From positions 14,998 to 78,997 of the forward strand of contig NZ_JABXYX010000004.1 of assembly GCF_017982655.1 (NCBI RefSeq): a stretch of 64,000 nucleotides of DNA, read 5' to 3'. Positions 1 through 64,000 of the stretch are shown piece after piece. The notes under the pieces are model-generated. The model saw only the letters and a list, made by a program, of their open reading frames with translations. It was not told where the DNA came from and searched no databases. Within the stretch, counting starts at the first letter, position 1. Each line of letters opens with the position of its first letter. Source of the DNA: Brasilonema sp. CT11 (GTDB lineage Bacteria; Cyanobacteriota; Cyanobacteriia; Cyanobacteriales; Nostocaceae). The translations under genes were made by a program, and so were the position numbers.

Positions 1-3000
1 CGTCGTCTGCATACTTCTCATGCTTTCCATTCGCACATGATGGAACCAATCTTAGAGGCATTTGCAGAGCGAGTCAAAAAAGTTACTTTAAATCCTCCAA
101 AACTTCCTTATATTTCCAACCTTACTGGTGATTGGATTACTGTCACCCAAGCTACAAATCCTGAATACTACGCTCAACATTTGCGTTTCACAGTGTTGTT
201 TGCCTCTGGTGTCGAGAAATTATTAGTAAAACCTGAGCAGGTTTTACTAGAGGTAGGACCAGGGCATACACTGACGACATTAGTGAAAAGATATCCGGAC
301 AAAGCCCCCACACAAACGGTTTTAACTTCGGTGCGTCATCCTCAAGAGGAGAAATCCGATAGTTGTGTTTTATTCACCACATTAGGTCAACTGTGGCTGG
401 CTGGGGTGAAGGTAGATTGGTTTGGATTTTATAGTCACCAGGAATATTACCGTCTTCCTTTACCAACTTATCCTTTTGAACGCCAACGTTATTGGATTGA
501 TCCCCCACAAAAAACAGCTTGGGGGCAGTTGCGAACTTTACCCACAGCATCACAATTATGGACATCACTCATACAAGCAGGTCAAAATCAAGCAAACGCT
601 AGAGATGCAGAACTCAACGAATTAACATATCAGGAGAACAACCAGTGGTTGGAGCGTTTATGTACCGCCTACATCAACTTTGCATTTCAGCAATTAAAGG
701 CTTTTAGCAATCCCGAAGAAAAGTATTCTTTAGAGAATTTATTGGTGCAATTCCATATAACTCCCCGGTATCAACAATTGTTGTCTAGATGGTTGCAAAT
801 ATTGGTGGAACAAGGACAACTACAGCAACAGGACGGGTTATTTACTGGGCTAGTACCTAGTTCGCAAGAATATATTAATGAACATTTAGAAGAAGTCAAA
901 GCGAGAATGGCTTCTACATCTCTAATAGTCAATTTAGTCCAGCGATGTGGCGAAAATTTAGCTGCTGTTGTTGTTGGCGAACAAGAACCCTTAGAGTTTT
1001 TCAATGAACTGGCTTACCAAGATGAAAAAAAAGGTTCAGATTCAGAATTAGCTCTTGTTAATTACTACAACTCTATCTTGCGCTCAAGCTTGGAACAGGT
1101 AGTTAAGTTATTGCCATCATCGGTTCGCCTGAGAGTTCTGGAAATTGGTGCGGGTACTGGTTTATCTACGCAAGCATTACTACCTGTGTTGCCGCCCAAA
1201 CAAACCAACTATACTTTTACTGATATTGGTAAGGCTTTCTTAATTCAAGCGCAACAGAAGTTTAAGGACTATCCATTTGTTGAATATCGGTTACTAGACA
1301 TAGACAAGTCGCCAACTGAGCAAGGGTTCGAGAAGTATAGCTTTGATGTAGTTATCGCCTCTAATGTATTGCACGCAACTCGGAACATAGATGAAACACT
1401 CTACCATATACGCTCTTTATTAGCTCCTGGCGGCTTCCTTTTACTGTGGGAAATAACTCAGCCGAAAATAGATTTTGATATGAGTTGGGGTCTGCTGTTG
1501 AAACCTTTAGATGATAAAAGATGCAAATCAGGTCAGCCTTTTATTACCAAAGACCAGTGGTTTGAAGCACTACGTGCTCAAGATTTTTTTCAAGTTGCTG
1601 CTTTTCCTGAAACTGAAGCGTTTGAACAAAAAATTATTATGGCTGCTGCTTCTGCAACAGAGCTATCCGCACCAGCCGCCTTGACCACAAACTTTGGGCA
1701 AAAAGAGACTGACCAGACGCAGGTTTCATTACAAAGAAAGCAAGATGTTGCTAATTGGTTCTACATTCCATCCTGGAAAAGGTCTCCGCTTCCTTTTAGC
1801 CAACTAGGAGAATCACAAGGCAGTGTTCTTCTGTTCATCAATGAGCGTAACTTGAGCAAGCATTTGGTAAAACAACTGCAACAAAACTATCAAAAGGTGA
1901 TTCTTGTCAAAGTAGGAGATTCCTTTAGAAAAGAAAATCCGAGCTTATATACTCTTAATCCTCGACAACCCAAAGATTATCAAACTCTGTTAGCAGAACT
2001 TAGAGATCGTATTCCTCAGACCATTGTCCATTTATGGAGTCTTGCTGATGAAACTCAGGTATTATCAGAACTTGAAGAAATTGACCAAGCTTTAGATTTA
2101 GGATTTTACAGTTTGCTATTTCTTGCCCAGGCATTTGGCAAACAAAATATTAACGATAAGTTTGAATTGATAGCTGTAACTAACAAAATGCAGGACGTAA
2201 CTGGAGAAGAAGAACTACGTCCAGAGCAAGCAACTTTAATCGGGCCTATCAGAACTATTCCTCAAGAATATCCTGATTTAGATTGTCGGATTATTGATGT
2301 AGTCATTCCTCAGTCAGGAAGCTTAGAAGAAAAGCAACTTATAGAACAGCTAGAAGCAGAATTAAAGATAAAATCCGACAACCAGATTATTGCATATCGC
2401 AAACAACATCGTTGGATAGAAAGTTTTGAGTCAGTCAAGTTAGATAACTCAGACAGGGGTATACAAAGGTTAAAAAAAGGCGGAGTTTATCTAATTACAG
2501 GTGGACTTGGAGGTGTTGGACTGGCACTAGCAGAATATTTGGCGCAGAAAGTAAGGGCTAAATTGATACTGACAGGACGTAATAATTTTCCGGCTCGCAC
2601 TGACTGGGAAGAATGGCTGGTTAGTCATGATACAGAAGATAGCACTAGTCGCAAAATTCACAAAGTGTACGAGTTAGAAAAGTTAGGAGCCGAGGTTTTG
2701 GCAGTTAGTGCTGATGTAACAAACTTGCAACAAATGCAAATAGTGATCGCCAAAGCTACTGCACAATTTGGCAAAATTGATGGCATAATCCACGGTGCTG
2801 GCGTTACTGGTGATAGTTTAATTCAGCAAAAAACTAAAGAACAAGCAGAAAGCGTAATGACATGTAAAGTCAAGGGAACGCTCATCCTTGATGGCATATT
2901 TCGAGATAGCAAACTAGATTTCTTTATTGTTCTATCCTCTCTAAATTCAATTATCTCTGGATTTGGGCAAGTAGATTATTGTGCTGCCAACGCTTTTCTC

Positions 3001-3612
3001 GATGCTTTTGCTCACCGTCAGAGCAAAAGAGATAGTACATTTACAAGCTCAATTAATTGGGATGGCTGGCAAGAGGTAGGAATTGCAGCCAATGCTGCGA
3101 AGAAATTCGGTGACAAACTAGATTACACCTATCTCCAGCAAGCTTTATTACCAACAGAGGGTGTAGAAGCTTTTAGCCGCATTTTGCACAATCAACTACC
3201 ACAGGTTTTAGTATCGACGATAGATTTTTTTACTAGACTTCAGCAGGTAAAAGATTTCGTAAAATTCGTCAAACAAGAATCAGTTTCCTCATCGGTGCAT
3301 TTACGACCAGAACTGAACAATTCCTATGTTGCTCCTAGTAACAGCATTGAGCAAAAAGTTGCCGATATTTGGCAAGAATTGTTGGGAATCAAGCAGATAG
3401 GAATTCATGATAACTTTTTTGAATTAGGAGGAGATTCCCTAATAGGGGTTCAAGTTATGTCGCGCTTACGAAATACTTTTTGTATACAATTATCTGTAGC
3501 AAGTTTATTTGAGTTTCCCACAATAGCTGAAATAGCACCAAAGCTAGAAAAAGAAAAATTAAAGCAAAATACTAAAACGGGTAGAATCGGAAGAGAAAAA
3601 ATAGAAATATGA
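1..3612 (+). CDS. Type I polyketide synthase module, 5' end outside the window (AT-cMT-KR-ACP)
   Basis: The frame is open from base 1, so the start and any ketosynthase lie upstream. The first codons read HTSHAFHSHMMEP, the C-terminal acyltransferase signature, followed by the post-AT linker LPTYPFERQRYW (codons ~150-165). A C-methyltransferase follows (VLEIGAGTG near codon 377), then a ketoreductase with the Rossmann motif TGGLGGVG near codon 830 and the catalytic-region YCAANAF near codon 990. An acyl carrier protein closes the module, with its phosphopantetheine serine in ELGGDSL near codon 1145. No dehydratase or enoylreductase motif is visible, so the unit should add an alpha-methyl, beta-hydroxy extension. 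The stop is about 105 bp before the NRPS start on the same strand, so the ACP probably passes its chain to the NRPS. Confidence 0.93.
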   Translation, partial: RRLHTSHAFHSHMMEPILEAFAERVKKVTLNPPKLPYISNLTGDWITVTQATNPEYYAQHLRFTVLFASGVEKLLVKPEQVLLEVGPGHTLTTLVKRYPDKAPTQTVLTSVRHPQEEKSDSCVLFTTLGQLWLAGVKVDWFGFYSHQEYYRLPLPTYPFERQRYWIDPPQKTAWGQLRTLPTASQLWTSLIQAGQNQANARDAELNELTYQENNQWLERLCTAYINFAFQQLKAFSNPEEKYSLENLLVQFHITPRYQQLLSRWLQILVEQGQLQQQDGLFTGLVPSSQEYINEHLEEVKARMASTSLIVNLVQRCGENLAAVVVGEQEPLEFFNELAYQDEKKGSDSELALVNYYNSILRSSLEQVVKLLPSSVRLRVLEIGAGTGLSTQALLPVLPPKQTNYTFTDIGKAFLIQAQQKFKDYPFVEYRLLDIDKSPTEQGFEKYSFDVVIASNVLHATRNIDETLYHIRSLLAPGGFLLLWEITQPKIDFDMSWGLLLKPLDDKRCKSGQPFITKDQWFEALRAQDFFQVAAFPETEAFEQKIIMAAASATELSAPAALTTNFGQKETDQTQVSLQRKQDVANWFYIPSWKRSPLPFSQLGESQGSVLLFINERNLSKHLVKQLQQNYQKVILVKVGDSFRKENPSLYTLNPRQPKDYQTLLAELRDRIPQTIVHLWSLADETQVLSELEEIDQALDLGFYSLLFLAQAFGKQNINDKFELIAVTNKMQDVTGEEELRPEQATLIGPIRTIPQEYPDLDCRIIDVVIPQSGSLEEKQLIEQLEAELKIKSDNQIIAYRKQHRWIESFESVKLDNSDRGIQRLKKGGVYLITGGLGGVGLALAEYLAQKVRAKLILTGRNNFPARTDWEEWLVSHDTEDSTSRKIHKVYELEKLGAEVLAVSADVTNLQQMQIVIAKATAQFGKIDGIIHGAGVTGDSLIQQKTKEQAESVMTCKVKGTLILDGIFRDSKLDFFIVLSSLNSIISGFGQVDYCAANAFLDAFAHRQSKRDSTFTSSINWDGWQEVGIAANAAKKFGDKLDYTYLQQALLPTEGVEAFSRILHNQLPQVLVSTIDFFTRLQQVKDFVKFVKQESVSSSVHLRPELNNSYVAPSNSIEQKVADIWQELLGIKQIGIHDNFFELGGDSLIGVQVMSRLRNTFCIQLSVASLFEFPTIAEIAPKLEKEKLKQNTKTGRIGREKIEI

Positions 3613-3716
3613 GCAATATAAAAAAGTTTTTATATAAATTTCTAAACTTATAAAATAAGTTGTGATTAGCTCGCAGATTCTGCTGAACTCGTTGATGATG
3701 TGAAGGACATGATTTT

Positions 3717-6700
3717 ATGAATCTCAAGCAATTTGTGGTAGAACTATCTCATCAGGATGTAGAATTGTGGGTTGAAGGCGTTAGCGGAGCGCCTCTGGAA
3801 GAAGTTCGCTTATGCATTGATGCTCCAGAGGGAGTATTGACACCGGAAATTCGTGACTTATTAGCTAAAAATAAAGCAGAACTTATCTTGTTGCTACAAG
3901 AGAAAAATGCGGCCACCGCTACAGATTTGCCCCCGATCAAAGCCGAGCGTCCTCAGAACTTACCTCTGTCTTTTGCCCAAGAACGACTTTGGTTATTAAA
4001 CCAGTTGGAACCAGATAACCCCTTCTACAACGAACAAGCAGTCATAAAACTTTACGGTCAGTTAAACGTCGTGGCGTTAGAGCAAAGCCTCAATAAAATT
4101 ATCGCTCGCCACGAAGCCTTACGTACCAACTTCTGCACCATCAACGAACAGCTAGTCCAAGTTATTGCTGACAGCTTAACCCTAAGTGTGCCAATAGTAG
4201 ACTTAACAGAATTACCTGCAAGTGAAAGAGAAATCGCTTGCCAACAATTAGCCACAACAGAAGCTACTCGACCCTTTGACCTTGCTAGTTCTCCTTTAAT
4301 CCGAGCTTGTGTGGTTAAACTCACCCAGATAGAACACGTTTTGGTACTAATAATACACCATATTGTCTATGATGGCTGGTCAATGGGTGTATTGATGCGG
4401 GAGTTATCAACCATTTACTCAGCCCTCTGTAATAACTTGTACCCAGAGCTACCTGAGCTACCAATTCAGTATGCCGACTTTGCTATTTGGCAACGGCAAT
4501 GGTTGCAAGCAGAAGTACTGCAAACACAGCTTGACTACTGGAAGCAACTACTTAAAAATGCTCCTACCTTATTAGAATTACCTACAGATAGACTAAGACC
4601 TGCTATTCAAAGTTACCGGGGCGCAATCCAAAATTTCAAATTTTCAATTGAACTGAGTCAAGCGATTGCTAATTTCAGTCGGCAACAGGGAGCTACCTTA
4701 TTCATGATGCTGTTTACAGCTTATGTGACCTTACTTTCTCGCTACACAGGCTCTGATGACCTTGTAGTGGGTACGCCTATTGCTTGCCGCGATCGCACCG
4801 AACTTGAAGGGTTAATTGGCTTTTTTGTCAATACTTTAGTGATACGTACTGATTTGTCAGGTAACCCCAGTTTTAAGGAATTGCTCAGTCGAGTGCGGCA
4901 ACGTACAGTGGAAGCTTTGGCTCATGCAGACCTGCCCTTTGAGGAGTTGGTAAAAGCATTGCAGCCACAACGAGACCTCAGCCATACGCCACTGTTTCAG
5001 GTAATGTTTGTCCTTGAAAATGCGCCGATGTCTAATGTCGAGTTGACTGGGTTAAGCGTGACTCCATTAATCCCAGAAAGCACAACAGCAAAGTTCGATT
5101 TGTCTTTATCGATGCACAACACTGCTGATGGACTGGTGGGTATATGGGAATATAACACTGATTTATTTGATGCGGGCACAATTGAGCGGATGAGTGGACA
5201 TTTTGTCACTTTGCTAGAGGGAATTGTAGCTAACCCAGAGGAGCGAATTTCTCAATTACCACTGCTAACACAAGTTGAACAGTACCAGTTACTTGTGGAG
5301 TGGAACTCGACCCAGGCAGAGTATCCCGCAGATTTGTGTATCCATGAGATATTTGAGCAGCAAGTAGAGCGATCACCTGATGCCGTGGCGGTAATGTTTG
5401 AAGATGTACAGACAAGGGCATTCGTGTCTGTAACATACCACCAGTTGAATACCCGTGCCAATCAACTAGCACACTATCTGCAAAATTTAGGGGTAAAACC
5501 AGAGGTACTAGTTGGTATTTGTGTCGAGCGTTCTTTAGAAATGATAGTGGGAATGCTGGGGATTCTCAAGGCTGGTGGGGCTTATGTCCCCTTAGATCCA
5601 ACTTATCCTACTGAACGATTAGCTTATATGTTGGATGATTCTCAAATATCGGTTCTGTTAACTCAACGATATTTGACGGACTCATTGCCGAAGAATCAGG
5701 CACAGGTCATTTATTTAGATACTGAGTGGCAAGCGATGTCTCTCGACAAGCCGCTCCGCGTCTACGCTACTGAAAGTGAGGAAAATTTAGTCACAGGCGT
5801 TAAACCCAGTAATTTAGCTTATGTAATTTATACTTCTGGCTCTACGGGGAAACCAAAAGGCGTAATGATCGAACATCAGTCATTGGTGAATTTCATTGCA
5901 GCAACAAGGGTTTTGTATAAATTCAACAGTAGTGATCGCATTCTCCAATTTGCGTCTATCTGCTTTGATACATCTGTTGAAGAAATCTTTCCAAGTCTAT
6001 TAATCGGTGCAACATTAGTGCTACGCACCGAACATATGTTAGATTCGGGCGATGAATTTTGGCGATGTTGCCAAGAATGGCAGTTAACTGTTTTGGATCT
6101 CCCCACAGCTTACTGGCATCAGTTAGTGGCGGAACTTACCCCCCAAGACTTCCGGATTCCTCAAAATCTGAGAACTGTGATTATTGGAGGAGAAGAAGCT
6201 CAACTAGAAAAAGTCAATCATTGGCATAGTTGTGTTGCTGATTTCCCCAATCCGCCCCAACTATTTAATAGTTACGGGCCAACGGAAACAACAGTCATCA
6301 CAAGCCTACACTGCCTCAATTCCTCAGCCGCCACCTCTGTTTCGATTGGACGACCTATAAGCAATGCTCAGGTTTATATTTTAGATCAATATCTGCAAAG
6401 AGTTCCCATTGGAGTTCCTGGAGAACTGCACATTGGCGGAGCTTCCTTAGCTAGAGGGTATTGGCAACGCCCTGAACTCACGGCAAAGAAATTTATCCAG
6501 AATCCGATTGCTGATGCCACCTGTGACCGACTCTACAAAACAGGGGATTTAGCAAGATTTCGAGCAGATGGTACCTTGGAATATCTCGGTCGAGTTGACG
6601 ATCAAGTTAAAATTCGGGGCTTCCGCATTGAATTGGGCGAAATTGAAACAGTATTGAGCCAATATCCTCATGTACAAGCATCTTGTGCCATTGTCCGTGA

Positions 6701-9700
6701 AGATAATAGGGGTGATAAACGCTTAGTCGCCTACATAGTGCCGCATCAGCACTCTCTCCCCACAATCTATGAACTGCGGCAATTCCTAAAAGCAAAGCTA
6801 CCAGACTACATGATACCCCAGGCTTTTGTGATATTAGAGTCAATGCCACTAACTCTCACCGGTAAAGTAGATCGTCGTGCTTTACCCGTACCAGATTTAT
6901 ATAGCGATGCCTGGGTTGGGCTACGCACAGAAAAATATGTCGCCCCACGCACTGCAATAGAAGAACTGTTAACACAAATTTGGATGCAAGTCATAAAAGT
7001 AGAGGTTGTGGGTATTCATGATAACTTTTTTGAACTAGGGGGACACTCGCTACTGGCAACACAATTGATTTCACGCATCCGTACAATGTTCAAGGTGGAA
7101 TTACCATTGCGTGAGTTGTTTGCCGCCGCCACAGTTGGCGAATTAGCGCATCTTATTAGCAAGTTACAGCAACAGAAATTAGAACTAACTGCCCCACCTA
7201 TCTTAAGGCGAGCAAGGGATGCAGAATTACCACTGTCATTTGCTCAACAGCGTTTGTGGTTTTTATATCAGTTACAGCCGGACAGTAACTTCTACAATAT
7301 GCCCCTAAATTTACGTATTGTTGGAAGTCTCAATATAATAGCCTTAGAACAAAGCTTACAAGAAATAATCAATCGCCACGAAGCGTTACGCACCAACTTC
7401 ATTACAGTTGATGGAAAACCTTCTCAAGTTATCCAAACACAAACAAATTGGACACTATCAATTATTGACTGCGAAGATCTGCCCACAAGCGAAAAAGAAA
7501 TTGCCATACAGCAATTAGTGCAAAAACAAGCTATTCAACTTTTTAACCTGGCAACTGAACCATTAGTCAGGGCAACGTTAGTCGTGCTATCGGAGACAGA
7601 ACACGCCTTCCACGTGTGTATGCACCATATTGTCTCGGATGGCTGGTCAATGGATGTGTTTGTCTCTGAACTAGCAGCGCTGTATAATGCTTACTCTCAA
7701 GATCGGCCCTCACCTTTAACATCACTGCCGATTCAGTACGCAGATTTTGCCATTTGGCAGCGAAAGTGGTTGCAAGGGAATGTGCTGCAAAGCCAATTGA
7801 ATTACTGGCTTCAACAACTAGCCAACGCACCAACCTTATTGTCGCTACCTACTGACCGACCAAGAGGGGCTGTACAAACTTACCACGGGGCATATCAAGA
7901 GTTGGCGCTCTCCAAAGAACTAACTGTTGCGCTCAAACAATTGAGCCAAACAGAAAGTGTTACTTTATTTATGACGCTGTTAGCAGCATTCCAAATATTG
8001 CTATGGCGTGATAGTGGACAAGATGATATCTGTATAGGAACGCCGATCGCCAACCGAAACCGTGCAGAAATCGAAGGACTGATTGGCTTTTTTGTCAATA
8101 CCCTCGTGTTGCGTACCCGCTTAGACGGTAATCCCAATTTTAGGCAGCTACTATCACGGGTGCGAGAAGTAGCTTTGGGAGCATATGCTCATCAAGATTT
8201 ACCTTTTGAAATGTTGGTGGAAGCATTGCAGCCTCAACGAAATCTTAGTCATAACCCAATTTTTCAAGTATGGTTTAATTTACTTAACTTGACAGACACC
8301 CAACCGGAACTTTTTGGGTTGTCTGTAGAACCTATAGAACCTATATCGATAAAAGAAGTAACTTCCAAGTTTGACTTAAGCTTGTATATTGCAGAACGCG
8401 AACAAGGAATAATCCTGCAATTAGTTTATAATGCTGACCTATTTACTTCAGAACGAATGCTGGAAATGCTACAACAATACCATCATTTGCTCAATCAAAT
8501 TGTTGTTGCTCCTGACAGTGCGTTAGCGAAGCTCACTGAAGGTATCGCTGCTTATTCTCTTGTCACACCACAAGCCCGACTTTTACTGCCAGATCCCACA
8601 ACAGCTATACCAGAACCAGAATACGAATTAGTCACAACAACATTTGCCTCTTGGGTCAACAGCACCCCAGAACGAAAAGCAGTGTGTCAAGGATCTCGTA
8701 CTTGGAACTATGAGGAATTAGGCAAAAGCTCTCAAGCTTTAGCAAGGGTGATACTGAGTCACGGACTCCAACGGGGAGATGTCGTAGCCTTGTATGGGAC
8801 ATCAAGTTTTGGATTGATTGCCAGTATGCTTGCCGTACTCTTGAGTGCAGGAGTGTTAATGACCCTCGATCCGCAACTTCCGAGCGATCGCCAAAAGTTG
8901 ATACTTAAAGAAGCTAAAGCCAAATACATATTGGATATTGATGGTCAGCACCCAGAAGGCGAGGAGATATGGCAGTCTTTAACTGTCATACGTGTAAATA
9001 AAAACACAGGAGCAGTCATAAATTATCGCCAAGAAAGCAGTCATACAATACCCCTGCCGGAAATATCTGGTAATGATGCAGTCTATATTTTCTTTACTTC
9101 TGGTAGTACAGGCATTCCTAAAGGAGTGTTAGGTTGCCATAAAGGGATAGCGCATTTTATAAGCTGGCAGCGTCAGACCTTTAGAATTAGTCAGCAAGAT
9201 CGCATTGCTCAATTAACAAAGCTTTCCTTTGATGCCATCCTCAGAGATATCTTTTTACCCTTAACCAGTGGTGCAACCTTGTGTCTGCCAGCAGACGGGG
9301 ATAACTTAGAACCAACGAAAATTCTACGTTACTTGGAACGCGAGCAGATTTCTGTTGTGCATACAGTTCCTTCCTTAGCGCAATCATGGTTAGTTAATAT
9401 ACCAAAAGAAGTCTCTCTGGCTAATTTACGCTGGTTATTTTTTTCTGGAGAACCTCTCAAGGAGATACTTATACGACGCTGGCGGGATGCTTTCCCACAA
9501 GCAGGAGAAATTATCAATCTCTATGGAGCGACGGAGACAACTTTAGTCAAGTGTTATTACCAAGTACCTAGCGAACCCACATCAGGGATACAGCCAGTGG
9601 GATGGCCACTTCCTGAAACTCAAGCTCTAGTTTTGGGTGCAAATGGTCAACTGTGCGGTATTGGGGAACCAGGCGAGATTATCTTGCGGACACCATTTTG

Positions 9701-11273
9701 TAGTTTGGGCTACATTAACGCAAAAGAAGAAATGCGCTCTCGGTTTGTCAAAAACCATTTTCGCAATGATGAAAAAGATTTGCTATATTATACAGGCGAT
9801 CGCGGACGCTATCTTCCAGATGGCTCTCTAGAAATTCTCGGTCGCCAAGATTATCAAGTCAAGATTCGGGGCATACGCATTGAGCTTGGGGAAATAGAGA
9901 CAGTATTAGCACAACACCCATCTATACATCAGACTGTAGTAATTGATCGTGAAGACGATCTTGGCGAGCAACGCCTAGTGGCTTACATCATCCCTACTCA
10001 GGAATCAACACCTACCATTAGTGAGTTCCGACGCTTCCTTTCCACTAAGTTACCACAGTACATGCTGCCTTCTAGTTTTGTATTCCTAGATAGCTTGCCC
10101 CTGACACCCAACGGCAAGGTAGACCGCCGCGCTTTGCCTACACCTTCTTACATTAGTAACTTAGCCACATTTGTTGAACCCCGTAACCAAATAGAAATGC
10201 AGCTGGTGCAAATTTGGTCAAAGATTTTGAAAGTTGACAAGATGGGGGTACAAGATAACTTTTTTGACCTGGGTGGTCATTCCCTTTTAGCTCCCTACTT
10301 AATGGCTCAAATTAAGCAGCAATTTGGTAAAGATATTCCTTTAACAAGTCTCTTCCAAAACCCAACTATTGAACAGTTGGCGACAATAATGGAAAAAGAT
10401 TCAGATTGCTCAATCTGGTCGCCCTTAGTAGCGATTCAGCCCAACGGTTCAAAGCCACCTTTGTTTTGTCTTCCAGGAGCTAATGGTAATCCTTTCTACT
10501 TGTATAACTTAGCCCGTTGTTTAGGACAAGATCAACCGTTTTATAGTTTTCAAGCAAATGGTTTGGATAGACAATTAGAGTCAGTTACCCAAGTTGAGGA
10601 TATAGCTACCCAATACATTCGAGCATTACAGCTTGTTCAGCCGCAAGGACCATATTTTTTGGCAGGACATTCTTTCGGAGGTAAAGTAGCTTTTGAAATG
10701 GCACAGCAATTACTTGACAAAGGTCATAAGGTTGCTTTGGTTACCATTGTTGATACTAAAGCACCGTCTCATCAGGAAAAGTCAGTAGTTTCTGATTGGG
10801 ATAATGCTAAATGGCTGACTGAGTTCGCTACGCTAATGGAAATTGTTTTTGCAAAGAATCTAGATATTTCTGAAGATATTCTTCAATCTTTAGTTTGGGA
10901 GGAGCAACTGAAATACGTTCTACAACGGTTAAAAAACGCTGATATTCTGTCTCCTAACGATGAAATTACGCAGCTTAATAATTCAATACAAGTTCTCAAA
11001 GCTAACTGCCTAGTTAATTATATGCCAAAAAAGGTTTATCCAACGCAAATTACCCTCTTACGCGCTAGTGAGATTTCCGTTAAAGAGCCAACCAGTCGAT
11101 TACCTTCTGGGATTTTGCAGGATTCAGCTTGGGGCTGGAACAAGTTTTCTGCCCAACCAGTGGATGTCCATTTTGTCCCAGGTAACCATGTAACAATGAT
11201 GACTCAACCCCACGTTCAGGTTTTAGCTGAACAGTTGAAAGCCTCTATCCACCAAGCACAAGCAAACATCTAA
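3717..11273 (+). CDS. Two-module nonribosomal peptide synthetase with terminal thioesterase (C-A-PCP-C-A-PCP-TE)
   Basis: 2518 residues. The N-terminal ~60 residues resemble a TubC-type docking domain, which fits reception from the upstream PKS. Order seen: C1 (HHIVYDG ~214), A1 (YTSGSTGKPKG ~705; YKTGDL; GRVDDQVKIRG), PCP1 (ELGGHSL, Ser ~1112), C2 (HHIVSDG ~1303), A2 (FTSGSTGIPKG ~1793; YYTGDR in place of TGDL), PCP2 (DLGGHSL ~2189) and a type I thioesterase (nucleophile elbow GHSFGG ~2319). Both condensation HHxxxDG motifs are intact. There is no epimerase or N-methyltransferase insert, so any D-residue would have to be supplied free, perhaps by the racemase downstream. A1 reads FDTSVEEIF at the first specificity loop and A2 reads FDAILRDIF, but I do not predict substrates. 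The thioesterase makes this the last enzyme of the assembly line. Start: ATG at 3717; no strong Shine-Dalgarno is evident. Confidence 0.95.
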   Translation: MNLKQFVVELSHQDVELWVEGVSGAPLEEVRLCIDAPEGVLTPEIRDLLAKNKAELILLLQEKNAATATDLPPIKAERPQNLPLSFAQERLWLLNQLEPDNPFYNEQAVIKLYGQLNVVALEQSLNKIIARHEALRTNFCTINEQLVQVIADSLTLSVPIVDLTELPASEREIACQQLATTEATRPFDLASSPLIRACVVKLTQIEHVLVLIIHHIVYDGWSMGVLMRELSTIYSALCNNLYPELPELPIQYADFAIWQRQWLQAEVLQTQLDYWKQLLKNAPTLLELPTDRLRPAIQSYRGAIQNFKFSIELSQAIANFSRQQGATLFMMLFTAYVTLLSRYTGSDDLVVGTPIACRDRTELEGLIGFFVNTLVIRTDLSGNPSFKELLSRVRQRTVEALAHADLPFEELVKALQPQRDLSHTPLFQVMFVLENAPMSNVELTGLSVTPLIPESTTAKFDLSLSMHNTADGLVGIWEYNTDLFDAGTIERMSGHFVTLLEGIVANPEERISQLPLLTQVEQYQLLVEWNSTQAEYPADLCIHEIFEQQVERSPDAVAVMFEDVQTRAFVSVTYHQLNTRANQLAHYLQNLGVKPEVLVGICVERSLEMIVGMLGILKAGGAYVPLDPTYPTERLAYMLDDSQISVLLTQRYLTDSLPKNQAQVIYLDTEWQAMSLDKPLRVYATESEENLVTGVKPSNLAYVIYTSGSTGKPKGVMIEHQSLVNFIAATRVLYKFNSSDRILQFASICFDTSVEEIFPSLLIGATLVLRTEHMLDSGDEFWRCCQEWQLTVLDLPTAYWHQLVAELTPQDFRIPQNLRTVIIGGEEAQLEKVNHWHSCVADFPNPPQLFNSYGPTETTVITSLHCLNSSAATSVSIGRPISNAQVYILDQYLQRVPIGVPGELHIGGASLARGYWQRPELTAKKFIQNPIADATCDRLYKTGDLARFRADGTLEYLGRVDDQVKIRGFRIELGEIETVLSQYPHVQASCAIVREDNRGDKRLVAYIVPHQHSLPTIYELRQFLKAKLPDYMIPQAFVILESMPLTLTGKVDRRALPVPDLYSDAWVGLRTEKYVAPRTAIEELLTQIWMQVIKVEVVGIHDNFFELGGHSLLATQLISRIRTMFKVELPLRELFAAATVGELAHLISKLQQQKLELTAPPILRRARDAELPLSFAQQRLWFLYQLQPDSNFYNMPLNLRIVGSLNIIALEQSLQEIINRHEALRTNFITVDGKPSQVIQTQTNWTLSIIDCEDLPTSEKEIAIQQLVQKQAIQLFNLATEPLVRATLVVLSETEHAFHVCMHHIVSDGWSMDVFVSELAALYNAYSQDRPSPLTSLPIQYADFAIWQRKWLQGNVLQSQLNYWLQQLANAPTLLSLPTDRPRGAVQTYHGAYQELALSKELTVALKQLSQTESVTLFMTLLAAFQILLWRDSGQDDICIGTPIANRNRAEIEGLIGFFVNTLVLRTRLDGNPNFRQLLSRVREVALGAYAHQDLPFEMLVEALQPQRNLSHNPIFQVWFNLLNLTDTQPELFGLSVEPIEPISIKEVTSKFDLSLYIAEREQGIILQLVYNADLFTSERMLEMLQQYHHLLNQIVVAPDSALAKLTEGIAAYSLVTPQARLLLPDPTTAIPEPEYELVTTTFASWVNSTPERKAVCQGSRTWNYEELGKSSQALARVILSHGLQRGDVVALYGTSSFGLIASMLAVLLSAGVLMTLDPQLPSDRQKLILKEAKAKYILDIDGQHPEGEEIWQSLTVIRVNKNTGAVINYRQESSHTIPLPEISGNDAVYIFFTSGSTGIPKGVLGCHKGIAHFISWQRQTFRISQQDRIAQLTKLSFDAILRDIFLPLTSGATLCLPADGDNLEPTKILRYLEREQISVVHTVPSLAQSWLVNIPKEVSLANLRWLFFSGEPLKEILIRRWRDAFPQAGEIINLYGATETTLVKCYYQVPSEPTSGIQPVGWPLPETQALVLGANGQLCGIGEPGEIILRTPFCSLGYINAKEEMRSRFVKNHFRNDEKDLLYYTGDRGRYLPDGSLEILGRQDYQVKIRGIRIELGEIETVLAQHPSIHQTVVIDREDDLGEQRLVAYIIPTQESTPTISEFRRFLSTKLPQYMLPSSFVFLDSLPLTPNGKVDRRALPTPSYISNLATFVEPRNQIEMQLVQIWSKILKVDKMGVQDNFFDLGGHSLLAPYLMAQIKQQFGKDIPLTSLFQNPTIEQLATIMEKDSDCSIWSPLVAIQPNGSKPPLFCLPGANGNPFYLYNLARCLGQDQPFYSFQANGLDRQLESVTQVEDIATQYIRALQLVQPQGPYFLAGHSFGGKVAFEMAQQLLDKGHKVALVTIVDTKAPSHQEKSVVSDWDNAKWLTEFATLMEIVFAKNLDISEDILQSLVWEEQLKYVLQRLKNADILSPNDEITQLNNSIQVLKANCLVNYMPKKVYPTQITLLRASEISVKEPTSRLPSGILQDSAWGWNKFSAQPVDVHFVPGNHVTMMTQPHVQVLAEQLKASIHQAQANI

Positions 11274-11740
11274 GTACAAATATAGTTCTGAATACTAAGC
11301 ACTCAGTACTCAATAATGAGACAGGGAAAGGATGCTTCTCAAACCAGAATCTACATGACTGCCATCTGAGAATTATATGATTTGAAATAAAAAATGAGAT
11401 GTTAACTTATGATATGCTTCAAAAATTGTGACTTAAAAGTACATATTGCCGAAATTTAAAGTAAAAGCTTGCCGAATTGAGAGCCTGACTAGCTTTACGG
11501 CAAATCTCCACTCAAGAAAAGCGGGAAAAATGCACCATTACCTTACGCGGTATAGGATAAACTCCTTTAAATTTCGGCAAACAATTCCTTTAAGTCACAA
11601 AAATGAGTATTCCAGTTTATACTTCGCTTTTAATATTCGAGTTTTTTAATAATAATTATTGTGTAGGGGATGGAAAGGGGGAGACGAGCGTCACTTGTCT
11701 CCCCTTTCGGTTTAATTATCATTATTACCTGGCTATAACC
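11274..11740. other. Non-coding stretch downstream of the NRPS
   Basis: No convincing gene. It contains a strong inverted repeat (listed separately at 11673-11708). The sequence TTGCCGAAATTTAAA near 11447 recurs inverted as TTTAAATTTCGGCAA near 11567-11581, suggesting another small dyad element of about 130 bp. The short open frames here lack ribosome sites and coding character. Confidence 0.6.
11673..11708. terminator. Hairpin, possible transcription terminator after the NRPS
   Basis: GAAAGGGGGAGAC pairs with GTCTCCCCTTTC around an 11-base loop, with one bulged G. The tract that follows on the + strand (GGTTTAATT) is only weakly T-rich, so this may be a folded repeat rather than an efficient intrinsic terminator. 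Confidence 0.45.
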
Positions 11741-12097
11741 CAATACGGTTCAGTTAAGGCTATGCAGTGCTTGGAACAAGAAAAATAGGAGCTTTTGTTA
11801 TGGTAGCAATGCGATTTTGTGAGGTAGATCCAAAAAAGGGCGATCGCTTGACGAGATTATTTGTAATAATAAACACTCAGTTATTTTTTCAAGGGTGTAG
11901 AGCTATAAGCATCAAATTTATTGTTCATAAAGTCTTCAAGAGACATCTTCTGAAGACAAATCATCGTGTTTAGCATTAGGTCATATTGTAATTTTCTATA
12001 CTTTATGCTTTAAGGTGACTCATTACTGATCGCCCGTTTTTGGGTTCATCCCACAAAATCGCATTGCTCCCATTTGAGCCTTAACTGAACCGTATTG
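11741..12097. repeat. MITE-like element with 21-bp perfect terminal inverted repeats
   Basis: CAATACGGTTCAGTTAAGGC starts the left end (11741). Its reverse complement closes the right end (12077-12097), with 21 bp matching exactly. Homology continues inward: both arms carry AGCAATGCGATTTTGTG and then GGGCGATC, but the left arm has about 34 extra bases between the terminal repeat and the inner block. The central ~170 bp encodes no transposase, so this is a non-autonomous or decayed element. It lies between the NRPS and the racemase and separates them transcriptionally. Confidence 0.75.
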
Positions 12098-12217
12098 TTT
12101 TAAAAACTCATTTAAGATATATGGTTTAGAAATTAAACACTCTCTCATAATTGGATGCAGAGATTTACTGTACTATCGGCTGTGTTGCTTGAAATTGCGT
12201 TAACTTTCTCTTAATTT

Positions 12218-13177
12218 ATGGTTCAAAATTTTTCTCAAATTATGATTCAAAGCATAAATTACGCTTGTTTTACAGAAGTTCAGCCAGCTCTTGCCGCTTT
12301 ACAAGGCCATCGCCAACAACTACTTGCATTCGCCCTAGCAAAAAAGTTGCGGGGAGAAACAATTGCTGACCAAGACTATCCAACTGAGGTAATTAGCCTC
12401 AATCCTCAATCCACTCAAGCCTCCCCACTGCTTTTGATTGGAGGCATGGGGCCGTTAGCTGGATTAGGCGCGTTTGAACGAGCGTGTCAACGGTTTCAAA
12501 ACAGCCGACAGATTATTTTGTTTCAAGCGTGTTTCATTCCGGATCGAACCTCTGCAATTGGGCAAGTAAGAGCATCCTACCAGGAAAATTATACTCTCCA
12601 ATTATTAATAAATAAACTTGTATTTGCTATTAGAACGGCAACACAATATGTGCGTTCAAATCACAGTTTTATTCAAGTTATAATTCTTTGTAATACAGCT
12701 CATCATGTCTTACCTCAAGTTATTGAACAGTTTCGACAGCATCACCCAGATATTGCGCTCAAATGGATTTCCTTGATTGAGGCAACGGTTGAATATGCAA
12801 AAATGAGAAACTTTCATCGACTGCTAGTTCTGAGTACAGATGCCACACGCATAGAGCATTTGTATACTCGTCCCTTGCAAGCTGTTGGCTTAAATTGTGT
12901 AGAATTAAACGATACCTTGCAAGCAATTTTGATGCAAAGTATTTATCAGGGAGTGAAATCTTTCGATTGTAATTTGGCTTGTCATATGGGAGAATACTTT
13001 TTTACTGAGCTGTTAAAAGTTCAGCCTGAGGTGGATTGCATCATTGCTGGCTGTAGCGAAATTCCCTATCTAATGGAGTGGTTGAAAGCCAGTGGTTCAA
13101 TGTCCCTCAAACGGTTTTTACAAAACGTCGATTTACTCGATCCAATCAAGATTACATTGGAAACTTCAGTCCTCTAA
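12218..13177 (+). CDS. Aspartate/glutamate racemase family protein
   Basis: 319 residues, somewhat longer than usual for this family because of an N-terminal extension of ~70. Family motifs are present: GGMGPLAG (~75), the first catalytic-cysteine loop LCNTAHH (~157) and the second as AGCSEIPYL (~280; the usual form is GCTE). Members interconvert L- and D-Asp or Glu without PLP. In microcystin-type clusters such a gene (McyF) supplies a D-acidic residue. Here it follows an NRPS with no epimerase domain and precedes the exporter, so a D-amino-acid supply role is a reasonable inference. The substrate is not predictable from sequence alone. Confidence 0.85.
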   Translation: MVQNFSQIMIQSINYACFTEVQPALAALQGHRQQLLAFALAKKLRGETIADQDYPTEVISLNPQSTQASPLLLIGGMGPLAGLGAFERACQRFQNSRQIILFQACFIPDRTSAIGQVRASYQENYTLQLLINKLVFAIRTATQYVRSNHSFIQVIILCNTAHHVLPQVIEQFRQHHPDIALKWISLIEATVEYAKMRNFHRLLVLSTDATRIEHLYTRPLQAVGLNCVELNDTLQAILMQSIYQGVKSFDCNLACHMGEYFFTELLKVQPEVDCIIAGCSEIPYLMEWLKASGSMSLKRFLQNVDLLDPIKITLETSVL

Positions 13178-13233
13178 CAACAGCTCTAAAAATACTAAAT
13201 TCAATTATCAAAGATATTAGGTTATCTTCAAAT

Positions 13234-15261
13234 ATGCCAACTCAAGTTATTCAAGCTCAAACCTTAACGAATACTTCTTCAGATTTTACTCAATTCTGGG
13301 AGAATGTAAAAGCTCTCGTCGGCCCTTACTGGTATCCAACCAAGTCAGGAAAAAGAGCATTCTCAGAAGTGATTCGCGCATGGGGGATGCTCGTTCTTCT
13401 AATCTTATTAATAATTGCACTTGTAAGTATAACTGCTTTCAATAGTTTTGTTAATCGTAATTTAATCGATGTCATAATTCTAGAAAAAGATTATTCTAAG
13501 TTTATTAATAATTTATCAGTTTATGCTATCGGGCTTGTCGTAGTAACGCTTTTAGTAGGATTTTCTACATTTTTGAGAAAACAAATCGCTCTTGATTGGT
13601 ATCAATGGTTACACAATCAAATTTTAGATAAATATTTGAGCAATCGTGCCTATTATAAGATTAATTTTCAAGCTGATGTTGATAACCCAGATCAACGCTT
13701 ATCTCAAGAAATTGAACCATTTACCAGTAATGCTCTAAGTTTTTCAGCTACTTTCTTAGAAAAAATCCTGGAAATGACGATTTTTTTAATAATTGTCTGG
13801 ACAATTTCTCAACAGATCGCTGTTGCTTTGCTTGCTTATACAATCATCGGTAATTTTATTGCTGTTTACTTGAATCAAGAATTAAATAAAATTAATCAAG
13901 AGGAACTTGCATCGAAAGCCGACTACAATTATTCCTTAACTCATGTTCGCAATCACGCTGAATCGATAGCTTTCTTTCGTGGAGAGAACCAAGAATCAAA
14001 TATAATTCAGCGCCGATTTAATAATCTTCTAAAAAATCTTGAACGCAAGATTAATTGGGAGAGGTGGCAGGAAATTTTTGGTAGAGGATATCAAGCTGCT
14101 ATCCAAATATTTCCATTTTTAGTACTCGCACCTTTATCTATTAGAAATGAAATTGATTTTGGACAAGTTGAGCAAGCTGCTTTAGCTAGTTATATGTTTG
14201 CTAATGCTGTAGGAGACTTAATAACTGAATTTGGAACTTTTGGACGATTTTCTAGTTACGCTCAGCGTTTATCTGAGTTTTCGAGTGCGTTAGAAGAAAT
14301 GACCAAACAACCAGAAAATATCACTACCATTAAAATAATAGAAGAAAACCGTTTGGCTTTCGATAATGTCACGTTGCAAACACCAAACTATGAGCAGGTA
14401 ATCGTTGAAGATTTATCATTGTCTGTTCAACCGGGAGAAGGTTTATTGATTGTCGGTCCCAGTGGTCGAGGCAAAAGTTCGCTGCTAAGAGCTATCGCTG
14501 GTTTGTGGAACGTAGGTACAGGTCGTTTGGTACGACCTCCGCTAGAATCCGTTTTATTTCTGCCTCAACGTCCTTATATAATTTTGGGAACTTTGCGCGA
14601 ACAGTTACTCTATCCTAATACGAATCGTCAAATGACCGACCCAGAACTTAAAGAAGTTTTGCAACAAGTTAACCTGCAAAACTTACTTAGTCGAGTCGAT
14701 GACTTTGATACAGAAGTTTCTTGGGAGAACATATTATCGTTGGGAGAACAACAACGCCTTGCATTTGCACGATTGCTAGTTACTCATCCTAGGTTCACTA
14801 TATTAGATGAAGCAACGAGTGCTTTAGATTTGAAGAATGAAGGACATTTGTATCAACAGTTACAAGAGACAAAAACAACTTTTATCAGTGTTGGACATCG
14901 AGAAAGTCTATTTAATTATCATCAATGGGTTCTAGAACTTTCACAAGATTCCAGTTGGCAACTTTTAACCGTGCAGGATTATCGGCAGCAAAAAGCAAAA
15001 GAAATTGTCACTAGTCCCCTTGAAAATGCTCAAATCACCAGAAATGATGTGACTAATAATCAATCACAAACTCAACCAGAAAAAGGAGTAGTAACAGACA
15101 CAATTGAAGGGATTTCTCATAAAGAAATGCAGACATTAACCGACTATTCACTTACCACCATTAGAAGCAGAGCAAGCCAAGGTAAGTCCATTAAAGGCAA
15201 GGACGGCTCTACCTACCGCTACAACAAAGACCCCAAGGTTTTGAAATGGGTGAAATTTTAG
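13234..15261 (+). CDS. ABC exporter, fused permease and ATPase (SbmA/YddA-type, McyH/NosG-like)
   Basis: An N-terminal membrane region (first segment about residues 45-67, further hydrophobic segments to ~330) is fused to an ATPase with Walker A GPSGRGKSS, signature LSLGEQQR and Walker B FTILDEATSALD. This one-polypeptide layout is typical of the vitamin B12/peptide ABC family found at the end of cyanobacterial NRPS/PKS clusters, where it is thought to export the product. I chose ATG 13234 (MPTQVIQ), because the open frame extends back to 13078 inside the racemase gene. The last ~110 residues are an extra tail ending in a basic KGKDGSTYRYN segment with no recognised function. Confidence 0.88.
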   Translation: MPTQVIQAQTLTNTSSDFTQFWENVKALVGPYWYPTKSGKRAFSEVIRAWGMLVLLILLIIALVSITAFNSFVNRNLIDVIILEKDYSKFINNLSVYAIGLVVVTLLVGFSTFLRKQIALDWYQWLHNQILDKYLSNRAYYKINFQADVDNPDQRLSQEIEPFTSNALSFSATFLEKILEMTIFLIIVWTISQQIAVALLAYTIIGNFIAVYLNQELNKINQEELASKADYNYSLTHVRNHAESIAFFRGENQESNIIQRRFNNLLKNLERKINWERWQEIFGRGYQAAIQIFPFLVLAPLSIRNEIDFGQVEQAALASYMFANAVGDLITEFGTFGRFSSYAQRLSEFSSALEEMTKQPENITTIKIIEENRLAFDNVTLQTPNYEQVIVEDLSLSVQPGEGLLIVGPSGRGKSSLLRAIAGLWNVGTGRLVRPPLESVLFLPQRPYIILGTLREQLLYPNTNRQMTDPELKEVLQQVNLQNLLSRVDDFDTEVSWENILSLGEQQRLAFARLLVTHPRFTILDEATSALDLKNEGHLYQQLQETKTTFISVGHRESLFNYHQWVLELSQDSSWQLLTVQDYRQQKAKEIVTSPLENAQITRNDVTNNQSQTQPEKGVVTDTIEGISHKEMQTLTDYSLTTIRSRASQGKSIKGKDGSTYRYNKDPKVLKWVKF

Positions 15262-15686
15262 TACTGGAGTTTAGACTAAATTAGTGACAGGTTAAGATAA
15301 CATTGGTTTTGTCAATTACTGGAGTTTAGACTAAAAGCAGGCGATCGCTAAAAAAAGTATGTGTGGTATTTTGGTATATATTTGAACTGAATAAAGTTTG
15401 TACTAAACCAGGCGATCGCCTTCTGTAGCAGTGCAAAAAAATCAAGGGATGCCTGTAGTTAGAACAAGCACCCCCTTCGCCGGAAGATGAGAGAAGCACA
15501 ACCAACTCTCTATCAGCCGCTATGGATGTTTTTGCACAATGCGCGAGAATTTCGTCAAGCAGCATAAGTGTAGTTAGTATAAAATTTTGGAAGGACAGTC
15601 TGCGGTTAACGCAGACCCCCTTCGCCGGAAGATGAGAGAAGAACGACCAACTCTCAACTTCACAGTGTGAGCGATGGAGTGAACTC
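15262..15686. repeat. Repeat-bearing spacer: 19-bp and 41-bp direct repeats
   Basis: TACTGGAGTTTAGACTAAA occurs exactly at 15262-15280 and 15317-15335. A 41-bp unit beginning ACCCCCTTCGCCGGAAGATG occurs at 15470-15510 and 15615-15655 with two mismatches. HIP1 sites GGCGATCGC recur nearby. No gene is convincing; a 172-codon frame on the - strand covers this area but has no ribosome site and overlaps the transposase remnant. The 19-bp repeat may mark the end of the decayed insertion sequence that follows, since an imperfect inverted match (TAGTCTAAACAG) lies at about 16032. Confidence 0.6.
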
Positions 15687-15962
15687 ATGCCCATCATCAC
15701 TTGGGAATTGTGGTTAGCTCGTGATATCGTTGCAGACAATCCTTTGCCTTGGCAAAAGTCAATCGATAAATTAACTCCTGGAAGAGTTGCCCAAGCAATG
15801 GGGGGAATTTTCGCGGCGATTGGCACACCTGCCCATCCCCCCAAACCTCGTGGAAAATCCTCTGGCTGGAAAGTAGGTAAAACACGTCAACGTAGAATTT
15901 CTTACCCTATAGTCAAAAAAAGGACTCCTAAATCACGCAAGCGAACTCCGAAGTCAGCTTAA
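15687..15962 (+). pseudogene. C-terminal remnant of an IS701-like transposase
   Basis: The 91 codons resemble the basic C-terminal tail of cyanobacterial IS701-like transposases: LWLAR..DNPLPWQK, LTPGRVAQAMGGIFAQ-like, IGTPAHPPKPRGKS.GW and YPIVKKR. The catalytic DDE part is missing, so this is a decayed copy. It sits at the junction between the natural-product genes and the phage-like element. Confidence 0.72.
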
Positions 15963-16390
15963 ATATCTAGTTTCTGTTATCTTCCAATTGAAACCTTCCT
16001 AACCCACCGGCACTGGGTCTTTTTTCATGTCCTAGTCTAAACAGAAGTCAATTAGAAATTCTGCTGAAAATTTAGGAGATAATAAGGTATCAAGTCAAGC
16101 TTTGTACTGATGATGTTTCAGCACAAAGATGAATGATGAACACAAAGATTAGGCGATAGAGTGCAGGCGGCTTCCGCATCGCTAACCCAAAAACAACGTT
16201 TTCTATCACGGTTTTTGGCATAATTTTTATCCTATAGATAGATTGACAAATTCATCATTATCTCAACATGTCACGAATGATCAGGGTATGGTTCACAATT
16301 TGGTCATCCAGGAGGTAAAAGCACAAGAATTACATTTAAATTGGGCGCGACTATCAATACGAAAAGCGATCGCGCGGAGCGCAGACGCCC
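15963..16390. other. AT-rich spacer with dispersed cyanobacterial repeat debris
   Basis: There is no gene I can support. A weak hairpin (CCCACCGGCACTGGGTC, then TTTTTTC) follows the transposase remnant at about 15999-16025 and could terminate transcription. From ~16365 the sequence GCGATCGCGCGGAGCGCAGA belongs to a GC-rich repeat common between genes in Nostocales. No tRNA or obvious attachment site was seen, although this is the likely left boundary of the phage-like element. Confidence 0.5.
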
Positions 16391-16591
16391 TTGGCGTATC
16401 GCAGCGAAGCGATCAGCAAAGCACGCAAGAAAAAGAAGCGCGGAGGTAACAATGTCGAAGCTGCACGGTTGCTTAACGAAAGCGAACGCAAAATAGCAAA
16501 CCGTGGTGACTGGGTAAGGACAGGAGCAAAAGGGCAACCCGCAGGATATAACCCAAATAAACGTGGGCTAGGAATTGCACCTAAGCGCTAG
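16391..16591 (+). CDS. Small basic hypothetical ORF at the left edge of the phage-like element
   Basis: 66 codons from a TTG that lies inside a dispersed repeat, so the true start is unclear. The C-terminal ~45 residues (EAARLLNESERKIANRGD.. and GYNPNKRGLG) look protein-like and end 10 bp before the first palindrome. It may be the tail of a gene broken at the element boundary. Confidence 0.3.
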   Translation: MAYRSEAISKARKKKKRGGNNVEAARLLNESERKIANRGDWVRTGAKGQPAGYNPNKRGLGIAPKR

Positions 16592-16601
16592 TGTTCCCTA
16601 A

Positions 16602-16633
16602 CTCTGGTTATCGTAACGTTACGATAACCAGAG
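16602..16633. repeat. Palindrome copy 1 (GTAACGTTAC family), perfect 32 bp
   Basis: Leftmost copy of the family and a perfect dyad: arms CTCTGGTTATC / GATAACCAGAG around GTAACGTTAC. It lies between the 66-codon ORF and the stop of the - strand gene at 16638. Confidence 0.95.
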
Positions 16634-16637
16634 GAAT

Positions 16638-17198
16638 TCAAGAATTAGCTCTAACAAACTTGTAAGTAAAAGCCAGTGAAGCCTGGTAAGAAGTAACACT
16701 TGTCCCAATCCTGTTGACAATAAAAAGCACTTGGTTAGGGTTGGTTACGTACTGATAAATATTATTGCTCACTCTTTTATAGTTACCGATGCCAGTGCCG
16801 TTGGCATCTCCAGTATCTAGCGTGGTAGCTGTCCCCGATGTATTTGTCCATTGCAGAGTAAACGTTAAGTAATTGCTGGAATTGCTGGTTCCTGCCCGTG
16901 GGGATAGCATAGCCACATAACTTTCTAGCCACAAAGTTGTAGTGCCAATAGGGAAAACTTTTGATATTTGTAGTGGGAAAGTTCCGGAGTTAGAGGGAAA
17001 AGCTATGTCAAAAGTGACAGGCTGCGATCGCCAAACATTAGCTCCCCCTCCATCAAACTCCCAAGGTTGGGGAGCGTAACTTGGCTCAAACCATAAGTCC
17101 TTGTCACCTGGGTTACTTGGCAAACTAGCGCCAATCGACAATCCTTTACCAGCAAATTTTTGGGTTTGCAAAGTTGAATTAACAAAATCTATCTTCAT
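16638..17198 (-). CDS. Hypothetical phage-associated protein, probably tail tip or fibre accessory
   Basis: 186 residues with no recognised domain. The composition is low in charge and rich in Thr, Ser, Asn and Gly (for example GTATTLDTGDANGTG), as in beta-rich tail appendage proteins. It starts 4 bp after the stop of the tail-fibre-like gene on the same strand, so the pair is probably co-transcribed. Both point away from the rest of the virion genes, as host-range cassettes sometimes do. Confidence 0.6.
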   Translation of the reverse strand: MKIDFVNSTLQTQKFAGKGLSIGASLPSNPGDKDLWFEPSYAPQPWEFDGGGANVWRSQPVTFDIAFPSNSGTFPLQISKVFPIGTTTLWLESYVAMLSPRAGTSNSSNYLTFTLQWTNTSGTATTLDTGDANGTGIGNYKRVSNNIYQYVTNPNQVLFIVNRIGTSVTSYQASLAFTYKFVRANS

Positions 17199-17201
17199 AG
17201 G

Positions 17202-18242
17202 TTAACCCGCAGCGACTAATGTCCACGTACCTGTTAAAGTTTGCCCAGCAAAATTAAACGTCATCGTATTTGCATTAACTGTGTTTGGCTGTATTAAGAT
17301 GCCATCGCCAGTATTGTCCCACACTGCCCATAATAATGGTTTGCGTCCTAAACCATGCGCCCATGTATAAACGCCACTGCTCAAGCTTGCGTTAGTGATG
17401 TCTTGAGTGACTATGCTTACTACTGCTTTTTCAGCACCAGCCAAGCCTGACATAAACTTTTGAGTTGTTTCACTCCAGTAAAGACGCGCAGCCGCCAACG
17501 TCCCACGATTAACTTCTATCCCTCCATCTTCTGTAGGGTTAGAACCTGTGTAGTTTGAGTTCAACCTGATAATGTTGTCAGCGATCTCTACTTGCTCAGA
17601 GTTGACAATAGTCTGTGTCCCTTGCACCGTAAGGTTATAGCAGATGATATCAGTGAGTCCAGTGTTAGCAAGGTTTCGCACTGCCATCGCACCAGACATA
17701 TCTACAAGGCGAAATCCTGTGCCCGTGTTATTGACCGCAAAGGATGCGCTACTAGTACCTGTGTCAGTGTTTTGAACGTGGAACCGAGAATCATTGCCTG
17801 CTGCCACTGTTGTACCAGTTGTTCCAACTGGCAATCTACCTACCGGAAAAGTTCCCGAAGTAATCTTTCCAGCATCTAGCGCAGGAATATCGGAGGTATC
17901 TAAAGATCTAAAAGTAGGAGCGCCAGTTCCACTACTGGGTGCTGCAAGTATCGTATTTTGAGATTGGTTCTTCCACGCGATCGCAACGGTTCCGTTAGTC
18001 GTTACTGGCGAACCGGACACATCAAACTCAGTCGATGGCGCGGTAACCGCTACGCTTGTCACTGTGCCTCCACCAGTGGCGATTGTTGCCCACTCAAGCG
18101 TGGTTGCTGAACTTGCTCTTAATACTTGCCCAGACGTAGGTGCAGAAGTTGGTGCGGTTAAATCTATATTCTGGGTAAGACCAACTGCGCGAATAATGAG
18201 CGAGTATGCGCCACTCAATATCTGAACGATTGCCTGTTTCAC
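17202..18242 (-). CDS. Tail-fibre-like protein
   Basis: 346 residues. The middle reads PALDAGKITSGTFPVGRLP and TTVAAGNDSRF, a motif pattern typical of phage side-tail fibres and collar/fibre repeats. The remainder is Thr/Ser/Gly-rich beta-structure, ending with a WAHGLGRKPLLWAVW segment like those in fibre tips. It is transcribed away from the portal operon; palindrome copy 2 separates the divergent starts. A receptor-binding role is inferred from composition and location. Confidence 0.75.
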   Translation of the reverse strand: MKQAIVQILSGAYSLIIRAVGLTQNIDLTAPTSAPTSGQVLRASSATTLEWATIATGGGTVTSVAVTAPSTEFDVSGSPVTTNGTVAIAWKNQSQNTILAAPSSGTGAPTFRSLDTSDIPALDAGKITSGTFPVGRLPVGTTGTTVAAGNDSRFHVQNTDTGTSSASFAVNNTGTGFRLVDMSGAMAVRNLANTGLTDIICYNLTVQGTQTIVNSEQVEIADNIIRLNSNYTGSNPTEDGGIEVNRGTLAAARLYWSETTQKFMSGLAGAEKAVVSIVTQDITNASLSSGVYTWAHGLGRKPLLWAVWDNTGDGILIQPNTVNANTMTFNFAGQTLTGTWTLVAAG

Positions 18243-18288
18243 AAGGTAATCCTCTACAATACGCTTATATTATTATCTATTGCTTTTG

Positions 18289-18310
18289 GTTATGGTAACT
18301 TTACGATAAC
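18289..18310. repeat. Palindrome copy 2
   Basis: GGTTATGGTAACTTTACGAT with AAC following; imperfect dyad. It lies between divergent genes and ends 11 bp before the ATG at 18322, with an ACAAGG ribosome site in between. Confidence 0.9.
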
Positions 18311-18321
18311 GAGAACAAGGT

Positions 18322-18768
18322 ATGACAGCAGTACTGCATTTAACAAACAATGAGCACCCAGGTAGAAGATATGCTGTAGAGCAAGGTGCAAACTTTCGCA
18401 AAGTGACATTCATGCTTGATAGGGATTTGACTGGGTGGACAGTGAGAGGTGAAATCCGGACAGACTACAGAGAGAATAACGGCTTGGTTATTGCTGAATT
18501 TGGTTTTGACCCATTAGAGTATAAGCCAGTTATTATTTGTGGAGTGTCGGTGCAGCGATCGCTGGTCACCCCAACTTTAGCATCAAGCGTGACTACCTCA
18601 ATGGGTGCGGACTGGGTAAGCAGACGCATGACGCAAAGACGCAATGCGAGTGATCAGCCACAAATCGGTAGAAACGTTTGGGTGTATGATGTAGCAGCTT
18701 TTACAACTGGTGAGCGGATGCGAATCTCGCAAGGGTTTCTAGAAGTAGATTTGGAGGTTACAGCATGA
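18322..18768 (+). CDS. Hypothetical phage structural protein
   Basis: 148 residues of unknown family. The opening (LTNNEHPGRRYAVEQGANF) and the internal DRDLTGWTVRGEIRTDY resemble N-terminal domains of phage baseplate or tail-associated proteins that set up beta-sandwich folds. It overlaps the next gene by ATGA, and that gene overlaps the portal the same way, giving a tightly coupled three-gene unit. Confidence 0.65.
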   Translation: MTAVLHLTNNEHPGRRYAVEQGANFRKVTFMLDRDLTGWTVRGEIRTDYRENNGLVIAEFGFDPLEYKPVIICGVSVQRSLVTPTLASSVTTSMGADWVSRRMTQRRNASDQPQIGRNVWVYDVAAFTTGERMRISQGFLEVDLEVTA

Positions 18769-19133
18769 GGCGCTTAACGTGCGATCAATCTGTCCAGCCC
18801 ATATCACAAGTTGCGATAACATCTGATGACAATACTGAATACATAGAGATAGTAGATAATACAACGCTTATTCAAGTAGGAGCAGGGAGCGGTGGTAATG
18901 GTTCCCTTGTCGATTACCGCATGGGTTTTACCCAGGCAGATCTTGTTGGAGATTTAATCCCAGTTCCGCACAATTTGCTGGCGTCAGATGGAGTTGTATC
19001 GATAATCCTGGTAAACAATGACATGGAGCAAGTAGAGCCAAGCAATGTAATTTTTATTAACGAGAATATTGCACACGTATCTTTGGAAGGATACACACCA
19101 ATCCCTGAAACTTGGTACATTAGAGCGCTATGA
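18765..19133 (+). CDS. Hypothetical phage protein upstream of portal
   Basis: 122 residues. The ATG overlaps the preceding stop (ATGA), and its own stop overlaps the portal start. It is acidic, beta-rich in appearance, with YIEIVDNTTLIQVGAG and a C-terminal PIPETWYIRAL. Its position between a structural protein and the portal suggests a virion or assembly protein. Confidence 0.65.
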   Translation: MRRLTCDQSVQPISQVAITSDDNTEYIEIVDNTTLIQVGAGSGGNGSLVDYRMGFTQADLVGDLIPVPHNLLASDGVVSIILVNNDMEQVEPSNVIFINENIAHVSLEGYTPIPETWYIRAL

Positions 19134-20617
19134 GACAAAAAGACATTGCTTTAGTTTTAGAAAACCTCAACTACTACAGTGGCGAGGGCTTTTGGAATAC
19201 CGCAATATTGCCAAAAATCGATGAGATAACCGACTCAGATCGCAAAGTAATGGCGCGGGTAAAACGTCTATTTCAGGTATCAAACAAGTGCCGCGAAGTG
19301 GTAGTGCGTCATCGTAATGCACTTTATGGGAACGCGCCGACTTGGTACATTGTGAATCAAGCAGGTGAGCGCGACAGTAGTTCGGTGGGAAAAAATCTGG
19401 GTGAGACTTTGCGCAGATTGCAAGCCCAATGGCTCCGCATGAGCATTGGTCGTTACACCTGGCACACTGACCCTGTAGCCAAAGCAATAGATGATGCGCT
19501 TATAACTGGTTACGGTTACTTAAGAATATGGAGTCCTGCAAAGTATGCTAATAGCCCTAATCTTTTACAGCGTGTTGGCTTGCATTCTCCCAACCCCGAC
19601 TCAGTTAACCTTGTGCTTGATGATGACGGGTTTATTGACCGGATAGAGTACTTTTTCTTAAAAGATGAAAAAAACTATATAGAAGTCCAAGAACTGGATG
19701 AGCAGGGATATACGGTTTTTCGCTGGGAAGATGAGGACGGCAAAACTGTACCAATGGATGATTCTGGTACAGAGGAAATAAAGTTAAACCTAGGCGGACG
19801 TTTCAGTATCTTTGAGATACAGCGAGCACCACTTATCACTGAAACTGTGAAGCGATCGCAGAACGGTATTAACCACGCATTAACAATGGTGCCCACTAAC
19901 ATTGAGTTTGCGGGTTTCTTGTCTCATATAGTTCTTAACGGATTGCCTCCTGGGGAGTACCAGGACTTTGATGGCAGGGATGTTTTTATCCCTAAAGAAG
20001 AGTTGATCGCATCACCTGGTCGGACGGCTTTTGTTTCTGGGATACCTCAGTTTGACGAAACTGGGCGCGTTACTGGTTACACTACACCATCCATTGCAAG
20101 TAATGATCCAGTAGATATTACTTCACTAGTAAATAGTTACAAGCTTTTCTGTAGCGTCATTTACGAGAATTGCAACCAAGGACATATACTGGGGCAAGAC
20201 ATGATAGTGTCTGGCATCTCGCGACAGCAGATGCGAGCAGATTTCAAAACAGCCTTATCCTTGGACAAAATAATGATAGAAGCAATCTTGGCAGATTGCT
20301 GGATGGCAGCTTTGCTCATGTTGATGCAAGGACAAGCAAAGATTTTAAGCAATTATGATATTGCAGTTAATATCCTCTTAGATTTAGGAGCACCATCCCC
20401 AGAGGAAAGGAAAGACATCCGCGATAACTATGCAGCAGGACTTTTAAGTAAGCCAACGGCTATTAGTTTGCAAGGATACGTTGATAATGCTGAAACGGAG
20501 GTTGCAAATATTGAGAAAGATGCGATCGCCAACGTGGAAGCTGGAAAAGGCGCGGCTGATATACTAGACCTGAGTGAACACCAGCCTAAAGGCGAAAATC
20601 AGGAGAATGCAGCTTGA
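19130..20617 (+). CDS. Phage portal protein (SPP1 gp6-like)
   Basis: 495 residues, the usual portal length. The N-terminal region places an alpha-rich stretch (VKRLFQVSNKCREVVVRHRNALYG) before the clip/wing, and the C-terminal region has the stem/crown pattern (ITSLVNSYKLFCSVIYEN..HILG..SGISRQQMRADF). Portals form the dodecameric DNA gate at one capsid vertex and normally follow the terminase. No terminase is seen here: upstream lie only small genes and divergent fibre genes. ATGA overlap with the preceding gene. Confidence 0.85.
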   Translation: MRQKDIALVLENLNYYSGEGFWNTAILPKIDEITDSDRKVMARVKRLFQVSNKCREVVVRHRNALYGNAPTWYIVNQAGERDSSSVGKNLGETLRRLQAQWLRMSIGRYTWHTDPVAKAIDDALITGYGYLRIWSPAKYANSPNLLQRVGLHSPNPDSVNLVLDDDGFIDRIEYFFLKDEKNYIEVQELDEQGYTVFRWEDEDGKTVPMDDSGTEEIKLNLGGRFSIFEIQRAPLITETVKRSQNGINHALTMVPTNIEFAGFLSHIVLNGLPPGEYQDFDGRDVFIPKEELIASPGRTAFVSGIPQFDETGRVTGYTTPSIASNDPVDITSLVNSYKLFCSVIYENCNQGHILGQDMIVSGISRQQMRADFKTALSLDKIMIEAILADCWMAALLMLMQGQAKILSNYDIAVNILLDLGAPSPEERKDIRDNYAAGLLSKPTAISLQGYVDNAETEVANIEKDAIANVEAGKGAADILDLSEHQPKGENQENAA

Positions 20618-20712
20618 AGATATATCTAGAGCGCCTTTTTCACGACACAAGATACGAGTTGGATGAAGTCATAAGCACAAATACTCAAACTCATTATTTC
20701 CTAACAATTTAG
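20614..20712 (+). CDS. Very short ORF overlapping the portal stop, possibly a truncated gene
   Basis: TTG at 20614 overlaps the portal stop TGA and is preceded by AGGAGA at 20601-20606, so translation coupling looks possible. The 32 residues (KIYLERLFHDTRYELDEVIS..) read like a genuine N-terminus. The sequence after the stop, to ~20950, shows no coding signal, so a longer gene may have been cut here where the partition locus begins. Confidence 0.35.
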   Translation: MKIYLERLFHDTRYELDEVISTNTQTHYFLTI

Positions 20713-21038
20713 AACGGACTGAGATTAAGCATCTGATGAAGTTTTGAAGTCTAAAATCACCGAGATTACTGCGGTTATAAAAATGTTAAGGACAATGGTC
20801 GTACACAACCTAAGAAGACCGGGATCATAGACAGTATCAACAAATAAAATCTAATCAACTAATAGTAACTAAGAAAAAATAGCCGTGTCTTATTTCAATC
20901 ATAGTAGTTGAAACACTTCATTTATCCTAACAATAGTTTAGACAGTACTCTTTGAGTCAAAGTAAAATCACGCTTGGTTTTGGGTACATTCGGGTACAAT
21001 TCTCTGCTAACCTACTGTTATCCGACTTAAAAATTACT
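20713..21038. other. Spacer upstream of the partition locus
   Basis: AT-rich and with no gene I can support; an in-frame TTG at 20952 would extend the ParM-like protein but has no ribosome site. It contains two GGGTACA hexamer-type boxes exactly 10 bp apart (20982-20988 and 20992-20998), listed separately. Confidence 0.5.
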
Positions 21039-21114
21039 TATAATCTAGATGGGGTAAAACTTATGACGAATTCTAAGACCACTGACACAACCGCAAATGT
21101 ACCCAAAAGTACCC
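20982..21114. promoter_or_regulatory. Partition-locus control region: promoter and paired GGGTAC/GTACCC boxes
   Basis: GGGTACA is repeated at a 10-bp interval (20982, 20992). TGTACCC / AGTACCC are repeated in the opposite orientation, about 10-11 bp apart (21098, 21108), inside the first codons of the ParM-like gene. Between them lie a consensus -10 TATAAT (21039-21044) and a GGGG ribosome site 9 bp before ATG 21063. The helical phasing suggests paired protein binding, for example by the partner encoded at 22145, as both operator and centromere. That role is inferred. Confidence 0.5.
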
Positions 21115-22145
21115 AGAAAATAGAGGGAGTAAAAACACCTAAAATTCCAGCGAAAAATAAGAAGCAGTTCAAGTCGGTGACTGACTTGGGTAATCATTGG
21201 ATTAAGGCTTATGTCGAAGGTTACGAACTTATAAGGGAACCAAGCTGGTATGCTCGCTGCTTATCCAACACTTCCAATAAATTACCTGGTCACATCCGTT
21301 ATGTCAATGGGGTGAGGACTGACCTAATCAATCAGTGCTGGCTAGTAGGAAATCAAGCTGTCCGCAGTGGTAGCAGTGACCTGATGAGATTGGTAGAAGA
21401 TTACATGGGCAAGTCATCTCTGTGGCTTGAGTACTTTCTTGGTACTTTAGCTCATCTACCACAGATTAACCCAGAAATGAATCTAGAAGTTACGGTAACT
21501 ACCAATGATGTTAAACGTCACTCAGGAATTATCAGGAAGAATGAAGGGACCCACAAGGTAGAATTGTGTGGCGTCCCATGTGGTGTAACTATTACCATTA
21601 AAGCAATCTTACCCGAAGGATTTGCAGCGCTTAAAAGCCAGAAGCTAGACGGTGCGGTGACCATCTGTGATATTGGTGGTGGTAATACGTCTATCAGTCG
21701 ATTCTTTAACTCGGAACCAGTAGGAGAAGTTGCAGTTAAGGATTTTGGCGCTGAATACTTGATTGAGAAAATTGCTTGTAACTCTGACCTCAAAGCACTC
21801 ATCAAGCAAGCACCTAGTAAGGATGTCATCAACCGCAGTATTGAGATAGGAGTGAAGTTCAAAAAGTCGGAAGCTGGCGATAAGATACCATTTCTGGCTT
21901 ATGGTGAATCAGATCTCAATTTTTACAAGGTCTATGAGTTCGAGCTACAGGACTTTATTAATTGCAGACTTAGAGAAGTCATCAAGCAGTTAGAACAGTA
22001 CAAGCTTGGTGGCGACCAAATCCTGATAATTGGAGGTGGTTCTAAGCTTCCACTGCTGAATGCTGCACTAAAGAAGAAAGGATTCTTGATTTCTGCCAAT
22101 GGTGCTTTTGATAACCTCATGGGACTGATAGCGGAGGTTGGGTAA
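21063..22145 (+). CDS. parM: ParM/StbA-type actin-like partition ATPase
   Basis: 360 residues from ATG 21063. Actin-fold signatures are visible: phosphate-2 loop CDIGGGNTSI (~202-211), adenosine motif IIGGGSKLPLL (~326) and a terminal FDNLMGLI segment as in plasmid ParM/Alp proteins. A disordered Thr/Lys-rich leader precedes the fold. The phosphate-1 region reads VTDLGNHWIKAY, close to the expected DxGxxxxK. ParM filaments push plasmid copies apart via an adaptor bound to the centromere. The next gene overlaps its stop by one base and encodes a small protein in the adaptor position. Finding it inside a virion gene block points to extrachromosomal maintenance. Confidence 0.85.
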   Translation: MTNSKTTDTTANVPKSTQKIEGVKTPKIPAKNKKQFKSVTDLGNHWIKAYVEGYELIREPSWYARCLSNTSNKLPGHIRYVNGVRTDLINQCWLVGNQAVRSGSSDLMRLVEDYMGKSSLWLEYFLGTLAHLPQINPEMNLEVTVTTNDVKRHSGIIRKNEGTHKVELCGVPCGVTITIKAILPEGFAALKSQKLDGAVTICDIGGGNTSISRFFNSEPVGEVAVKDFGAEYLIEKIACNSDLKALIKQAPSKDVINRSIEIGVKFKKSEAGDKIPFLAYGESDLNFYKVYEFELQDFINCRLREVIKQLEQYKLGGDQILIIGGGSKLPLLNAALKKKGFLISANGAFDNLMGLIAEVG

Positions 22146-22408
22146 TGACAGCTGATAAAATCAGGATTAAAAAGTATCAAAAGCCCAAAGTACAACAATG
22201 GTGTGAAGCGCTCTTAGTTAGTGAGAGTCGGTTTGTAGAGGACGCAATAGGGTTTTATCTGCGGTATTTAGAAGGAAACTACTCTGTTGTACCTGAAATA
22301 TCAACAACAGCGCCTGCAAGCTTAAATGGTCATCAAGAACAACTCATTAAACCTGCGTTGATAGAAACAGACGATCCTGAAGAATTTGACGGTGGAATAG
22401 AGCTTTAA
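22145..22408 (+). CDS. Small ParM partner, probable ParR-like DNA-binding adaptor
   Basis: 87 residues. The ATG overlaps the ParM stop (TAATG). The basic N-terminus (KIRIKKYQKPKVQQWCEALL), with a helix continuing SESRFVEDAIGFYLRY, resembles a ribbon-helix-helix-like DNA-binding unit. The C-terminal half is acidic and flexible, the usual arrangement for an adaptor that caps ParM filaments. Assignment rests on operon position and this pattern. Confidence 0.6.
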   Translation: MTADKIRIKKYQKPKVQQWCEALLVSESRFVEDAIGFYLRYLEGNYSVVPEISTTAPASLNGHQEQLIKPALIETDDPEEFDGGIEL

Positions 22409-22458
22409 AACTGAAAGCATTGGGAGTATAAAATAAATCCAACAAGACACCAGCAAAC

Positions 22459-22659
22459 ATGAAATCAGAAACACGAAATGCATTGCTAAAAGCTTATGCA
22501 CAACTACACCAAATCATTGAAGAATTGTATAAAGCCCACGACAAAGCAATAGAAAACAATGATTTTGATGATGCTAGCTTGTTGGCTAGTAGAGCAGATA
22601 GACTTTATGAAGAAGTAGAAAATTTAGAGATTGTCATCTCAGAATTGGAGTCAGAATGA
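22459..22659 (+). CDS. Small coiled-coil hypothetical protein
   Basis: 66 residues, almost entirely helical heptads (LLKAYAQLHQIIEELYK.., LYEEVENLEIVISELE). No known domain. The stop overlaps the start of the next gene (ATGA), and a terminator lies after that one, so the unit 21063-22844 likely ends here. Confidence 0.55.
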   Translation: MKSETRNALLKAYAQLHQIIEELYKAHDKAIENNDFDDASLLASRADRLYEEVENLEIVISELESE

Positions 22660-22844
22660 AAACAATTGAAGAATTAAAAACTCGGATTAAGGAACTCAGT
22701 AGTCAAGCTGTAAAATTTAGTAAAAAAGCAACTGAAGTATGTTTGACAGACCGAGAACAAGCCAAACAGTACAGACAACAAGCAAAAGATGCTAGCAAAC
22801 GCAGTCAAGTATTGATACAAGAGTTAAAACGTCAGTCGGTTTAA
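22656..22844 (+). CDS. Small Lys-rich coiled-coil hypothetical protein
   Basis: 62 residues, helical and basic (EELKTRIKELSSQAVKFSKK, then QYRQQAKDASKRSQVL). ATGA overlap with the previous gene suggests translational coupling and a possible two-protein complex. Function unknown. Confidence 0.55.
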   Translation: MKTIEELKTRIKELSSQAVKFSKKATEVCLTDREQAKQYRQQAKDASKRSQVLIQELKRQSV

Positions 22845-22896
22845 AGTTAAAAACTGGCTAACTTTGAGAGTCGCCAGTTTCTAGTTCTACAGATGG

Positions 22897-22924
22897 AAAG
22901 CTCTTCGTGCTGGAAGGGCTTTTT
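22897..22924 (+). terminator. Intrinsic terminator after the parM operon
   Basis: AAAGCTCTTC pairs with GGAAGGGCTTT (10 bp, one G-T pair) around a 5-base loop, followed directly by a TTTT tract. It ends the + strand unit 21063-22844. Confidence 0.8.
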
Positions 22925-23002
22925 ACTATTGTATTGTGTCATTGCATTGTCCCCTTCCGCCATTCGTGATAAGTTAAGGGGAGTGGTTTAATTATCAAAC
23001 AA

Positions 23003-23137
23003 TCACAACCTATCAGGCAAAAAACTAAAAGTTTGCGAGCAATCATCATTAGCGATCGCCCACCCCTCCTCTGGTGCAATCACCCCATTGGTTTTGTCAT
23101 ATAATGCTTGACGGCGACGTAAGACGGCTATAACTGA
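23003..23137 (-). pseudogene. Possible gene remnant in the 22.93-23.18 kb spacer
   Basis: A - strand frame of about 40 codons ending TGA at 23003-23005 reads like protein (RRRQALYDKTNGVIAPEEGW..) but has no ATG, GTG or TTG before the upstream stop. It is probably the end of a degraded gene. The remaining spacer shows nothing else. Confidence 0.3.
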
Positions 23138-23179
23138 AGTTTACCATGTGTAAGTTCTCGCCTTAATACCATCCCGGCG

Positions 23180-24103
23180 TTAAGGTTCCCATGCTGGCTC
23201 AGGTAGTCGCTTGATACCCGCTTGCTTTTCAAAAGATGCGGGTTGATAGATTGGGGTTATTTCAGCGTTTGCAAGAGCTTTTTGCCTTTCAACCCTATAG
23301 AACTCAGCTTCTACGATTCCCGCGTCAACCCAAGCTTTTTTGAGGGGCATCTGCGTACATCTGCAACGTGGGTGGATGGGTGGGCGGATACCGTCAGACA
23401 ATCTGTAAGTTTGCAAATGTCTTGCCAAACAGTAACCGCAGATGATTTTGTCTGATATTGCCACCCAGGTTACCCACTCAATATCGGCTTGAGAGTAACG
23501 TTGTACAGCCGCATCATTGTAAGCTGCGATCGCTTCATATCTGGCTATGGACTCAGCCCTAGATTTTGTCACTCCTAGCTGCTGCTGCAACGGCTGCAAA
23601 ACGCGCTGAATTCCCCATCCCTGTACAATGCCCTGCGAGATGATGTTGGTAGCTGTGTCGGCAAAATTGTCGCCATATCTAAGCAACCTTTGATAAGTAC
23701 CCTTAGCACTGGCTGCGACCGCTTCAATGGCGATATCAGACAAAGGTTTAAGTTTCTCGTTACCTAGCGCTTGAGCAAAAAGCCCAGCGACATCAAACCC
23801 TGCGTTGGTCGTGTCTTTGAGAACCTCGCCAAATATCGCCTTGTAACTGTCGGCTTTGTCGGGGTTTACTATTTGCAGAAGTCCGCCTAGCTCTCTAAAT
23901 ATCAAAGCGCGGCGCTGGGATTGCAACAAAGTGGCATTGCTAGAAATGTTGCTATAACTTTTGACTAAATCTTTCTCTAATGCTCCGTAAGCAGTTTCTA
24001 AGGCACGGTTTAAGCGAGCTATTGCTTTGTCCTCCATGCCTTTAATTTGCTCATCGTATCTGGCAGCAATTTTTAGTACTTCTTGCGACATCTTTATCTC
24101 CAC
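23180..24103 (-). CDS. Phage head morphogenesis protein (Mu gpF / SPP1 gp7 family)
   Basis: 307 residues. The C-terminal half carries the family zinc-like cluster CGYCLARH plus PPIHPRCRC, followed by W-rich ends. The N-terminal half is helical, including a KSRAESIARYEAIAAYN segment typical of this minor capsid family. These proteins bind the portal and help procapsid assembly, and normally follow the portal on the same strand. Here it is on the opposite strand, 2.5 kb away, behind the partition locus. The ribosome site (GGAGAT) lies between ATG 24103 and palindrome copy 3. An upstream ATG choice four codons later (MSQEV) is equally plausible. Confidence 0.85.
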   Translation of the reverse strand: MEIKMSQEVLKIAARYDEQIKGMEDKAIARLNRALETAYGALEKDLVKSYSNISSNATLLQSQRRALIFRELGGLLQIVNPDKADSYKAIFGEVLKDTTNAGFDVAGLFAQALGNEKLKPLSDIAIEAVAASAKGTYQRLLRYGDNFADTATNIISQGIVQGWGIQRVLQPLQQQLGVTKSRAESIARYEAIAAYNDAAVQRYSQADIEWVTWVAISDKIICGYCLARHLQTYRLSDGIRPPIHPRCRCTQMPLKKAWVDAGIVEAEFYRVERQKALANAEITPIYQPASFEKQAGIKRLPEPAWEP

Positions 24104-24105
24104 AT

Positions 24106-24133
24106 CCCGTTAACGTAAAGTTACGGTAACGGG
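24106..24133. repeat. Palindrome copy 3
   Basis: Arms CCCGTTAAC / GGTAACGGG around GTAAAGTTAC. It fills the gap between the methyltransferase stop (24137) and the start of the head gene (24103) on the - strand. Confidence 0.9.
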
Positions 24134-24136
24134 AAA

Positions 24137-25117
24137 TTAACGTCTTTGATAGTGCCTGAATAGTTGCTTAAGTATTGCCTCATACAACTTAGTCGGGACG
24201 CCATTCCCAATTATAGAACCAGCTACTCGTGTTTCTTCTGGCAAGATATACCAATCCGGCATGGTTTGTAGCATCGCCATGTCTTTGATTGACAACGTTA
24301 ACCAGTCGCCTTTGTACCAGATATCAAAGAATGAGCGACGATTGCTGCCATGTGAATCTGAAAACAAAGCGCAGGTTATAACTGGTGCGGATTCCCAAAA
24401 ATGTTTGACTGCTAAATTCTTACCGTGATAGCTTCGCTTTTGTATCAGGAAAGTGTAAGAATCAGGGTAGCAGGTGCGTACTGCATCCAATGCATTGATT
24501 TGTGCTGGCGATGGACAGATTTCTCTCATGGATTCAATACGATCGCCTAAAACCTCCCCCCAACTAATAGGACGCTGCATCGGAGGTAAACCCACAGTTG
24601 TTCCATTGCGGCAACACGTCAAAAAAAGACGCTCCCTGCGCTGTGGGACGCCATAAAAGTTTGCATTAAGCACGTCATAAGTTATGCTGTAGCCTAGGTT
24701 GCTGAGTGCGCACATAATTAGTTTTATAGATTCTGTGGCAAAGTAACCCCTAACCTGCTCTAAAGTGAAATAGTATGGTCGTAGCGCGGTTATCGCATTC
24801 ACTATACCAATTGCCGCTTTTAAGTCTTGCTCTGTTTCTTTCCCCTCAGAATTAGCTGCCGAAAAGTTTTTGCATGATGGGCTGGCGTGCAAAAGCATCC
24901 AGTCATCTCCCATGTAAGGAATCCAGTTTACTGATTCTACTGGGGTTCTTAAGAGTTCTGTGTTCGGATAATTCTTTGCGTAGGAGTCGGCGATCGCAGT
25001 TGATAGCTCAACTCTGCCTGGGTCATACTCTACCGCTAGATCTGTCTTTAAACCCATTTCATGAATAGCGGTATCCAAGACCCCGCCACCGCTGAATAAC
25101 ACAGCAATTTTGCTCAT
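24137..25117 (-). CDS. C5-cytosine DNA methyltransferase
   Basis: 326 residues with the ordered motifs of this family: I (FSGGG, 8-12, SAM binding), IV (SPSCKNFS, catalytic Cys82; the usual form is PPC), VI (LEQV, 119-122, for the usual ENV), VIII (YGVPQRRERLF) and X (GNGVPTKLYEAI). The target-recognition region spans roughly 190-270. A virus or plasmid uses such enzymes mainly to hide DNA from host restriction. No cognate nuclease lies beside it, so it is an orphan. It is co-directional with the head morphogenesis gene and, with it, forms the inverted block of the virion region. Confidence 0.9.
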   Translation of the reverse strand: MSKIAVLFSGGGVLDTAIHEMGLKTDLAVEYDPGRVELSTAIADSYAKNYPNTELLRTPVESVNWIPYMGDDWMLLHASPSCKNFSAANSEGKETEQDLKAAIGIVNAITALRPYYFTLEQVRGYFATESIKLIMCALSNLGYSITYDVLNANFYGVPQRRERLFLTCCRNGTTVGLPPMQRPISWGEVLGDRIESMREICPSPAQINALDAVRTCYPDSYTFLIQKRSYHGKNLAVKHFWESAPVITCALFSDSHGSNRRSFFDIWYKGDWLTLSIKDMAMLQTMPDWYILPEETRVAGSIIGNGVPTKLYEAILKQLFRHYQRR

Positions 25118-25129
25118 AACTGTCCTCTG

Positions 25130-25276
25130 TTATTTTACTGATTTTTTAGTTCGTGTTTTTGTGGGCGCAGTTGGTATCTCTACTGGCTTAGGTGGGCAAA
25201 GAGTATTAGGATTAATTGGCTCTATAGTGTGTTTAAAAATCTTGAAATCAGTCCAGCCCTGCCTACGCATCATCAT
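25130..25276 (-). CDS. Short hypothetical protein upstream of the methyltransferase
   Basis: 48 residues, beginning with three ATGs at 25276 and preceded by CGGAAG. It reads RRQGWTDFKIF, then a Pro/Thr-rich basic tail ending in TRTKKSVK. The stop lies 12 bp before the methyltransferase start, so the two are probably one unit. Function unknown. Confidence 0.5.
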   Translation of the reverse strand: MMMRRQGWTDFKIFKHTIEPINPNTLCPPKPVEIPTAPTKTRTKKSVK

Positions 25277-25290
25277 AATTACTTCCGTCA

Positions 25291-25430
25291 CTATTTAATT
25301 TCAACAATTTCTTGACCTTTCCGAATTCTTGCAGCTCGCTCTTTCGCAGTTTTTTGGGTCAAATCATCACACACAACAAATATGCGATCATCTTCCTTTG
25401 CGCTGAGATTGGGGACTGTCGCGCAATACG
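25291..25430 (-). pseudogene. Small gene fragment, start unresolved
   Basis: A - strand frame ending TAG at 25291-25293 encodes about 40 protein-like residues (AKEDDRIFVVCDDLTQKTA.., ending IRKGQEIVEIK) but lacks a start codon. An ATG with ribosome site GGAAGG lies just upstream in another frame, so a frameshift in a once-intact gene is likely. Confidence 0.35.
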
Positions 25431-25492
25431 TTCATTTCCTTCCCATCACTTTATGCCTCTAATATGACATAAGGGGCATATTATGTCAAGTT

Positions 25493-25520
25493 CTGGTTAT
25501 AGTAAAGTTACGATAACCGG
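25493..25520. repeat. Palindrome copy 4
   Basis: Arms CTGGTTATA / CGATAACCGG around GTAAAGTTAC. It lies 33 bp upstream of the scaffold gene start and between divergent transcription units. Confidence 0.9.
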
Positions 25521-25553
25521 GGATATGATAGTGCAAGAGGCAGGGACAAAAAT

Positions 25554-26192
25554 ATGAACGATTACAGTAATGCTTTAGAATTCTTAGGGAAGCAAGAAGG
25601 TGGTGCTGAGCACAAAGAAGCAGTGCTAGCTTATGTAAGAGTTGTACTGGAGGAAAGTAAAGATAAGCAAACTAAATTAAGAGATGCGACCGCAAAGCTT
25701 AAGCGATTAAGTGAAGTGACTGGCAGCACCGAAGAAGAATTAGAAAATAAATTATCTGATTTGCAAAGACAGGTCAAGGAATTGACCACAGAGCGTGATA
25801 AATTAAAAACCTCATCAGAAGCCGACATAAAAGAATTGGAAGGTTTAAGGGCTGATAAAGCACAGCGAGAAAAGGAAACCAAGATGAGATCGCTTGCTGA
25901 GAAAGCAGGCGCAGATTACGAAGCTTTTAATCAATTATTTGGGGATTTGCCTGTAGAACTTGTGGGCGAAACTGTAACAGTGAAAGAAGGGGATAAATCT
26001 TTAAGCTTGGACGAGTATTTGCAAGCACAGCCTGCGTGGAAGAAAGCTGCACTATTTTCTAACCAGCAAGAGAGCCAAAACAACAAATTACCGGGTGCGC
26101 CACCAAGCGGAAACCAAGCCAGGGAAGGTGGCTACTTAGGAGATGCTTACATCAATAGCCGTTATAACCCAGCACGCTTTGGCAAAAAATGA
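25554..26192 (+). CDS. Phage scaffold protein (GP20-like)
   Basis: 212 residues. A central coiled coil (DKQTKLRDATAKLKRL..EELENKLSDLQRQV) and an acidic helical body ending in a Gly/Asn/Arg-rich tail match capsid scaffold proteins. It precedes the major capsid gene, the expected place. Ribosome site GGCAGGG upstream of ATG 25554. Palindromes bracket the gene on both sides (copies 4 and 5). Confidence 0.75.
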   Translation: MNDYSNALEFLGKQEGGAEHKEAVLAYVRVVLEESKDKQTKLRDATAKLKRLSEVTGSTEEELENKLSDLQRQVKELTTERDKLKTSSEADIKELEGLRADKAQREKETKMRSLAEKAGADYEAFNQLFGDLPVELVGETVTVKEGDKSLSLDEYLQAQPAWKKAALFSNQQESQNNKLPGAPPSGNQAREGGYLGDAYINSRYNPARFGKK

Positions 26193-26220
26193 CTCGTTAT
26201 CGTAACGTTACAGTAACGAG
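26193..26220. repeat. Palindrome copy 5
   Basis: CTCGTTAT / AGTAACGAG arms around CGTAACGTTAC; begins at the base after the scaffold stop codon. Confidence 0.9.
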
Positions 26221-26271
26221 AGGAGATCGCTCTTGACTAAGAACTAGCATTAAGCTAATGTAATGTCAATG

Positions 26272-26485
26272 GGCGATCTGGGTAAGCCTAAAAACCAGGT
26301 ATATTATTGTCTTGGCAGTTAGCAGGTCTAGCGCGGCAATAAAGAACGCCACAGATGGGTGGCAAATAGCTAAAACCTGAATTGGAGCGCAGATGGGCGC
26401 AACGTGGCGATCTGGGTAAGCCTAAAAACCAGGTATATTGCTGAAATGGCGAAGCAGCAAAGAATGTTACAGATGGGTAGCGCGA
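26272..26485 (+). ncRNA. Tandem repeated leader, candidate structured RNA upstream of a head gene
   Basis: A 34-bp block beginning GGCGATCTGGGTAAGCCTAA is repeated exactly at 26272-26305 and 26406-26439. A second conserved block (AAAGAAYGYYACAGATGGGT) follows each copy (26341 and 26459) after a variable middle. In both copies ATCTG of the first block can pair with CAGAT of the second. The variable middles each offer their own closing stem (ATTG/CAAT in the first, GCTG/CAGC in the second). No reading frame is conserved across both copies. I do not recognise a known riboswitch, ribozyme or intron class. It could also be a duplicated operator or a decayed gene start. Confidence 0.45.
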
Positions 26486-26512
26486 GCCGATGTAAAGCTT
26501 TTGGATAAAGCG

Positions 26513-27139
26513 ATGTCAAGCGCAGGAATGAGAAGTTTTCCGGTAATAGTTACCGCGTATCAAGCATGGCTTGGGGAGGCGGCAAACTACAACACAATGA
26601 TGCCGCATGGTGCCCAGATCAATCCGGTAGGGATAGATCCAATAGATAAGGTCACCTTAACGGTATCGGGTGCGATCGCCGCAAATGCCACCAAGATTAT
26701 ATTGACTCAGCCGCTAAACAATTTGCTGGGCATTCAATCTGGGATGACGCTGACTTTCGGTTCTACATCAGTCATCACTAGCGATTGGACATCTCCAGCC
26801 AGCAAAGAACTATTAATATTCCCATCGCCAGGGGCAATTGCAGATGCAGCGACTTATGCATTTCCAGGGTATGGAGCACGACCAATCAGAGATGGCATTG
26901 CTGTAGGTAGAACATTTGCTGAGCGCGATGCTGGTGCAATGTTTGGGTTAGCGGACGCTAACGATGATGAGATTTACCTTGTTGCTTTCCCGAAACCAGA
27001 TGTAATACATGATAACGATATAGATTTGATTCGGCATGGTACAAGAATTAGAGAAAACTACTTACCATACTTCTCAACGTACGCAGCCGGATTACAAACA
27101 AAACTGCGCAATTCTTATCAAATGTATTTAGCGGCTTAA
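26513..27139 (+). CDS. Hypothetical phage head protein (decoration or stabilisation candidate)
   Basis: 208 residues from ATG 26513. The frame stays open back to a TTG at 26438, but those 25 codons lie in the repeated leader, so the later ATG is preferred. The middle has beta-rich IILTQPLNN and TLTFGSTSVIT stretches. The C-terminal part (LIRHGTRIRENYLPYFSTYAAGLQTKLRN) resembles head-associated proteins. It sits between scaffold and major capsid and ends 10 bp before the capsid gene, with AGAGGA as the capsid ribosome site. Family not recognised. Confidence 0.6.
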   Translation: MSSAGMRSFPVIVTAYQAWLGEAANYNTMMPHGAQINPVGIDPIDKVTLTVSGAIAANATKIILTQPLNNLLGIQSGMTLTFGSTSVITSDWTSPASKELLIFPSPGAIADAATYAFPGYGARPIRDGIAVGRTFAERDAGAMFGLADANDDEIYLVAFPKPDVIHDNDIDLIRHGTRIRENYLPYFSTYAAGLQTKLRNSYQMYLAA

Positions 27140-27149
27140 GAGAGGAAAA

Positions 27150-28388
27150 ATGGCTTTTAGTACACTTCAAGACGTTATAACTCTCCTCTCCAAGCCAGGG
27201 CGGGACGGGTTTTCTGATTTCGATAAGCTGACAATCAGCCCAATCTTACAATTCGGGACTGATGATCAGCCTTATCTACTTCAAACCTTGCTGCCAGAGC
27301 AATTAAAGCCCAAAAATCAATACACAGAAGGTGCAATAGAGTACATCTCTTCATTAGCAAAAGCAGGTAGCAGTTACTCGCCAACCGACATCAACAAAGG
27401 TGGGAACCGCGTTGCTATGTTTGATGTTAAGGTTGGTTTCACCAATCAAAAAGATGTGCTTGATGTTGCATCTTACGAAGCTATTCACGATATCTTGCAA
27501 CTATCTGGTGATTCAGCAAACTCCCCAGGATTGCAAGAAGCTGCTGAGCGCCTATTGAATTGGACAGAAAATAATATTACCAAGCCAATGATGGACTTAA
27601 ACGAGGTCTATCGTTCGCAGGCAATTCTTGATGGTAGAGTCCGCAGGCGTGGAGCAAATGGCTATTCGGAGGACGTCATTTATCCGACCGCACCAGGACA
27701 AAGAATAGATGTCCCTGGTGGAACAGTTGGTGCGCCAGCGGGATGGAATAACACATCCGGCTATGATGTCGTTGCTGATGTCCTCAACATTCAAACGGCA
27801 GCACGGCAAAAGGGCTTGGAAATCGTCCGCATGATTTCTAACTATGATGTGAAGATGAAATTCATGCGGAACGACGTGGTGAGATCCCATTTCTTTGGGG
27901 TAACACTGCGACCAACTCAGCAAAATGATGGCATAGCTGTAGGCAGTCTCCCTGCAATCATTGATGAGGATGCTGTAGATGTACTTTTGCGCGGATATCG
28001 GTTACCGCGCTGGGAAACTTACGATAAAACTTACAACCAACGGAACCCAACAACAGGGTTGCTGGAGCAAAAACGCTACTTTGATCGCGTCAACCCAACT
28101 AACGGCAAAGAATATGACCCCATCTTATTTGTTTGCCGCACCAACCGCAACATAGTTGTCTCTTTACCTAACCCTATAGGGCAAGTCAATCTAACCAACG
28201 TCCTGGGCTACTATGCTATTGGTCGCTGTGTGGGTCATTCTGCGCCAGGTAGAATAATGAACCGCTTACTAGAAGATAGTTTGCATCCGCCTAGCTTTAC
28301 CTGCGAGTTAATCCAGGAAGGCTTGCCAGTTTTACAATCACCCGAATCTTTCTTTGTTCTTAACGTGTACCGTCCATCAGCGACTTAA
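27150..28388 (+). CDS. Major capsid protein (gpE-like)
   Basis: 412 residues. Location after scaffold, length and segments such as YTEGAIEYISSLAKAG, RQKGLEIVRMISNYDVKMKF and the C-terminal VLNVYRP are consistent with the gpE-type major capsid family (HK97-like fold). Ribosome site AGAGGAAAA precedes ATG 27150. It should form the icosahedral shell with the portal and scaffold in this window. Confidence 0.75.
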   Translation: MAFSTLQDVITLLSKPGRDGFSDFDKLTISPILQFGTDDQPYLLQTLLPEQLKPKNQYTEGAIEYISSLAKAGSSYSPTDINKGGNRVAMFDVKVGFTNQKDVLDVASYEAIHDILQLSGDSANSPGLQEAAERLLNWTENNITKPMMDLNEVYRSQAILDGRVRRRGANGYSEDVIYPTAPGQRIDVPGGTVGAPAGWNNTSGYDVVADVLNIQTAARQKGLEIVRMISNYDVKMKFMRNDVVRSHFFGVTLRPTQQNDGIAVGSLPAIIDEDAVDVLLRGYRLPRWETYDKTYNQRNPTTGLLEQKRYFDRVNPTNGKEYDPILFVCRTNRNIVVSLPNPIGQVNLTNVLGYYAIGRCVGHSAPGRIMNRLLEDSLHPPSFTCELIQEGLPVLQSPESFFVLNVYRPSAT

Positions 28389-28438
28389 CACTTCCAGGGC
28401 TAAAAGCCACTGAGTTCCTAAGCTCCCGCGAGGTTTTT

Positions 28439-28669
28439 ATGATTCATGAAGGTGCTGAAGTTGTCAAAGTTACAAATATCATTGTTTCTTTTATCGAGTA
28501 CAAGTTGGTAAATGGCGGTGATACTTATGAGACAAAAGTAACAAGTACAATTCGGACTAGAATTGATGAAGTGATGGGCATCCTCACCTTAGGTATTGGG
28601 GTGATGCAATCATGCCCAGATGCATACTTAGACCCACAATCTACGGAGGACTGGACAAATGCAGATTGA
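28439..28669 (+). CDS. Small hypothetical virion-region protein
   Basis: 76 residues, start 50 bp after the capsid stop. No recognised domain; beta-strand-like (VVKVTNIIVSFIEYKLV). Its last codons overlap the next small gene. Confidence 0.5.
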   Translation: MIHEGAEVVKVTNIIVSFIEYKLVNGGDTYETKVTSTIRTRIDEVMGILTLGIGVMQSCPDAYLDPQSTEDWTNAD

Positions 28670-28826
28670 TTTAGAACGCCCAGTGATGTACAACGGGAAA
28701 ACGTTTTATCCTGACGAGCAAGGGAAAGCGGAGGTTCCGGAGGAGGTGGCGATCGCATTAGGGCTAATAAGCCCACCCACTTCTGACACTCCCACCAAAA
28801 CCCAATCATCAACTACCAAAAAGTGA
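28659..28826 (+). CDS. 55-residue hypothetical protein, overlapping neighbours
   Basis: ATG 28659 lies inside the end of the previous gene, behind ACGGAGGACT. The protein (MQIDLERPVMYNGKTFYP, then EVPEEVAIALGL and a Thr/Ser tail) resembles short phage head-completion or connector proteins that begin with an expected-edge motif. The stop overlaps the next ATG (TGATG), so all three are translationally coupled. Confidence 0.65.
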   Translation: MQIDLERPVMYNGKTFYPDEQGKAEVPEEVAIALGLISPPTSDTPTKTQSSTTKK

Positions 28827-29185
28827 TGCCATTAACAACCATCGCTACTGCAATTGATGCTTTTGTCAAAATCCCCGCTGTTGCCCAGCTTTACGAAGAT
28901 TCAGACCTCGCTCATGTAGAAAATATTCTCGTTTCTACAGCAGGCACCTTAAAGCAAGGAGGAGTAGGATATCGCATCTATGCTGCTGCCAAAGCTTACC
29001 TAGGTACGCATCCTGAACTTAGATTTGTAGAAGTTCATGATGGAACCAAGATTGGCAATATTGATGCGCTATTAAAATCTTTTGACGCTTTACAAGCTCA
29101 GGAAGACAACAATCTCTTTACAAAAACCGCTTTTCGCGTGACACCATTTATAACAACTAGTGTACGCAAATTCGCTGAGCCATGA
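28826..29185 (+). CDS. Hypothetical head-tail adaptor-like protein
   Basis: 119 residues, starting in the preceding stop (TGATG) and overlapping the next gene by ATGA. Helical N-terminus (IATAIDAFVKIPAVAQLYE) and a compact C-terminus. Position directly after the capsid genes suggests a connector. Confidence 0.5.
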   Translation: MPLTTIATAIDAFVKIPAVAQLYEDSDLAHVENILVSTAGTLKQGGVGYRIYAAAKAYLGTHPELRFVEVHDGTKIGNIDALLKSFDALQAQEDNNLFTKTAFRVTPFITTSVRKFAEP

Positions 29186-29580
29186 GAAAAATACTGGGGT
29201 CTAGAAAAGTTTTCGAGCACGCCACCATCACCTTTGGGATAATCGAACCCACATGTGATTTGGACGAGCGTGGTAACTTTGCTCAAAAGAAAACCACAAT
29301 AACCTTGGTGGCGCAGATAGATCGCAGTGGCACCAGCACTGGCAAGCAAGGAGATACTGAAGCTTACGCTACCAGTGAGCGCTTGATGAGCGGGCATTTG
29401 GTACAACCAACTAAAATACCATCAGGCTTAGTCCCAGGCATTATTGGTCGGATTGAATTTCCAGATGGAGAGATTAATAATTGTCGCTTGTTACCGTCTT
29501 CTCAGATTTCATGGAAGATAATCAAATGCGATCGCATTAACTTATCCGTTGGTGCTGGTGCCATAGCTCGTCAATCTTAA
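29182..29580 (+). CDS. Hypothetical head-tail joining protein
   Basis: 132 residues, ATGA overlap with the previous gene. It contains VFEHATITFGIIEPTC and a beta-rich middle with TSERLMSGHLVQPTKIP. No family assigned; placed among connectors by order. Followed directly by palindrome copy 6. Confidence 0.5.
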   Translation: MRKILGSRKVFEHATITFGIIEPTCDLDERGNFAQKKTTITLVAQIDRSGTSTGKQGDTEAYATSERLMSGHLVQPTKIPSGLVPGIIGRIEFPDGEINNCRLLPSSQISWKIIKCDRINLSVGAGAIARQS

Positions 29581-29582
29581 CT

Positions 29583-29608
29583 CCCGTTACCGTAACGTTA
29601 CGTTAACC
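29583..29608. repeat. Palindrome copy 6
   Basis: CCCGTTAC / GTTAACC arms around CGTAACGTTAC, filling the 29-bp gap between one stop and the next ATG (29610) with no separate ribosome site visible. Confidence 0.9.
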
Positions 29609-29609
29609 A

Positions 29610-30038
29610 ATGGCTGCAACTTTTACTGTCAAAATAAACGAAAAAAACCTGGGGAATTTCCGAGGGTTGCCGGATCAGATAAGGAATATGCGCAAGCCCA
29701 TGCAAAATGCTCTTGCTTATCTGGAAGCGGAAACCAAGAAACAGTTTGTATCTGAAACTGACCCAGAAGGTCGTGCGTGGGCAAGTTTAAAACCCAGCAC
29801 TTTGGCAAGGAAGAAAAGTGGAGCTATTGGGAGAGAAACGAGTGCGATGATTAACTCTATCTTTACCAGGCTAACGGGAGATTTACAAGGAGAAATTGGT
29901 TTAAGCGTTGAGTATGCACTTTACTTCAGCGAAGGTACAAAGAAAATGGCAGCGCGTCCAATCCTGGGATTTAATAATACTAGAGAAGCAAAAGTGATGT
30001 CACTTTTTGAGATCTATATAGGAGATCTTGTGAGATGA
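29610..30038 (+). CDS. Tail completion / virion morphogenesis protein (Mu gpG-like)
   Basis: 142 residues. The DPEGRAWASLKPSTLARK segment (~51-68) and the C-terminal GEIGLSVEYALYFSEGT..RPILGF pattern match the phage virion morphogenesis (gpG/gpS) family, which completes the tail or head-tail joint. ATGA overlap with the next gene. Confidence 0.8.
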   Translation: MAATFTVKINEKNLGNFRGLPDQIRNMRKPMQNALAYLEAETKKQFVSETDPEGRAWASLKPSTLARKKSGAIGRETSAMINSIFTRLTGDLQGEIGLSVEYALYFSEGTKKMAARPILGFNNTREAKVMSLFEIYIGDLVR

Positions 30039-30577
30039 CGCAGTGCATAGGTGGAGATCCATCACCGGATAGAAACGAATATGCGGATATTGATAAGGCG
30101 ATTGCCGAAAGGTTGCAGCCACTAAGAGAGTATTTAGAAGGGGAAGACATTTTAGTCCGCGCTTTGCCGGATTTGGCGGCAGGGTTTAGCGATCGCACTG
30201 ATTCTGGCGACATCTACTTTGTCCTTTCCCAAGGCGAAGCTAACCGGGATGAGCGCACCAGAGTATTGCTTTCTGAGACTTGGCAAATCACCTTGGTAGT
30301 GATGCTTCCTAACCGTTACAGCAAGGCAGGAGTCTACGACGTTTTTAAGCGAGCCAGAAATCTTTTAGTGGGCTTTACTCCTCCTTATGCTCTCCAACCT
30401 ATCGGTGCACCAGATTGGCGATTTAATCGCGATCAAGCACACTGGGTGATAGAAGCTATCTTTCCTTTTGACGTTTGCATACTTGACACCTCTCCAGATG
30501 AGGAGGATGAACCCACAATTACTGAGTTAAGGATTCAAGGAATATCTTACACGGAGGTTGTAACCAGTGCGAATTAA
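30035..30577 (+). CDS. gp37-like (DUF1834-type) phage protein
   Basis: 180 residues. Position between a gpG-like protein and the tail sheath, and the pattern ILVRALPD..SDRTDSGDIYFVLSQGEANRDE with a closing FPFDVCILD, resemble Mu gp37-type tail terminator or adaptor proteins. It overlaps the gene before it (ATGA) and the small gene after it. Confidence 0.6.
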   Translation: MTQCIGGDPSPDRNEYADIDKAIAERLQPLREYLEGEDILVRALPDLAAGFSDRTDSGDIYFVLSQGEANRDERTRVLLSETWQITLVVMLPNRYSKAGVYDVFKRARNLLVGFTPPYALQPIGAPDWRFNRDQAHWVIEAIFPFDVCILDTSPDEEDEPTITELRIQGISYTEVVTSAN

Positions 30578-30728
30578 ATGGAAAGTCGAGACATATGCAA
30601 CAGTTGAAATTAATGGTGAGATGACTCAACTATTATTTGACGAGGAGTACGAAGTCCCAGAAGATTCTGAGTATTTCCAGGATGCGCTTACTAGGGGATG
30701 GGCTGTTGAAGTTAAGGAGAAAGAATAA
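30567..30728 (+). CDS. 53-residue protein between gp37-like and sheath genes
   Basis: GTG start 30567 behind CGGAGGTTG. The protein (RIKWKVETYATVEINGEMTQ, DEEYEVPEDSEYFQDALTRGWAVEV) has the size and place of short Mu gp38-type proteins, which precede the sheath gene in Mu-like phages. Its TAA overlaps the sheath ATG (TAATG), implying coupling. Confidence 0.7.
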   Translation: MRIKWKVETYATVEINGEMTQLLFDEEYEVPEDSEYFQDALTRGWAVEVKEKE

Positions 30729-31837
30729 TGGCGCTAACAAAAGGAGTCATCATTTACCCAGGCACTACAACGCCAATATTGTCCGGTAATAGCTTGCCTC
30801 TCGCCATAATAGGCACAGCAACCAATGCTACAGTTTCTAACAACACAATCCAAAAAGTGACAAGCGCAGCCGACGCCACTGCTAAATTTGGTGCACACGC
30901 GGCAGGGGATACTCTTCCCCGCAATTTAGACATACTGATACGTTACGGATGCAATAATATCTACGCTATCAAGGTTGCTGATGCCGCCAGTATTGTGGGG
31001 TCTGACACAACAGGCGCTCGCACGGGCATCTACCTCATCAAAGATATCCCATCTCTCTATAAGGATATCCCCAATTTCATCTTAGCCCCAGGACAAAACA
31101 CTGATGCGGTGGTTACTGCGGCGACCGCTGTGGCGGATGCAATTCGCTCGATTGCTGTCATTGACCCTACAGATGGGGATAGCATTGCCAACATTGTCAC
31201 AGCACGCGCTGGGAATACAGGCATCGGGCAGGATAAGGAACGCTTAATAATTACTTACCCCTACCTAAACAACGCAGTCACTCCAACTATCCATGAACCT
31301 CTGTCCACGCACTTAGCAGGTACTATGGCGAAAAATGGAGATTATGGTAAAACGGTATCATCACAACCGTTGCTCGGTATCTCCACGCTTAGTGTATCAT
31401 TGTCTATGAGTGTTACTGATGAGAACTCCGATACTAGCAAGTTACTGGGAGCAGGGGTGATTACAGTTATGAACGATGACAATATACCTGGTGGATTTGA
31501 AACTTGGGGCGATCGCAACTCCACATTCCCCAGTAGTTCAGACGTTCGTTCCTTTATCCACGCTATCCGCACAGAAGATGCAGTCATGCAGAAAGCAATA
31601 TTTCGTGCGCGGAAATTTATTGATTTACCTAGTAACTTAATGACAGCAAACATGGCGACATCCTCTTACGATGCCATGTTCTTTGAAATGGCAACTCAAA
31701 GTGGATTGCAGCGCGGTTCGGCGCAATGGGACAGCACTAACAGCAATATTCCTGCTGGTCGGCTAAAACACATCTTACAATTTCAACCCAACAACATGGT
31801 GGAAATTATGGAACTCGCTGTGAGCATAGGAGGTTAA
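30728..31837 (+). CDS. Contractile tail sheath protein
   Basis: 369 residues. Sheath-family marks: N-terminal GVIIYPGTTTPI, mid-protein AVIDPTDGDSIA and ITYPYL, and the C-terminal NVMNDDN-like plus WGDRNS / FRARKFID region. It is immediately followed by the tail tube gene, as in P2 and Mu. Its presence shows that the virion is, or was, a contractile-tailed (myovirus-type) particle. Confidence 0.88.
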   Translation: MALTKGVIIYPGTTTPILSGNSLPLAIIGTATNATVSNNTIQKVTSAADATAKFGAHAAGDTLPRNLDILIRYGCNNIYAIKVADAASIVGSDTTGARTGIYLIKDIPSLYKDIPNFILAPGQNTDAVVTAATAVADAIRSIAVIDPTDGDSIANIVTARAGNTGIGQDKERLIITYPYLNNAVTPTIHEPLSTHLAGTMAKNGDYGKTVSSQPLLGISTLSVSLSMSVTDENSDTSKLLGAGVITVMNDDNIPGGFETWGDRNSTFPSSSDVRSFIHAIRTEDAVMQKAIFRARKFIDLPSNLMTANMATSSYDAMFFEMATQSGLQRGSAQWDSTNSNIPAGRLKHILQFQPNNMVEIMELAVSIGG

Positions 31838-31839
31838 TT

Positions 31840-32373
31840 ATGGCATCACCATCAACTTATGAAACAAGAGGTCAGTGGGCATGGTCAATTATTGGTGGTA
31901 GCGGAACACCTGCTATAGCAACGGGGACAGCTTCAGAATTCACCATTGAAGGGTTAGAGCGCGAGGTTGACCAAGATAGGCGTCCTGGCGCAGGAGGGGC
32001 GCTAAGTTATGGCGGAGATTTTAACCCCATTACTGCAACGCTTAGTCTAATGAGCATTACCGATGGAGTTAGAAGCGCCGCGATGGAATCTGTGTGCTCA
32101 AATGCAACAATAAATGCATCTGCTGTCTTTCAAAATACAAGAGATGCATGCGATATTGGTACGTACTCCATATCTATGCGCGGTATCTTGATTAAGTACC
32201 CTATCGGTTGGAAGTTCAGTACAGATAAAGGGGAGGTGGAGTTAGTACTGGGTGTGAACTATTACACAGAAACATTTAAAGGTAAAACATTCACTTATAA
32301 CCCTGATGAAATGGAATGGATATGGAATGGCACAAACTTATGGGCAAATCGGAAGCTAGCTTTGGGGATGTAG
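31840..32373 (+). CDS. Tail tube protein
   Basis: 177 residues, starting 2 bp after the sheath stop. Place, size and the P2 FII-like layout (short strands; GTASEFTIEGLEREVDQDRR.. and GILIKYPIGWKF) support the tube that lies inside the sheath. Confidence 0.75.
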   Translation: MASPSTYETRGQWAWSIIGGSGTPAIATGTASEFTIEGLEREVDQDRRPGAGGALSYGGDFNPITATLSLMSITDGVRSAAMESVCSNATINASAVFQNTRDACDIGTYSISMRGILIKYPIGWKFSTDKGEVELVLGVNYYTETFKGKTFTYNPDEMEWIWNGTNLWANRKLALGM

Positions 32374-32413
32374 AAATTGTGTTGATTGCAATCTATCAGA
32401 ATTGAAAAAGCCT

Positions 32414-32472
32414 CGCGTTAAGCCATACTGCGTGTCTTCAGACTGCAATATGGCTTAATGCGATTCCTTTTT
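32414..32472 (+). terminator. Strong hairpin with T tract after the tail tube gene
   Basis: CGCGTTAAGCCATA pairs with TATGGCTTAATGCG (one mismatch) around a 21-base loop, followed by ATTCCTTTTT. It should stop or attenuate the highly expressed sheath-tube transcript. Confidence 0.7.
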
Positions 32473-32506
32473 GTAGCCAGTCTTTATAAGTAGTCATTGC
32501 CTCATC

Positions 32507-32528
32507 GTTATCGTAACGTTATGGTAAC
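32507..32528. repeat. Palindrome copy 7
   Basis: GTTATCGTAACGTTATGGTA followed by AC; one mismatch from a perfect dyad. It lies 44 bp before ATG 32573. Confidence 0.9.
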
Positions 32529-32572
32529 CAGAAATCAATTTATAATGACTGTAGTTGTTTGTATATAGTGAT

Positions 32573-33145
32573 ATGACTACTGAGGCGATCGCATCCACAA
32601 ACTCCGTTGTTCTTAGAGACGGTTCGCTCATTTTTACTGCTAAACCTTTGTGTGCATGGGCTTATTTCCTGTTTATTGAAAAATCACAGATGCCCGGAGA
32701 AACTGGCAATCCAAGAGCAATAGGTTCTAGATTAGCGCAGGCATGGTTGTTTAGCGAAGCCTACACACTAAATAGCGAACCACTTACTGAAATACAATTG
32801 AATATTCTTAGTTTGACAATGCGCGAAGCTAACAGATTGTTGGTTCCTTTAACAAGTATTTCTGTAACAATTGATATACTGGATGATGCGGATACATTAG
32901 CAGAGTCTACACACGTAAAGATTAAAGATCATGAGTATACGATGCTTTCAATTCCGTGGGAAGCGGCGGATAAGTGGTTAGCGGATGTTAGAGTTAGCGT
33001 TGCCCAAGCTTATAAGAATATGGCTAAGGGATATATTCGGCGTGATGGCGATTGCATTACTGATGACATGCTTAATAATCCTGAAATTTTAGGAATAGAG
33101 GAGGGCAAGCTCTTTTTTGAGTGGGTAAAGTATGCAGTGAACTAA
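32573..33145 (+). CDS. Tail assembly chaperone (first ORF, gpE/G position)
   Basis: 190 residues from ATG 32573 (an upstream TTG would add six). No strong family match, but it lies exactly between tail tube and tape measure, where contractile and lambda-like phages encode the tail assembly chaperone. Its end overlaps a second short frame by 25 bases in the -1 frame. Confidence 0.6.
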   Translation: MTTEAIASTNSVVLRDGSLIFTAKPLCAWAYFLFIEKSQMPGETGNPRAIGSRLAQAWLFSEAYTLNSEPLTEIQLNILSLTMREANRLLVPLTSISVTIDILDDADTLAESTHVKIKDHEYTMLSIPWEAADKWLADVRVSVAQAYKNMAKGYIRRDGDCITDDMLNNPEILGIEEGKLFFEWVKYAVN

Positions 33146-33312
33146 TACCTGAGCGGTTAACCATCTTGAGAGTGTGCAAGTACATGGGTTGGTCGCTAGT
33201 GGATTTACAATATTTTAAAGATTTGCATCATTTGAATGAGTGGCTTATTGAAATCATTAAAGAAATGAAGCGAGAGCAGCAAGAAATAAACAAGACTAAA
33301 AATCGCCTTTAA
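33121..33312 (+). CDS. Tail assembly chaperone extension (E'/T-like), possibly reached by frameshift
   Basis: 63 codons in the -1 frame relative to the preceding gene, opening with GTG 33121. The CKYMGWSLVDLQYFKDLHHLNEW pattern resembles the short C-terminal parts of chaperone frameshift products. No consensus slippery heptamer lies in the 25-base window where a -1 shift is possible (C-TTT-TTT at 33112 is followed at once by TGA in the -1 frame). Independent translation from GTG, or from the ATG in YMGW, is therefore an alternative. Confidence 0.55.
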   Translation: MGKVCSELIPERLTILRVCKYMGWSLVDLQYFKDLHHLNEWLIEIIKEMKREQQEINKTKNRL

Positions 33313-33625
33313 GCCCTCTATTTTCTTAAAAATGATGAATTATACCATCATGTATATTAAAAGCTTTTAAAAAAGATTTTCGCGGCGCTGGCAGGGTAAA
33401 TAGTCTTTAAGAATGATTGTGACTTTTTAAAATATCCCTTTTTTAAATTAGAACGTAGTTAATAATTGTGGTTTACGTTCTTTATCTTTTGTTTTTCTTT
33501 TTTCTTTTTTTAACTTTTAACAGACTATTCTTCAAAAAATTTCGCGTGCGTTCTTATGTGTGTATTTTCTGTTTGTTTTTTTTTGAATGTTTTCTCTGAA
33601 TATAGTAGAGCGGGGGAATCAACAC
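33313..33625. other. Low-complexity T-rich spacer before the tape measure gene
   Basis: Strongly T-rich on the + strand with long T runs (33480-33520, 33580-33590). No gene on either strand. The early TTAAAAGCTTTTAA (33357-33370) is a perfect palindrome. The spacer is unusually long for a virion operon and ends in the tandem repeats listed next. Confidence 0.6.
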
Positions 33626-33710
33626 TTCCGTAAATTAGAAATCCTCATTTACGTGAATTAGGATTCCCTGTTTACGTAAATGAGGAATCCTCCGTTACGT
33701 AAATGAGGGG
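33626..33710 (+). promoter_or_regulatory. Four tandem ~23-bp repeats directly upstream of the tape measure gene
   Basis: Units begin at 33626, 33648, 33671 and 33695, spaced 22, 23 and 24 bp. The consensus is near TTTACGTAAATGAGGAATCC. TTTACGTAAA within the unit is itself a palindrome. The last unit runs into GAGGGG, which serves as ribosome site for ATG 33720. Phasing of about two helical turns suggests a regulator-binding array or translational control element. Confidence 0.6.
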
Positions 33711-33719
33711 TTGGGCAAA

Positions 33720-36071
33720 ATGGCGAAACAGTTGATATTACAGGTTTTGGCGGATGTTGGTAACGCCATCGCTGGGTTGAAAAATGTTGGCGGCGCTTTA
33801 GATGACATCTCCAAAAAAGCAAAGGACGTTGGTGGAAAAATGACGGACTTTGGAAAAAGTCTTGGTGCTGTGACCACTGTCCCAATCGTCGCTGCTTTAG
33901 GGGCTGCAACTAAGACTGCGCTAGATTTTGATACCCAAATAGGTGATGCTGGGCGTGCATTGGATTTGCAAGGAGCTAAACTGGACAATTTCAAAAAGCA
34001 GATATTAGAAACTGCGCCAGCATTAGGACAAATGCCGACTAAGTTTGCGGAGATTGCCACGGAAGCTGGAAAGCTAGGTATAGCTGGCGATAAGGTAGTG
34101 GAGTTTGCTCAGTTGGTTAGCAAAGGTGTGATGGCGACAGGTGCCGATGCCATTGAAATGTCAAAAAACCTTGCAGCGCTTCAAACCATTACTGGGTCAT
34201 CTGCGCAGGATATGGAGAAGTTGGTTGCTGCCGCTAACAAGGTAGATGATGCCATTGGTGGTTCCACGCCTGAAATCTTAGAATTTGTCCGCCAAACTGC
34301 TGCCGCAGGTAAGCTTGTGAACATCAACACAAAGGAACTGGCAGCGTACGGTGGCGCGATGCAAAGCTTAGGCATTCAAAACGGCGTAGCTTACCGTACT
34401 ATGGGCAAGCTCATCACCACACTAGCTGCACCACAAGTGCTATCCAAAAACCAAATTGAAGGACTCAACGCTTTAGGTATTAGCGCGACCGAAATGGCGG
34501 CGAAGATGAAGGAGTCTGGTTCAGGCGGGGTGCAATTCTTCCTTGACAAAGTTAAATCTATTGCCACAACTGACCCACAGCGAGCGCTGGGTGCAGTTAA
34601 AGAACTAATTGGTGCGGACTTTGGCGATGAAGTTCTGACAAGTGCTTTAGCCGTAGATAAATTTAAAGAAGCACTAAAGTATGCGGGGGATGATGCCGGG
34701 AACCTTGCCAAATTCCAAGCAGAGGTGGAAAAGAAAACTCAAGGAGTTGCAGGTCAAATTCAAGTCTTTAATGCTAACCTGGCTCAAGTAGGTATAACTA
34801 TTGGTTCTGCCATCCTTCCTGCGTTAAATGCTTTACTCAGTGGTCTGCTGCCTGTCATTCAAGCATTTGGAAAATTTGCAGAAGCTAATCCGGTATTGGT
34901 GCAGATAGGTGTGGGTGTTGCAGGATTGGTTGCTGCGATCGCACCTCTTATCATCATCATTGGTTCACTCATCACCGCAGTTGGTAGTATAGGCGCGGCA
35001 ATGGGAACAATTGCTCCAATACTTGCTGGGGTAACAGCGGCTGTTGGTGGTGCAGTTGCTGCTGTTGTCTCAGTACCAGGGTTGATTACTGTAGCAATTG
35101 CTGCGGCAGTCGCAGCTGTGGCATACGGAGTTTATCAAATCGTTACCCATTGGGATTCCATCAAAGCTGGTACAGCAGCAGCCTGGGACGCGGTTGTTGC
35201 TAAGATTGGGCAAGCAAAGGATGCACTTGCTCAGAAGTGGACAGAACTGACAACCGCAGCAGGTACAGCATGGACAAATATCCAAAACACCATAAACCAA
35301 GCAGGTGCAAATATTCAGGCAAAGTGGACAGAACTCCAAGCCAGCGCAGGTACAATCTGGGCTAGCATTCAAGCCCGGGTGCAATCAGCAGGGACGGCAA
35401 TCTCACAAAAGTGGGTAGAGGTGCAGAATGCAACGAGCGCAGCGTGGACGGGCATTGTTGCTAAAGTCCAAGAAGGTGTAAGTACTGCAACCAAGGCGCT
35501 ATCTGGTCTACCTGCTGCGTTTCAATCTTCCATGTCCAACGCCTACAACGTTGTTCGCAATACGATGGCGCAAATCATCAAAGCAATTACGGACGCAGTA
35601 TCTTCAATGGTTAACGCGCTCAAGAATGCTGGCGCAAGTATGATGAATACTCTGGCTGACGGAATCAAAGGTGCTGCCAGTGCCCCAGTAAATGCGGTAC
35701 AAGGCGCGATGAGTGCGGTAAGGTCATATTTACCAGGAAGCGACGCTAAACTAGGCGCGTTGTCAGATTTAACGGCATCTGGTCGCGCACTTTTGCAAAC
35801 ATTCGCCGACGCAATGATGAGTAATGTTGCTCCAGTCCTCAAAGCTGCTTCTTCGGTTGCGAGCGCCGCGATGCCTAGTGAGCAAAGAGCGCCAATGCTG
35901 ATGGGAAATAACTCCTCATCCAATATCACTATTAACTTTCAACCCACTGTAAATCTTTCAGGGTCTGCAAATCAGGATGATGGTAGAAAGTTACTTGCAC
36001 AAATGGAAAAATGGTCGAGTGAGATTTTGGATCTTTTAGATCGCAATCGTAGCAGAAATAATCGGAGATAA
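33720..36071 (+). CDS. Tail tape measure protein
   Basis: 783 residues from ATG 33720, preceded by GAGGGG. The N-terminal third has the TP901-type core (FDTQIGDAGRAL.., LAALQTITGSSAQDMEKL, YRTMGKLITTLAAPQ). The middle carries long hydrophobic stretches (PVLVQIGVGVAGLVAAIAPL, then a Gly/Ala/Val-rich segment), then tandem helical repeats around KWTEL..AGTAW / KWVEV..TSAAW. These proteins set tail length and are ejected through the tube during infection. At ~11 kb per 1000 codon-equivalents no length estimate is attempted. Confidence 0.88.
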   Translation: MAKQLILQVLADVGNAIAGLKNVGGALDDISKKAKDVGGKMTDFGKSLGAVTTVPIVAALGAATKTALDFDTQIGDAGRALDLQGAKLDNFKKQILETAPALGQMPTKFAEIATEAGKLGIAGDKVVEFAQLVSKGVMATGADAIEMSKNLAALQTITGSSAQDMEKLVAAANKVDDAIGGSTPEILEFVRQTAAAGKLVNINTKELAAYGGAMQSLGIQNGVAYRTMGKLITTLAAPQVLSKNQIEGLNALGISATEMAAKMKESGSGGVQFFLDKVKSIATTDPQRALGAVKELIGADFGDEVLTSALAVDKFKEALKYAGDDAGNLAKFQAEVEKKTQGVAGQIQVFNANLAQVGITIGSAILPALNALLSGLLPVIQAFGKFAEANPVLVQIGVGVAGLVAAIAPLIIIIGSLITAVGSIGAAMGTIAPILAGVTAAVGGAVAAVVSVPGLITVAIAAAVAAVAYGVYQIVTHWDSIKAGTAAAWDAVVAKIGQAKDALAQKWTELTTAAGTAWTNIQNTINQAGANIQAKWTELQASAGTIWASIQARVQSAGTAISQKWVEVQNATSAAWTGIVAKVQEGVSTATKALSGLPAAFQSSMSNAYNVVRNTMAQIIKAITDAVSSMVNALKNAGASMMNTLADGIKGAASAPVNAVQGAMSAVRSYLPGSDAKLGALSDLTASGRALLQTFADAMMSNVAPVLKAASSVASAAMPSEQRAPMLMGNNSSSNITINFQPTVNLSGSANQDDGRKLLAQMEKWSSEILDLLDRNRSRNNRR

Positions 36072-36072
36072 T

Positions 36073-37104
36073 ATGGCAGTAAAGCGTCCTATTATTAGCT
36101 ATGTGTCTATCAACTCTAGTGTTGGGACTACTAGCATTGGAAATTATATCAGCGATTTTTCATATACCGAAGAACCTGGCTTTGGTCGCTCACATTGTGA
36201 ATTTACCCTTGACCCTAGCGCAACGCTTATTCCTCAAATTGGTGATGCGGTAGAAATTCAAGTGAAATACTCTTCTGATCCTGCCCCCAATAACATCACC
36301 ACAGGAACCCATAAGGTAAATGACGTTATTTATGACCATGTCCGCAAGGTTTACAACATTGGCATGAGTGCATTTGATTTTAATGGTGGTGCACTCAATG
36401 AAATTGGGTACAGCTATGACAATGCTACTATCAGAGCAATCGTGGACACTCAAGCAACACAGCTTAGCTTAACTGTCAACAATTTAAGTGGTATATCGGG
36501 TGCGATCGCAGGGTTTCAAACCCAAAACTCATCCAGTCAAACCGTTTACAGATTCTCAGGTAAAACCCGCGCTGAAATCTTAGAATCCCTTGCCCAGCAA
36601 TATGGGTTTTTGCTTAGAGTTAAAGCTGGAACCATTTTCTTCTATGATTTTTTAGATTTTGAAAATGCTTCTCCAGTACTCACGCTTTCACCAACCAGTA
36701 TTGCCAGTGATTCCACTGCGCAGGTTCGCTTTTCTACTGATGGGGTTTATAGCGCAGTGCGTGTTCAGTACATGAGTGGTGGTTCTCCTATCACCAGTGA
36801 TTTAAATATTGAGTACGCTAATGTAATTAATCGTATTCTTAACTTGCAATCAAAAGGAATCCTTTATAACGGAGAAAGCGCGGCGCGGTTCGCCTATGGG
36901 GCTGCTAAAGACAATAACAAAGAACAACAAGTGTTTACTGCTACGACTGAAGGCAACTGGCTTTATGTTTTGGGTGCGATCATCCAACTTTCAGGGTTTA
37001 GCCAGGGAAATCATAAATACTTTCTTCGCAGATGCGTTCACACACTCAGGCAATCTGATTCATGGCGCACCATGATAGAATTACAGCGAGTATTTAACAT
37101 TTAG
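36073..37104 (+). CDS. gpD-like baseplate hub / late control protein
   Basis: 343 residues, starting 1 bp after the tape measure stop. The layout (FSYTEEPGFGRSHCEFTLDPS, GDAVEIQVKY, then YRFSGKTRAEILESLAQQYGF and a C-terminal beta region) resembles the P2 gpD / T4 gp27 hub family that caps the tube at the baseplate. Confidence 0.75.
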   Translation: MAVKRPIISYVSINSSVGTTSIGNYISDFSYTEEPGFGRSHCEFTLDPSATLIPQIGDAVEIQVKYSSDPAPNNITTGTHKVNDVIYDHVRKVYNIGMSAFDFNGGALNEIGYSYDNATIRAIVDTQATQLSLTVNNLSGISGAIAGFQTQNSSSQTVYRFSGKTRAEILESLAQQYGFLLRVKAGTIFFYDFLDFENASPVLTLSPTSIASDSTAQVRFSTDGVYSAVRVQYMSGGSPITSDLNIEYANVINRILNLQSKGILYNGESAARFAYGAAKDNNKEQQVFTATTEGNWLYVLGAIIQLSGFSQGNHKYFLRRCVHTLRQSDSWRTMIELQRVFNI

Positions 37105-37106
37105 CT

Positions 37107-37130
37107 GGTTATCGTAACGTTACGGTAACC
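37107..37130. repeat. Palindrome copy 8
   Basis: GGTTATCGTAACGTTACGGT then AACC, two bases after the hub gene stop and 20 bp before the next ATG. Confidence 0.92.
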
Positions 37131-37150
37131 ATTAAAATGAGTGCAGAACT

Positions 37151-37543
37151 ATGTCTCTTCAATCTGGCAGCTTTGGCACTATCACCTTTGCTGTACCGGA
37201 AATCTTAAAGATTGCGGTACAGCAAACATCAGGATATGTTGAGATTCCGATTATCAATGGCTTTTCTCGTGTTCACTGGATATCTGACGAGCTTGATAGG
37301 ATAAAGATAGATTTTAAGTTTAGCTCTATGCCTGGTGTGGGCTACAACACAAGCGCTAAAGCTCGGTTAGACTTGCTCCGCGCTGAAAAAGGTTCCACAA
37401 CGCCTAAAGCGCTTACGATAGCAGGTGAAAGCTTTGGCAATTATTTAGTGAAATCTATTAACTGGGAGGTGATATCTCAGGCGGGGACGATGAAACCCAT
37501 AGTTGTAACTGCTCAGGTAGAATTTCTAGCAAATCCAATTTAA
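37151..37543 (+). CDS. gpU-like tail protein
   Basis: 130 residues. Location next to a gpD-like hub and the pattern FGTITFAVPE.., GYVEIPIINGFSRVHWI, with the closing KPIVVTAQVEFL, suggest the P2 gpU-type tail terminator or related tail protein. Assignment is by order and general pattern. Confidence 0.55.
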   Translation: MSLQSGSFGTITFAVPEILKIAVQQTSGYVEIPIINGFSRVHWISDELDRIKIDFKFSSMPGVGYNTSAKARLDLLRAEKGSTTPKALTIAGESFGNYLVKSINWEVISQAGTMKPIVVTAQVEFLANPI

Positions 37544-37563
37544 GGGAAGTGTAAACAAAAACT

Positions 37564-37881
37564 ATGGATGTATCAACGCAGAAACTATTACAAGCTCTGG
37601 AAGCAAAGAACGACCCCAAGCTAGCACCCATAATAACTAGAGCAAAAGCCAACTACTACCATGATTACAAATCAGATCTTATGGCTCCTATTGTCACTTT
37701 GGTCGCGGATTTGCGTGGTGCGGGGCATGAAGATTTAGCACAGAGAGCTGTTGATGGAGAGTTCGACTCAACCAAAGAAGAATCGGACGCATGGGCAAAA
37801 AGCAGCGAAGAGAAAGCAGTATTTGCTGAACTACTGGGTTCTAGGAAGAAGCGTCTTAAACCGCGAGGATTTGGTAACTAG
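37564..37881 (+). CDS. Hypothetical protein after the tail genes
   Basis: 105 residues, helical and charged, ending KKRLKPRGFGN. No domain recognised. A second frame (37882-38029, another phase) continues with protein-like sequence (DAVTDSDRTIDPKTLKDHPG) up to palindrome copy 9, so a frameshift near 37870 is possible. Confidence 0.5.
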   Translation: MDVSTQKLLQALEAKNDPKLAPIITRAKANYYHDYKSDLMAPIVTLVADLRGAGHEDLAQRAVDGEFDSTKEESDAWAKSSEEKAVFAELLGSRKKRLKPRGFGN

Positions 37882-38004
37882 AGATGCAGTTACGGACAGC
37901 GATCGCACGATTGACCCCAAAACCTTGAAAGACCATCCAGGACAGTCGCGTACCAGTAACGGCATAGTGTCAACAGCTACTGGTAGATCCCAACTTTTAA
38001 AGAT

Positions 38005-38040
38005 AGCCTTGGTTACCGTAACGTTATGATAACCAAGGCT
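38005..38040. repeat. Palindrome copy 9, longest arms
   Basis: AGCCTTGGTTAC / ATAACCAAGGCT arms around CGTAACGTTA. The whole 36 bp folds with a single C-A type mismatch. It lies between convergent gene ends (37881 + and 38060 -). Confidence 0.93.
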
Positions 38041-38059
38041 GTGACAACGTTTTTGTAAT

Positions 38060-38594
38060 TCAATTTACCCAAGTAGGACGTACCCAAATTTCCTGTTTAT
38101 CTGCTTCTCGCCATGAAAGAACGCGATAATGACCGCGCCGGAAATGACCTACAGGGCTATTATGAGTACCACCTTGGGGAGATTGGCGTTGATGCTTATA
38201 CTCTTTCCCAACCCAAATAAAATTGCGTTCTGCTTTTGGGTCAGGTCTGCGTTGATGTTTGTTGGGTTTGCTTGTCTTTGCGATCGCATTAACTGATTCT
38301 GGTTTCTTAGAAATCATGTACAACAAAATCTGAAACACCAGCCCACTAATCTGATTGATAAAAAGCGCTTCTGTTTGCGCATTGCCGTTGACATAATAGT
38401 TGAAACCAGCAATAGGATGCTCATTTTCCGGGCTGGGCAATTCTGTCGTGCTAGAGTAAATGTAATTAAGATCTAGCGACGTTACCCATCGAAGTCTGAA
38501 GGAATCTATCCCTTTTCTGTTAACGATGTTGTGTTTTATATTAAACCCGCATTTAGCGCCTACGTACTTAAGATAGGCGTTATCTCTTTTCTCC
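38060..38594 (-). pseudogene. 3' part of a gene split by the IS1634-like insertion
   Basis: The - strand frame is open from the insertion junction at 38596 to the stop at 38060, about 178 codons. Only the last 126 follow a possible start (TTG 38440). Reading through the 6-bp target duplication, it continues in frame the fragment at 42740-43176: ..NFLEPFH joins EEKRDNAYLKYVG. The rebuilt protein would be 323 residues. The C-terminus has GHFRRGHYRVLSWRE and ends WVRPTWV, a pattern seen at the ends of uncharacterised plasmid and phage proteins. Function unknown. Confidence 0.85.
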
Positions 38595-38689
38595 TCATGA
38601 CTGTACGTTCGTTTATTTTGTGAGGGCGAGAGGAATTAATGCCTGACAGGGTAAGGAAAAACCGAATTGAGGAGCTGATTATAGTGATA

Positions 38690-38739
38690 CCATGTAATAC
38701 GTGGAAAAGGCTGAAGAAGAGTAACGGTGTAATACATGG
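38690..38739. repeat. Left-end 15-bp dyads L1 and L2 of the IS1634-like element
   Basis: CCATGTAATACGTGG at 38690-38704 and CGGTGTAATACATGG at 38725-38739. They lie 89 and 124 bp inside the left end, the same distances as the first two sites at the right end. A third site is split by the nested insertion (its right part is at 40613-40627). Confidence 0.85.
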
Positions 38740-38905
38740 AAAGAGAAGCCGACAGCTACCGTCAGTAGACCGAAAAGTTTTGCGATCGCCTTAAAAAACA
38801 GATTAAAAATCAGAATGCTGCCTAATTAACTGTATTTTTGAATACTTTTTTTCGGATTTTCGGAAAAATAATTTGATAAGAAAAGCTAATCTATAAACTC
38901 TAAAC

Positions 38906-39042
38906 CCTAGTAGCGCGTCTAGTCTATTTTGTTGGGTAGAAGTTAATCGGCGCACAAAGTCTTTTTTCCCTCTCCCCTGCTCCCTGCCCCCTGCCCCCCT
39001 GCAGCCTCAACCCAACATTTTAGTGTGGACGCGCTACTAGGT
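38906..39042. repeat. MITE-like element within the ISH3-like element
   Basis: CCTAGTAGCGCGTC at the left and GACGCGCTACTAGG at the right. Homology extends inward to GTTGGGT / ACCCAAC, giving imperfect inverted repeats of ~32 bp around a C-rich core (CTCCCCTGCTCCCTGCCCCC). No coding capacity. This type of small element is widespread between genes in Nostocales. Confidence 0.75.
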
Positions 39043-39319
39043 TGGGGTCAACCGTATATTACTTGGTAAAAGGACTTTGTTTGACTATCGTTTAGCTCGC
39101 TCCCCGTCATGGATGAACCACCAAAGGCTTTGGATCTCGTATTACAATTTATTACAATATCTGATAAATAACCATTTTTCCATGTAATACATCGAAAATG
39201 CTCTCTTTTCCTGTGTATTACACCGAATGAGGATTTCAAAAGCGAAGATACAGAAAAAGGATGAATTTTTGTAAAATCTAGTCAGTAAAGAGGAGATTGA
39301 CGCAGGAGAATAGAGTTGA

Positions 39320-40456
39320 ATGAGTACGACAAATTTCTCAGTTTTAACTGATAGTCAGACTGTAGAAGAAGTAGTTAACTGTTTAACGGAACATATTCCG
39401 ATAAAAACACAAGGTGAGTGTGAGCAAGAGAATATTTTTGAAATTTTAATTAGAGCCGCCGCTCAGAAGGATAGTATAGAAAACACTAGTAAAGTTTTAA
39501 AAAATGTGCCCACGAGCAAGAATATTTACTACCATTTGGGAAAATATTCAGACCTCAATTCCCTGGAATCAGATTTAAATGCAGCGCTTCAAAGCCGATT
39601 ACCAGAGGGAATTAAAAAGGGAAGACACAAAATTGCTATCGATTTTAACTTAATTCCCTATTATGGTCAGCCGTCACCATCAGAATTACCATATATTTAT
39701 AGAAGTCAGGCGAAAAGCGGTACTTGCTCTTTCTATGCTTATGCAACTTTATACGTAATTAAGAAAAATCAGCGAGTTACTTTAGCCATTAAAGCTGTTC
39801 GACAACAAGACACTTTAGTGGCAATCATCACTTATCTTTTAGCTATAATTGAACCTTTAACATTAAAAATTGAGCGATTACTGTTAGATAGAGAGTTCTT
39901 TTGCGTACCAGTAATTCGCTGGCTGCAAGCGTTAGATATTCCATTTGAAATGCCAGCGATTATCCGAGGTAAACATGGAGGAACTAGACAATTAATTAGA
40001 GGTCGGCGTAGTTATAAAACAACTTACACTTTAAATAGCGATAAACATGGTTCAGTCACCTTTCAAGTTTGGATAGTTTGTACATATAAAAAAGGAAAGA
40101 GACGAGCGCATGGACGAGAGTTTTTCGTTTATGCTGTTCATAAAGTTAAGTTGTCATTGCATTCAATACATGATGATTATCGCCTTCGTTTTGGGATTGA
40201 AAGCAGCTATCGGATGAAAAATCAATGCCGAATCAAAACAACTGTTAAAAATCCAACCATTAGGTTTATATTTGTAGCTTTAGCGTTTTTAATTATTAAT
40301 ATTTGGATTTATCTATTATGGCGTTATTTGAGTACTTTAAGAAGAACAAGTAAAAAGGCTTTTTCTCATTTATTTACTCTTAAACAAATGCTGGAATTTT
40401 TACGTCAAACTATAGACTGCAACTATGGGCTAGTCCGTGAAGTGCATTTGACGTAG
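39320..40456 (+). CDS. ISH3-family transposase
   Basis: 378 residues. DDE features: AIDFNLIPYYG (first Asp, ~115), LLLDREFF (second Asp, ~194) and a C-terminal GIESSYR (Glu, ~293). The KNPTIRFIFVALAFLIINIWIYL ending is usual for this group, which is common in cyanobacteria and haloarchaea. The gene appears intact, so the element could still be active. Confidence 0.85.
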   Translation: MSTTNFSVLTDSQTVEEVVNCLTEHIPIKTQGECEQENIFEILIRAAAQKDSIENTSKVLKNVPTSKNIYYHLGKYSDLNSLESDLNAALQSRLPEGIKKGRHKIAIDFNLIPYYGQPSPSELPYIYRSQAKSGTCSFYAYATLYVIKKNQRVTLAIKAVRQQDTLVAIITYLLAIIEPLTLKIERLLLDREFFCVPVIRWLQALDIPFEMPAIIRGKHGGTRQLIRGRRSYKTTYTLNSDKHGSVTFQVWIVCTYKKGKRRAHGREFFVYAVHKVKLSLHSIHDDYRLRFGIESSYRMKNQCRIKTTVKNPTIRFIFVALAFLIINIWIYLLWRYLSTLRRTSKKAFSHLFTLKQMLEFLRQTIDCNYGLVREVHLT

Positions 40457-40612
40457 GACTGGCTTAGGTTGATTCTGCGAGGTTGATTCTGCGAGGTTGA
40501 TTCATAAGTTATATTTATGAATCATTAAAAGCGATCAACTTTTTTAGACTTTAGGAAAACTGTATCACGGGCTACTATTTTTTGACGATCGCAAAACTTT
40601 TCGGTCTACTGA

Positions 40613-40734
40613 CCGTGTATTGCATGGATAAACTGAATTCATGAGCGAGTGTGTTACATGAACTCAGATTCTTCCGTGTAATACACGGTAAGACCTGATG
40701 TTGAAATAGGACTTCAATTCCGTGTATTATGTTT
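40613..40734. repeat. Left-end dyads L3-L6 of the IS1634-like element
   Basis: CCGTGTATTGCATGG (40613), a weak GAGTGTGTTACATGA (40647), the perfect CCGTGTAATACACGG (40674-40688) and the half-site CCGTGTATTATG (40720). With L1 and L2, the starts in the rebuilt element are spaced 35, 34, 34, 27 and 46 bp. Confidence 0.8.
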
Positions 40735-40747
40735 ATGAGTGGTCAAA

Positions 40748-42454
40748 TTATGTTGAACTACCCACCAAATCTACCTGATAAAGAACCTCAGGCATTTTCA
40801 TTAAACAAAGAATTTGTTTTTGAAGCTCGGACAGAGGCGTGATGAAAATGGTAGAATCAGGCAGAAAATAGAGAGTTAAATTACAAAAAACTTTAAGCAT
40901 TTTCTCAGCAGATGGGCGGTCAGTTTTTCGCTTTGAATTGCCATCATAAAGACCCGCTAGGGATTGTTGAGTTTCTATAAGTGCCTGCCGTACCAGAAAC
41001 TCCATCAAGGTAAATACCCGCAAAGCGATGTTCAACAAGAACATTAAGCCAATGATTCGGTTTTGGTTTTGGAAGTAAATGGGTAAAGCTGGCAAGGAAC
41101 CCCTTTTAAAACGGTGAAATCCACGCTCCAAAAGCCATTCATCCCGGTAATACATTACGGCAAGTGATAGACTCAGTTGAGCGGTGGGCGCATTTGTGAC
41201 ATATAATCGCCACCCTGCCAAGGTTTCTGTCTCCTTAATAGCAGTATCAATCTGCTGGATATGAAGTTGAAGACAAATACTCGTTACTGGCTCAGTTGAA
41301 GAATTTTTTGATGGTCGTCCTCGTCCAACATGACGAGTTTGTTGAATGATTTCTTCTGTAATTAAAGTTAGGAAGAAATCTTTGACACGATAGCGCTCAA
41401 GTATGTTTTCTACTTTATGAGCTAATGCTTGTGAATCCTCTCCTGGTTTAGCGGCTAATTTATTGAGAGCCGTTTGAGCACTATTGATGCGTTGCTGTTG
41501 ACCGCGAATGGCAGATGCTGCAAGGCTAGGGGAATAAACTACCAAGTAGCGTTCATGCCAACGTACCCACTTGTTGGTTTCTGGGTTTAACCAAAACTTG
41601 CCTAACTCCACTTCAAAACCCTTTCCCACCGCAGGTTCTTCTTCATTAAGTCGCGGTAAACGAATCTCCTGGGTTTCTGCTGGTGGCTCTATTACCCATT
41701 GCTTAAGATATTGGGGGTGTTGTCCACTCATAGGCAGAGGAACGCAGTAAATACCTTTATTTGCTGCTATTTGAGCGCGAGTTGCAATTGAGCCTGCTTT
41801 ACAATCAGCGATGAAGACAAAGTTTTTGTGTCCAATCACTTTCACCATTTTTTCCCAAGTGGGAAAATATAATGGGTCATCGGCTCCATTACCTTCAAGG
41901 GTAACACTAGCCAATGGCATTCCCATTGGGTCGAGAGTTGCCAGTAATTGACGGTATTGCAACAAGTCTGGACGAAAGTCTTTGGAATAGCCATAACGCA
42001 GTAGATTTTCTTGTGGCGAATCACCCTGTTGATGATTCACACTAAAACTAGTTGTATCAGCTCGTGCCACAACTGTTGGTAATTCGTAGGCACGAATTAG
42101 ATGCCGTCCTAATTTTACTTCAATTTCCTGTGTTGCTTGTGTTTGCTTCCCTAGCTCTTCGACTACCCTTGCCAAGCGGTCATCACTGGCATCTTTTTCT
42201 CCTATTGACCACCCCGTTGTTAACTCCAAAATCTTTCGGTGTGCTTCTACCCAAGATTCCACTGCACACAACCGATGGTCTGACTGAGTGATGATGTATG
42301 TCAATAACAATACACTCAATTGACCGTAACTCAGTCCTTTGTGGTTTCCGTGCGGTTCCTTCAGTTTTTGGTCAATACATTTGGCAATCTCCATCTGCTT
42401 GAGCCACTCCACTATTACGGGAATATCGTCAATCCGCTCAGAACTTATTTCCAC
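40748..42454 (-). CDS. IS1634-family transposase
   Basis: 568 residues. An N-terminal DUF4277-type domain (ERIDDIPVIVEWLKQMEI, then DHRLCAVESWVEAH) precedes a DDE core with ARADTTSFSVN (~130), FIADCKAGS (~216) and YYRDEWLLERGFHRFK (~430, the Y-x-x-R-W-x-E-like region). Length and architecture are typical for the family. The gene is uninterrupted. The start codon lies 285 bp inside the right end of the element. Confidence 0.9.
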   Translation of the reverse strand: MEISSERIDDIPVIVEWLKQMEIAKCIDQKLKEPHGNHKGLSYGQLSVLLLTYIITQSDHRLCAVESWVEAHRKILELTTGWSIGEKDASDDRLARVVEELGKQTQATQEIEVKLGRHLIRAYELPTVVARADTTSFSVNHQQGDSPQENLLRYGYSKDFRPDLLQYRQLLATLDPMGMPLASVTLEGNGADDPLYFPTWEKMVKVIGHKNFVFIADCKAGSIATRAQIAANKGIYCVPLPMSGQHPQYLKQWVIEPPAETQEIRLPRLNEEEPAVGKGFEVELGKFWLNPETNKWVRWHERYLVVYSPSLAASAIRGQQQRINSAQTALNKLAAKPGEDSQALAHKVENILERYRVKDFFLTLITEEIIQQTRHVGRGRPSKNSSTEPVTSICLQLHIQQIDTAIKETETLAGWRLYVTNAPTAQLSLSLAVMYYRDEWLLERGFHRFKRGSLPALPIYFQNQNRIIGLMFLLNIALRVFTLMEFLVRQALIETQQSLAGLYDGNSKRKTDRPSAEKMLKVFCNLTLYFLPDSTIFITPLSELQKQILCLMKMPEVLYQVDLVGSST

Positions 42455-42461
42455 CGTTTTG

Positions 42462-42650
42462 CTCCGTATTACACCGTAATTTTAACCCTTGATTGGGACT
42501 TTCGGATGTAATATGAAGAATTACATCAAGGGCATATTTATGAGCGCTCGCCTCTAATTCCTTCCATGTATTACACGGAAAGAGGAGAGGTTGAGTCTTT
42601 CCGTGTAATACACCGTTAACCGGATCACTCCTTCCCCAAGTATTACACGG
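42462..42650. repeat. Right-end dyads of the IS1634-like element
   Basis: CTCCGTATTACACCG (42462), CCATGTATTACACGG (42564), CCGTGTAATACACCG (42601) and CCAAGTATTACACGG (42636-42650). The outermost two end 89 and 124 bp from the right terminus, mirroring the left end exactly. They surround the transposase promoter region, so they could serve both as transposase-binding sites and as self-repression sites. Confidence 0.85.
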
Positions 42651-42739
42651 TATCACCACCATCAGATCCAGAATTACGTTGAAACCTTACACAGTAAGGT
42701 ATTAATTCCTCTTATCTTCAAAAATGAGCGAACGTACAG

Positions 42740-43176
42740 TCATGAAATGGTTCAAGGAAGTTAATTAAAAGCCAATTAAGACTATACCCATCTGGACTTA
42801 TCAGAGTATTCTGCGGAAGCATAATCAATGCTCTGTCAAATGGCATTTTTAAGCCCCACAGTTGGCTTGGAGGTTGAGAGTTGATAAATCCCTCCATTAA
42901 CTCTTTTGTGAGCGCGTAAACAGGGAAATTCGGTGATAGTGTCGCTTGCCAAAAAGCATAGGTGCAAGCTCCCCAAGTAGGGTCTAATGTTTTGTTTAGT
43001 TGCACAGCTTGCGGGATGGTGATTAATTGAGTTGCGATCTCTGTTGCAACTTCCTTGTATTTTGAGTAACCCGCGTGATCACAGAATGCTCTTGAGGTTA
43101 ATTTCTTATACTCAGGAGACTTTTTGCATTCTTTGATGATCCAATCTTTTATTTTGTTAGCTTCTTCTACTTTCAT
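42740..43176 (-). pseudogene. 5' part of the gene split by the IS1634-like insertion
   Basis: ATG 43176 (overlapping the preceding gene by ATGA) to the insertion at His145. Translation would run a further seven residues into the element and stop at 42718, giving a 152-residue truncated product. The sequence (EEANKIKDWIIKECKKSP.., DPTWGACTYAFWQATLSPNF) matches no family I know. The remainder of the gene is at 38060-38596. Confidence 0.85.
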
Positions 43177-43580
43177 TTTGGAGAGGATGAAGATTTCCGC
43201 TGAGGTTTAGATGACTTTTTGGGTTTAACTTTCTGCTTCAACTTGCGCGTTTTGGCTGCATTCTTTGCATGATGATGAGCATCATATCGTAGATGGCAAG
43301 GAGCACATAAACAACGAAGATTGCTCGGGTGACAGTTTGAAGGAGTGTGATCGCTATGAGAAACAGTTGCTACAAACCGCACAGGTTTTTCGCAGCATTC
43401 CAAATATAATTTTTTCGATTTGCGAGCTAGTCGGTACTTGAAATCATCCCAGGTTTCATTAGGGCGACGGCAAGGGCGATTACATTCCTCACAAGTCCAA
43501 TTAGCTTTATCTTTAATTGCGACAGCAATCTGCTTCCAGTCCTTTGGGTACAGTTTTTTGTTTTTGGCACTAATGGGCAT
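43173..43580 (-). CDS. HNH-type nuclease-like protein
   Basis: 135 residues. CEECNRPCR (Cys30/Cys33) and, downstream, VSHSDHTPSN plus CLCAPCHLRYD form a zinc-stapled HNH core. The C-terminal ~40 residues are Lys/Ser-rich and probably bind DNA. Phage HNH proteins often assist packaging or are free-standing homing enzymes; the role here is unknown. It starts right after the preceding stop and overlaps the next gene (ATGA). Confidence 0.78.
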   Translation of the reverse strand: MPISAKNKKLYPKDWKQIAVAIKDKANWTCEECNRPCRRPNETWDDFKYRLARKSKKLYLECCEKPVRFVATVSHSDHTPSNCHPSNLRCLCAPCHLRYDAHHHAKNAAKTRKLKQKVKPKKSSKPQRKSSSSPK

Positions 43581-43967
43581 TTATTTATTGCTCCACAAAA
43601 ACCTTACATAAGCGCTTAAAGCTGAATAACCAGGGTTTGTACCCTTTGCTCCAAAAGCCAGGGTTTCATGCCCACGCTCTAAGCGCACTTCAAACAATTG
43701 ATTGATTGAGCAGCTAACCACAATATTAATCTCGTGCTTAGCTGCTGCGTACATTACAGCCAGATAAATACTGTCCCATTGGAATGGGTCATAAAGTCCT
43801 GGTGTTATCAACCGTTTGCATTCAGCCTCTGGAGTCCCTACGTAAATATAAAATCTTCCTTTTTTATCTACTTCGCAATTATGTGGTTCCAGTTGACTCC
43901 ATGCTTTTAGCAGTTGATTCCGTTTATTTGCTTTGCATAGATGCGTTTCCTGAAGTTGAAAGATCAT
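43581..43967 (-). CDS. Hypothetical protein
   Basis: 128 residues without a recognised domain. WSQLEPHNCEVDKKGRFYIYVG and a C-terminal GYSALSAYVRFLW are its clearest features. No space separates its stop from the HNH gene start, so the three genes 43967-43173 (and the split gene after them) form one unit. Confidence 0.6.
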   Translation of the reverse strand: MIFQLQETHLCKANKRNQLLKAWSQLEPHNCEVDKKGRFYIYVGTPEAECKRLITPGLYDPFQWDSIYLAVMYAAAKHEINIVVSCSINQLFEVRLERGHETLAFGAKGTNPGYSALSAYVRFLWSNK

Positions 43968-44007
43968 GGTACTCCTAGGGACTGGGCTTTCCCAGCCTAT
44001 TTGTTTA

Positions 44008-44694
44008 CTACGCTAACTTAACAATCAACCTAGAGACTTTGACCATTTCCGCGAAGCTATGGCACTTCGCTTGAATTTTTATTAAGTAATGACGCTTAAG
44101 GAAACTTCGCGCTAATTTACGGAAACCACAAGGGACAAAGAAATCTCGAATCGTAAAAGCTTCAGCAAAGTTTCTGCCCATTAAAGCAGATGCGATCGCT
44201 TTTACCGCTATTTTAACCTCAGCCCAAGTATGAGCAAACTTTACGGTTGGGTTTACTTCCAAGCTCCCAACCTCTTCTTCCTTGTCTTCCTCGCACTCCT
44301 CACGGCTACTGTCGTGATAGGGTTCGTTAGCGCACCCTTGGCTATACTCGTAAGCTACTAGGGCTGCGATCGCCTTATCCCTATCGAACACCCAACCATC
44401 TTTCGTCTCAAACAGCGCGTCCCGGTCAATGCCAGCAACACCCAGATAACCCCAGAGTCCTTGCCTGTCCCAGCCATCAAAACGCGTCGGCTCAGCTTCT
44501 GGTTGCACTTGCGGCTGCTCAGTTTCTTGTTTATTCTCCTGTACAATACTTGGCAATCCTAATGCCCACTCTTTAAGCTCTGTAAGGTTTTTGAAGCGAT
44601 GCCCTTGGCTTTTATATCCGGAACTTGTCTTCTCTACCAAGTAACCTTTGCTAGTTAATATTTCTTCTACTTCTGCAAACTTCAAGCGTGTCAT
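44008..44694 (-). CDS. Hypothetical protein with acidic linker
   Basis: 228 residues. An N-terminal ~45-residue module (VEEILTSKGYLVEKTSSGYKS, then FKNLTELKEWALGL) could be a small DNA-binding fold. A Glu/Gln-rich linker and a very acidic stretch (REECEEDKEEEVG, ~130-142) follow, then a basic C-terminus. Not recognised. ATG 44694 lies downstream of palindrome copy 10 and a plausible promoter (TTGACT with downstream ATTATT). Confidence 0.55.
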   Translation of the reverse strand: MTRLKFAEVEEILTSKGYLVEKTSSGYKSQGHRFKNLTELKEWALGLPSIVQENKQETEQPQVQPEAEPTRFDGWDRQGLWGYLGVAGIDRDALFETKDGWVFDRDKAIAALVAYEYSQGCANEPYHDSSREECEEDKEEEVGSLEVNPTVKFAHTWAEVKIAVKAIASALMGRNFAEAFTIRDFFVPCGFRKLARSFLKRHYLIKIQAKCHSFAEMVKVSRLIVKLA

Positions 44695-44750
44695 CTGTTT
44701 TTCCTTGGCTATATGCCAATAATGTCATTTAGTAAATCAAAAGTCAAGTT

Positions 44751-44776
44751 GGTTATCGTAACTTTACGATAACGAG
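44751..44776. repeat. Palindrome copy 10
   Basis: GGTTATCGTAACTTTACGAT then AACGAG. It lies 2 bp past the stop of the 74-residue gene and 57 bp upstream of the next gene on the - strand. Confidence 0.92.
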
Positions 44777-44778
44777 AA

Positions 44779-45003
44779 CTAAGCTGCAATAGCGGTCGCA
44801 GCTTGGCGCAAGAAAGGAACCAATACCCCAGTTTCCATTGCTGCTATGCGATCTATTAATAAAAGCCAACCACGCTTAGATCTTAGATCTAATCCTACGG
44901 TAAGCCCACGCTTTTTAAAGTGCTGTGTTTGTGTGCAAAACATCCCCATCTTTTGGGCTAATTTAAAAGCTGCGTTTTTGATTTCCTGTAATTTGCGCTC
45001 CAT
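44779..45003 (-). CDS. Small hypothetical protein
   Basis: 74 residues, basic N-terminus (ERKLQEIKNAAFKLAQKMG) and a C-terminal helix. Good ribosome site GGAGGC before ATG 45003. Bracketed by palindrome copies 10 and 11 as a single-gene cassette. Confidence 0.6.
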   Translation of the reverse strand: MERKLQEIKNAAFKLAQKMGMFCTQTQHFKKRGLTVGLDLRSKRGWLLLIDRIAAMETGVLVPFLRQAATAIAA

Positions 45004-45028
45004 GTTTTTGCCTCCGTGTCTTTATATT

Positions 45029-45073
45029 TTTAGTATGATTAAAAAGTCATACTAAAGTTAGCGAGGTTGTGCC
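45029..45073 (-). promoter_or_regulatory. Promoter cassette of the 74-residue gene
   Basis: Reading the - strand: GGCACAA (45067-45073), then a 10-bp inverted repeat TTTAGTATGA / TCATACTAAA (45029-45056), then the ribosome site. The same order (palindrome, GGCACAA, CATACTATAA) recurs before two other - strand genes (starts 49700 and 51019), which suggests a shared promoter or operator type. Confidence 0.55.
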
Positions 45074-45090
45074 AGTTGTTTTGGTGGTGT

Positions 45091-45120
45091 CCTGGTTATC
45101 GTAACTTTACGATAACCAGG
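45091..45120. repeat. Palindrome copy 11, perfect arms
   Basis: CCTGGTTATC / GATAACCAGG arms around GTAACTTTAC; the 30 bp differ from a perfect dyad only at the centre. It sits between the truncated gene ending at 45155 and the 74-residue gene. Confidence 0.93.
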
Positions 45121-45154
45121 GAGTAAACTGGAGATCGCATCCCCAGTTTATTTT

Positions 45155-45448
45155 CTATGACCATGTTTTCACATATACCCTTGTGATTTCGCCTTGGTAG
45201 CCGCCTTGTAAGCTGCATCGTTCGCCGTTCTTAAGAAATTCTTCCCAGCATTGTTCTCCGCTTTGTATAGATTTTTCTGCATCTTGTAAGTCAGTTCTTA
45301 CATTTAACTCGTATGATCTTAAAACTTGCAGCATTTTAATGTTTGTTACTTGACATTTTCCTTTAGCGCTTAAAGTAGCCCATAATTTAGGGTTTTTGCG
45401 ATCTAGGGCTTCAATAACTTTTGCTGGGTTAAATTCAATTCTTTGACA
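45155..45448 (-). pseudogene. 3' part of a gene cut by the IS605-type insertion
   Basis: About 95 codons read RIEFNPAKVIEALDRKNP.., SYELNVRTDLQDAEKS and end RVYVKTWS. The frame enters directly from the insertion point with no start codon. On the far side of the element (49700, - strand) there is an ATG behind AAGGAG that should be the original start. The precise rejoined sequence is one base out of frame, so a small change must have occurred, or the start differs. Protein family unknown. Confidence 0.7.
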
Positions 45449-45522
45449 CTCCCACGGTTGTTAAACTTTCGCTCCGCTCAGTTTAACGAAAAGCCGTGGG
45501 ATTCTAGGTTCAACGTCGAAAC

Positions 45523-46374
45523 TTACTCAATCAGGATTGCTCCAGACTGAACAGAGGTTTCAACTCCCCTAGCGTTTCTTGACTTCTGTTTAGAAGTCTT
45601 GCTTCCCCCATGCCCTGAGGTAGCAATTTTTTCTTTGCCCTTACGAAGTATGTTGATTGCAGCAGCATAGTCACGTTGCAGAACACAACCACATTTACAG
45701 GTGTGCGTCCTGGTTGATAGTGACTTCTTGACCATCATGCCGCATCGTGGACACTCCTGTGAAGTGTAGTGAGGTTCCACAGCCAGTGCCACCTTCCCAC
45801 ACTTATTGGCAAAGTATTCTAGATAGCTCCGAAACTGCCGCCATCCAGCATCATTGATACTTTTTGCCAGATGGTGATTACGCACCATATTTCTAACCTG
45901 CAAGTTTTCATAGACGCATAAGTCGTTAGACCGCATGACGTGACGCGCCCTTGATTTGGCGTGTTCGGTACGTTGTCTACTTATCTTTAGGTGTTTGCGT
46001 GCGTATCTGTTTCGAGCTTTTTTTCTTCCGTTTGTGCCTTTTTGCTTCTTGTAGATTCTCCTTTGAGCGTGTTTGATTTGTTTCTGGGCTTTACGCAAGA
46101 AACGAGGATTGGGTTCATGATATCCGTTTGAGTCCGTGTAGAAATGTTCCAAGCCAAAGTCTAAACCAATTTCTTGACCAGTGGATTGAACCTCTTGTTT
46201 GCATTCGACATCAATACAAAATTGGACAAAAAACCCATCTGCACGGCGTACAATCCTAACTCGTTTGATGGATTTGACAGGATATGTGTGTATATCCCAC
46301 TTACCCATTAGCTTGAGTTCACCAATCTCTTTTTTATCAGTGAAGTTGATTCTACGTTTTGTCGGATGTAGTGA
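45523..46374 (-). CDS. tnpB: TnpB exon 2 (RuvC nuclease core and zinc finger)
   Basis: The 283-codon 3' exon. RuvC residues are intact: Asp in IGLDFGLEHF, Glu in VYENLQ, Asp in LQRDYAAAINIL. The zinc finger CPRCG..CKCG lies between the last two. The approximate splice point (46374/46375) was chosen because the next codons restore the expected TnpB sequence (HPTKRRINFTDKKEIG) and because it lies just after intron domain VI; it could be off by a few bases. Joined to exon 1 the protein is about 400 residues, normal for TnpB. TnpB is an RNA-guided nuclease; the guide RNA would come from the 3' end of this exon and the adjacent element end (45449-45530). Confidence 0.85.
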   Translation of the reverse strand, partial: SLHPTKRRINFTDKKEIGELKLMGKWDIHTYPVKSIKRVRIVRRADGFFVQFCIDVECKQEVQSTGQEIGLDFGLEHFYTDSNGYHEPNPRFLRKAQKQIKHAQRRIYKKQKGTNGRKKARNRYARKHLKISRQRTEHAKSRARHVMRSNDLCVYENLQVRNMVRNHHLAKSINDAGWRQFRSYLEYFANKCGKVALAVEPHYTSQECPRCGMMVKKSLSTRTHTCKCGCVLQRDYAAAINILRKGKEKIATSGHGGSKTSKQKSRNARGVETSVQSGAILIE

Positions 46375-48782
46375 GATGAACTCAGCCGGACGGTCGCCCC
46401 TCCGACTGGTCTTCAAAACCGTGCTTGAGATTTTCACCTCACACGGCTCCTCAACAACTTGGTCTGCTATCACAGATACCTTACGTCTTTTGTATTGATG
46501 CTGCCATCTTCAGACGTTTTCTTATCGTGGCAATGTCGATGTAATAACTGCCAGTTTTTATATTCGTCCTTGCCACCCAAAGATTTGGGGGTGATATGGT
46601 CGATTTCTAGCAAGTCGTCAATTTTGAAGAATAACCCACAGTATGGGCATTTTCCCTTTTGCTTTTTAAGTAGAACTGCTACTTTAGTAGGCGTTTCGGG
46701 ATGTTCTCCTTTTCTAGTTGCCCAATAGATCCAATTCCCATCGTAGGGGCTAGAGTTTTCTCTTACTTTTGCGTGTCTTCTGATGGAGGTTTTAGCAGGG
46801 TTTGCCAACTCCCAACCATCAGGACTTTTAAAGTTCCAGTGTGCCTGCCAGTATTTCCTGACAATCCACCTCTTGCCTTTTCCAGGGTGTCTGCGGCTAG
46901 CCCATACCAGTAGTCTTTTAAACAGTAAGTGTTCAATGGTATCAAACGTGTCCTGACTGACCACTGTTGAGTAGTAGTTACACCATCCCCTAATAACAGG
47001 ATTTAATTTCTGTATTAGGAGACTTTGAGGTAACGCTATGTGAGCCTCAATGATTTCTACTAATCTTTTGTAATGGAGCTTTACCTTTTCTTTTGCCGGT
47101 GTGATGATAGTTTTGAAGCCTAATATTTGTTTCCTGGTATTTTTTGCGGAATTATGTTTCCCTGCCTTATGTTGGCGAATATTAAATCCTAGGAATTCAA
47201 ACCCAGCTACGCCTTCTACTTTTTCAAGTGTATGGGCTATCCGGGTTTTACTTGGCTTCAATTCTAATCCCATGTCTATTAGCCATTCTTCGGTAATCTG
47301 CCTGCATTCTTGGATAACGGATAAATCTCGGTGGAGAATTAGAAAATCATCGGCATATCTAATTACCTCTGGTTTCCAACTTCCATTGGTGTATCTAATT
47401 CCGTTTACTTTAATGAATTCGGGGTAATTTTCCCTAATTCTTGTTTCCAATCCATGTAAGGCGATGTTGGCAAGTAGCGGGGAAATAACCCCACCCTGGG
47501 GAGTTCCTTCTTCTGTAGGGAATAAGGTTCCTTTATCCATTACCCCGGATTTGAGCCATGCTTTAATAACACGCCTGAACTTGGGGAATGTGCCAATTTT
47601 TCTTAGAAGTGCTTGATGGTTGATTCGGTCAAAACATTTCGATATGTCGGCATCCAGGGCGTATTTTGGTACGAACCTAATGCTGTTAAATATTGCTGCG
47701 ACCGCATCATGACATGAGCGCCCTGGTCTGAAACCATAGCTGTTTTCTTCAAATTTGGCTTCCCATTCGGGTTCCAAAGCAAGTTTAGCTACGGCTTGTA
47801 ATGCCCTGTCGTTCATCGTCGGAATTCCAAGTGGTCTTGTTTCCGTTGTTCCGGGCTTGGGAATCCTTACCCTTCTGGTTGGATTGACCTTATGATTCAA
47901 CTCAAGATTGGAAACCAGTGTCAGTCTTTGTTCTGGAGTTAATGACTTTACTCCATCTACTCCGGCTGTTTTTTTTCCTTGGTTATCCTGAGTAACCCGA
48001 CGAACAGCGAGACATTTTGCAGACCAGGATTTCATCAACAGACGTTGGAGTCTATGGACTGTCTTGACATCACCACGATTAGAGGCTTGATAAATCCGCC
48101 TTTGAAGCTTGAAAATGTTCTTCTCTAGCTTTCGCCAGGGAATGTTTTTCCATTCATACATCGGTTGTAACGCCGTGTTCATGACTTTTTAACTTTACTT
48201 GGTAGCTTTATCTTCCAAACTGTCGTGTCTCCGTCTGCTTATCTCTAGCATTACCAAGAGCGTTTGCTTCTGAGACAATCCTGTCCTTCATAATGCTTGC
48301 GGTTGATACCTACTCAGGAAATCGACCTTTCCTGAGAGCTATTATGAGGATTATTTCGTTCCTAATAATCATTTGACGTTGTGTTTAGGGTGGTACTTTT
48401 CGCCGGGTTTGTTGGGGGTGAGTGCCAGTCGCGGTTGGAAACGCTGACCCCATATATCCTTTGCCTTTTGGCTCCAGCCTGTCAGCCTTATTTGGCTGGT
48501 TAACTTTAACGACGATTCAGGCGTACCTTCACGTTAGTTACCCATACACAGCTTTGATTGCAGGGATTCCACATTAGGCTTGCAGTTACCCGCTTTTAAC
48601 CCTTGCATTCCAGCATTGATGATCAGTCTCATACTGTAGGGTTATGCTGTCAACTCTTCACCAAGAGCGGTAGGAATTTCACCTACATGATTATTAAGTT
48701 GTCAATTCCAGTAGTTTTATAATCTACTTTTGGAATTGCCTCTCATCCTTGGATAAATCCATTTCGAGAGAACGAGTCGCAC
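46375..48782 (-). ncRNA. Group II intron (ribozyme plus internal maturase gene) inside tnpB
   Basis: The 5' end reads GTGCGACTCG (from 48782, reading leftward), the standard group II start, directly after codon TGG of exon 1. Domain V is clear at 46416-46449 (GAGCCGTGTGAGGTGAAAAT then CTCAAGCACGGTTTT). Domain VI follows, with the stem CAGTCGGA / TCCGGCTG. The maturase gene occupies domain IV. About 600 bases of ribozyme domains I-III lie at 48183-48782, which explains the absence of genes there. Splicing would restore tnpB. Confidence 0.88.
46470..48182 (-). CDS. ltrA: Group II intron reverse transcriptase/maturase with HNH endonuclease (LtrA-type)
   Basis: 570 residues. RT palm motif YADDFLIL (~275) and finger motifs GIPTMNDRALQ and LDADISKCFDRI are present. 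A maturase X region (RGWCNYYS, ~410) follows, then a C-terminal HNH with two CxxC-type clusters (CPYCG and HRHCHDKKT). All catalytic parts look intact, so the intron may retrohome. Stop at 46470 lies ~20 bp before domain V. Confidence 0.92.
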   Translation of the reverse strand: MNTALQPMYEWKNIPWRKLEKNIFKLQRRIYQASNRGDVKTVHRLQRLLMKSWSAKCLAVRRVTQDNQGKKTAGVDGVKSLTPEQRLTLVSNLELNHKVNPTRRVRIPKPGTTETRPLGIPTMNDRALQAVAKLALEPEWEAKFEENSYGFRPGRSCHDAVAAIFNSIRFVPKYALDADISKCFDRINHQALLRKIGTFPKFRRVIKAWLKSGVMDKGTLFPTEEGTPQGGVISPLLANIALHGLETRIRENYPEFIKVNGIRYTNGSWKPEVIRYADDFLILHRDLSVIQECRQITEEWLIDMGLELKPSKTRIAHTLEKVEGVAGFEFLGFNIRQHKAGKHNSAKNTRKQILGFKTIITPAKEKVKLHYKRLVEIIEAHIALPQSLLIQKLNPVIRGWCNYYSTVVSQDTFDTIEHLLFKRLLVWASRRHPGKGKRWIVRKYWQAHWNFKSPDGWELANPAKTSIRRHAKVRENSSPYDGNWIYWATRKGEHPETPTKVAVLLKKQKGKCPYCGLFFKIDDLLEIDHITPKSLGGKDEYKNWQLLHRHCHDKKTSEDGSINTKDVRYL

Positions 48783-49133
48783 CCATCCACTAGTTTTGTA
48801 CTCAACAGAACGGTTGTCGTGTTGAAAACGTGGGTATCCCTTTTTTCCTGATTTGTTGTTTTTACAGTTGTCGTAGAACCGAGAAATTGCAAGCCATGCT
48901 CTTTCAGCAGCAGCTTGCACCGCCATCGAGTTAAGTGCAGCAACAAAGGAAAAGTCAGCGCGTAGTACTGTTGAGTATCGGCTAATAGCAGCATTATTAA
49001 TATTGTCCTCTTTAGAAGAGTTCATCCAATACCGAATGCACTTATTTCTAACAAATTGAGTAGTCTTGATAGCTTCTTCAATTGCTTGATATTGTGCTTT
49101 TTTGCCTTTTGCCTTGCACTCTAAAACTAACAT
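48783..49133 (-). CDS. tnpB: TnpB exon 1
   Basis: 117 codons from ATG 49133 (MLVLECKAKGKKAQY, the usual TnpB start) to ..VEYKTSGW, where the intron begins. The frame read without splicing continues 22 codons into the intron and stops at 48717. Divergent from tnpA, with ~88 bp between the starts. Confidence 0.87.
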
Positions 49134-49221
49134 CGCTCGACCTCTTGACGATAAAACCAATATACTTCATTATGGTTGATATGTACAACTTATTGACCAT
49201 TAGTTGACTTAAACTTTAAAA

Positions 49222-49617
49222 ATGACGGGTGAATATCGACACAAAACAACATCTGTGACTTTGATTAATTACCATTTTGTTTGGATTCCTAAAAGACGCA
49301 AAAAAGTTCTTGTGGGCAACGTAGCTAAACGGCTAGAAGAATTGTTGTATGAAAAAACAAAAGAACTAGATTGTAAAATCATAGCTCTTGAAATCATGGA
49401 AGACCATGTACATTTATTTCTTTGTTGTCCACCAACTTTAGCGCCAGACCAAATAATGTTTAGACTTAAAGGATATACATCAAGAGTGCTTAGACAAGAA
49501 TTTCCACACCTATTAAAACTCCCTTCAATGTGGACTAGAAGCTATTTTTGTAGTACTGCTGGCAATGCGTCAAGTGAAACAATTAAAAAATATATCGCTA
49601 ACCAAAAGACAAGATAG
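49222..49617 (+). CDS. tnpA: TnpA, IS200/IS605 Y1 transposase
   Basis: 131 residues. HUH motif HVHLF (~67) and the catalytic Tyr in SSETIKKYI (~123) are present. The opening SVTLINYHFVWIPKRRK is characteristic. Length is normal, so single-strand transposition should be possible. Divergently arranged from tnpB. Confidence 0.92.
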   Translation: MTGEYRHKTTSVTLINYHFVWIPKRRKKVLVGNVAKRLEELLYEKTKELDCKIIALEIMEDHVHLFLCCPPTLAPDQIMFRLKGYTSRVLRQEFPHLLKLPSMWTRSYFCSTAGNASSETIKKYIANQKTR

Positions 49618-49733
49618 ACGGCAACTAAAGTTGCTACGCATTCATCCCACGGCTAAAAGCCGATGGGCTTTCTGCTCCCGTTCCTGTAAGCGTTTGACAT
49701 TTCGTTCTCCTTGGTGTTTTTATTTTTATGCTT

Positions 49734-49776
49734 ATAGTATGACTTAATAGACATATAAAATCTATGTAGATTGTGC
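49734..49776 (-). promoter_or_regulatory. Promoter cassette upstream of the gene start at 49700
   Basis: On the - strand: GGCACAAT near 49770, then GTCATACTATAA (49734-49745), then ribosome site AAGGAG and ATG 49700. It matches the cassettes at 45.03 kb and 51.05 kb, so the promoter was left behind when the IS605-type element landed at the start of the gene. Confidence 0.5.
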
Positions 49777-49796
49777 CACTTTAGGAGAGTGGTATT

Positions 49797-49820
49797 GGTT
49801 ATAGTAACGTTACGGTAACC
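49797..49820. repeat. Palindrome copy 12
   Basis: GGTTATAGTAACGTTACGGT then AACC; between the stop of the 81-residue gene (49842) and the promoter of the IS-interrupted gene. Confidence 0.92.
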
Positions 49821-49841
49821 GGGATCAAGGGTGCGATCTCG

Positions 49842-50087
49842 TCAATCTTCTACAGCTATAAGGATTCCAGTGTTTATAAGAGATTCTAGAAACTTTTTGC
49901 AGTTTTGGGTAGAAATCGATTGTGCTACATTTTCCCCATATGCGATCGCTGTCCGGTCACGAAAGTTCCGCATATAAGTTTTAAGATCGCATTCTTCCCA
50001 TTGACCCTTGAGGCTGGTAATAACCTCAACTGGGGATCGTCCTTCTATAACACGATGATCGGGATCATCTTTAACTTGGTACCTCAT
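49842..50087 (-). CDS. Small hypothetical protein coupled to the amidoligase
   Basis: 81 residues; its ATG overlaps the amidoligase stop. MRYQVKDDPDHRVIEGRSPVEVI.. suggests a compact alpha/beta protein with a long helix (SISTQNCKKFLESLINTGI). No known domain. Coupling to the amidoligase implies a joint role, for example as a partner or substrate. Confidence 0.6.
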   Translation of the reverse strand: MRYQVKDDPDHRVIEGRSPVEVITSLKGQWEECDLKTYMRNFRDRTAIAYGENVAQSISTQNCKKFLESLINTGILIAVED

Positions 50088-51019
50088 TATGCAACTCCTA
50101 CCAAATCGTTGGTTCCTAATGTAATTGTACGTTGGCTGTAGTAAGAGCGTAAATCTACGGTAGATGCGGAGGTTAATACGGCATTAAAGATTTTCAACCA
50201 ACCTTCTTTGCCTCGTAGATCAGCGTTGATCCCGTTTGCTTTTGCCCAAGCCTTAACGCTTTTGCTGTCAGCGAGTCCCAAACCTCGGTAAACCTCTTTT
50301 TTGATATCGGCTAATTTTGTAGGCGCAGTAATTGGTTGGCTTGTGGGGATCAAAGCTTCAAAGCGAGCGCGGAGGGTATTACAGTTAGCTGCGATCTCAG
50401 CATCTATTGAGCGAATTACAAAGCTTTGGATGAGTCGTACCCAGTTAGAAATTTTTTGCCCGTCTACGCTTCCGCTGTGTTGACGAAACTCGATTGTGCC
50501 GTGGCGTAAGTAAGATGCGATGTTCACTTTGTAATATCGGCTGTTGTTAAACACTTCTTCTAATATTTCTTGTACAGATGTGCATCTGCGTAATTTGGGT
50601 TGATTGATTCTGGCAATGCTTTGACAGTAGTAATTGTTATCGCCTCTACGGCTACCAGGCATAATCAGGTCAAATACCGCTTCGTTCTCGGCGTAGTTGA
50701 TGATTACTGATTTGATTTGGTTAAGTGTTAGACCTGCGGCATCTATGTGTATATGTACGCCACATTTTTTGTTAACCTTGCCTACTTGGTCTAGTACATT
50801 GCAAGCTGTGATGATTTCAGCGATCCCCTCTTCTCCTGTCAGCGGAGGAGAAACCAATTCATAGCCGCAGGAAGAATCAGTAATAACTTTCCAATATCCG
50901 CGCAAGCTGTGGTTATAGCCTTCAGCTACTGCGTTGATTCCTGCTTGGCGCAACTTGTCGGCGATCTCATCTAATTCCAAATCACTTACAAATTCAATTT
51001 CTACTCCGTAACGTCTCAT
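50087..51019 (-). CDS. Putative amidoligase (glutamine synthetase-like COOH-NH2 ligase)
   Basis: 310 residues. The opening YGVEIEF (4-10), SPPLTG (57-62), CGVHIHID (86-93) and TIEFRQHSGS (175-184) with a following NWVRLI are the hallmark motifs of the Amidoligase_2 family. They form the metal and ATP sites of a glutamine-synthetase-like fold. Such enzymes join carboxyls to amines, on peptides, cell-wall units or proteins, and are scattered in phages and plasmids with mostly unknown substrates. ATG 51019 follows AAGGAGAAAGG. Residues ~260-310 form an extra C-terminal part. Confidence 0.82.
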   Translation of the reverse strand: MRRYGVEIEFVSDLELDEIADKLRQAGINAVAEGYNHSLRGYWKVITDSSCGYELVSPPLTGEEGIAEIITACNVLDQVGKVNKKCGVHIHIDAAGLTLNQIKSVIINYAENEAVFDLIMPGSRRGDNNYYCQSIARINQPKLRRCTSVQEILEEVFNNSRYYKVNIASYLRHGTIEFRQHSGSVDGQKISNWVRLIQSFVIRSIDAEIAANCNTLRARFEALIPTSQPITAPTKLADIKKEVYRGLGLADSKSVKAWAKANGINADLRGKEGWLKIFNAVLTSASTVDLRSYYSQRTITLGTNDLVGVA

Positions 51020-51044
51020 TTGCCTTTCTCCTTGGTGGTTGTTT

Positions 51045-51096
51045 TCTATATTTATAGTATGCCCAAATAATCACATTGTTACTGTAATCCTTGTGC
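51045..51096 (-). promoter_or_regulatory. Promoter cassette of the amidoligase unit
   Basis: On the - strand: GGCACAAGG (near 51090-51096), then GGGCATACTATAAATA (51047-51062), ribosome site and ATG 51019. Third occurrence of the palindrome, GGCACAA, CATACTATAA order. Confidence 0.5.
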
Positions 51097-51120
51097 CACA
51101 ATCGAAGCAGGCACGAGGGT

Positions 51121-51144
51121 GGTTATGGTAACGTTACGGTAACC
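51121..51144. repeat. Palindrome copy 13
   Basis: GGTTATGGTAACGTTACGGT then AACC, upstream of the amidoligase promoter and downstream of the gene ending at 51201. Confidence 0.92.
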
Positions 51145-51200
51145 AAGAAAAAAAGAGAATGCGCATCCTCTTTCCACAATTTTTCCACATTAGTGTTAGC

Positions 51201-51515
51201 TTATCGCACAACAGAAGGGATCACTTTATCTAGCTCGCTGTGTATAGCTTTAATGGTTTCTGGAATTTCTTGTACTGGGGTATTGGCGATGCTCCAGCAG
51301 GGAGCCGCCCAAAGGGCGATCGCAATCACTGATTTGCAAAGCGCTTCAAGCTCCTGGTTTTGTGTTGCTTTGACTGTTATTTGCCAATTATAAGCCCAGT
51401 CTATTGCTAGGCGAATGTGTAGCTGAAAGTAGTTTATTCCATCTGCACCAACGTTGGTTAAAGCGGCGATCGCTTCTCTTAAGTGTTCGTGAACTCTCAA
51501 AAGATTATTGTCCAT
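51201..51515 (-). CDS. Helical hypothetical protein
   Basis: 104 residues, helix-rich (RVHEHLREAIAALTNVG.., LEALCKSVIAIALWAAP). No domain recognised. Overlaps the GIY-YIG gene by 11 bases, so translation is probably coupled. Confidence 0.6.
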   Translation of the reverse strand: MDNNLLRVHEHLREAIAALTNVGADGINYFQLHIRLAIDWAYNWQITVKATQNQELEALCKSVIAIALWAAPCWSIANTPVQEIPETIKAIHSELDKVIPSVVR

Positions 51516-52167
51516 CGTTTTTTAATTCCTTGATAGGTTGCATTTCCTGTGTTTGCTGTGTTTGGTGAACTATTGCAGATGAGATGACTGCGGAAGCGCT
51601 CAGTAACGCCAATAAGACCAAGATAATAAATCCTGCCGTGCTTTTATTAGGGAAGTTCGCTTTTTTGTTGGTTTTCAGACTATCCCCAATAAATTGATAA
51701 GCGAGATGAACCATCGGCATTTCCCAACGCCAAAAAACGAACCATTCTCCGTGCACTCGATTCCCTTTGAAACGTTTATGAAGCTTGCTTTCAATAGCAG
51801 CCATATCGTCAACTGCAATATATCTAATGCAGTCAATTGGACATGGGGCTTGCTGTCCATTTAACTCGATGTGGCGGCGCTTAGGGTTATTGGACTTGCC
51901 GATCTTGTATCGACACACAAGAGGAGAAAAAATTCCATAGAAGCCAATTGCTTTCATCAAGTACACATGCCCATCCTTGGCAGCTACTTCCGCAGGATAT
52001 CCGTAACGCTCCGTATAAGTTTCTAGTAATTCAGCAGCCAGTTCGCTGTCATCATTTGCTAATCTGTCAATCTCAAAAGAAACACTGGTAGATGTATTCC
52101 TTTTTGTCTTCAAGTAGATATTGTGGAGCTGCTTATCGTAACTTTTGGTGTTGTCAAAAATATACAT
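51505..52167 (-). CDS. GIY-YIG (T5orf172/Mug113-type) nuclease-like protein with C-terminal membrane anchor
   Basis: 220 residues. HVYLMKA (67-73) and YKIGKSNNPKRR (87-98) correspond to the GIY and YIG strands, with a catalytic-type Glu126 in IESKLHKRF and the GEWF motif (140-143). These match the T5orf172 branch. Residues ~178-200 are a clear transmembrane helix followed by a charged tail. A nuclease domain tethered to a membrane is unusual and could act on incoming DNA, for example to exclude other phages; that role is inferred. Confidence 0.78.
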   Translation of the reverse strand: MYIFDNTKSYDKQLHNIYLKTKRNTSTSVSFEIDRLANDDSELAAELLETYTERYGYPAEVAAKDGHVYLMKAIGFYGIFSPLVCRYKIGKSNNPKRRHIELNGQQAPCPIDCIRYIAVDDMAAIESKLHKRFKGNRVHGEWFVFWRWEMPMVHLAYQFIGDSLKTNKKANFPNKSTAGFIILVLLALLSASAVISSAIVHQTQQTQEMQPIKELKNDGQ

Positions 52168-52195
52168 TGTTTCCTTTAAGTATTTATTCTTTGTG

Positions 52196-52223
52196 CTCGT
52201 TACCGTAACGTTACGGTAACGAG
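52196..52223. repeat. Palindrome copy 14, perfect
   Basis: CTCGTTACC / GGTAACGAG around GTAACGTTAC; perfect 28-bp dyad, ending at the leader of the GIY-YIG gene (ATG 52167). GCACAA follows it directly on the - strand. Confidence 0.95.
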
Positions 52224-52287
52224 TGAACAGTTAGGCGGATGTACACAGAGTGTTTAAGCATGTGTCTAGGATTTACGCGCTAATCTT

Positions 52288-52698
52288 TTAATAAATACTG
52301 TCTTGAGCGCTTTGAAAGTCTAAGAAAGCTTGTTCGATGTCAACTGGGAGTTCGGAGCGTTTTTGAGTGGCGGCGATCGCTTCATCTAACAGTTGATTGT
52401 TAGATTCTTCGACTTGCTTTTGTGCTTTGAGTTCCCGAATCTGTTCCTTTAGGTTCTCAATGGTTGCGCTCATCTCTCTGTTTTCATGCTCTAACTTTTC
52501 AACATTATTCTTATTAAAGCGACTGCTAATGCCTGCATGAACAATAGCGTATTCCAAGGCAGCTTTTTGAGAACCAAATTGACGAATTAATTGGTCAAGC
52601 TTAGGTTTAAAGCTAGGGTCAATGCGAACAGTAACTTTAAAATAATTGTCTTCATAAACTCTGCGGCATTTTTGTGTAGAGGTCATTACTTCTTGCAT
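52288..52698 (-). CDS. RHH-like N-terminus with long coiled coil, hypothetical
   Basis: 136 residues. VTVRIDPSFKPKLDQLIRQFGSQ.. (~22-45) looks like a ribbon-helix-helix unit (strand, helix, helix). Residues ~62-100 form a coiled coil (VEKLEHENREMSATIENLKEQ). Ribosome site AGGA precedes ATG 52698. It could be a DNA-binding adaptor or regulator of the operon upstream. Confidence 0.6.
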   Translation of the reverse strand: MQEVMTSTQKCRRVYEDNYFKVTVRIDPSFKPKLDQLIRQFGSQKAALEYAIVHAGISSRFNKNNVEKLEHENREMSATIENLKEQIRELKAQKQVEESNNQLLDEAIAATQKRSELPVDIEQAFLDFQSAQDSIY

Positions 52699-52844
52699 AA
52701 TTTCCTGTTAGTAATTAACGAGTTTGTAGGATGGGTTTTGAGGGGTGCATGGTTCGCGCTCTTGCTTATTCTTATTGCGTGAATCGTTGCGTGAGAGGTG
52801 CGAGGGCTGGCGCGAGTTGAACGAAAGAATAAGGGTTTGAGGTT

Positions 52845-52908
52845 TGCACAAGGTGGTTCGCACAAACTACTTTTATCGCGGCGATAAAAAAATCTGCCTT
52901 GTGCGAAT
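52845..52908. terminator. Nested inverted repeat between the ATPase gene and the RHH-like gene
   Basis: Outer arms GCACAAGG / CCTTGTGC enclose an inner perfect hairpin TTTTATCGC / GCGATAAAA with no loop beyond a base pair. It lies 12 bp past the ATPase stop on the - strand. There is no clear T tract, so processing or attenuation is as likely as termination. Confidence 0.45.
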
Positions 52909-52919
52909 CTTGCGGATTT

Positions 52920-54728
52920 TCAATTCATCGTGAGATTTCCTTCAGAATTAATAATAATTAGATTTGCCTCTTTCAACTCTTGGATTGCATCGTTTCTATC
53001 AGCACCATAAACATGAGCTATTCTTGCAACTGCCCAAGGTTTTAACGGTTCACCTCCCATTTTTCGACTCATCTTATCAATTGCCTCCATCATCTTGATT
53101 GCGTTATCGGATAAATCCAAATCATCAAGGACATTATTGCTTCCCTTGTTAGTTTCAGGCGCTTTTGTTAGTTCTTGCGCTATTGATTGTGCAAGCTCAT
53201 CTACCTGCTTATTAAACGAAGATTCGCGTGTCTTTCTTACTTCTCTAACTGTCTTATTAGAAAGGTCAGGAACAATGCCAATACTGGGAACAGACCCAAC
53301 AGTTGTGAAAATAATAGGGGAAGTTACGCTGCCATCGCCGATCGCATTGGTTAAAAGTAAGTAAGCTGCCATGATACCTGGTCTGTCCTCCTTACTTACG
53401 AGGCTGTTGTTACCAATGACCTGCAACATTGTGCGTACTTCACCTTTTTCTCTACCTCCTACTGTACGGACAAACCCTTGTGAGTAAATATCAAGACTTT
53501 CACGGATACTGGCGTCTTCTGCCAGTCCTAAGCTAGCGAGCGCAGCCGATTGGCTATCTACAATTAATGCAACACCAGAATCTCGTCCAACGGTGATAAT
53601 TTGTCGGATCATGCTCATCACATGACCAAAATCCTTCTTGTTTAACCGTTTCAACTCTTGGAAAGTAGCAAACCAATCTCCGAGGACTAGGCGGATAGGG
53701 GAGGTTTCTTTAAGGCGATCGCGTTCCTCGGGAGGCAGTTCTTTTCTGTGGGCAAACTCCCGGTAAACCTGAAACAGCGGTCTGAGAATGTCCTCTAAAA
53801 CAATACCTGGCTCTTCTTCTTCGTCAGAATCACCTTGGTTAAGGTAGTCGGTCAGAAGAAGATTATTAAATACCTGCCTGTTTTCGTCTTTAACCCCAGT
53901 AAGCTGGTCGTTTTTTTGAAGCAGAGCATAGAAGGTGGTGTTTGGGTAATTATTCATTAACCCTTCTAAAAGGTCTAACTCGGTCGTGGTTTTACCTGTT
54001 CCGGTTCCACTTGCGATCAACAGAGATTTTTCAGTGATTCGCATCCCGTTAAGGATATTTCTCCCTATATCTCGGAAATTAGCCCATTTATCCTGACCCT
54101 CTACCGGGTTGTTCACCATCTCAATTGCTTTATTAACTGCAATGTTTCTGGCTTTCATGCCTTCGTCCACATTTGCAGGTTTAGCTGTCACTTTAAATTT
54201 AGAAGCTGCAAGCGCTTCCAGGTCTTCTTCTCCTCCTCCTGCCTGTTCTTTCCCTTTCGCGCTCATAAGTAGCGCTATTGCCTGCTGTGCCGCAGGAGTT
54301 AATTGTTTTGATGGCGGTGCTTCTATTTGCTTTTCTGCGGGGATGTACTCAATAATCTGCGCATTCATGCGCTCATCCTCAATGATGCTTTTAGCTTCTT
54401 TTTTCTTGCGCCGAATCGAAGCAGTATTTAAATGCTTATGATCCAGCAAACCTGAATACCCAGCTAAAGATAAGCCTAGTATTGCTGCCATTATCCTAAT
54501 AGACCTATTAAGTACAGCATTAGGGTATAAGCGCACCTCCTCTGCTTTGCTTAACGGAGTTTTATCAAGAGGACTGCGGATTGAACCATCCCATCGCAAT
54601 CCACTAGGAGGAAGAAATAGCAGCCCTAAACTGATAACCGTTGCAGCCGTTGTTTTGACGTGAACGTATTCCTCGTCTGCATCTGTTTGAAAAATGTCTA
54701 GTGAATTTAGAAACTTATCGACATCCAT
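52920..54728 (-). CDS. Membrane-anchored P-loop ATPase of unknown system (FtsK/TraD-like layout)
   Basis: 602 residues. Two hydrophobic segments near the N-terminus (~27-42 and ~79-95), then a basic/acidic linker, then a P-loop GTGTGKTT (Walker A, ~241-248). A candidate Walker B (RLVLGDWF, ~350) is followed by a sensor-like VALIVDSQSAAL. The C-terminal ~80 residues look like a winged helix (WAVARIAHVYGADRNDAIQEL). Membrane segments before a P-loop core with a C-terminal winged helix recall FtsK and conjugative coupling proteins, but no family signature is decisive. It is the largest gene of a - strand operon of small proteins (57925 to 52288). Confidence 0.6.
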   Translation of the reverse strand: MDVDKFLNSLDIFQTDADEEYVHVKTTAATVISLGLLFLPPSGLRWDGSIRSPLDKTPLSKAEEVRLYPNAVLNRSIRIMAAILGLSLAGYSGLLDHKHLNTASIRRKKKEAKSIIEDERMNAQIIEYIPAEKQIEAPPSKQLTPAAQQAIALLMSAKGKEQAGGGEEDLEALAASKFKVTAKPANVDEGMKARNIAVNKAIEMVNNPVEGQDKWANFRDIGRNILNGMRITEKSLLIASGTGTGKTTTELDLLEGLMNNYPNTTFYALLQKNDQLTGVKDENRQVFNNLLLTDYLNQGDSDEEEEPGIVLEDILRPLFQVYREFAHRKELPPEERDRLKETSPIRLVLGDWFATFQELKRLNKKDFGHVMSMIRQIITVGRDSGVALIVDSQSAALASLGLAEDASIRESLDIYSQGFVRTVGGREKGEVRTMLQVIGNNSLVSKEDRPGIMAAYLLLTNAIGDGSVTSPIIFTTVGSVPSIGIVPDLSNKTVREVRKTRESSFNKQVDELAQSIAQELTKAPETNKGSNNVLDDLDLSDNAIKMMEAIDKMSRKMGGEPLKPWAVARIAHVYGADRNDAIQELKEANLIIINSEGNLTMN

Positions 54729-54737
54729 CCCCGCACC

Positions 54738-54980
54738 TCACAAAAACAGCAACAAAGCTGCTAGGATTTGAGTTGCAATACCCAGTACCACTTCTTCGCG
54801 TAAATCTGGGTAACACAAAAACAAGTAGATGCCAAAGGAATTGATAGCAAGCAGTGCAATCCCAACTCCTATACTTAGCGCGGTGATTGATTTTGCTAAA
54901 TACCCTAGCAGCATAAAGCAAAAAGTCCCAACTGCCATCCAACTAATTAATCGGCGTGAACGCTGTAACAAATTATCCAT
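54738..54980 (-). CDS. Small integral membrane protein
   Basis: 80 residues with three hydrophobic segments (~14-28, 34-55, 64-80), basic N-terminus, starting behind GGAGGAG. Nine bases separate its stop from the ATPase start. Probably a membrane partner of the ATPase. Confidence 0.65.
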   Translation of the reverse strand: MDNLLQRSRRLISWMAVGTFCFMLLGYLAKSITALSIGVGIALLAINSFGIYLFLCYPDLREEVVLGIATQILAALLLFL

Positions 54981-55030
54981 CTTCTCCTCCTTGGTATAGC
55001 CAGGATGTTAACCTGGCTATAGATTTTGTT

Positions 55031-55510
55031 TTAAGTGGTGCTTTCACCTTTACCCGCTTTAGCTAGGCGTTCAGTAAAGGTTTTCACCTTTTCTTCTTTT
55101 TTCTTTTCCACTGTGCCTTCAATAGCACCCAACATTCCTGGAAGTGCTCCCAGCATTGCGGCTAATTCTGAGTCAGATTTCGCCTGCTTGAGCACTGTTT
55201 TAGCAAAGTAACTAATTAGCTCATTTTGGCTTTTGCTTAGCTCTAAAGCTAAATCAGCAGCCGTTTGTTGCATCTTGTATTTTTGCTGAGTCCACTGGAC
55301 AACCTTGCGGAACTCCCCAAGCGATGTTCTGAACTTTTCTAAGTCTTCTTTGCTTTTACAAAGCCCTATATTTAGCAGTTCTTTGGGCATGAAACGCGGA
55401 ATATGCGTTCCTGCAACAAAGCTATCTACTGAATCAAATTCTTTGGCACTGGCGATCGCTGTACTTGCAGCCGCTTTTTTGGCAGTGCCGTTAGTTCCTA
55501 ATGCTCCCAT
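55031..55510 (-). CDS. Hypothetical operon protein, helical
   Basis: 159 residues, Ala/Lys-rich flexible ends around a helical core (SKEDLEKFRTSLGEFRKVV..LALELSKSQNELISYFAK). No known domain. Its ATG touches the stop of the preceding gene (shared base at 55510). Confidence 0.55.
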   Translation of the reverse strand: MGALGTNGTAKKAAASTAIASAKEFDSVDSFVAGTHIPRFMPKELLNIGLCKSKEDLEKFRTSLGEFRKVVQWTQQKYKMQQTAADLALELSKSQNELISYFAKTVLKQAKSDSELAAMLGALPGMLGAIEGTVEKKKEEKVKTFTERLAKAGKGESTT

Positions 55511-55773
55511 TAGACTATCCTGAATAAATCATCAACAGAAATTTCAAAATCGTCATCATTTACAATTCCATCTATTTCTACGTCACCACCTCCTACAAAT
55601 AAATTGTCTATAAACTGATCTTCTTCACCGTACAAATCGGTATTTACATCGCCTACAGCGTAGTTGATTTCTTGGCTTTCTACATACTGTTCAAAAGCAT
55701 TGAGTTGAGTTGTCATTTCCTCAATAAGCTCTGCGGTAGTGAATTCTTGAAGCACGGTTTTGTTTGTCACCAT
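55510..55773 (-). CDS. Small acidic hypothetical protein
   Basis: 87 residues with strong net negative charge (GEEDQFIDNL, GIVNDDDFEISVDDLF). Start overlaps or abuts its neighbours as elsewhere in this operon. Acidic helpers of this size are often chaperones or inhibitors; the role is unknown. Confidence 0.55.
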   Translation of the reverse strand: MVTNKTVLQEFTTAELIEEMTTQLNAFEQYVESQEINYAVGDVNTDLYGEEDQFIDNLFVGGGDVEIDGIVNDDDFEISVDDLFRIV

Positions 55774-55805
55774 AATGATTGATTTGTACTAAGTTTTCAG
55801 ACTAA

Positions 55806-55967
55806 TCATTTCCCCTTAACCCGCTTAGCTATGGCTTGCATAACTAAGTTTTGCAACCTAAAAAGTGCATCAGGCGAAAGGATCGCAAGCGTTTCAACAT
55901 CAAACTTGTCAAATGTTTCTAAGCCAAAAAAATCAATAAGCTCTGAGTAATCTTGGTAAATTGACAT
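55806..55967 (-). CDS. Very small hypothetical operon protein
   Basis: 53 residues from ATG 55967 behind AGAGGT (the open frame extends upstream into the next gene, but the later ATG has the ribosome site). SIYQDYSELIDFFGLETFDKF then a basic helix ending RVKGK. Confidence 0.5.
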   Translation of the reverse strand: MSIYQDYSELIDFFGLETFDKFDVETLAILSPDALFRLQNLVMQAIAKRVKGK

Positions 55968-55983
55968 AATTACCTCTGGTAAA

Positions 55984-56226
55984 TTAGGACAGCTTAAACA
56001 GATTGTCAATCACCTGTTCAAATCCATACTTATCTGTGCCAAGGGCATCGTAAATACTTTGTGCTTTTGGAGAAAAGGGGACAGGAACATATGGCTTCAG
56101 CGATATATCTCTACTTGTTCCGCAGTGATAGCATGTTCCTGTGCTGTCTCTTGGTTGTAATTCATTTCCACTGTGAAAGCAGTGATAGGTCATCTTTCTG
56201 CAATTACTGCACCAAAAATGTCTCAT
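55984..56226 (-). CDS. Zinc-ribbon-like small protein
   Basis: 80 residues from ATG 56226 (ATGA overlap with the preceding stop). CSNC (~7-10) and CYHC (~36-39) make a probable zinc ribbon. The C-terminal half is helical. A frame opening 26 codons earlier exists but overlaps the upstream gene. Confidence 0.6.
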   Translation of the reverse strand: MRHFWCSNCRKMTYHCFHSGNELQPRDSTGTCYHCGTSRDISLKPYVPVPFSPKAQSIYDALGTDKYGFEQVIDNLFKLS

Positions 56227-56489
56227 GGCATGTTCCTGATAATGTACTGAGTGGTGGTGTTTTGAGGACTGGAACGGTTGATCAAAGCGATCGCCCCAGC
56301 CCAACTCAAATAAATCACCAACCCTGCGCCACTAAATCCCAAAAGTGCGATAATGACTTCCTTAAGTCCTGATGAAGGAATTTCATCGCGGTAATGACGA
56401 ACTATCTTATAGCGATCTCCATCCTGGCTAACAAAATGGTTGGTAACATAGACATCGGTTCTATCAACCGTCCGTCTAGTCTTGGTCAT
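56223..56489 (-). CDS. Small single-pass membrane protein
   Basis: 88 residues. A charged N-terminal half (RTVDRTDVYVTNHFV..YKIVRHYRDE), then one long hydrophobic segment (~45-70, VIIALLGFSGAGLVIYLSW). ATGA overlaps at both ends. Probably part of a membrane complex with the ATPase and the 80-residue protein. Confidence 0.6.
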   Translation of the reverse strand: MTKTRRTVDRTDVYVTNHFVSQDGDRYKIVRHYRDEIPSSGLKEVIIALLGFSGAGLVIYLSWAGAIALINRSSPQNTTTQYIIRNMP

Positions 56490-56683
56490 CGCTTCCCTCC
56501 GGTTACCGTAACTTTACGATAACGGTGAAACTTTAATGCATTTAGTTCTTGAGTCGTAAGCTTGGTTGTTCTTTTGATAGGTTTTTGCCTGCGGCGAGGG
56601 AACTTCTCAAACAAAACAACGGCAACACTACTAATTGAACTAAATTTCAAGTCTTGCATTGCTTGCTCTACAGTCATTTTCAT
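56486..56683 (-). CDS. Small basic hypothetical protein, palindrome within its 3' end
   Basis: 65 residues from ATG 56683. VEQAMQDLKFSSISSVAVVLFEKFPRRRQ then a basic tail. Its last 13 codons (HRYRKVTVTGGKR) are encoded by palindrome copy 15, so the repeat has been recruited as coding sequence. ATGA overlap with the next gene. Confidence 0.55.
   Translation of the reverse strand: MKMTVEQAMQDLKFSSISSVAVVLFEKFPRRRQKPIKRTTKLTTQELNALKFHRYRKVTVTGGKR
56501..56525. repeat. Palindrome copy 15, inside a reading frame
   Basis: GGTTACCGTAACTTTACGAT then AACGG. It lies in the last codons of the gene ending at 56486 and 12 bp before the next start (56489, behind GGAGGG). Confidence 0.9.
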
Positions 56684-56685
56684 GA

Positions 56686-56967
56686 TTAATAAATAGCTCC
56701 TATTGTTTTTTCTAAAGCCCAATTAACTGCGTCTAATGGGGCAAAAACAAAAGTGTTGAGAACAAAATAAACGCTTTTGGTAAACATGGCTTTTTCCTCT
56801 TTGATGAATGTTTTTGCAATATCTCTGATAGCTTTTTTCCCGTCTGGAAGATTGCGCAAGGAATTAATCGCTTCCATGATTTCTTCTTCTGTTAGTTCCA
56901 TGATTCGCTGGCTAAGACTTTCTGTCATAGGACTTGGTTTCATCCGTGCTAAAATCTCAGCCAACAA
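56686..56967 (-). CDS. Small hypothetical protein
   Basis: 93 residues from TTG 56967; ATG 56943 (MKPSPMTES) is an alternative and more ordinary start. The middle is helical (RIMELTEEEIMEAINSLRNLP) and the C-terminus weakly hydrophobic (VYFVLNTFVFAPLDAVNWAL). Family unknown. Confidence 0.5.
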   Translation of the reverse strand: MLAEILARMKPSPMTESLSQRIMELTEEEIMEAINSLRNLPDGKKAIRDIAKTFIKEEKAMFTKSVYFVLNTFVFAPLDAVNWALEKTIGAIY

Positions 56968-56972
56968 ACCAG

Positions 56973-57542
56973 CTAGATGGAAGCGAGTGTCTGTGTCAAA
57001 AAAACGTTAGCATCCTCCAGTGCTTTTTTAGCAGTGGTAGATGCGGCGGTCGCTGTCTGCATCCGGTTGCTAATGCCAACTTGACGTTCCATAGCTTGTT
57101 TTTTGATTGCATCGTTTGCTTGGCTTGTGCGCTCATTGCTTGCGTTCAATCGAGATTTAAGGTAACCTTCCCAGATTTTTGACTTTGTGCTTTCGTAAGT
57201 TTCAATCTGTGCCAAGCTGTGCATTACCGCAGTGGTAACCACATCTTTCATGTCGATATTCCCTAAAGCTTCAATCAAAGCATATTGAGTCGCTTCTGAA
57301 TTAATCATCATCTGAGCAATGCTTGCGCCAGTGCCGTCTGCGGAAATCAAAGCGCCTGCCGATGGCATAGTGCTTGCTGCTTTGTATTCATCAACGTTTT
57401 CCATAAAAAGTTGAACCAAAGTGTCGGGCACTGGCGTATTTGCTTTCCAGTTCACATCTGGCGCTTTATCGGTCAAGACAGTGATCATTTCAGCGACTGA
57501 AACGCCTGCATAGTCTGCCAAATCTTTAACGTTAAAGCTCAT
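56973..57542 (-). CDS. Hypothetical helical protein
   Basis: 189 residues. The start overlaps the preceding gene's stop (ATGA). The opening FNVKDLADYAGVSVAEMITVL resembles a short helix-turn-helix. The rest is long Ala/Thr-rich helices (SNRMQTATAASTTAKKALEDA). It might be a structural or scaffold component of the operon. Confidence 0.55.
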   Translation of the reverse strand: MSFNVKDLADYAGVSVAEMITVLTDKAPDVNWKANTPVPDTLVQLFMENVDEYKAASTMPSAGALISADGTGASIAQMMINSEATQYALIEALGNIDMKDVVTTAVMHSLAQIETYESTKSKIWEGYLKSRLNASNERTSQANDAIKKQAMERQVGISNRMQTATAASTTAKKALEDANVFLTQTLASI

Positions 57543-57925
57543 CCTACTTTCTCCTGAATAATATTGTAAAGTACGTCAAATCTTGCTTTTGAATACCACT
57601 TCGCGGTGAATTCTCCGGTAATGTAAGCGCGGGTTCTATCGGCAGATCGCACGCGCTTCATTGTTTCTTGTATCCTACTGACAAACCAGATTTGATATGG
57701 GCTTAATGGCGCTTGCCGATCAAAAGCACCTTCTTTATCTCTAGGTGTGTCATTTCTAAAACTAGGACTAGATCGCCATGCGAGATCGCACCAAGCGACA
57801 ACACTAGTCCGAGAGCAATTTAGCAAAGCTGCTAATTCTTTTTTAGTCAGCGAGTAATCACAGTAAATTGATAAAGCATCTAATTCCTCGCCTAAAGTTA
57901 AAATCTTGAGCTTAGTTGCTGCCAC
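57539..57925 (-). CDS. Helix-turn-helix protein, first gene of the operon
   Basis: 128 residues, GTG start 57925. SLTKKELAALLNCSRTSVVAW (~25-45) is a clear helix-turn-helix of the terminase-small-subunit or plasmid-regulator kind. A basic C-terminus follows. As first gene behind the divergent promoter region it may autoregulate the operon. A small terminase role is possible but no large subunit is seen. Confidence 0.6.
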   Translation of the reverse strand: MAATKLKILTLGEELDALSIYCDYSLTKKELAALLNCSRTSVVAWCDLAWRSSPSFRNDTPRDKEGAFDRQAPLSPYQIWFVSRIQETMKRVRSADRTRAYITGEFTAKWYSKARFDVLYNIIQEKVG

Positions 57926-58137
57926 ATTTCCTATGCAATTTTCAAGGTTTGTTGCAGGCAGTTAGTTGTACAGTATCGTTGCGTTCAGTTGGTCAGTCGC
58001 TCGTCTGTTTAGTTGACTGCCTACAAAAATTAATATACCTTATGGGACGCCTGTTGTCAACCTGTGGGCTAAAAATAACGTAGGAATAGTTTGTGTAGAG
58101 AAATTACTATATAGGTGTCGCATGGATAAACAACGCA
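57926..58137. promoter_or_regulatory. Divergent promoter region of the operon and the gene at 58138
   Basis: No gene. AGGCAGT (57954) and ACTGCCT (58015) form an interrupted inverted repeat, and GTTGTCAAC (58048-58056) is a 9-bp dyad. Both are candidate operators for the helix-turn-helix protein encoded next to them. Confidence 0.45.
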
Positions 58138-58434
58138 ATGCCAAAAGTAACGATTAGTTCATTTGAACTAGGTGATCACGATAAAGATTGGTTTATAGTC
58201 ATGTGTCGATTAGGCTCTCGATCTATACGCGCCAATCTATCAAGCGTCGTCGGTTGTTACGTGCGGCGGCGCAAGGAAGAGTACAGAGAGATACTAGCTT
58301 ATACTGCCAGAAAATACGGGTTAACAGAGGACGAGTGCTTTCGTCGAGCGCTTACCGATCCAAAGTTTCCTGAAGGGCTAACACCAGTAGATGGGTTTAA
58401 CGAGCCAGCGCCGGAGGTAACAGATGAAGGTTAA
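58138..58434 (+). CDS. Hypothetical protein, divergent from the operon
   Basis: 98 residues. WFIVMCRLGSRSIRANLSSVV looks like a strand-helix unit, followed by a charged helical part (RRRKEEYREILAYTARKYG) and an acidic tail. Only + strand gene in this part of the element besides transposases. No family assigned. Confidence 0.55.
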   Translation: MPKVTISSFELGDHDKDWFIVMCRLGSRSIRANLSSVVGCYVRRRKEEYREILAYTARKYGLTEDECFRRALTDPKFPEGLTPVDGFNEPAPEVTDEG

Positions 58435-58478
58435 GCAAAAATGGAACGAGGAGTTAGTGATTGATTAGCCGCTGCATA

Positions 58479-58513
58479 AAGCTTGCCGACCGCAGAGTCG
58501 GCGAGCTTTTGTT
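58479..58513 (+). terminator. Intrinsic terminator
   Basis: AAGCTTGCCGAC pairs with GTCGGCGAGCTT (12 bp, one T-G pair), loop CGCAGA, followed by TTGTTTATCCTT. Ends the + strand gene at 58138. Confidence 0.75.
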
Positions 58514-58565
58514 TATCCTTCGGTTTATGGCTCGTATCTCGTTAGCATTTTTAATACGATATTGC

Positions 58566-58595
58566 GGACTGCCTTTTTATCAGCAGTCCTTTTTT
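58566..58595 (+). terminator. Second intrinsic terminator
   Basis: GGACTGC / GCAGTCC stem directly followed by TTTTTT. A further 10-bp hairpin, TGTGCATTTT / AAAATGCACA, lies at 58611-58635. This stretch therefore isolates convergent genes (58434 + and 58687 -). Confidence 0.75.
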
Positions 58596-58673
58596 AATAC
58601 TTAAAAAAGATGTGCATTTTGTCATAAAATGCACATTCAGTGAATGTTAACAACTATCGTAAGTTCAGTCCTT

Positions 58674-58697
58674 CGTTACGGTAACGTTACGGTAACC
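58674..58697. repeat. Palindrome copy 16, supplying a stop codon
   Basis: CGTTACGGTAACGTTACGGT then AACC. Read on the - strand, it encodes the last residues of the gene below and its TAA stop. Confidence 0.9.
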
Positions 58698-58866
58698 GAG
58701 GGCTATTTTTTTCTGAGTGAGCAAATTCCTTATAAGTGATCCGAATGGATTCACGAACAAGATCCGTAATGCTGCGCCCAGTTTTTTCGCTGACAGCAGC
58801 AAGAAGTTCCATCTCAATTTTTGCTAAATTGATTGTGAGTCGTTTACTAACCCATTGCTTTGACAT
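58687..58866 (-). CDS. Ribbon-helix-helix (CopG/Arc-type) regulator
   Basis: 59 residues from ATG 58866. KQWVSKRLTINLAKIEMELL.. (strand then helix), TGRSITDLVRESIR (second helix) is a textbook ribbon-helix-helix. The C-terminal codons and stop lie in palindrome copy 16. Its ATG overlaps the end of the upstream frame. It might bind the palindromes, but nothing in the sequence shows this directly. Confidence 0.72.
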   Translation of the reverse strand: MSKQWVSKRLTINLAKIEMELLAAVSEKTGRSITDLVRESIRITYKEFAHSEKNSPRLP

Positions 58867-59068
58867 GTGTTTCCTGCTCCATTTCGTGTATATTATGTAT
58901 TGCGCGGAGAACTGTGCCATTTTGTTTAAATAGCTGAAAAAAACCACTGTAATTAGTACCAAGATAGAAGATTCTAGACCCTGGCACGGGTTTATCACTA
59001 GTTGTGCCGTCTGCATTGATGAATGCGATGCGATTGCAATCCACAAAAAAGCACTCTCGCGTTAGCAA
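58847..59068 (-). CDS. Hypothetical protein, N-terminus uncertain
   Basis: 73 residues from a TTG. Upstream, the frame stays open for about 25 more protein-like codons (FFNTARTSLGLVLGKGDSDG) with no usual start codon, back to a hairpin at 59147-59178 (CCTACACC / GGTGTAGG arms). That suggests the true 5' end was lost. The protein (RIAFINADGTTSDKP..IFYLGTNYSGFFQLF) looks beta-rich. Overlaps the regulator by 20 bases. Confidence 0.45.
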   Translation of the reverse strand: MLTRECFFVDCNRIAFINADGTTSDKPVPGSRIFYLGTNYSGFFQLFKQNGTVLRAIHNIHEMEQETHVKAMG

Positions 59069-59146
59069 TTTAAAGCCATCGCTGTCACCTTTACCTAGGA
59101 CTAAACCTAAGGAAGTTCTGGCAGTGTTGAAAAATGCGCCGAAAGC

Positions 59147-59178
59147 CTACACCTTATCTGTACTCAGATAGGTGTAGG
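59147..59178. repeat. Hairpin between two - strand genes
   Basis: CCTACACCTTATCT pairs with AGATAGGTGTAGG (one bulged T), 5-6 base loop. No T tract on either strand. It marks the point where the upstream reading frame of the gene at 58847 breaks. Confidence 0.55.
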
Positions 59179-59219
59179 TAGTTCACAAGATGTAAGAACC
59201 TCAAAATCCGTAGGCATCG

Positions 59220-59444
59220 TTATTTTGCTCCCCATGCATTCATTAATTCTTCAAGCACTTTCAATTCAGCAGCAAGTCTAGAAACCTCACCGGACACTGA
59301 TCTCATGGCTTGACCAACCGTAAAATCATCGCCATCTTCGTTAATAGCTTCTAACTCTCTGGCGATCATGTTCCCCAGATTTTGCAACTCTCGCTTGTAC
59401 TCTCTAAGGGTTGCTTTCTTCTTGTTGGTAACTGGTGAATCCAT
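59220..59444 (-). CDS. Small coiled-coil protein next to the helicase
   Basis: 74 residues, heptad-rich (LREYKRELQNLGNMIARELEA, then VSRLAAELKVLEELM). It begins at the base after the helicase stop, so both are in one unit. Perhaps a helicase accessory protein. Confidence 0.55.
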   Translation of the reverse strand: MDSPVTNKKKATLREYKRELQNLGNMIARELEAINEDGDDFTVGQAMRSVSGEVSRLAAELKVLEELMNAWGAK

Positions 59445-62165
59445 CTAACAAAGCTCTAATTGCATAGAAATAACTGGTGTAGAAAGTGTTTCTGAGGTAT
59501 TGGGCAACTTACTCCAATCAATATCCTCTAATATGGCAATGCCACCAACATTGTCATAGACTGGTCTATTCGGCAGAAAATAAAGCTTTTCTTTTGACCT
59601 GGTTATAGCAACGTATATCAGATTCTCTTCTTGTATTTCTTGGTTAGAATCATCCCGTTCTGGCGGTAATTCATCGCTTGCAATTAGCCAGACGGTCTGT
59701 GCTTCGTCACCTTTGGCTCTGTGGATTGTTGAAAGGATAACACACTCAGACGTAGAATCTACAACAAAAAGTTCTAAGATGCGATCGCAGAACTGATGAA
59801 TAGTTGCACACTGATTGCCAAAAGAATCATAACAAGACTGCAACGCATGAGCAGTGTCGGTCATGGTGTCCGCCATCAAATCATCGTCTGCATTTTCAAT
59901 TGCAGACTCAAGCCACTCATGCAAATGATAAGTAAATCGTGGCATAGGGTGATGCCCAAGAACATCCTGCGCCGTTGAACACAAACCTTCTGCAATATCT
60001 TTGCCCCTAATTTGCGCTTTAACGCCTCTCAACACCAAGTCAATGCAGGTTCGTACCAGTGGTGCGGTCATTCGGCTAAGGATCAAGTCGTCGGCACGCA
60101 CGTTCTCATAAAAGAATGCGTAGTCAATCGTCTGCATAACTCCTTTGATCGCATCTGGCTTAGCCTGAATATATGGTACAATTTGTCGTGCTAGTTCAAT
60201 GTGTGAACTTGGGCATCGATAAGAAACAGGCAAAGGTAACTGCACGCAGTTGAATTCACTTCTAAGCATAGGAAAGGCGTCAGCAAGCGCACCAGCAAAG
60301 CTAAAAATAGATTGTCTTTCATCACCCACGACAATGATGCGTGCGCCATCTTGTACAAACTTCCTATACAAAGACTGCATAACTGCATTGGTATCTTGGG
60401 CTTCATCTACCATCAAAATCTGGACTTTGCCTAATGGGGATAGCTGCCAATGATGAGGTATGTACAACAAGTCGTCAAAATCGAAAATTGCTTTTTCGCT
60501 GGCTTGTTTGTTGCCCTTGATTATGCAATCCATCGCTAACTTAATTGCAAAGAATTTTAAATTCCCAGGAATAACAACTCCATACTCTCTAAGCGCTTCT
60601 GCTATTTCTCGAAATTTAAAGACTGGCAAAGCAATTCTAATGATGTGGCATACGCTGTAGATTGCTTTTGTTAAACTTCTGAGCGCTTTTTCGTCTGAAA
60701 TGTTGAAAGAATAATCTGCTGTTCCTTGTGATATTTCCCGGATCATGTTTTGGATGGCAGAGTTTGCTAGCTTCCAATATTTATCATTATCAATTAACAA
60801 ACCTCCTTCAAAGCTATGAGTCGCTTTCATACACAATGCGTACCCATAGCTGTGTGCCGTCCCTACCTTTACTCTGCTTGGCACTTCCTTTCCTAACTTG
60901 TCAGCAACTGATTTGTTGAAGCAAAAGATTCTGATTTTTGTGTTGCTGGGTAGCCAGTGAACTATTCCCTTGAGAGTTGAAGTATTATGAGTAACGGTAA
61001 AATCAGACAACAAAAATCTCCCGTTTCCATCAAGAGTAAATCCAAAATATTCACCCTTACCAATTGGCTCTACTGTAATACCTGTACGCAAAACATCCTT
61101 GCATTGTTTGCGCTTTGGCACTTGTCTGTACAAAGATGGAATCAGAGAAACATCGCCACTGATAGTAATTCTGTAATAGTTCCTTGGTTCACTCCATCCT
61201 GCAAGCTTAACCGATTTGATTGAACTATAAGCAGCAAACCCAAGGGAGCGAGCCAAAAAAAGGATATCTTTGTTTAATTGAGCGTACTTGGTGACAATCT
61301 CATAGTATCCACTGTGGTAATAACCATCTGTGTCTAATAACCCAGCTAACAATTTAAGTCGATTAACTCTGCTAGCGACTAAATATTCATGAGGTATCTG
61401 CTTTTGAAAATCTTCACTAACAAAATCATGCAACACTTGCTTTAAATAATTAGATTCGTACTTGCCGCGCTTATAGCCTTCAGTAAACTTGAATCTAACT
61501 CGAATGCAATTACCTTTTTGTGGCACATGAGTTGTCTCTAAACCATACCGTAAAGCGATCACATCACAATATCTAATCACCTCTTGATTATTATCTGTTA
61601 TCACTATTGCACCAGATGAATTAGGCTTGACCACGTCCCCATCACCTAGCCATAATCCACAAAAATAAGGGTCTAAAGGCAGTTCTTCTGGGTCTTCAAA
61701 ATCAACACCAACTCTAATTTGCTTCCAGTATCTGCGAAATCTTTCCTCCGAAGCTAAATATTCTGGTAAAGAGATATCAAACACCTCGTTATCTCCTATT
61801 TTCCGTCCGTAACCAGTAATCGCAGATCGACGTGAATTAACTAAAGTCAGAATGTGCTGTGAATTACAAACCCAAGAGTCACCTTTAACTGGGGTAATTT
61901 TGTACAATTCATCAACCCCAAATGTTACACCTTGAACGCGGCGCAATGTGCCATCGTCGCCCATGAGCGCATAACCGTTTTTAACGTCTTCAACATTAAT
62001 AGAAAAACCATTGTACATCAACACTTTGGTTCCTCTTCCCAAACACTTACCTGCGCCTGCTGACGCTTGTACTGCAATGTTGCGATCGCCTTGAACAACC
62101 TCTCTAAACACATCGCGCTGATATTTTGACCAGGCAAAATTCCGGTAATAATTTCTATCTTTCAT
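59445..62165 (-). CDS. UvrD/Rep-like SF1 helicase interrupted by an intein in its Walker A motif
   Basis: 906 residues, of which 354 (41-394) are an intein. After removal the P-loop reads ASAGAGKTST. Helicase motifs: II VDEAQDT, III VVGDERQSIFSFAGA, IV SYRCP, V STIHRAKGDE and VI VAITRSKEKL. It is a 552-residue SF1A helicase of the kind encoded by phages and plasmids for replication or recombination. ATG 62165 is preceded by AAGGGG, which directly abuts palindrome copy 17. Confidence 0.9.
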   Translation of the reverse strand: MKDRNYYRNFAWSKYQRDVFREVVQGDRNIAVQASAGAGKCLGRGTKVLMYNGFSINVEDVKNGYALMGDDGTLRRVQGVTFGVDELYKITPVKGDSWVCNSQHILTLVNSRRSAITGYGRKIGDNEVFDISLPEYLASEERFRRYWKQIRVGVDFEDPEELPLDPYFCGLWLGDGDVVKPNSSGAIVITDNNQEVIRYCDVIALRYGLETTHVPQKGNCIRVRFKFTEGYKRGKYESNYLKQVLHDFVSEDFQKQIPHEYLVASRVNRLKLLAGLLDTDGYYHSGYYEIVTKYAQLNKDILFLARSLGFAAYSSIKSVKLAGWSEPRNYYRITISGDVSLIPSLYRQVPKRKQCKDVLRTGITVEPIGKGEYFGFTLDGNGRFLLSDFTVTHNTSTLKGIVHWLPSNTKIRIFCFNKSVADKLGKEVPSRVKVGTAHSYGYALCMKATHSFEGGLLIDNDKYWKLANSAIQNMIREISQGTADYSFNISDEKALRSLTKAIYSVCHIIRIALPVFKFREIAEALREYGVVIPGNLKFFAIKLAMDCIIKGNKQASEKAIFDFDDLLYIPHHWQLSPLGKVQILMVDEAQDTNAVMQSLYRKFVQDGARIIVVGDERQSIFSFAGALADAFPMLRSEFNCVQLPLPVSYRCPSSHIELARQIVPYIQAKPDAIKGVMQTIDYAFFYENVRADDLILSRMTAPLVRTCIDLVLRGVKAQIRGKDIAEGLCSTAQDVLGHHPMPRFTYHLHEWLESAIENADDDLMADTMTDTAHALQSCYDSFGNQCATIHQFCDRILELFVVDSTSECVILSTIHRAKGDEAQTVWLIASDELPPERDDSNQEIQEENLIYVAITRSKEKLYFLPNRPVYDNVGGIAILEDIDWSKLPNTSETLSTPVISMQLELC
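60984..62045 (-). other. Intein with LAGLIDADG homing endonuclease domain
   Basis: Starts at Cys41 directly after the P-loop Lys and ends VTHN394, with Thr as the next residue. Block A begins CLGRGTKVLMYNG, block B-like SWVCNSQHILTL carries the His, and the C-terminal GEYFGFTLDGNGRFLL..VTHN is typical of block F/G. LAGLIDADG motifs appear as YFCGLWLGDGDV (~168) and KLLAGLLDTDGYY (~271). Both splicing junctions look intact. The insertion splits the invariant Lys-Thr/Ser pair, so unspliced helicase must be inactive. Confidence 0.92.
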
Positions 62166-62175
62166 GTTTCCCCTT

Positions 62176-62199
62176 GGTTACCGTAAAGTTACGGTAACC
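62176..62199. repeat. Palindrome copy 17
   Basis: GGTTACCGTAAAGTTACGGT then AACC; perfect outside the centre. Only 10 bp from the helicase start. Confidence 0.93.
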
Positions 62200-62214
62200 A
62201 TAAAGTACGTCTAA

Positions 62215-62263
62215 TTATTCGTGAGTTAAAGCAATCAAGTGCTTTGCAAATGCAGCTCCTACC
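62215..62263 (-). pseudogene. 3' fragment of a small gene split by the IS4 insertion
   Basis: ..VGAAFAKHLIALTHE and a stop at 62215-62217. It joins in frame through the 9-bp duplication GCTCCTACC to the fragment at 63660-63868. Confidence 0.82.
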
Positions 62264-63668
62264 CATTGGTGACAACTTAAGAAAAAGGTAAGCTTGTCAA
62301 CAGGTGCATCAAGGGAAAAAAGGATGGGAAATCCAAGAGTCGGAAACCCAGACCACAAGCGGGATAGAAACATGCCAGCGCCAGAAAACGAAGTGATCGC
62401 GGCGCGGATGGAGGAGCTATTAACACCACTGGTATACAATCAACTGTCGTATTACCAGCAGTTGGGACTACGCGACCGGATTCTAGGTTTACCTCTAATG
62501 GTGGCAGCAGTATTAACACTACTGTGGCGACAAGTACCATCGGTGCGCGAGTTACATCGGTTATTAAATCGAGAAGACAAATTGATTGTGCAAAGCGGCT
62601 TGCGTATCGCAACAAGCATTGTCTAAGCGATTTCTAGAGTTTCCAGCATCGATATTTGAACAAGTAATGATGGAATTAATTCCCAAGTTACAAGCAAGAT
62701 GGATTCTAAGAAAAAACCGCCCACTACCTGCAAGTATTAGGTTTGCGAAAACCAAATTCAAACGAATCTGGGCTGTGGATGGTTCAACACTAGAAGCACT
62801 TTTTCGTCACCTGCAGAGCCTGCAAGAAAAAGCTGTTTCTTTAGCTGGGAAAATTTACGCAATCGTTGATATCACAACTTATTTACCCGTCAAAATTACT
62901 TTTGATGAGAATCCAAATTGTTCAGATGCAACAATGTGGGATTGGTTGCGTGGTTGTACACCCGATGGAACTTTACTTATTTTTGACAGGGGTTTTTATG
63001 ATTTTACTGAGTTTGCCGCACTCATGACAACTGGTGTTGCTTGGATTACTCGTTTAAAGAAAGCAAGCTATCGTGTACAAAGAACTCTAACCCATACTCC
63101 ACAAGTCGTTGACCAAATAATTGAATTGGGACACAAGCGAGGGCGAGCAAAGCCAATTATTGTTCGTTTGGTCGAAATTAGACGTGAGAATACTTGGTAT
63201 AGATACATTACTTCTGTTACCAATCCAGTAGACTTACCTCCTTACCTTGTCGCTGACCTTTACGGTCGTCGGTGGCACATCGAAACTGCTTTTGGTCTAG
63301 TTAAACGATTGTTGAAAATGTCATATTTGTGGACTGGCTCGATTAATGGTGTCAAGTTGCAAATTTGGGCAACGTGGCTATTTTATGCTGTTTTAATTGA
63401 TCTGGCTGATACAGTTGCTAACGAATTCGATATCGAAGCTGAAAAAATTTCGATTGAGATGTTGTTTCGCTCATTTTATCATTTTAATCACGCCTATAAT
63501 CGAGGATTTTCACACGACCTTATTGCTTATCTTACTTCTCCCAACAATCGAGATTTGGGAGTTGTTAAATATCAACCCAAATCTCAACAGCGAGACACTT
63601 TGGACTTATCTCCACACCCCACTTGACATTTTGGCGATCGCTTTAAGTTGTCACCAATGGCTCCTACC
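62255..63668. mobile_element. IS4-family element with 9-bp target duplication
   Basis: GCTCCTACC at 62255-62263 and 63660-63668 flanks an element with perfect 17-bp inverted ends (CATTGGTGACAACTTAA, 62264 and 63659). 1396 bp long, with one transposase coding region in two overlapping frames. Confidence 0.88.
62294..63626 (+). pseudogene. IS4-family transposase, frameshifted
   Basis: Frame A (62294-62626) carries the N-terminal part (MPAPENEVIAARMEELL..PSVRELHRLLNRED). Frame B (from ~62586) carries the rest (VSQQALSKRFLEFPA, AVDGSTLEAL, LIFDRGFYDF, RRWHIETAFGLVKRLLKM), covering DDE and the Y-(2)-R-(3)-E-(6)-K pattern. The shift, +1 near 62585-62595, most likely inactivates the gene. Programmed frameshifting cannot be excluded, but I see no classic slip site. 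Confidence 0.82.
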
Positions 63669-63868
63669 TCAGCACGATACTTTTTTCCACTTGCCATAGT
63701 AATGAGCAAGAAAGTTTCATCTTGGTCTTCATAAGAGGAGCCACATTTATTGCCTGGTAACTGGCAAATGGAGCAGATCATATCAAGATTAACCGTTAAA
63801 TTTTTACTAATTTTGTACAGTTGCATTCGCTCTCTTTTGTTAAGTATGCCCAAATTGTCACTTTTCAT
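63660..63868 (-). pseudogene. 5' fragment of the small gene split by the IS4 insertion
   Basis: From ATG 63868 (a TTG four codons earlier is possible). It contains a zinc-like pair CSICQLPGNKC and ..ASGKKYRAEVGA at the junction. Rejoined with 62215-62263 it would encode ~82 residues. The pair CxxC..C hints at a small zinc protein. Bracketed by palindrome copies 17 and 18 in the ancestral order. Confidence 0.82.
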
Positions 63869-63981
63869 AAAGAATGTCAACCATCTATTGACGTTTTCTC
63901 TTTGCGGTGTTTCTATTAAATGTGTGTGCGGCTATTAGTCTACAAAAAGTATATTGATAGGCTGTCACATGCATCTTTTCT

Positions 63982-64000
63982 GGTTATCGTAAAATTACGC
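63982..64000. repeat. Palindrome copy 18, cut by the window edge
   Basis: GGTTATCGTAAAATTACG and one further base; the right arm is outside the window. It shows that the palindrome-bearing element continues to the right. Confidence 0.8.

Follow-up and report, generated by a model that had tools for sequence, protein, structure and literature searches.

A 24-bp palindrome dispersed through a phage-like element of Brasilonema sp. CT11: a candidate operator network

The palindrome family and its surroundings

The window analysed here is a stretch of 64,000 nucleotides from Brasilonema sp. CT11, in which 17 complete copies of a 24-bp palindrome and one copy cut by the window end (18 in total) were located. 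The whole element carries 24 copies at up to two mismatches (contig C351:31,604-88,631), six of them following the last copy of the window, up to contig position 88631. Their consensus, SGTTAYNGTAAM joined to KTTACNRTAACS, is built as two tandem 11-bp half-palindromes. A preliminary description, made from the letters of the window, had listed 18 places for the family; all 18 hold the palindrome, with the exact 24-bp starts shifted by 0-6 bp (e.g., 16606 rather than 16602, 38011 rather than 38005, and 45094 rather than 45091). It had also reported the first 16.6 kb to be free of copies, and nothing was found before 16606 even when 5 mismatches were allowed in the 24-mer.

The copies, given here without strand, occur in varied surroundings. 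The first (16606..16629) is perfect, the second (18288..18311) lies 10 bp before the ATG at 18322, and the third (24108..24131) is placed between the MuF-like and C5-methylase genes. Copy 4 (25495..25518) lies about 5 bp from a TTGACA, at a minus-strand promoter-like stretch that also holds a smaller palindrome, copy 5 (26195..26218) lies 2 bp after a stop codon, and copy 6 (29585..29608) fills the gap from the stop at 29580 to the ATG at 29610; the corresponding gap in the Scytonema relative described below also holds a site. Copies 7 (32506..32529) and 8 (37107..37130) are followed by copy 9 (38011..38034), which lies between convergent genes and whose hairpin is extended by its flanks. Further along are copies 10 to 14 (44751..44774, 45094..45117, 49797..49820, 51121..51144 and 52198..52221), copy 15 (56501..56524; 11 bp before the start of a minus-strand ORF at 56489), copy 16 (58674..58697), which overlaps the 3' end of an RHH gene and is followed by a plus-strand T-run, copy 17 (62176..62199; 10 bp before the minus-strand helicase gene), and copy 18 (63982..64000), the one cut by the window end and complete in the contig.

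Measured against a gene set chosen by hand and spanning 81% of the element, each of the 24 copies has under 50% of its length within genes (p ~4e-18); by this measure 24/24 sites are mainly intergenic. The set omits, as unlikely, the dubious ORF 56486-56722 (78 aa, TTG start), in which copy 15 lies. The distances to the ATGs at 18322, 24103, 29610, 56489 and 62165 were likewise right (2-12 bp). The derived idea that the copies sit in mRNA leaders applies to part of them, others being found after stops, upstream of promoters, inside operons and between convergent genes.

Further, a smaller, promoter-type palindrome (site 2) gave 18 matches in the element vs 2 in a reversed control, and 19 vs 3 in the Scytonema relative, with a matrix trained on the Brasilonema element only. 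Minus-strand site-2 palindromes in the window include those at 25463..25480 (in the promoter-like stretch beside copy 4), 44712..44729, 45034..45051, 49738..49755, 51058..51075 and 63845..63862 (120 bp from copy 18). Among intergenic site-2 palindromes, 10/14 in Brasilonema and 7/11 in Scytonema lie within 50 bp of a 24-bp site, the former figure being biased because matrix seeds were partly chosen near palindromes, and the latter free of that bias. The ten Brasilonema cases are 13-48 bp away, several of them upstream of a promoter-like stretch. Within the phage part of Scytonema, the clustering is modest, with p 0.011 for a 50-bp limit and p 0.096 for one of 130 bp.

Confinement, conservation and re-spelling of the sites

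In the 8.79-Mb assembly (96% complete), the matches at up to two mismatches are the 24 element copies and no others; at the three-mismatch level four further matches appear, and a reversed-pattern control gave 9 forward matches at up to three mismatches. The equal density on the host chromosome that the preliminary description had named as contrary evidence was therefore not encountered, and a REP-type spread over the host genome was not seen at this threshold. Among 388 genomes drawn from the order, a draw without B. angustatum, more than three matches at up to two mismatches were found only in the window's own genome. Exact matches in other phyla consist largely of GTTACNGTAAC tandem arrays and isolated sites; they were not considered further. 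An Rfam search of the window at gathering score returned no match for the palindrome, its sole find being a group II intron (two models).

In Brasilonema angustatum there is a sister phage with the same palindromes, which has counterparts of 23/24 sites by position, 22 of them aligned confidently; copy 9 (38011) has no orthologue there, and copy 11 (45094) was left out of the alignment because its flanks are too diverged. In the 22 aligned sites, fixed letters changed at 1/352 positions vs 145/2608 in the flanks (Fisher p 2e-7), while the free positions of the palindrome changed at 10/132; the half-site letters are under selection. Covariation between the halves is absent in the Brasilonema sites (65/96 vs 63.7 expected) and also in the Scytonema sites (82/168 vs 88.6 expected, or 81/140 vs about 78 without the centre pair, which is complementary in 1/28). 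Conserved fixed letters together with independently varying halves point to protein-DNA recognition rather than to an RNA hairpin.

More distantly related is the circular plasmid AP018265 of Scytonema NIES-4073, which holds zero Brasilonema-type palindromes and instead 28 copies of a palindrome of the same length and build, CGTYARRGAAAN joined to NTTTCYYTRACG. Most of these copies are intergenic, and their gene ends often correspond to those of the Brasilonema sites; the NRPS block of the plasmid and a second cargo block hold no sites. The asymmetric GA/TC centre of these sites is oriented 5 to 5 between minus-strand genes. By the chosen cut-off the two elements share 31 orthologues (an earlier count of 32 included one shadow ORF, since removed). 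A site within 150 bp was present at the gene ends of orthologues in both elements in 15 cases, in Brasilonema only in 4, in Scytonema only in 9, and in neither in 34 (p 2e-5); the 15 shared gene ends are not fully independent, since 12 distinct sites are involved, and with the count limited to gene ends that adjoin a gap in each of the two genomes, the positional match dropped to 15/1/8/6 (p 0.025). Whole site sets are re-spelled together between these related elements. A viral contig close to the Scytonema plasmid carries the Scytonema-type palindrome too.

A third element type, a Spirirestis contig, bears a near version of the Brasilonema palindrome, and its genome has 15 similar sites at up to two mismatches. 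The flanks of the Spirirestis sites pair beyond chance (45/105 vs 32.1, p 0.01, one overlapping match having been dropped), which means that a few of them may form part of terminator-like hairpins. The family was initially presented as the signature of one element; this is supported by its confinement in Brasilonema and is too narrow in view of the sister phage, Spirirestis, Scytonema and the viral contig. Two relatives (TerL about 40%), G280:C650 (47.9 kb) and G207:C301 (50.0 kb), showed no such palindrome family in their first 40 kb. A third palindrome family is tentatively recognized in G327:C75. Of the 12 matrix matches there (0 in the reversed control), 7 fall inside ORFs and 5 between genes, the four best being among the latter.

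Candidate binding proteins and the function of the sites

The reading that we favour, at a probability of roughly 0.57, is that the palindromes are dispersed operators of an element-encoded silencing protein in a phage of a phage-plasmid family. Three points of this reading are inferred: the encoding of the binder by the element, its silencing action and its identity. A 24-bp site made of two tandem 11-bp pseudo-palindromes would suit two cooperating dimers, and a protein occupying many intergenic gaps could keep a lysogenic element silent, with promoters and read-through both blocked; the same protein may also help to condense or partition the element. At about eight to ten places a site-2 palindrome lies within 50 bp of a 24-bp site, an arrangement resembling the KorA/KorB pair of RK2. 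Differently spelled and similarly placed site sets are expected if each element has its own gap-binding protein. Against this reading, gaps between convergent genes also hold some sites, and promoter control would be of little use there.

The favoured candidate binder is a ParB-like protein encoded at contig positions 84872-87127. It matches ParB in PHROG (E 2.7e-4), the PDB ParB matches reaching E 0.35-0.78 only, and no ParB match was returned by Pfam or NCBIfam; a GxRR motif and an HTH were recognized by eye. In an alignment, with one unrelated protein that had been selected for its length left aside, the HTH of the sister phage has the identical sequence, and that of Scytonema differs. The Spirirestis genome, with its 15 similar sites, gave no match to the profile of this protein, and an AlphaFold model of its core, from a single sequence without alignment, had a pLDDT of 39.7 and was not used further.

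Other candidates were considered. The RHH-type protein of 59 aa at 58687..58866 (minus strand), which has a homologue in the Scytonema plasmid, is a possible binder (three RHH proteins are common to Brasilonema and Scytonema); as a unique marker it was rejected, its family being common (7/7 genomes searched, own included). The HTH-type protein of 128 aa at 57539..57925 (minus strand) is one of two proteins that blastp finds shared, with good coverage, by the Brasilonema element and the Spirirestis contig, and is carried by 16/388 genomes, own included. We disfavour it as binder: for 18/19 of its matches in other genomes, the surrounding sequence (up to 20 kb) holds no palindrome at up to three mismatches, and blastp found no homologue in the Scytonema plasmid. 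A ParM-like gene comes with a small partner (20952-22408), whose RHH appearance was judged by eye; this partner was rejected because a blastp search of the Scytonema plasmid gave no ParM homologue. When the contigs were compared by blastp, no protein was common to all three element types; low-copy relatives of the site (in Calothrix, G027, G406, G298 and G011) likewise yielded no protein, common with both Brasilonema and Spirirestis, that would name the binder. Most small DNA-binding candidates had no informative match in Pfam, PHROG, NCBIfam and PDB sequence searches.

Among the alternatives, a distributed centromere deserves most attention, and we regard it as unlikely. A partition protein, be it a ParB-like protein or the RHH partner of a ParA or ParM, would use the sites to segregate or compact the phage-plasmid, transcription being beside the point. 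Palindromic sites placed regardless of orientation or context would fit this, as would the circular plasmid form of the Scytonema relative, the ParM-like gene with its small partner in Brasilonema, and a Spirirestis ParA with an RHH-like partner (by eye) that has four sites 0.3-1.7 kb upstream; moreover, an iteron cluster was looked for near the ParM-like genes and none was seen, nor were convincing iterons found near par or RHH genes. However, the Scytonema plasmid has an annotated parA and, by blastp, no ParM homologue, so that the partition system changes while the build of the sites stays, and the palindromes often adjoin promoter-type operators.

We give little credence to RNA-level elements, in which the palindrome would act in mRNA as a terminator, attenuator or processing hairpin, as the preliminary description had also proposed. 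The palindrome could fold in mRNA, and a T-run of at least 5 just downstream accompanies 6/48 strands (12.5%), above the 5.4% at random intergenic places; yet the run is missing on 42/48 strands, the arms show no compensatory pairing in either Brasilonema or Scytonema sites, and in the orthologue of copy 8 a T..G swapped for C..A turns U.G into C.A, which breaks the RNA pair. These observations, with the rarely complementary Scytonema centre, speak against hairpins as the general role. Similarly improbable are sites for an activator or for the phage late-gene transcription machinery: the site-2 palindromes close to the 24-bp sites, several upstream of promoter-like stretches, would be in keeping with it, but operon interiors, gaps between convergent genes and positions behind stop codons hold sites as well. 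Least plausible is an origin as REP- or MITE-like repeats, mobile or selfish, that spread within the element, or, as the main role, the gene-shuffling recombination boundaries suggested earlier. The copy number is high, the copies are intergenic and palindromic, and the unshared copy at 38011 lies some 30 bp from a breakpoint relative to the sister phage; yet 22/24 sites align in that phage, of the 19 gene ends with a Brasilonema site 15 carry a Scytonema site too, the spelling having changed wholesale there, and no copies at up to two mismatches occur elsewhere in the genome.

Returning to the dispersed operators, a bolder version can be put forward tentatively, and we hold it to be doubtful: a KorA/KorB-like two-operator system would run a family of Nostocales phage-plasmids, with a ParB-family clamp loaded at about 25 intergenic palindromes both silencing and segregating them, and with the operator sets of related elements retuned as a whole, giving rise to distinct immunity or incompatibility groups.

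Comparison with known dispersed-operator systems

Plasmid RK2 carries dispersed, palindromic O_B sites. These sites are 16 bp long and bound by KorB, whereas here the site is 24 bp, its binder is a candidate only and no KorA-like protein was identified; the traits in common are multiple operators on one replicon and a second operator near the first at a promoter. KorB, of the ParB family, acts at O_B operators whose distance upstream of the promoter is either 4-10 bp or 45 to >1000 bp, together with a second small operator, KorA O_A (PMC11790492).

Cluster A mycobacteriophages such as L5 and Bxb1 carry more than 20 and up to about 30 short repressor sites (stoperators) genome-wide, many in short intergenic gaps, with motifs that differ among related phages, each with a cognate repressor (PMC9283540, PMC6550527). 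The likeness lies in the large number of copies along a phage genome and in their predominantly intergenic position (24/24 here). Conversely, stoperators are 13-bp, asymmetric, monomer-bound sites oriented with transcription, and the present near-palindrome shows no orientation, the Scytonema centre being split 5 to 5. Of the three roles proposed earlier, stoperator-like repressor sites are the best fit, except for the palindromic form of the present sites and the absence of any observed directionality. Phage P1, kept as a plasmid, has 22 dispersed C1 repressor operators (PMC8546580); its operator is 17 bp and asymmetric, while the present sites, also dispersed, are 24-bp palindromes of other letters.

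Two other phage repeat families were compared. The Cluster O mycobacteriophage Corndog has 34 copies of a 17-bp palindrome, TGTTCGGNNNCCGAACA, many of them intergenic (PMC4351075), but about a third lie in coding regions and the phage is not obviously temperate, unlike the mainly intergenic Brasilonema palindromes. The SAS/ESAS repeats of Cluster K stand upstream of start codons across the phage genome (PMC3203893); SAS is a 13-bp, start-codon-tied repeat, whereas starts are just one of several contexts here.

A limited literature search yielded no account of such an operator network in cyanobacterial phages. The two related elements, with site sets spelled differently but built, and often placed, alike, offer a natural comparison, which would allow two questions to be addressed: by what route a regulator and its 25 or so binding sites shift specificity as a set, and whether silencing and inheritance of a phage-plasmid make use of a single set of sites. 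The analogues of the proposed network are the P1 C1 operators, the stoperators and KorB O_B.

Definition and confinement of the 24-bp site

Alignment of the places listed in the preliminary description resolved the palindrome family into one 24-bp site with the consensus SGTTAYNGTAAM|KTTACNRTAACS, of which the window (14,998-78,997 of a 143,243-bp contig, in an assembly of 8.79 Mb) holds 17 complete copies and one interrupted by the window end, confirming that the family is real at those places. It can be parsed into a tandem pair of 11-bp pseudo-palindromes, GTTAYNRTAAC. Assembly-wide, 24 sites were identified at up to 2 mismatches, all within contig positions 31,604-88,631, with four further places at 3 mismatches. 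Among 388 genomes drawn from the order, 70 carried at least one match at up to 2 mismatches; the window's own genome alone exceeded 3, and a reversed-pattern control likewise yielded stray matches in many genomes. Because matches at up to 2 mismatches are confined to one contig stretch and number at most 3 in the other genomes drawn, the site is not a host repeat; host-wide spread is refuted, and the palindrome is supported, as proposed, as an element signature, one that extends to related elements.

Pattern matches also occur in unrelated genomes. The 3.3-Mb genome of Halobacteriales archaeon QS_8_69_26 (G004) displays 86 at up to 2 mismatches to the search pattern (e.g., C7:3186-3207), mostly of the GTTACAGTAA..TTACTGTAAC form among the matches listed, representing a separate dispersed palindrome; contigs L021, L023, L046, L050 and L052, two of them titled Lactobacillus, share a TTACAGTAA-rich stretch with a single pattern match.

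Protein matches indicate that the element is a contractile-tailed phage, with PHROG matches to structural proteins (tail sheath, tape measure, connector proteins, a major-head-like protein and a minor head protein), to the small and large terminase subunits, and to a ParB-domain methyltransferase, a helicase and a partition-like (ParM) protein. The closest named complete relative found was plasmid2 of Scytonema sp. NIES-4073 (AP018265.1, 76,644 bp), and since this is a circular plasmid with 31 reciprocal orthologues (by our own cut-off), the family is named phage-plasmids. In the sister phage of Brasilonema angustatum, a 393-bp segment near the tail-sheath gene start (window 30780-31172) is inverted; missing there are a ~4.1-kb insertion with a DDE transposase (DUF4277; 38.6-42.7 kb), a group II intron with reverse transcriptase and HNH domain (45.4-49.7 kb), and ~1.4 kb with an 8-9-bp overlap at its ends (62263-63660) that resembles a recent insertion. 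Directly ahead of the tape-measure gene lies a 23-bp unit in tandem (33615-33708, 4.1 copies). NRPS-like DNA, recognized by similarity to Scytonema NRPS, adjoins the phage at window 1-11.3 kb, and such DNA is cargo within the Scytonema phage-plasmid (AP018265 29165-38227), without palindromes there.

Placement among genes and the promoter-type palindrome

Using a hand-picked gene set, with a coding fraction of 81.2% for the element, all 24 sites lay less than 50% within genes; the overlap was 45% at site 58675, 23% at site 69462, 18% at site 63983 and 0 at all others, a 78-aa TTG-start ORF containing site 56501 having been excluded from the set. Some sites stand 2-12 bp ahead of a start codon, in agreement with the earlier suggestion that they occupy mRNA leaders; others, however, stand 3-10 bp past a stop, combine both positions inside operons, or lie upstream of promoters or between convergent genes, and given these varied contexts a leader-only reading is too narrow.

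A second, 18-bp palindrome of ATGCCCAAATGGGCAT type (site 2), traced from a repeat, sits at several copies between TTGACA-like and TATAAT-like hexamers. A matrix built from 11 Brasilonema copies gave 18 matches in that element, where the reversed control gave 2; in Scytonema the two counts were 19 and 3. Of the 14 intergenic Brasilonema copies, 10 had a 24-bp site no more than 50 bp away (12% expected; two of the ten low-scoring), a figure biased because matrix seeds were partly chosen near palindromes. The corresponding count in Scytonema was 7/11 (16% expected, p = 4e-4) or, in its phage part only, 7/10 (p = 0.011 for the 50-bp distance, rising to p = 0.096 for 130 bp).

Re-spelled site sets in relatives

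No site within 4 mismatches of the Brasilonema pattern was found in AP018265. A de novo palindrome search, once refined, yielded a family of 28 members there, CG TYARRGAAAN|NTTTCYYTRA CG, sharing with the Brasilonema site the length of 24 and, by our comparison, the skeleton xGTYAnnGwAAn; 25 of the 28 are mainly intergenic, on a plasmid that is 86.8% coding, and none falls in 22.5-39.8 kb (the NRPS block) or 57.5-68.7 kb. A viral contig closely related to AP018265 (protein identity often 93-98%) carries 9 Scytonema-type sites at up to 2 mismatches. At the 62 ends of the 31 orthologous genes, a site lay within 150 bp in both genomes at 15, in Brasilonema only at 4, in Scytonema only at 9 and in neither at 34 (p = 2e-5; 36 with one shadow ORF included), the 15 shared ends being not fully independent as only 12 distinct Brasilonema sites are involved. 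Where the gap was at least 12 bp in both genomes, these counts became 15, 1, 8 and 6 (p = 0.025), so that much of the positional agreement reflects shared gaps being filled, with the caveat that some gaps are created by the sites themselves.

Spirirestis rafaelensis has 15 sites at up to 2 mismatches in its whole genome; one 43.6-kb contig, with little protein relation to the Brasilonema phage, holds 15 within 4 mismatches (12 within 2) of the form AGTTACCGTAACGTTACGGTAACT. Another contig (G327:C75) offers a tentative third spelling, and two relatives (TerL near 40%) showed no such family in their first 40 kb.

Mode of recognition, candidate binders and known systems

Sequence comparisons indicate that the 24-bp sites are recognized as DNA, not RNA. 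At the tested inner positions of the Brasilonema sites, one half varies independently of the other (65/96 matching pairs versus 63.7 expected), with 15/24 versus 12.7 at the outer base and 68/168 versus 60.4 in the outer flanks (p = 0.10); Scytonema sites gave 82/168 versus 88.6, or 81/140 versus about 78 without the centre pair. Across 22 sites orthologous with the sister phage, changes affected 1/352 fixed, 10/132 free and 145/2608 flanking positions, where the fixed-versus-free contrast is partly built in, because the fixed class was set by variation among sites, and the fixed-versus-flank contrast is free of that problem. At site 37108, T..G reads C..A in the sister phage. Two observations point the other way: flanks of the Spirirestis sites pair above chance (45/105 versus 32.1 expected, p = 0.01), and a T-run follows the palindrome on six strands, so that some few sites may also act as terminators.

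Our results show that the 24-bp sites are selected DNA sites, specific to the element, placed in gaps, re-spelled in a relative and often beside promoter-type operators. One element-encoded protein would read each site set and may silence the element, perhaps helped by a co-regulator acting at site 2; it might additionally serve partition. One candidate binder common to the Brasilonema and Scytonema elements is ParB-like and is encoded at contig 84872-87127 (PHROG E = 2.7e-4, weak PDB ParB matches, no ParB match in a Pfam search). Its HTH is identical in the sister phage and different in Scytonema, which fits the change of site and proves nothing; a search of the Spirirestis genome with the ParB-like profile gave no match, which counts against this candidate. 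Three RHH-type proteins, assigned by eye and by weak matches, are further shared candidates, and their supposed DNA-contacting strand looks identical in the two elements.

Literature listings on core sequences, Nostocales phage-plasmids, Nostoc palindromic repeats and cyanophage palindromic operators, mostly outside subscription journals, gave no description of the 24-bp family. The nearest pure description found was that of a 17-bp palindrome in Cluster O mycobacteriophages, reported without an assigned function (PMC4351075). By analogy, the 24-bp sites may work in the manner of the C1 operators of P1, the stoperators of Cluster A phages and the O_B sites of KorB. They are assigned to none of these systems, since the asymmetry and direction of stoperators were both tested and absent and the proteins named above are candidate binders.
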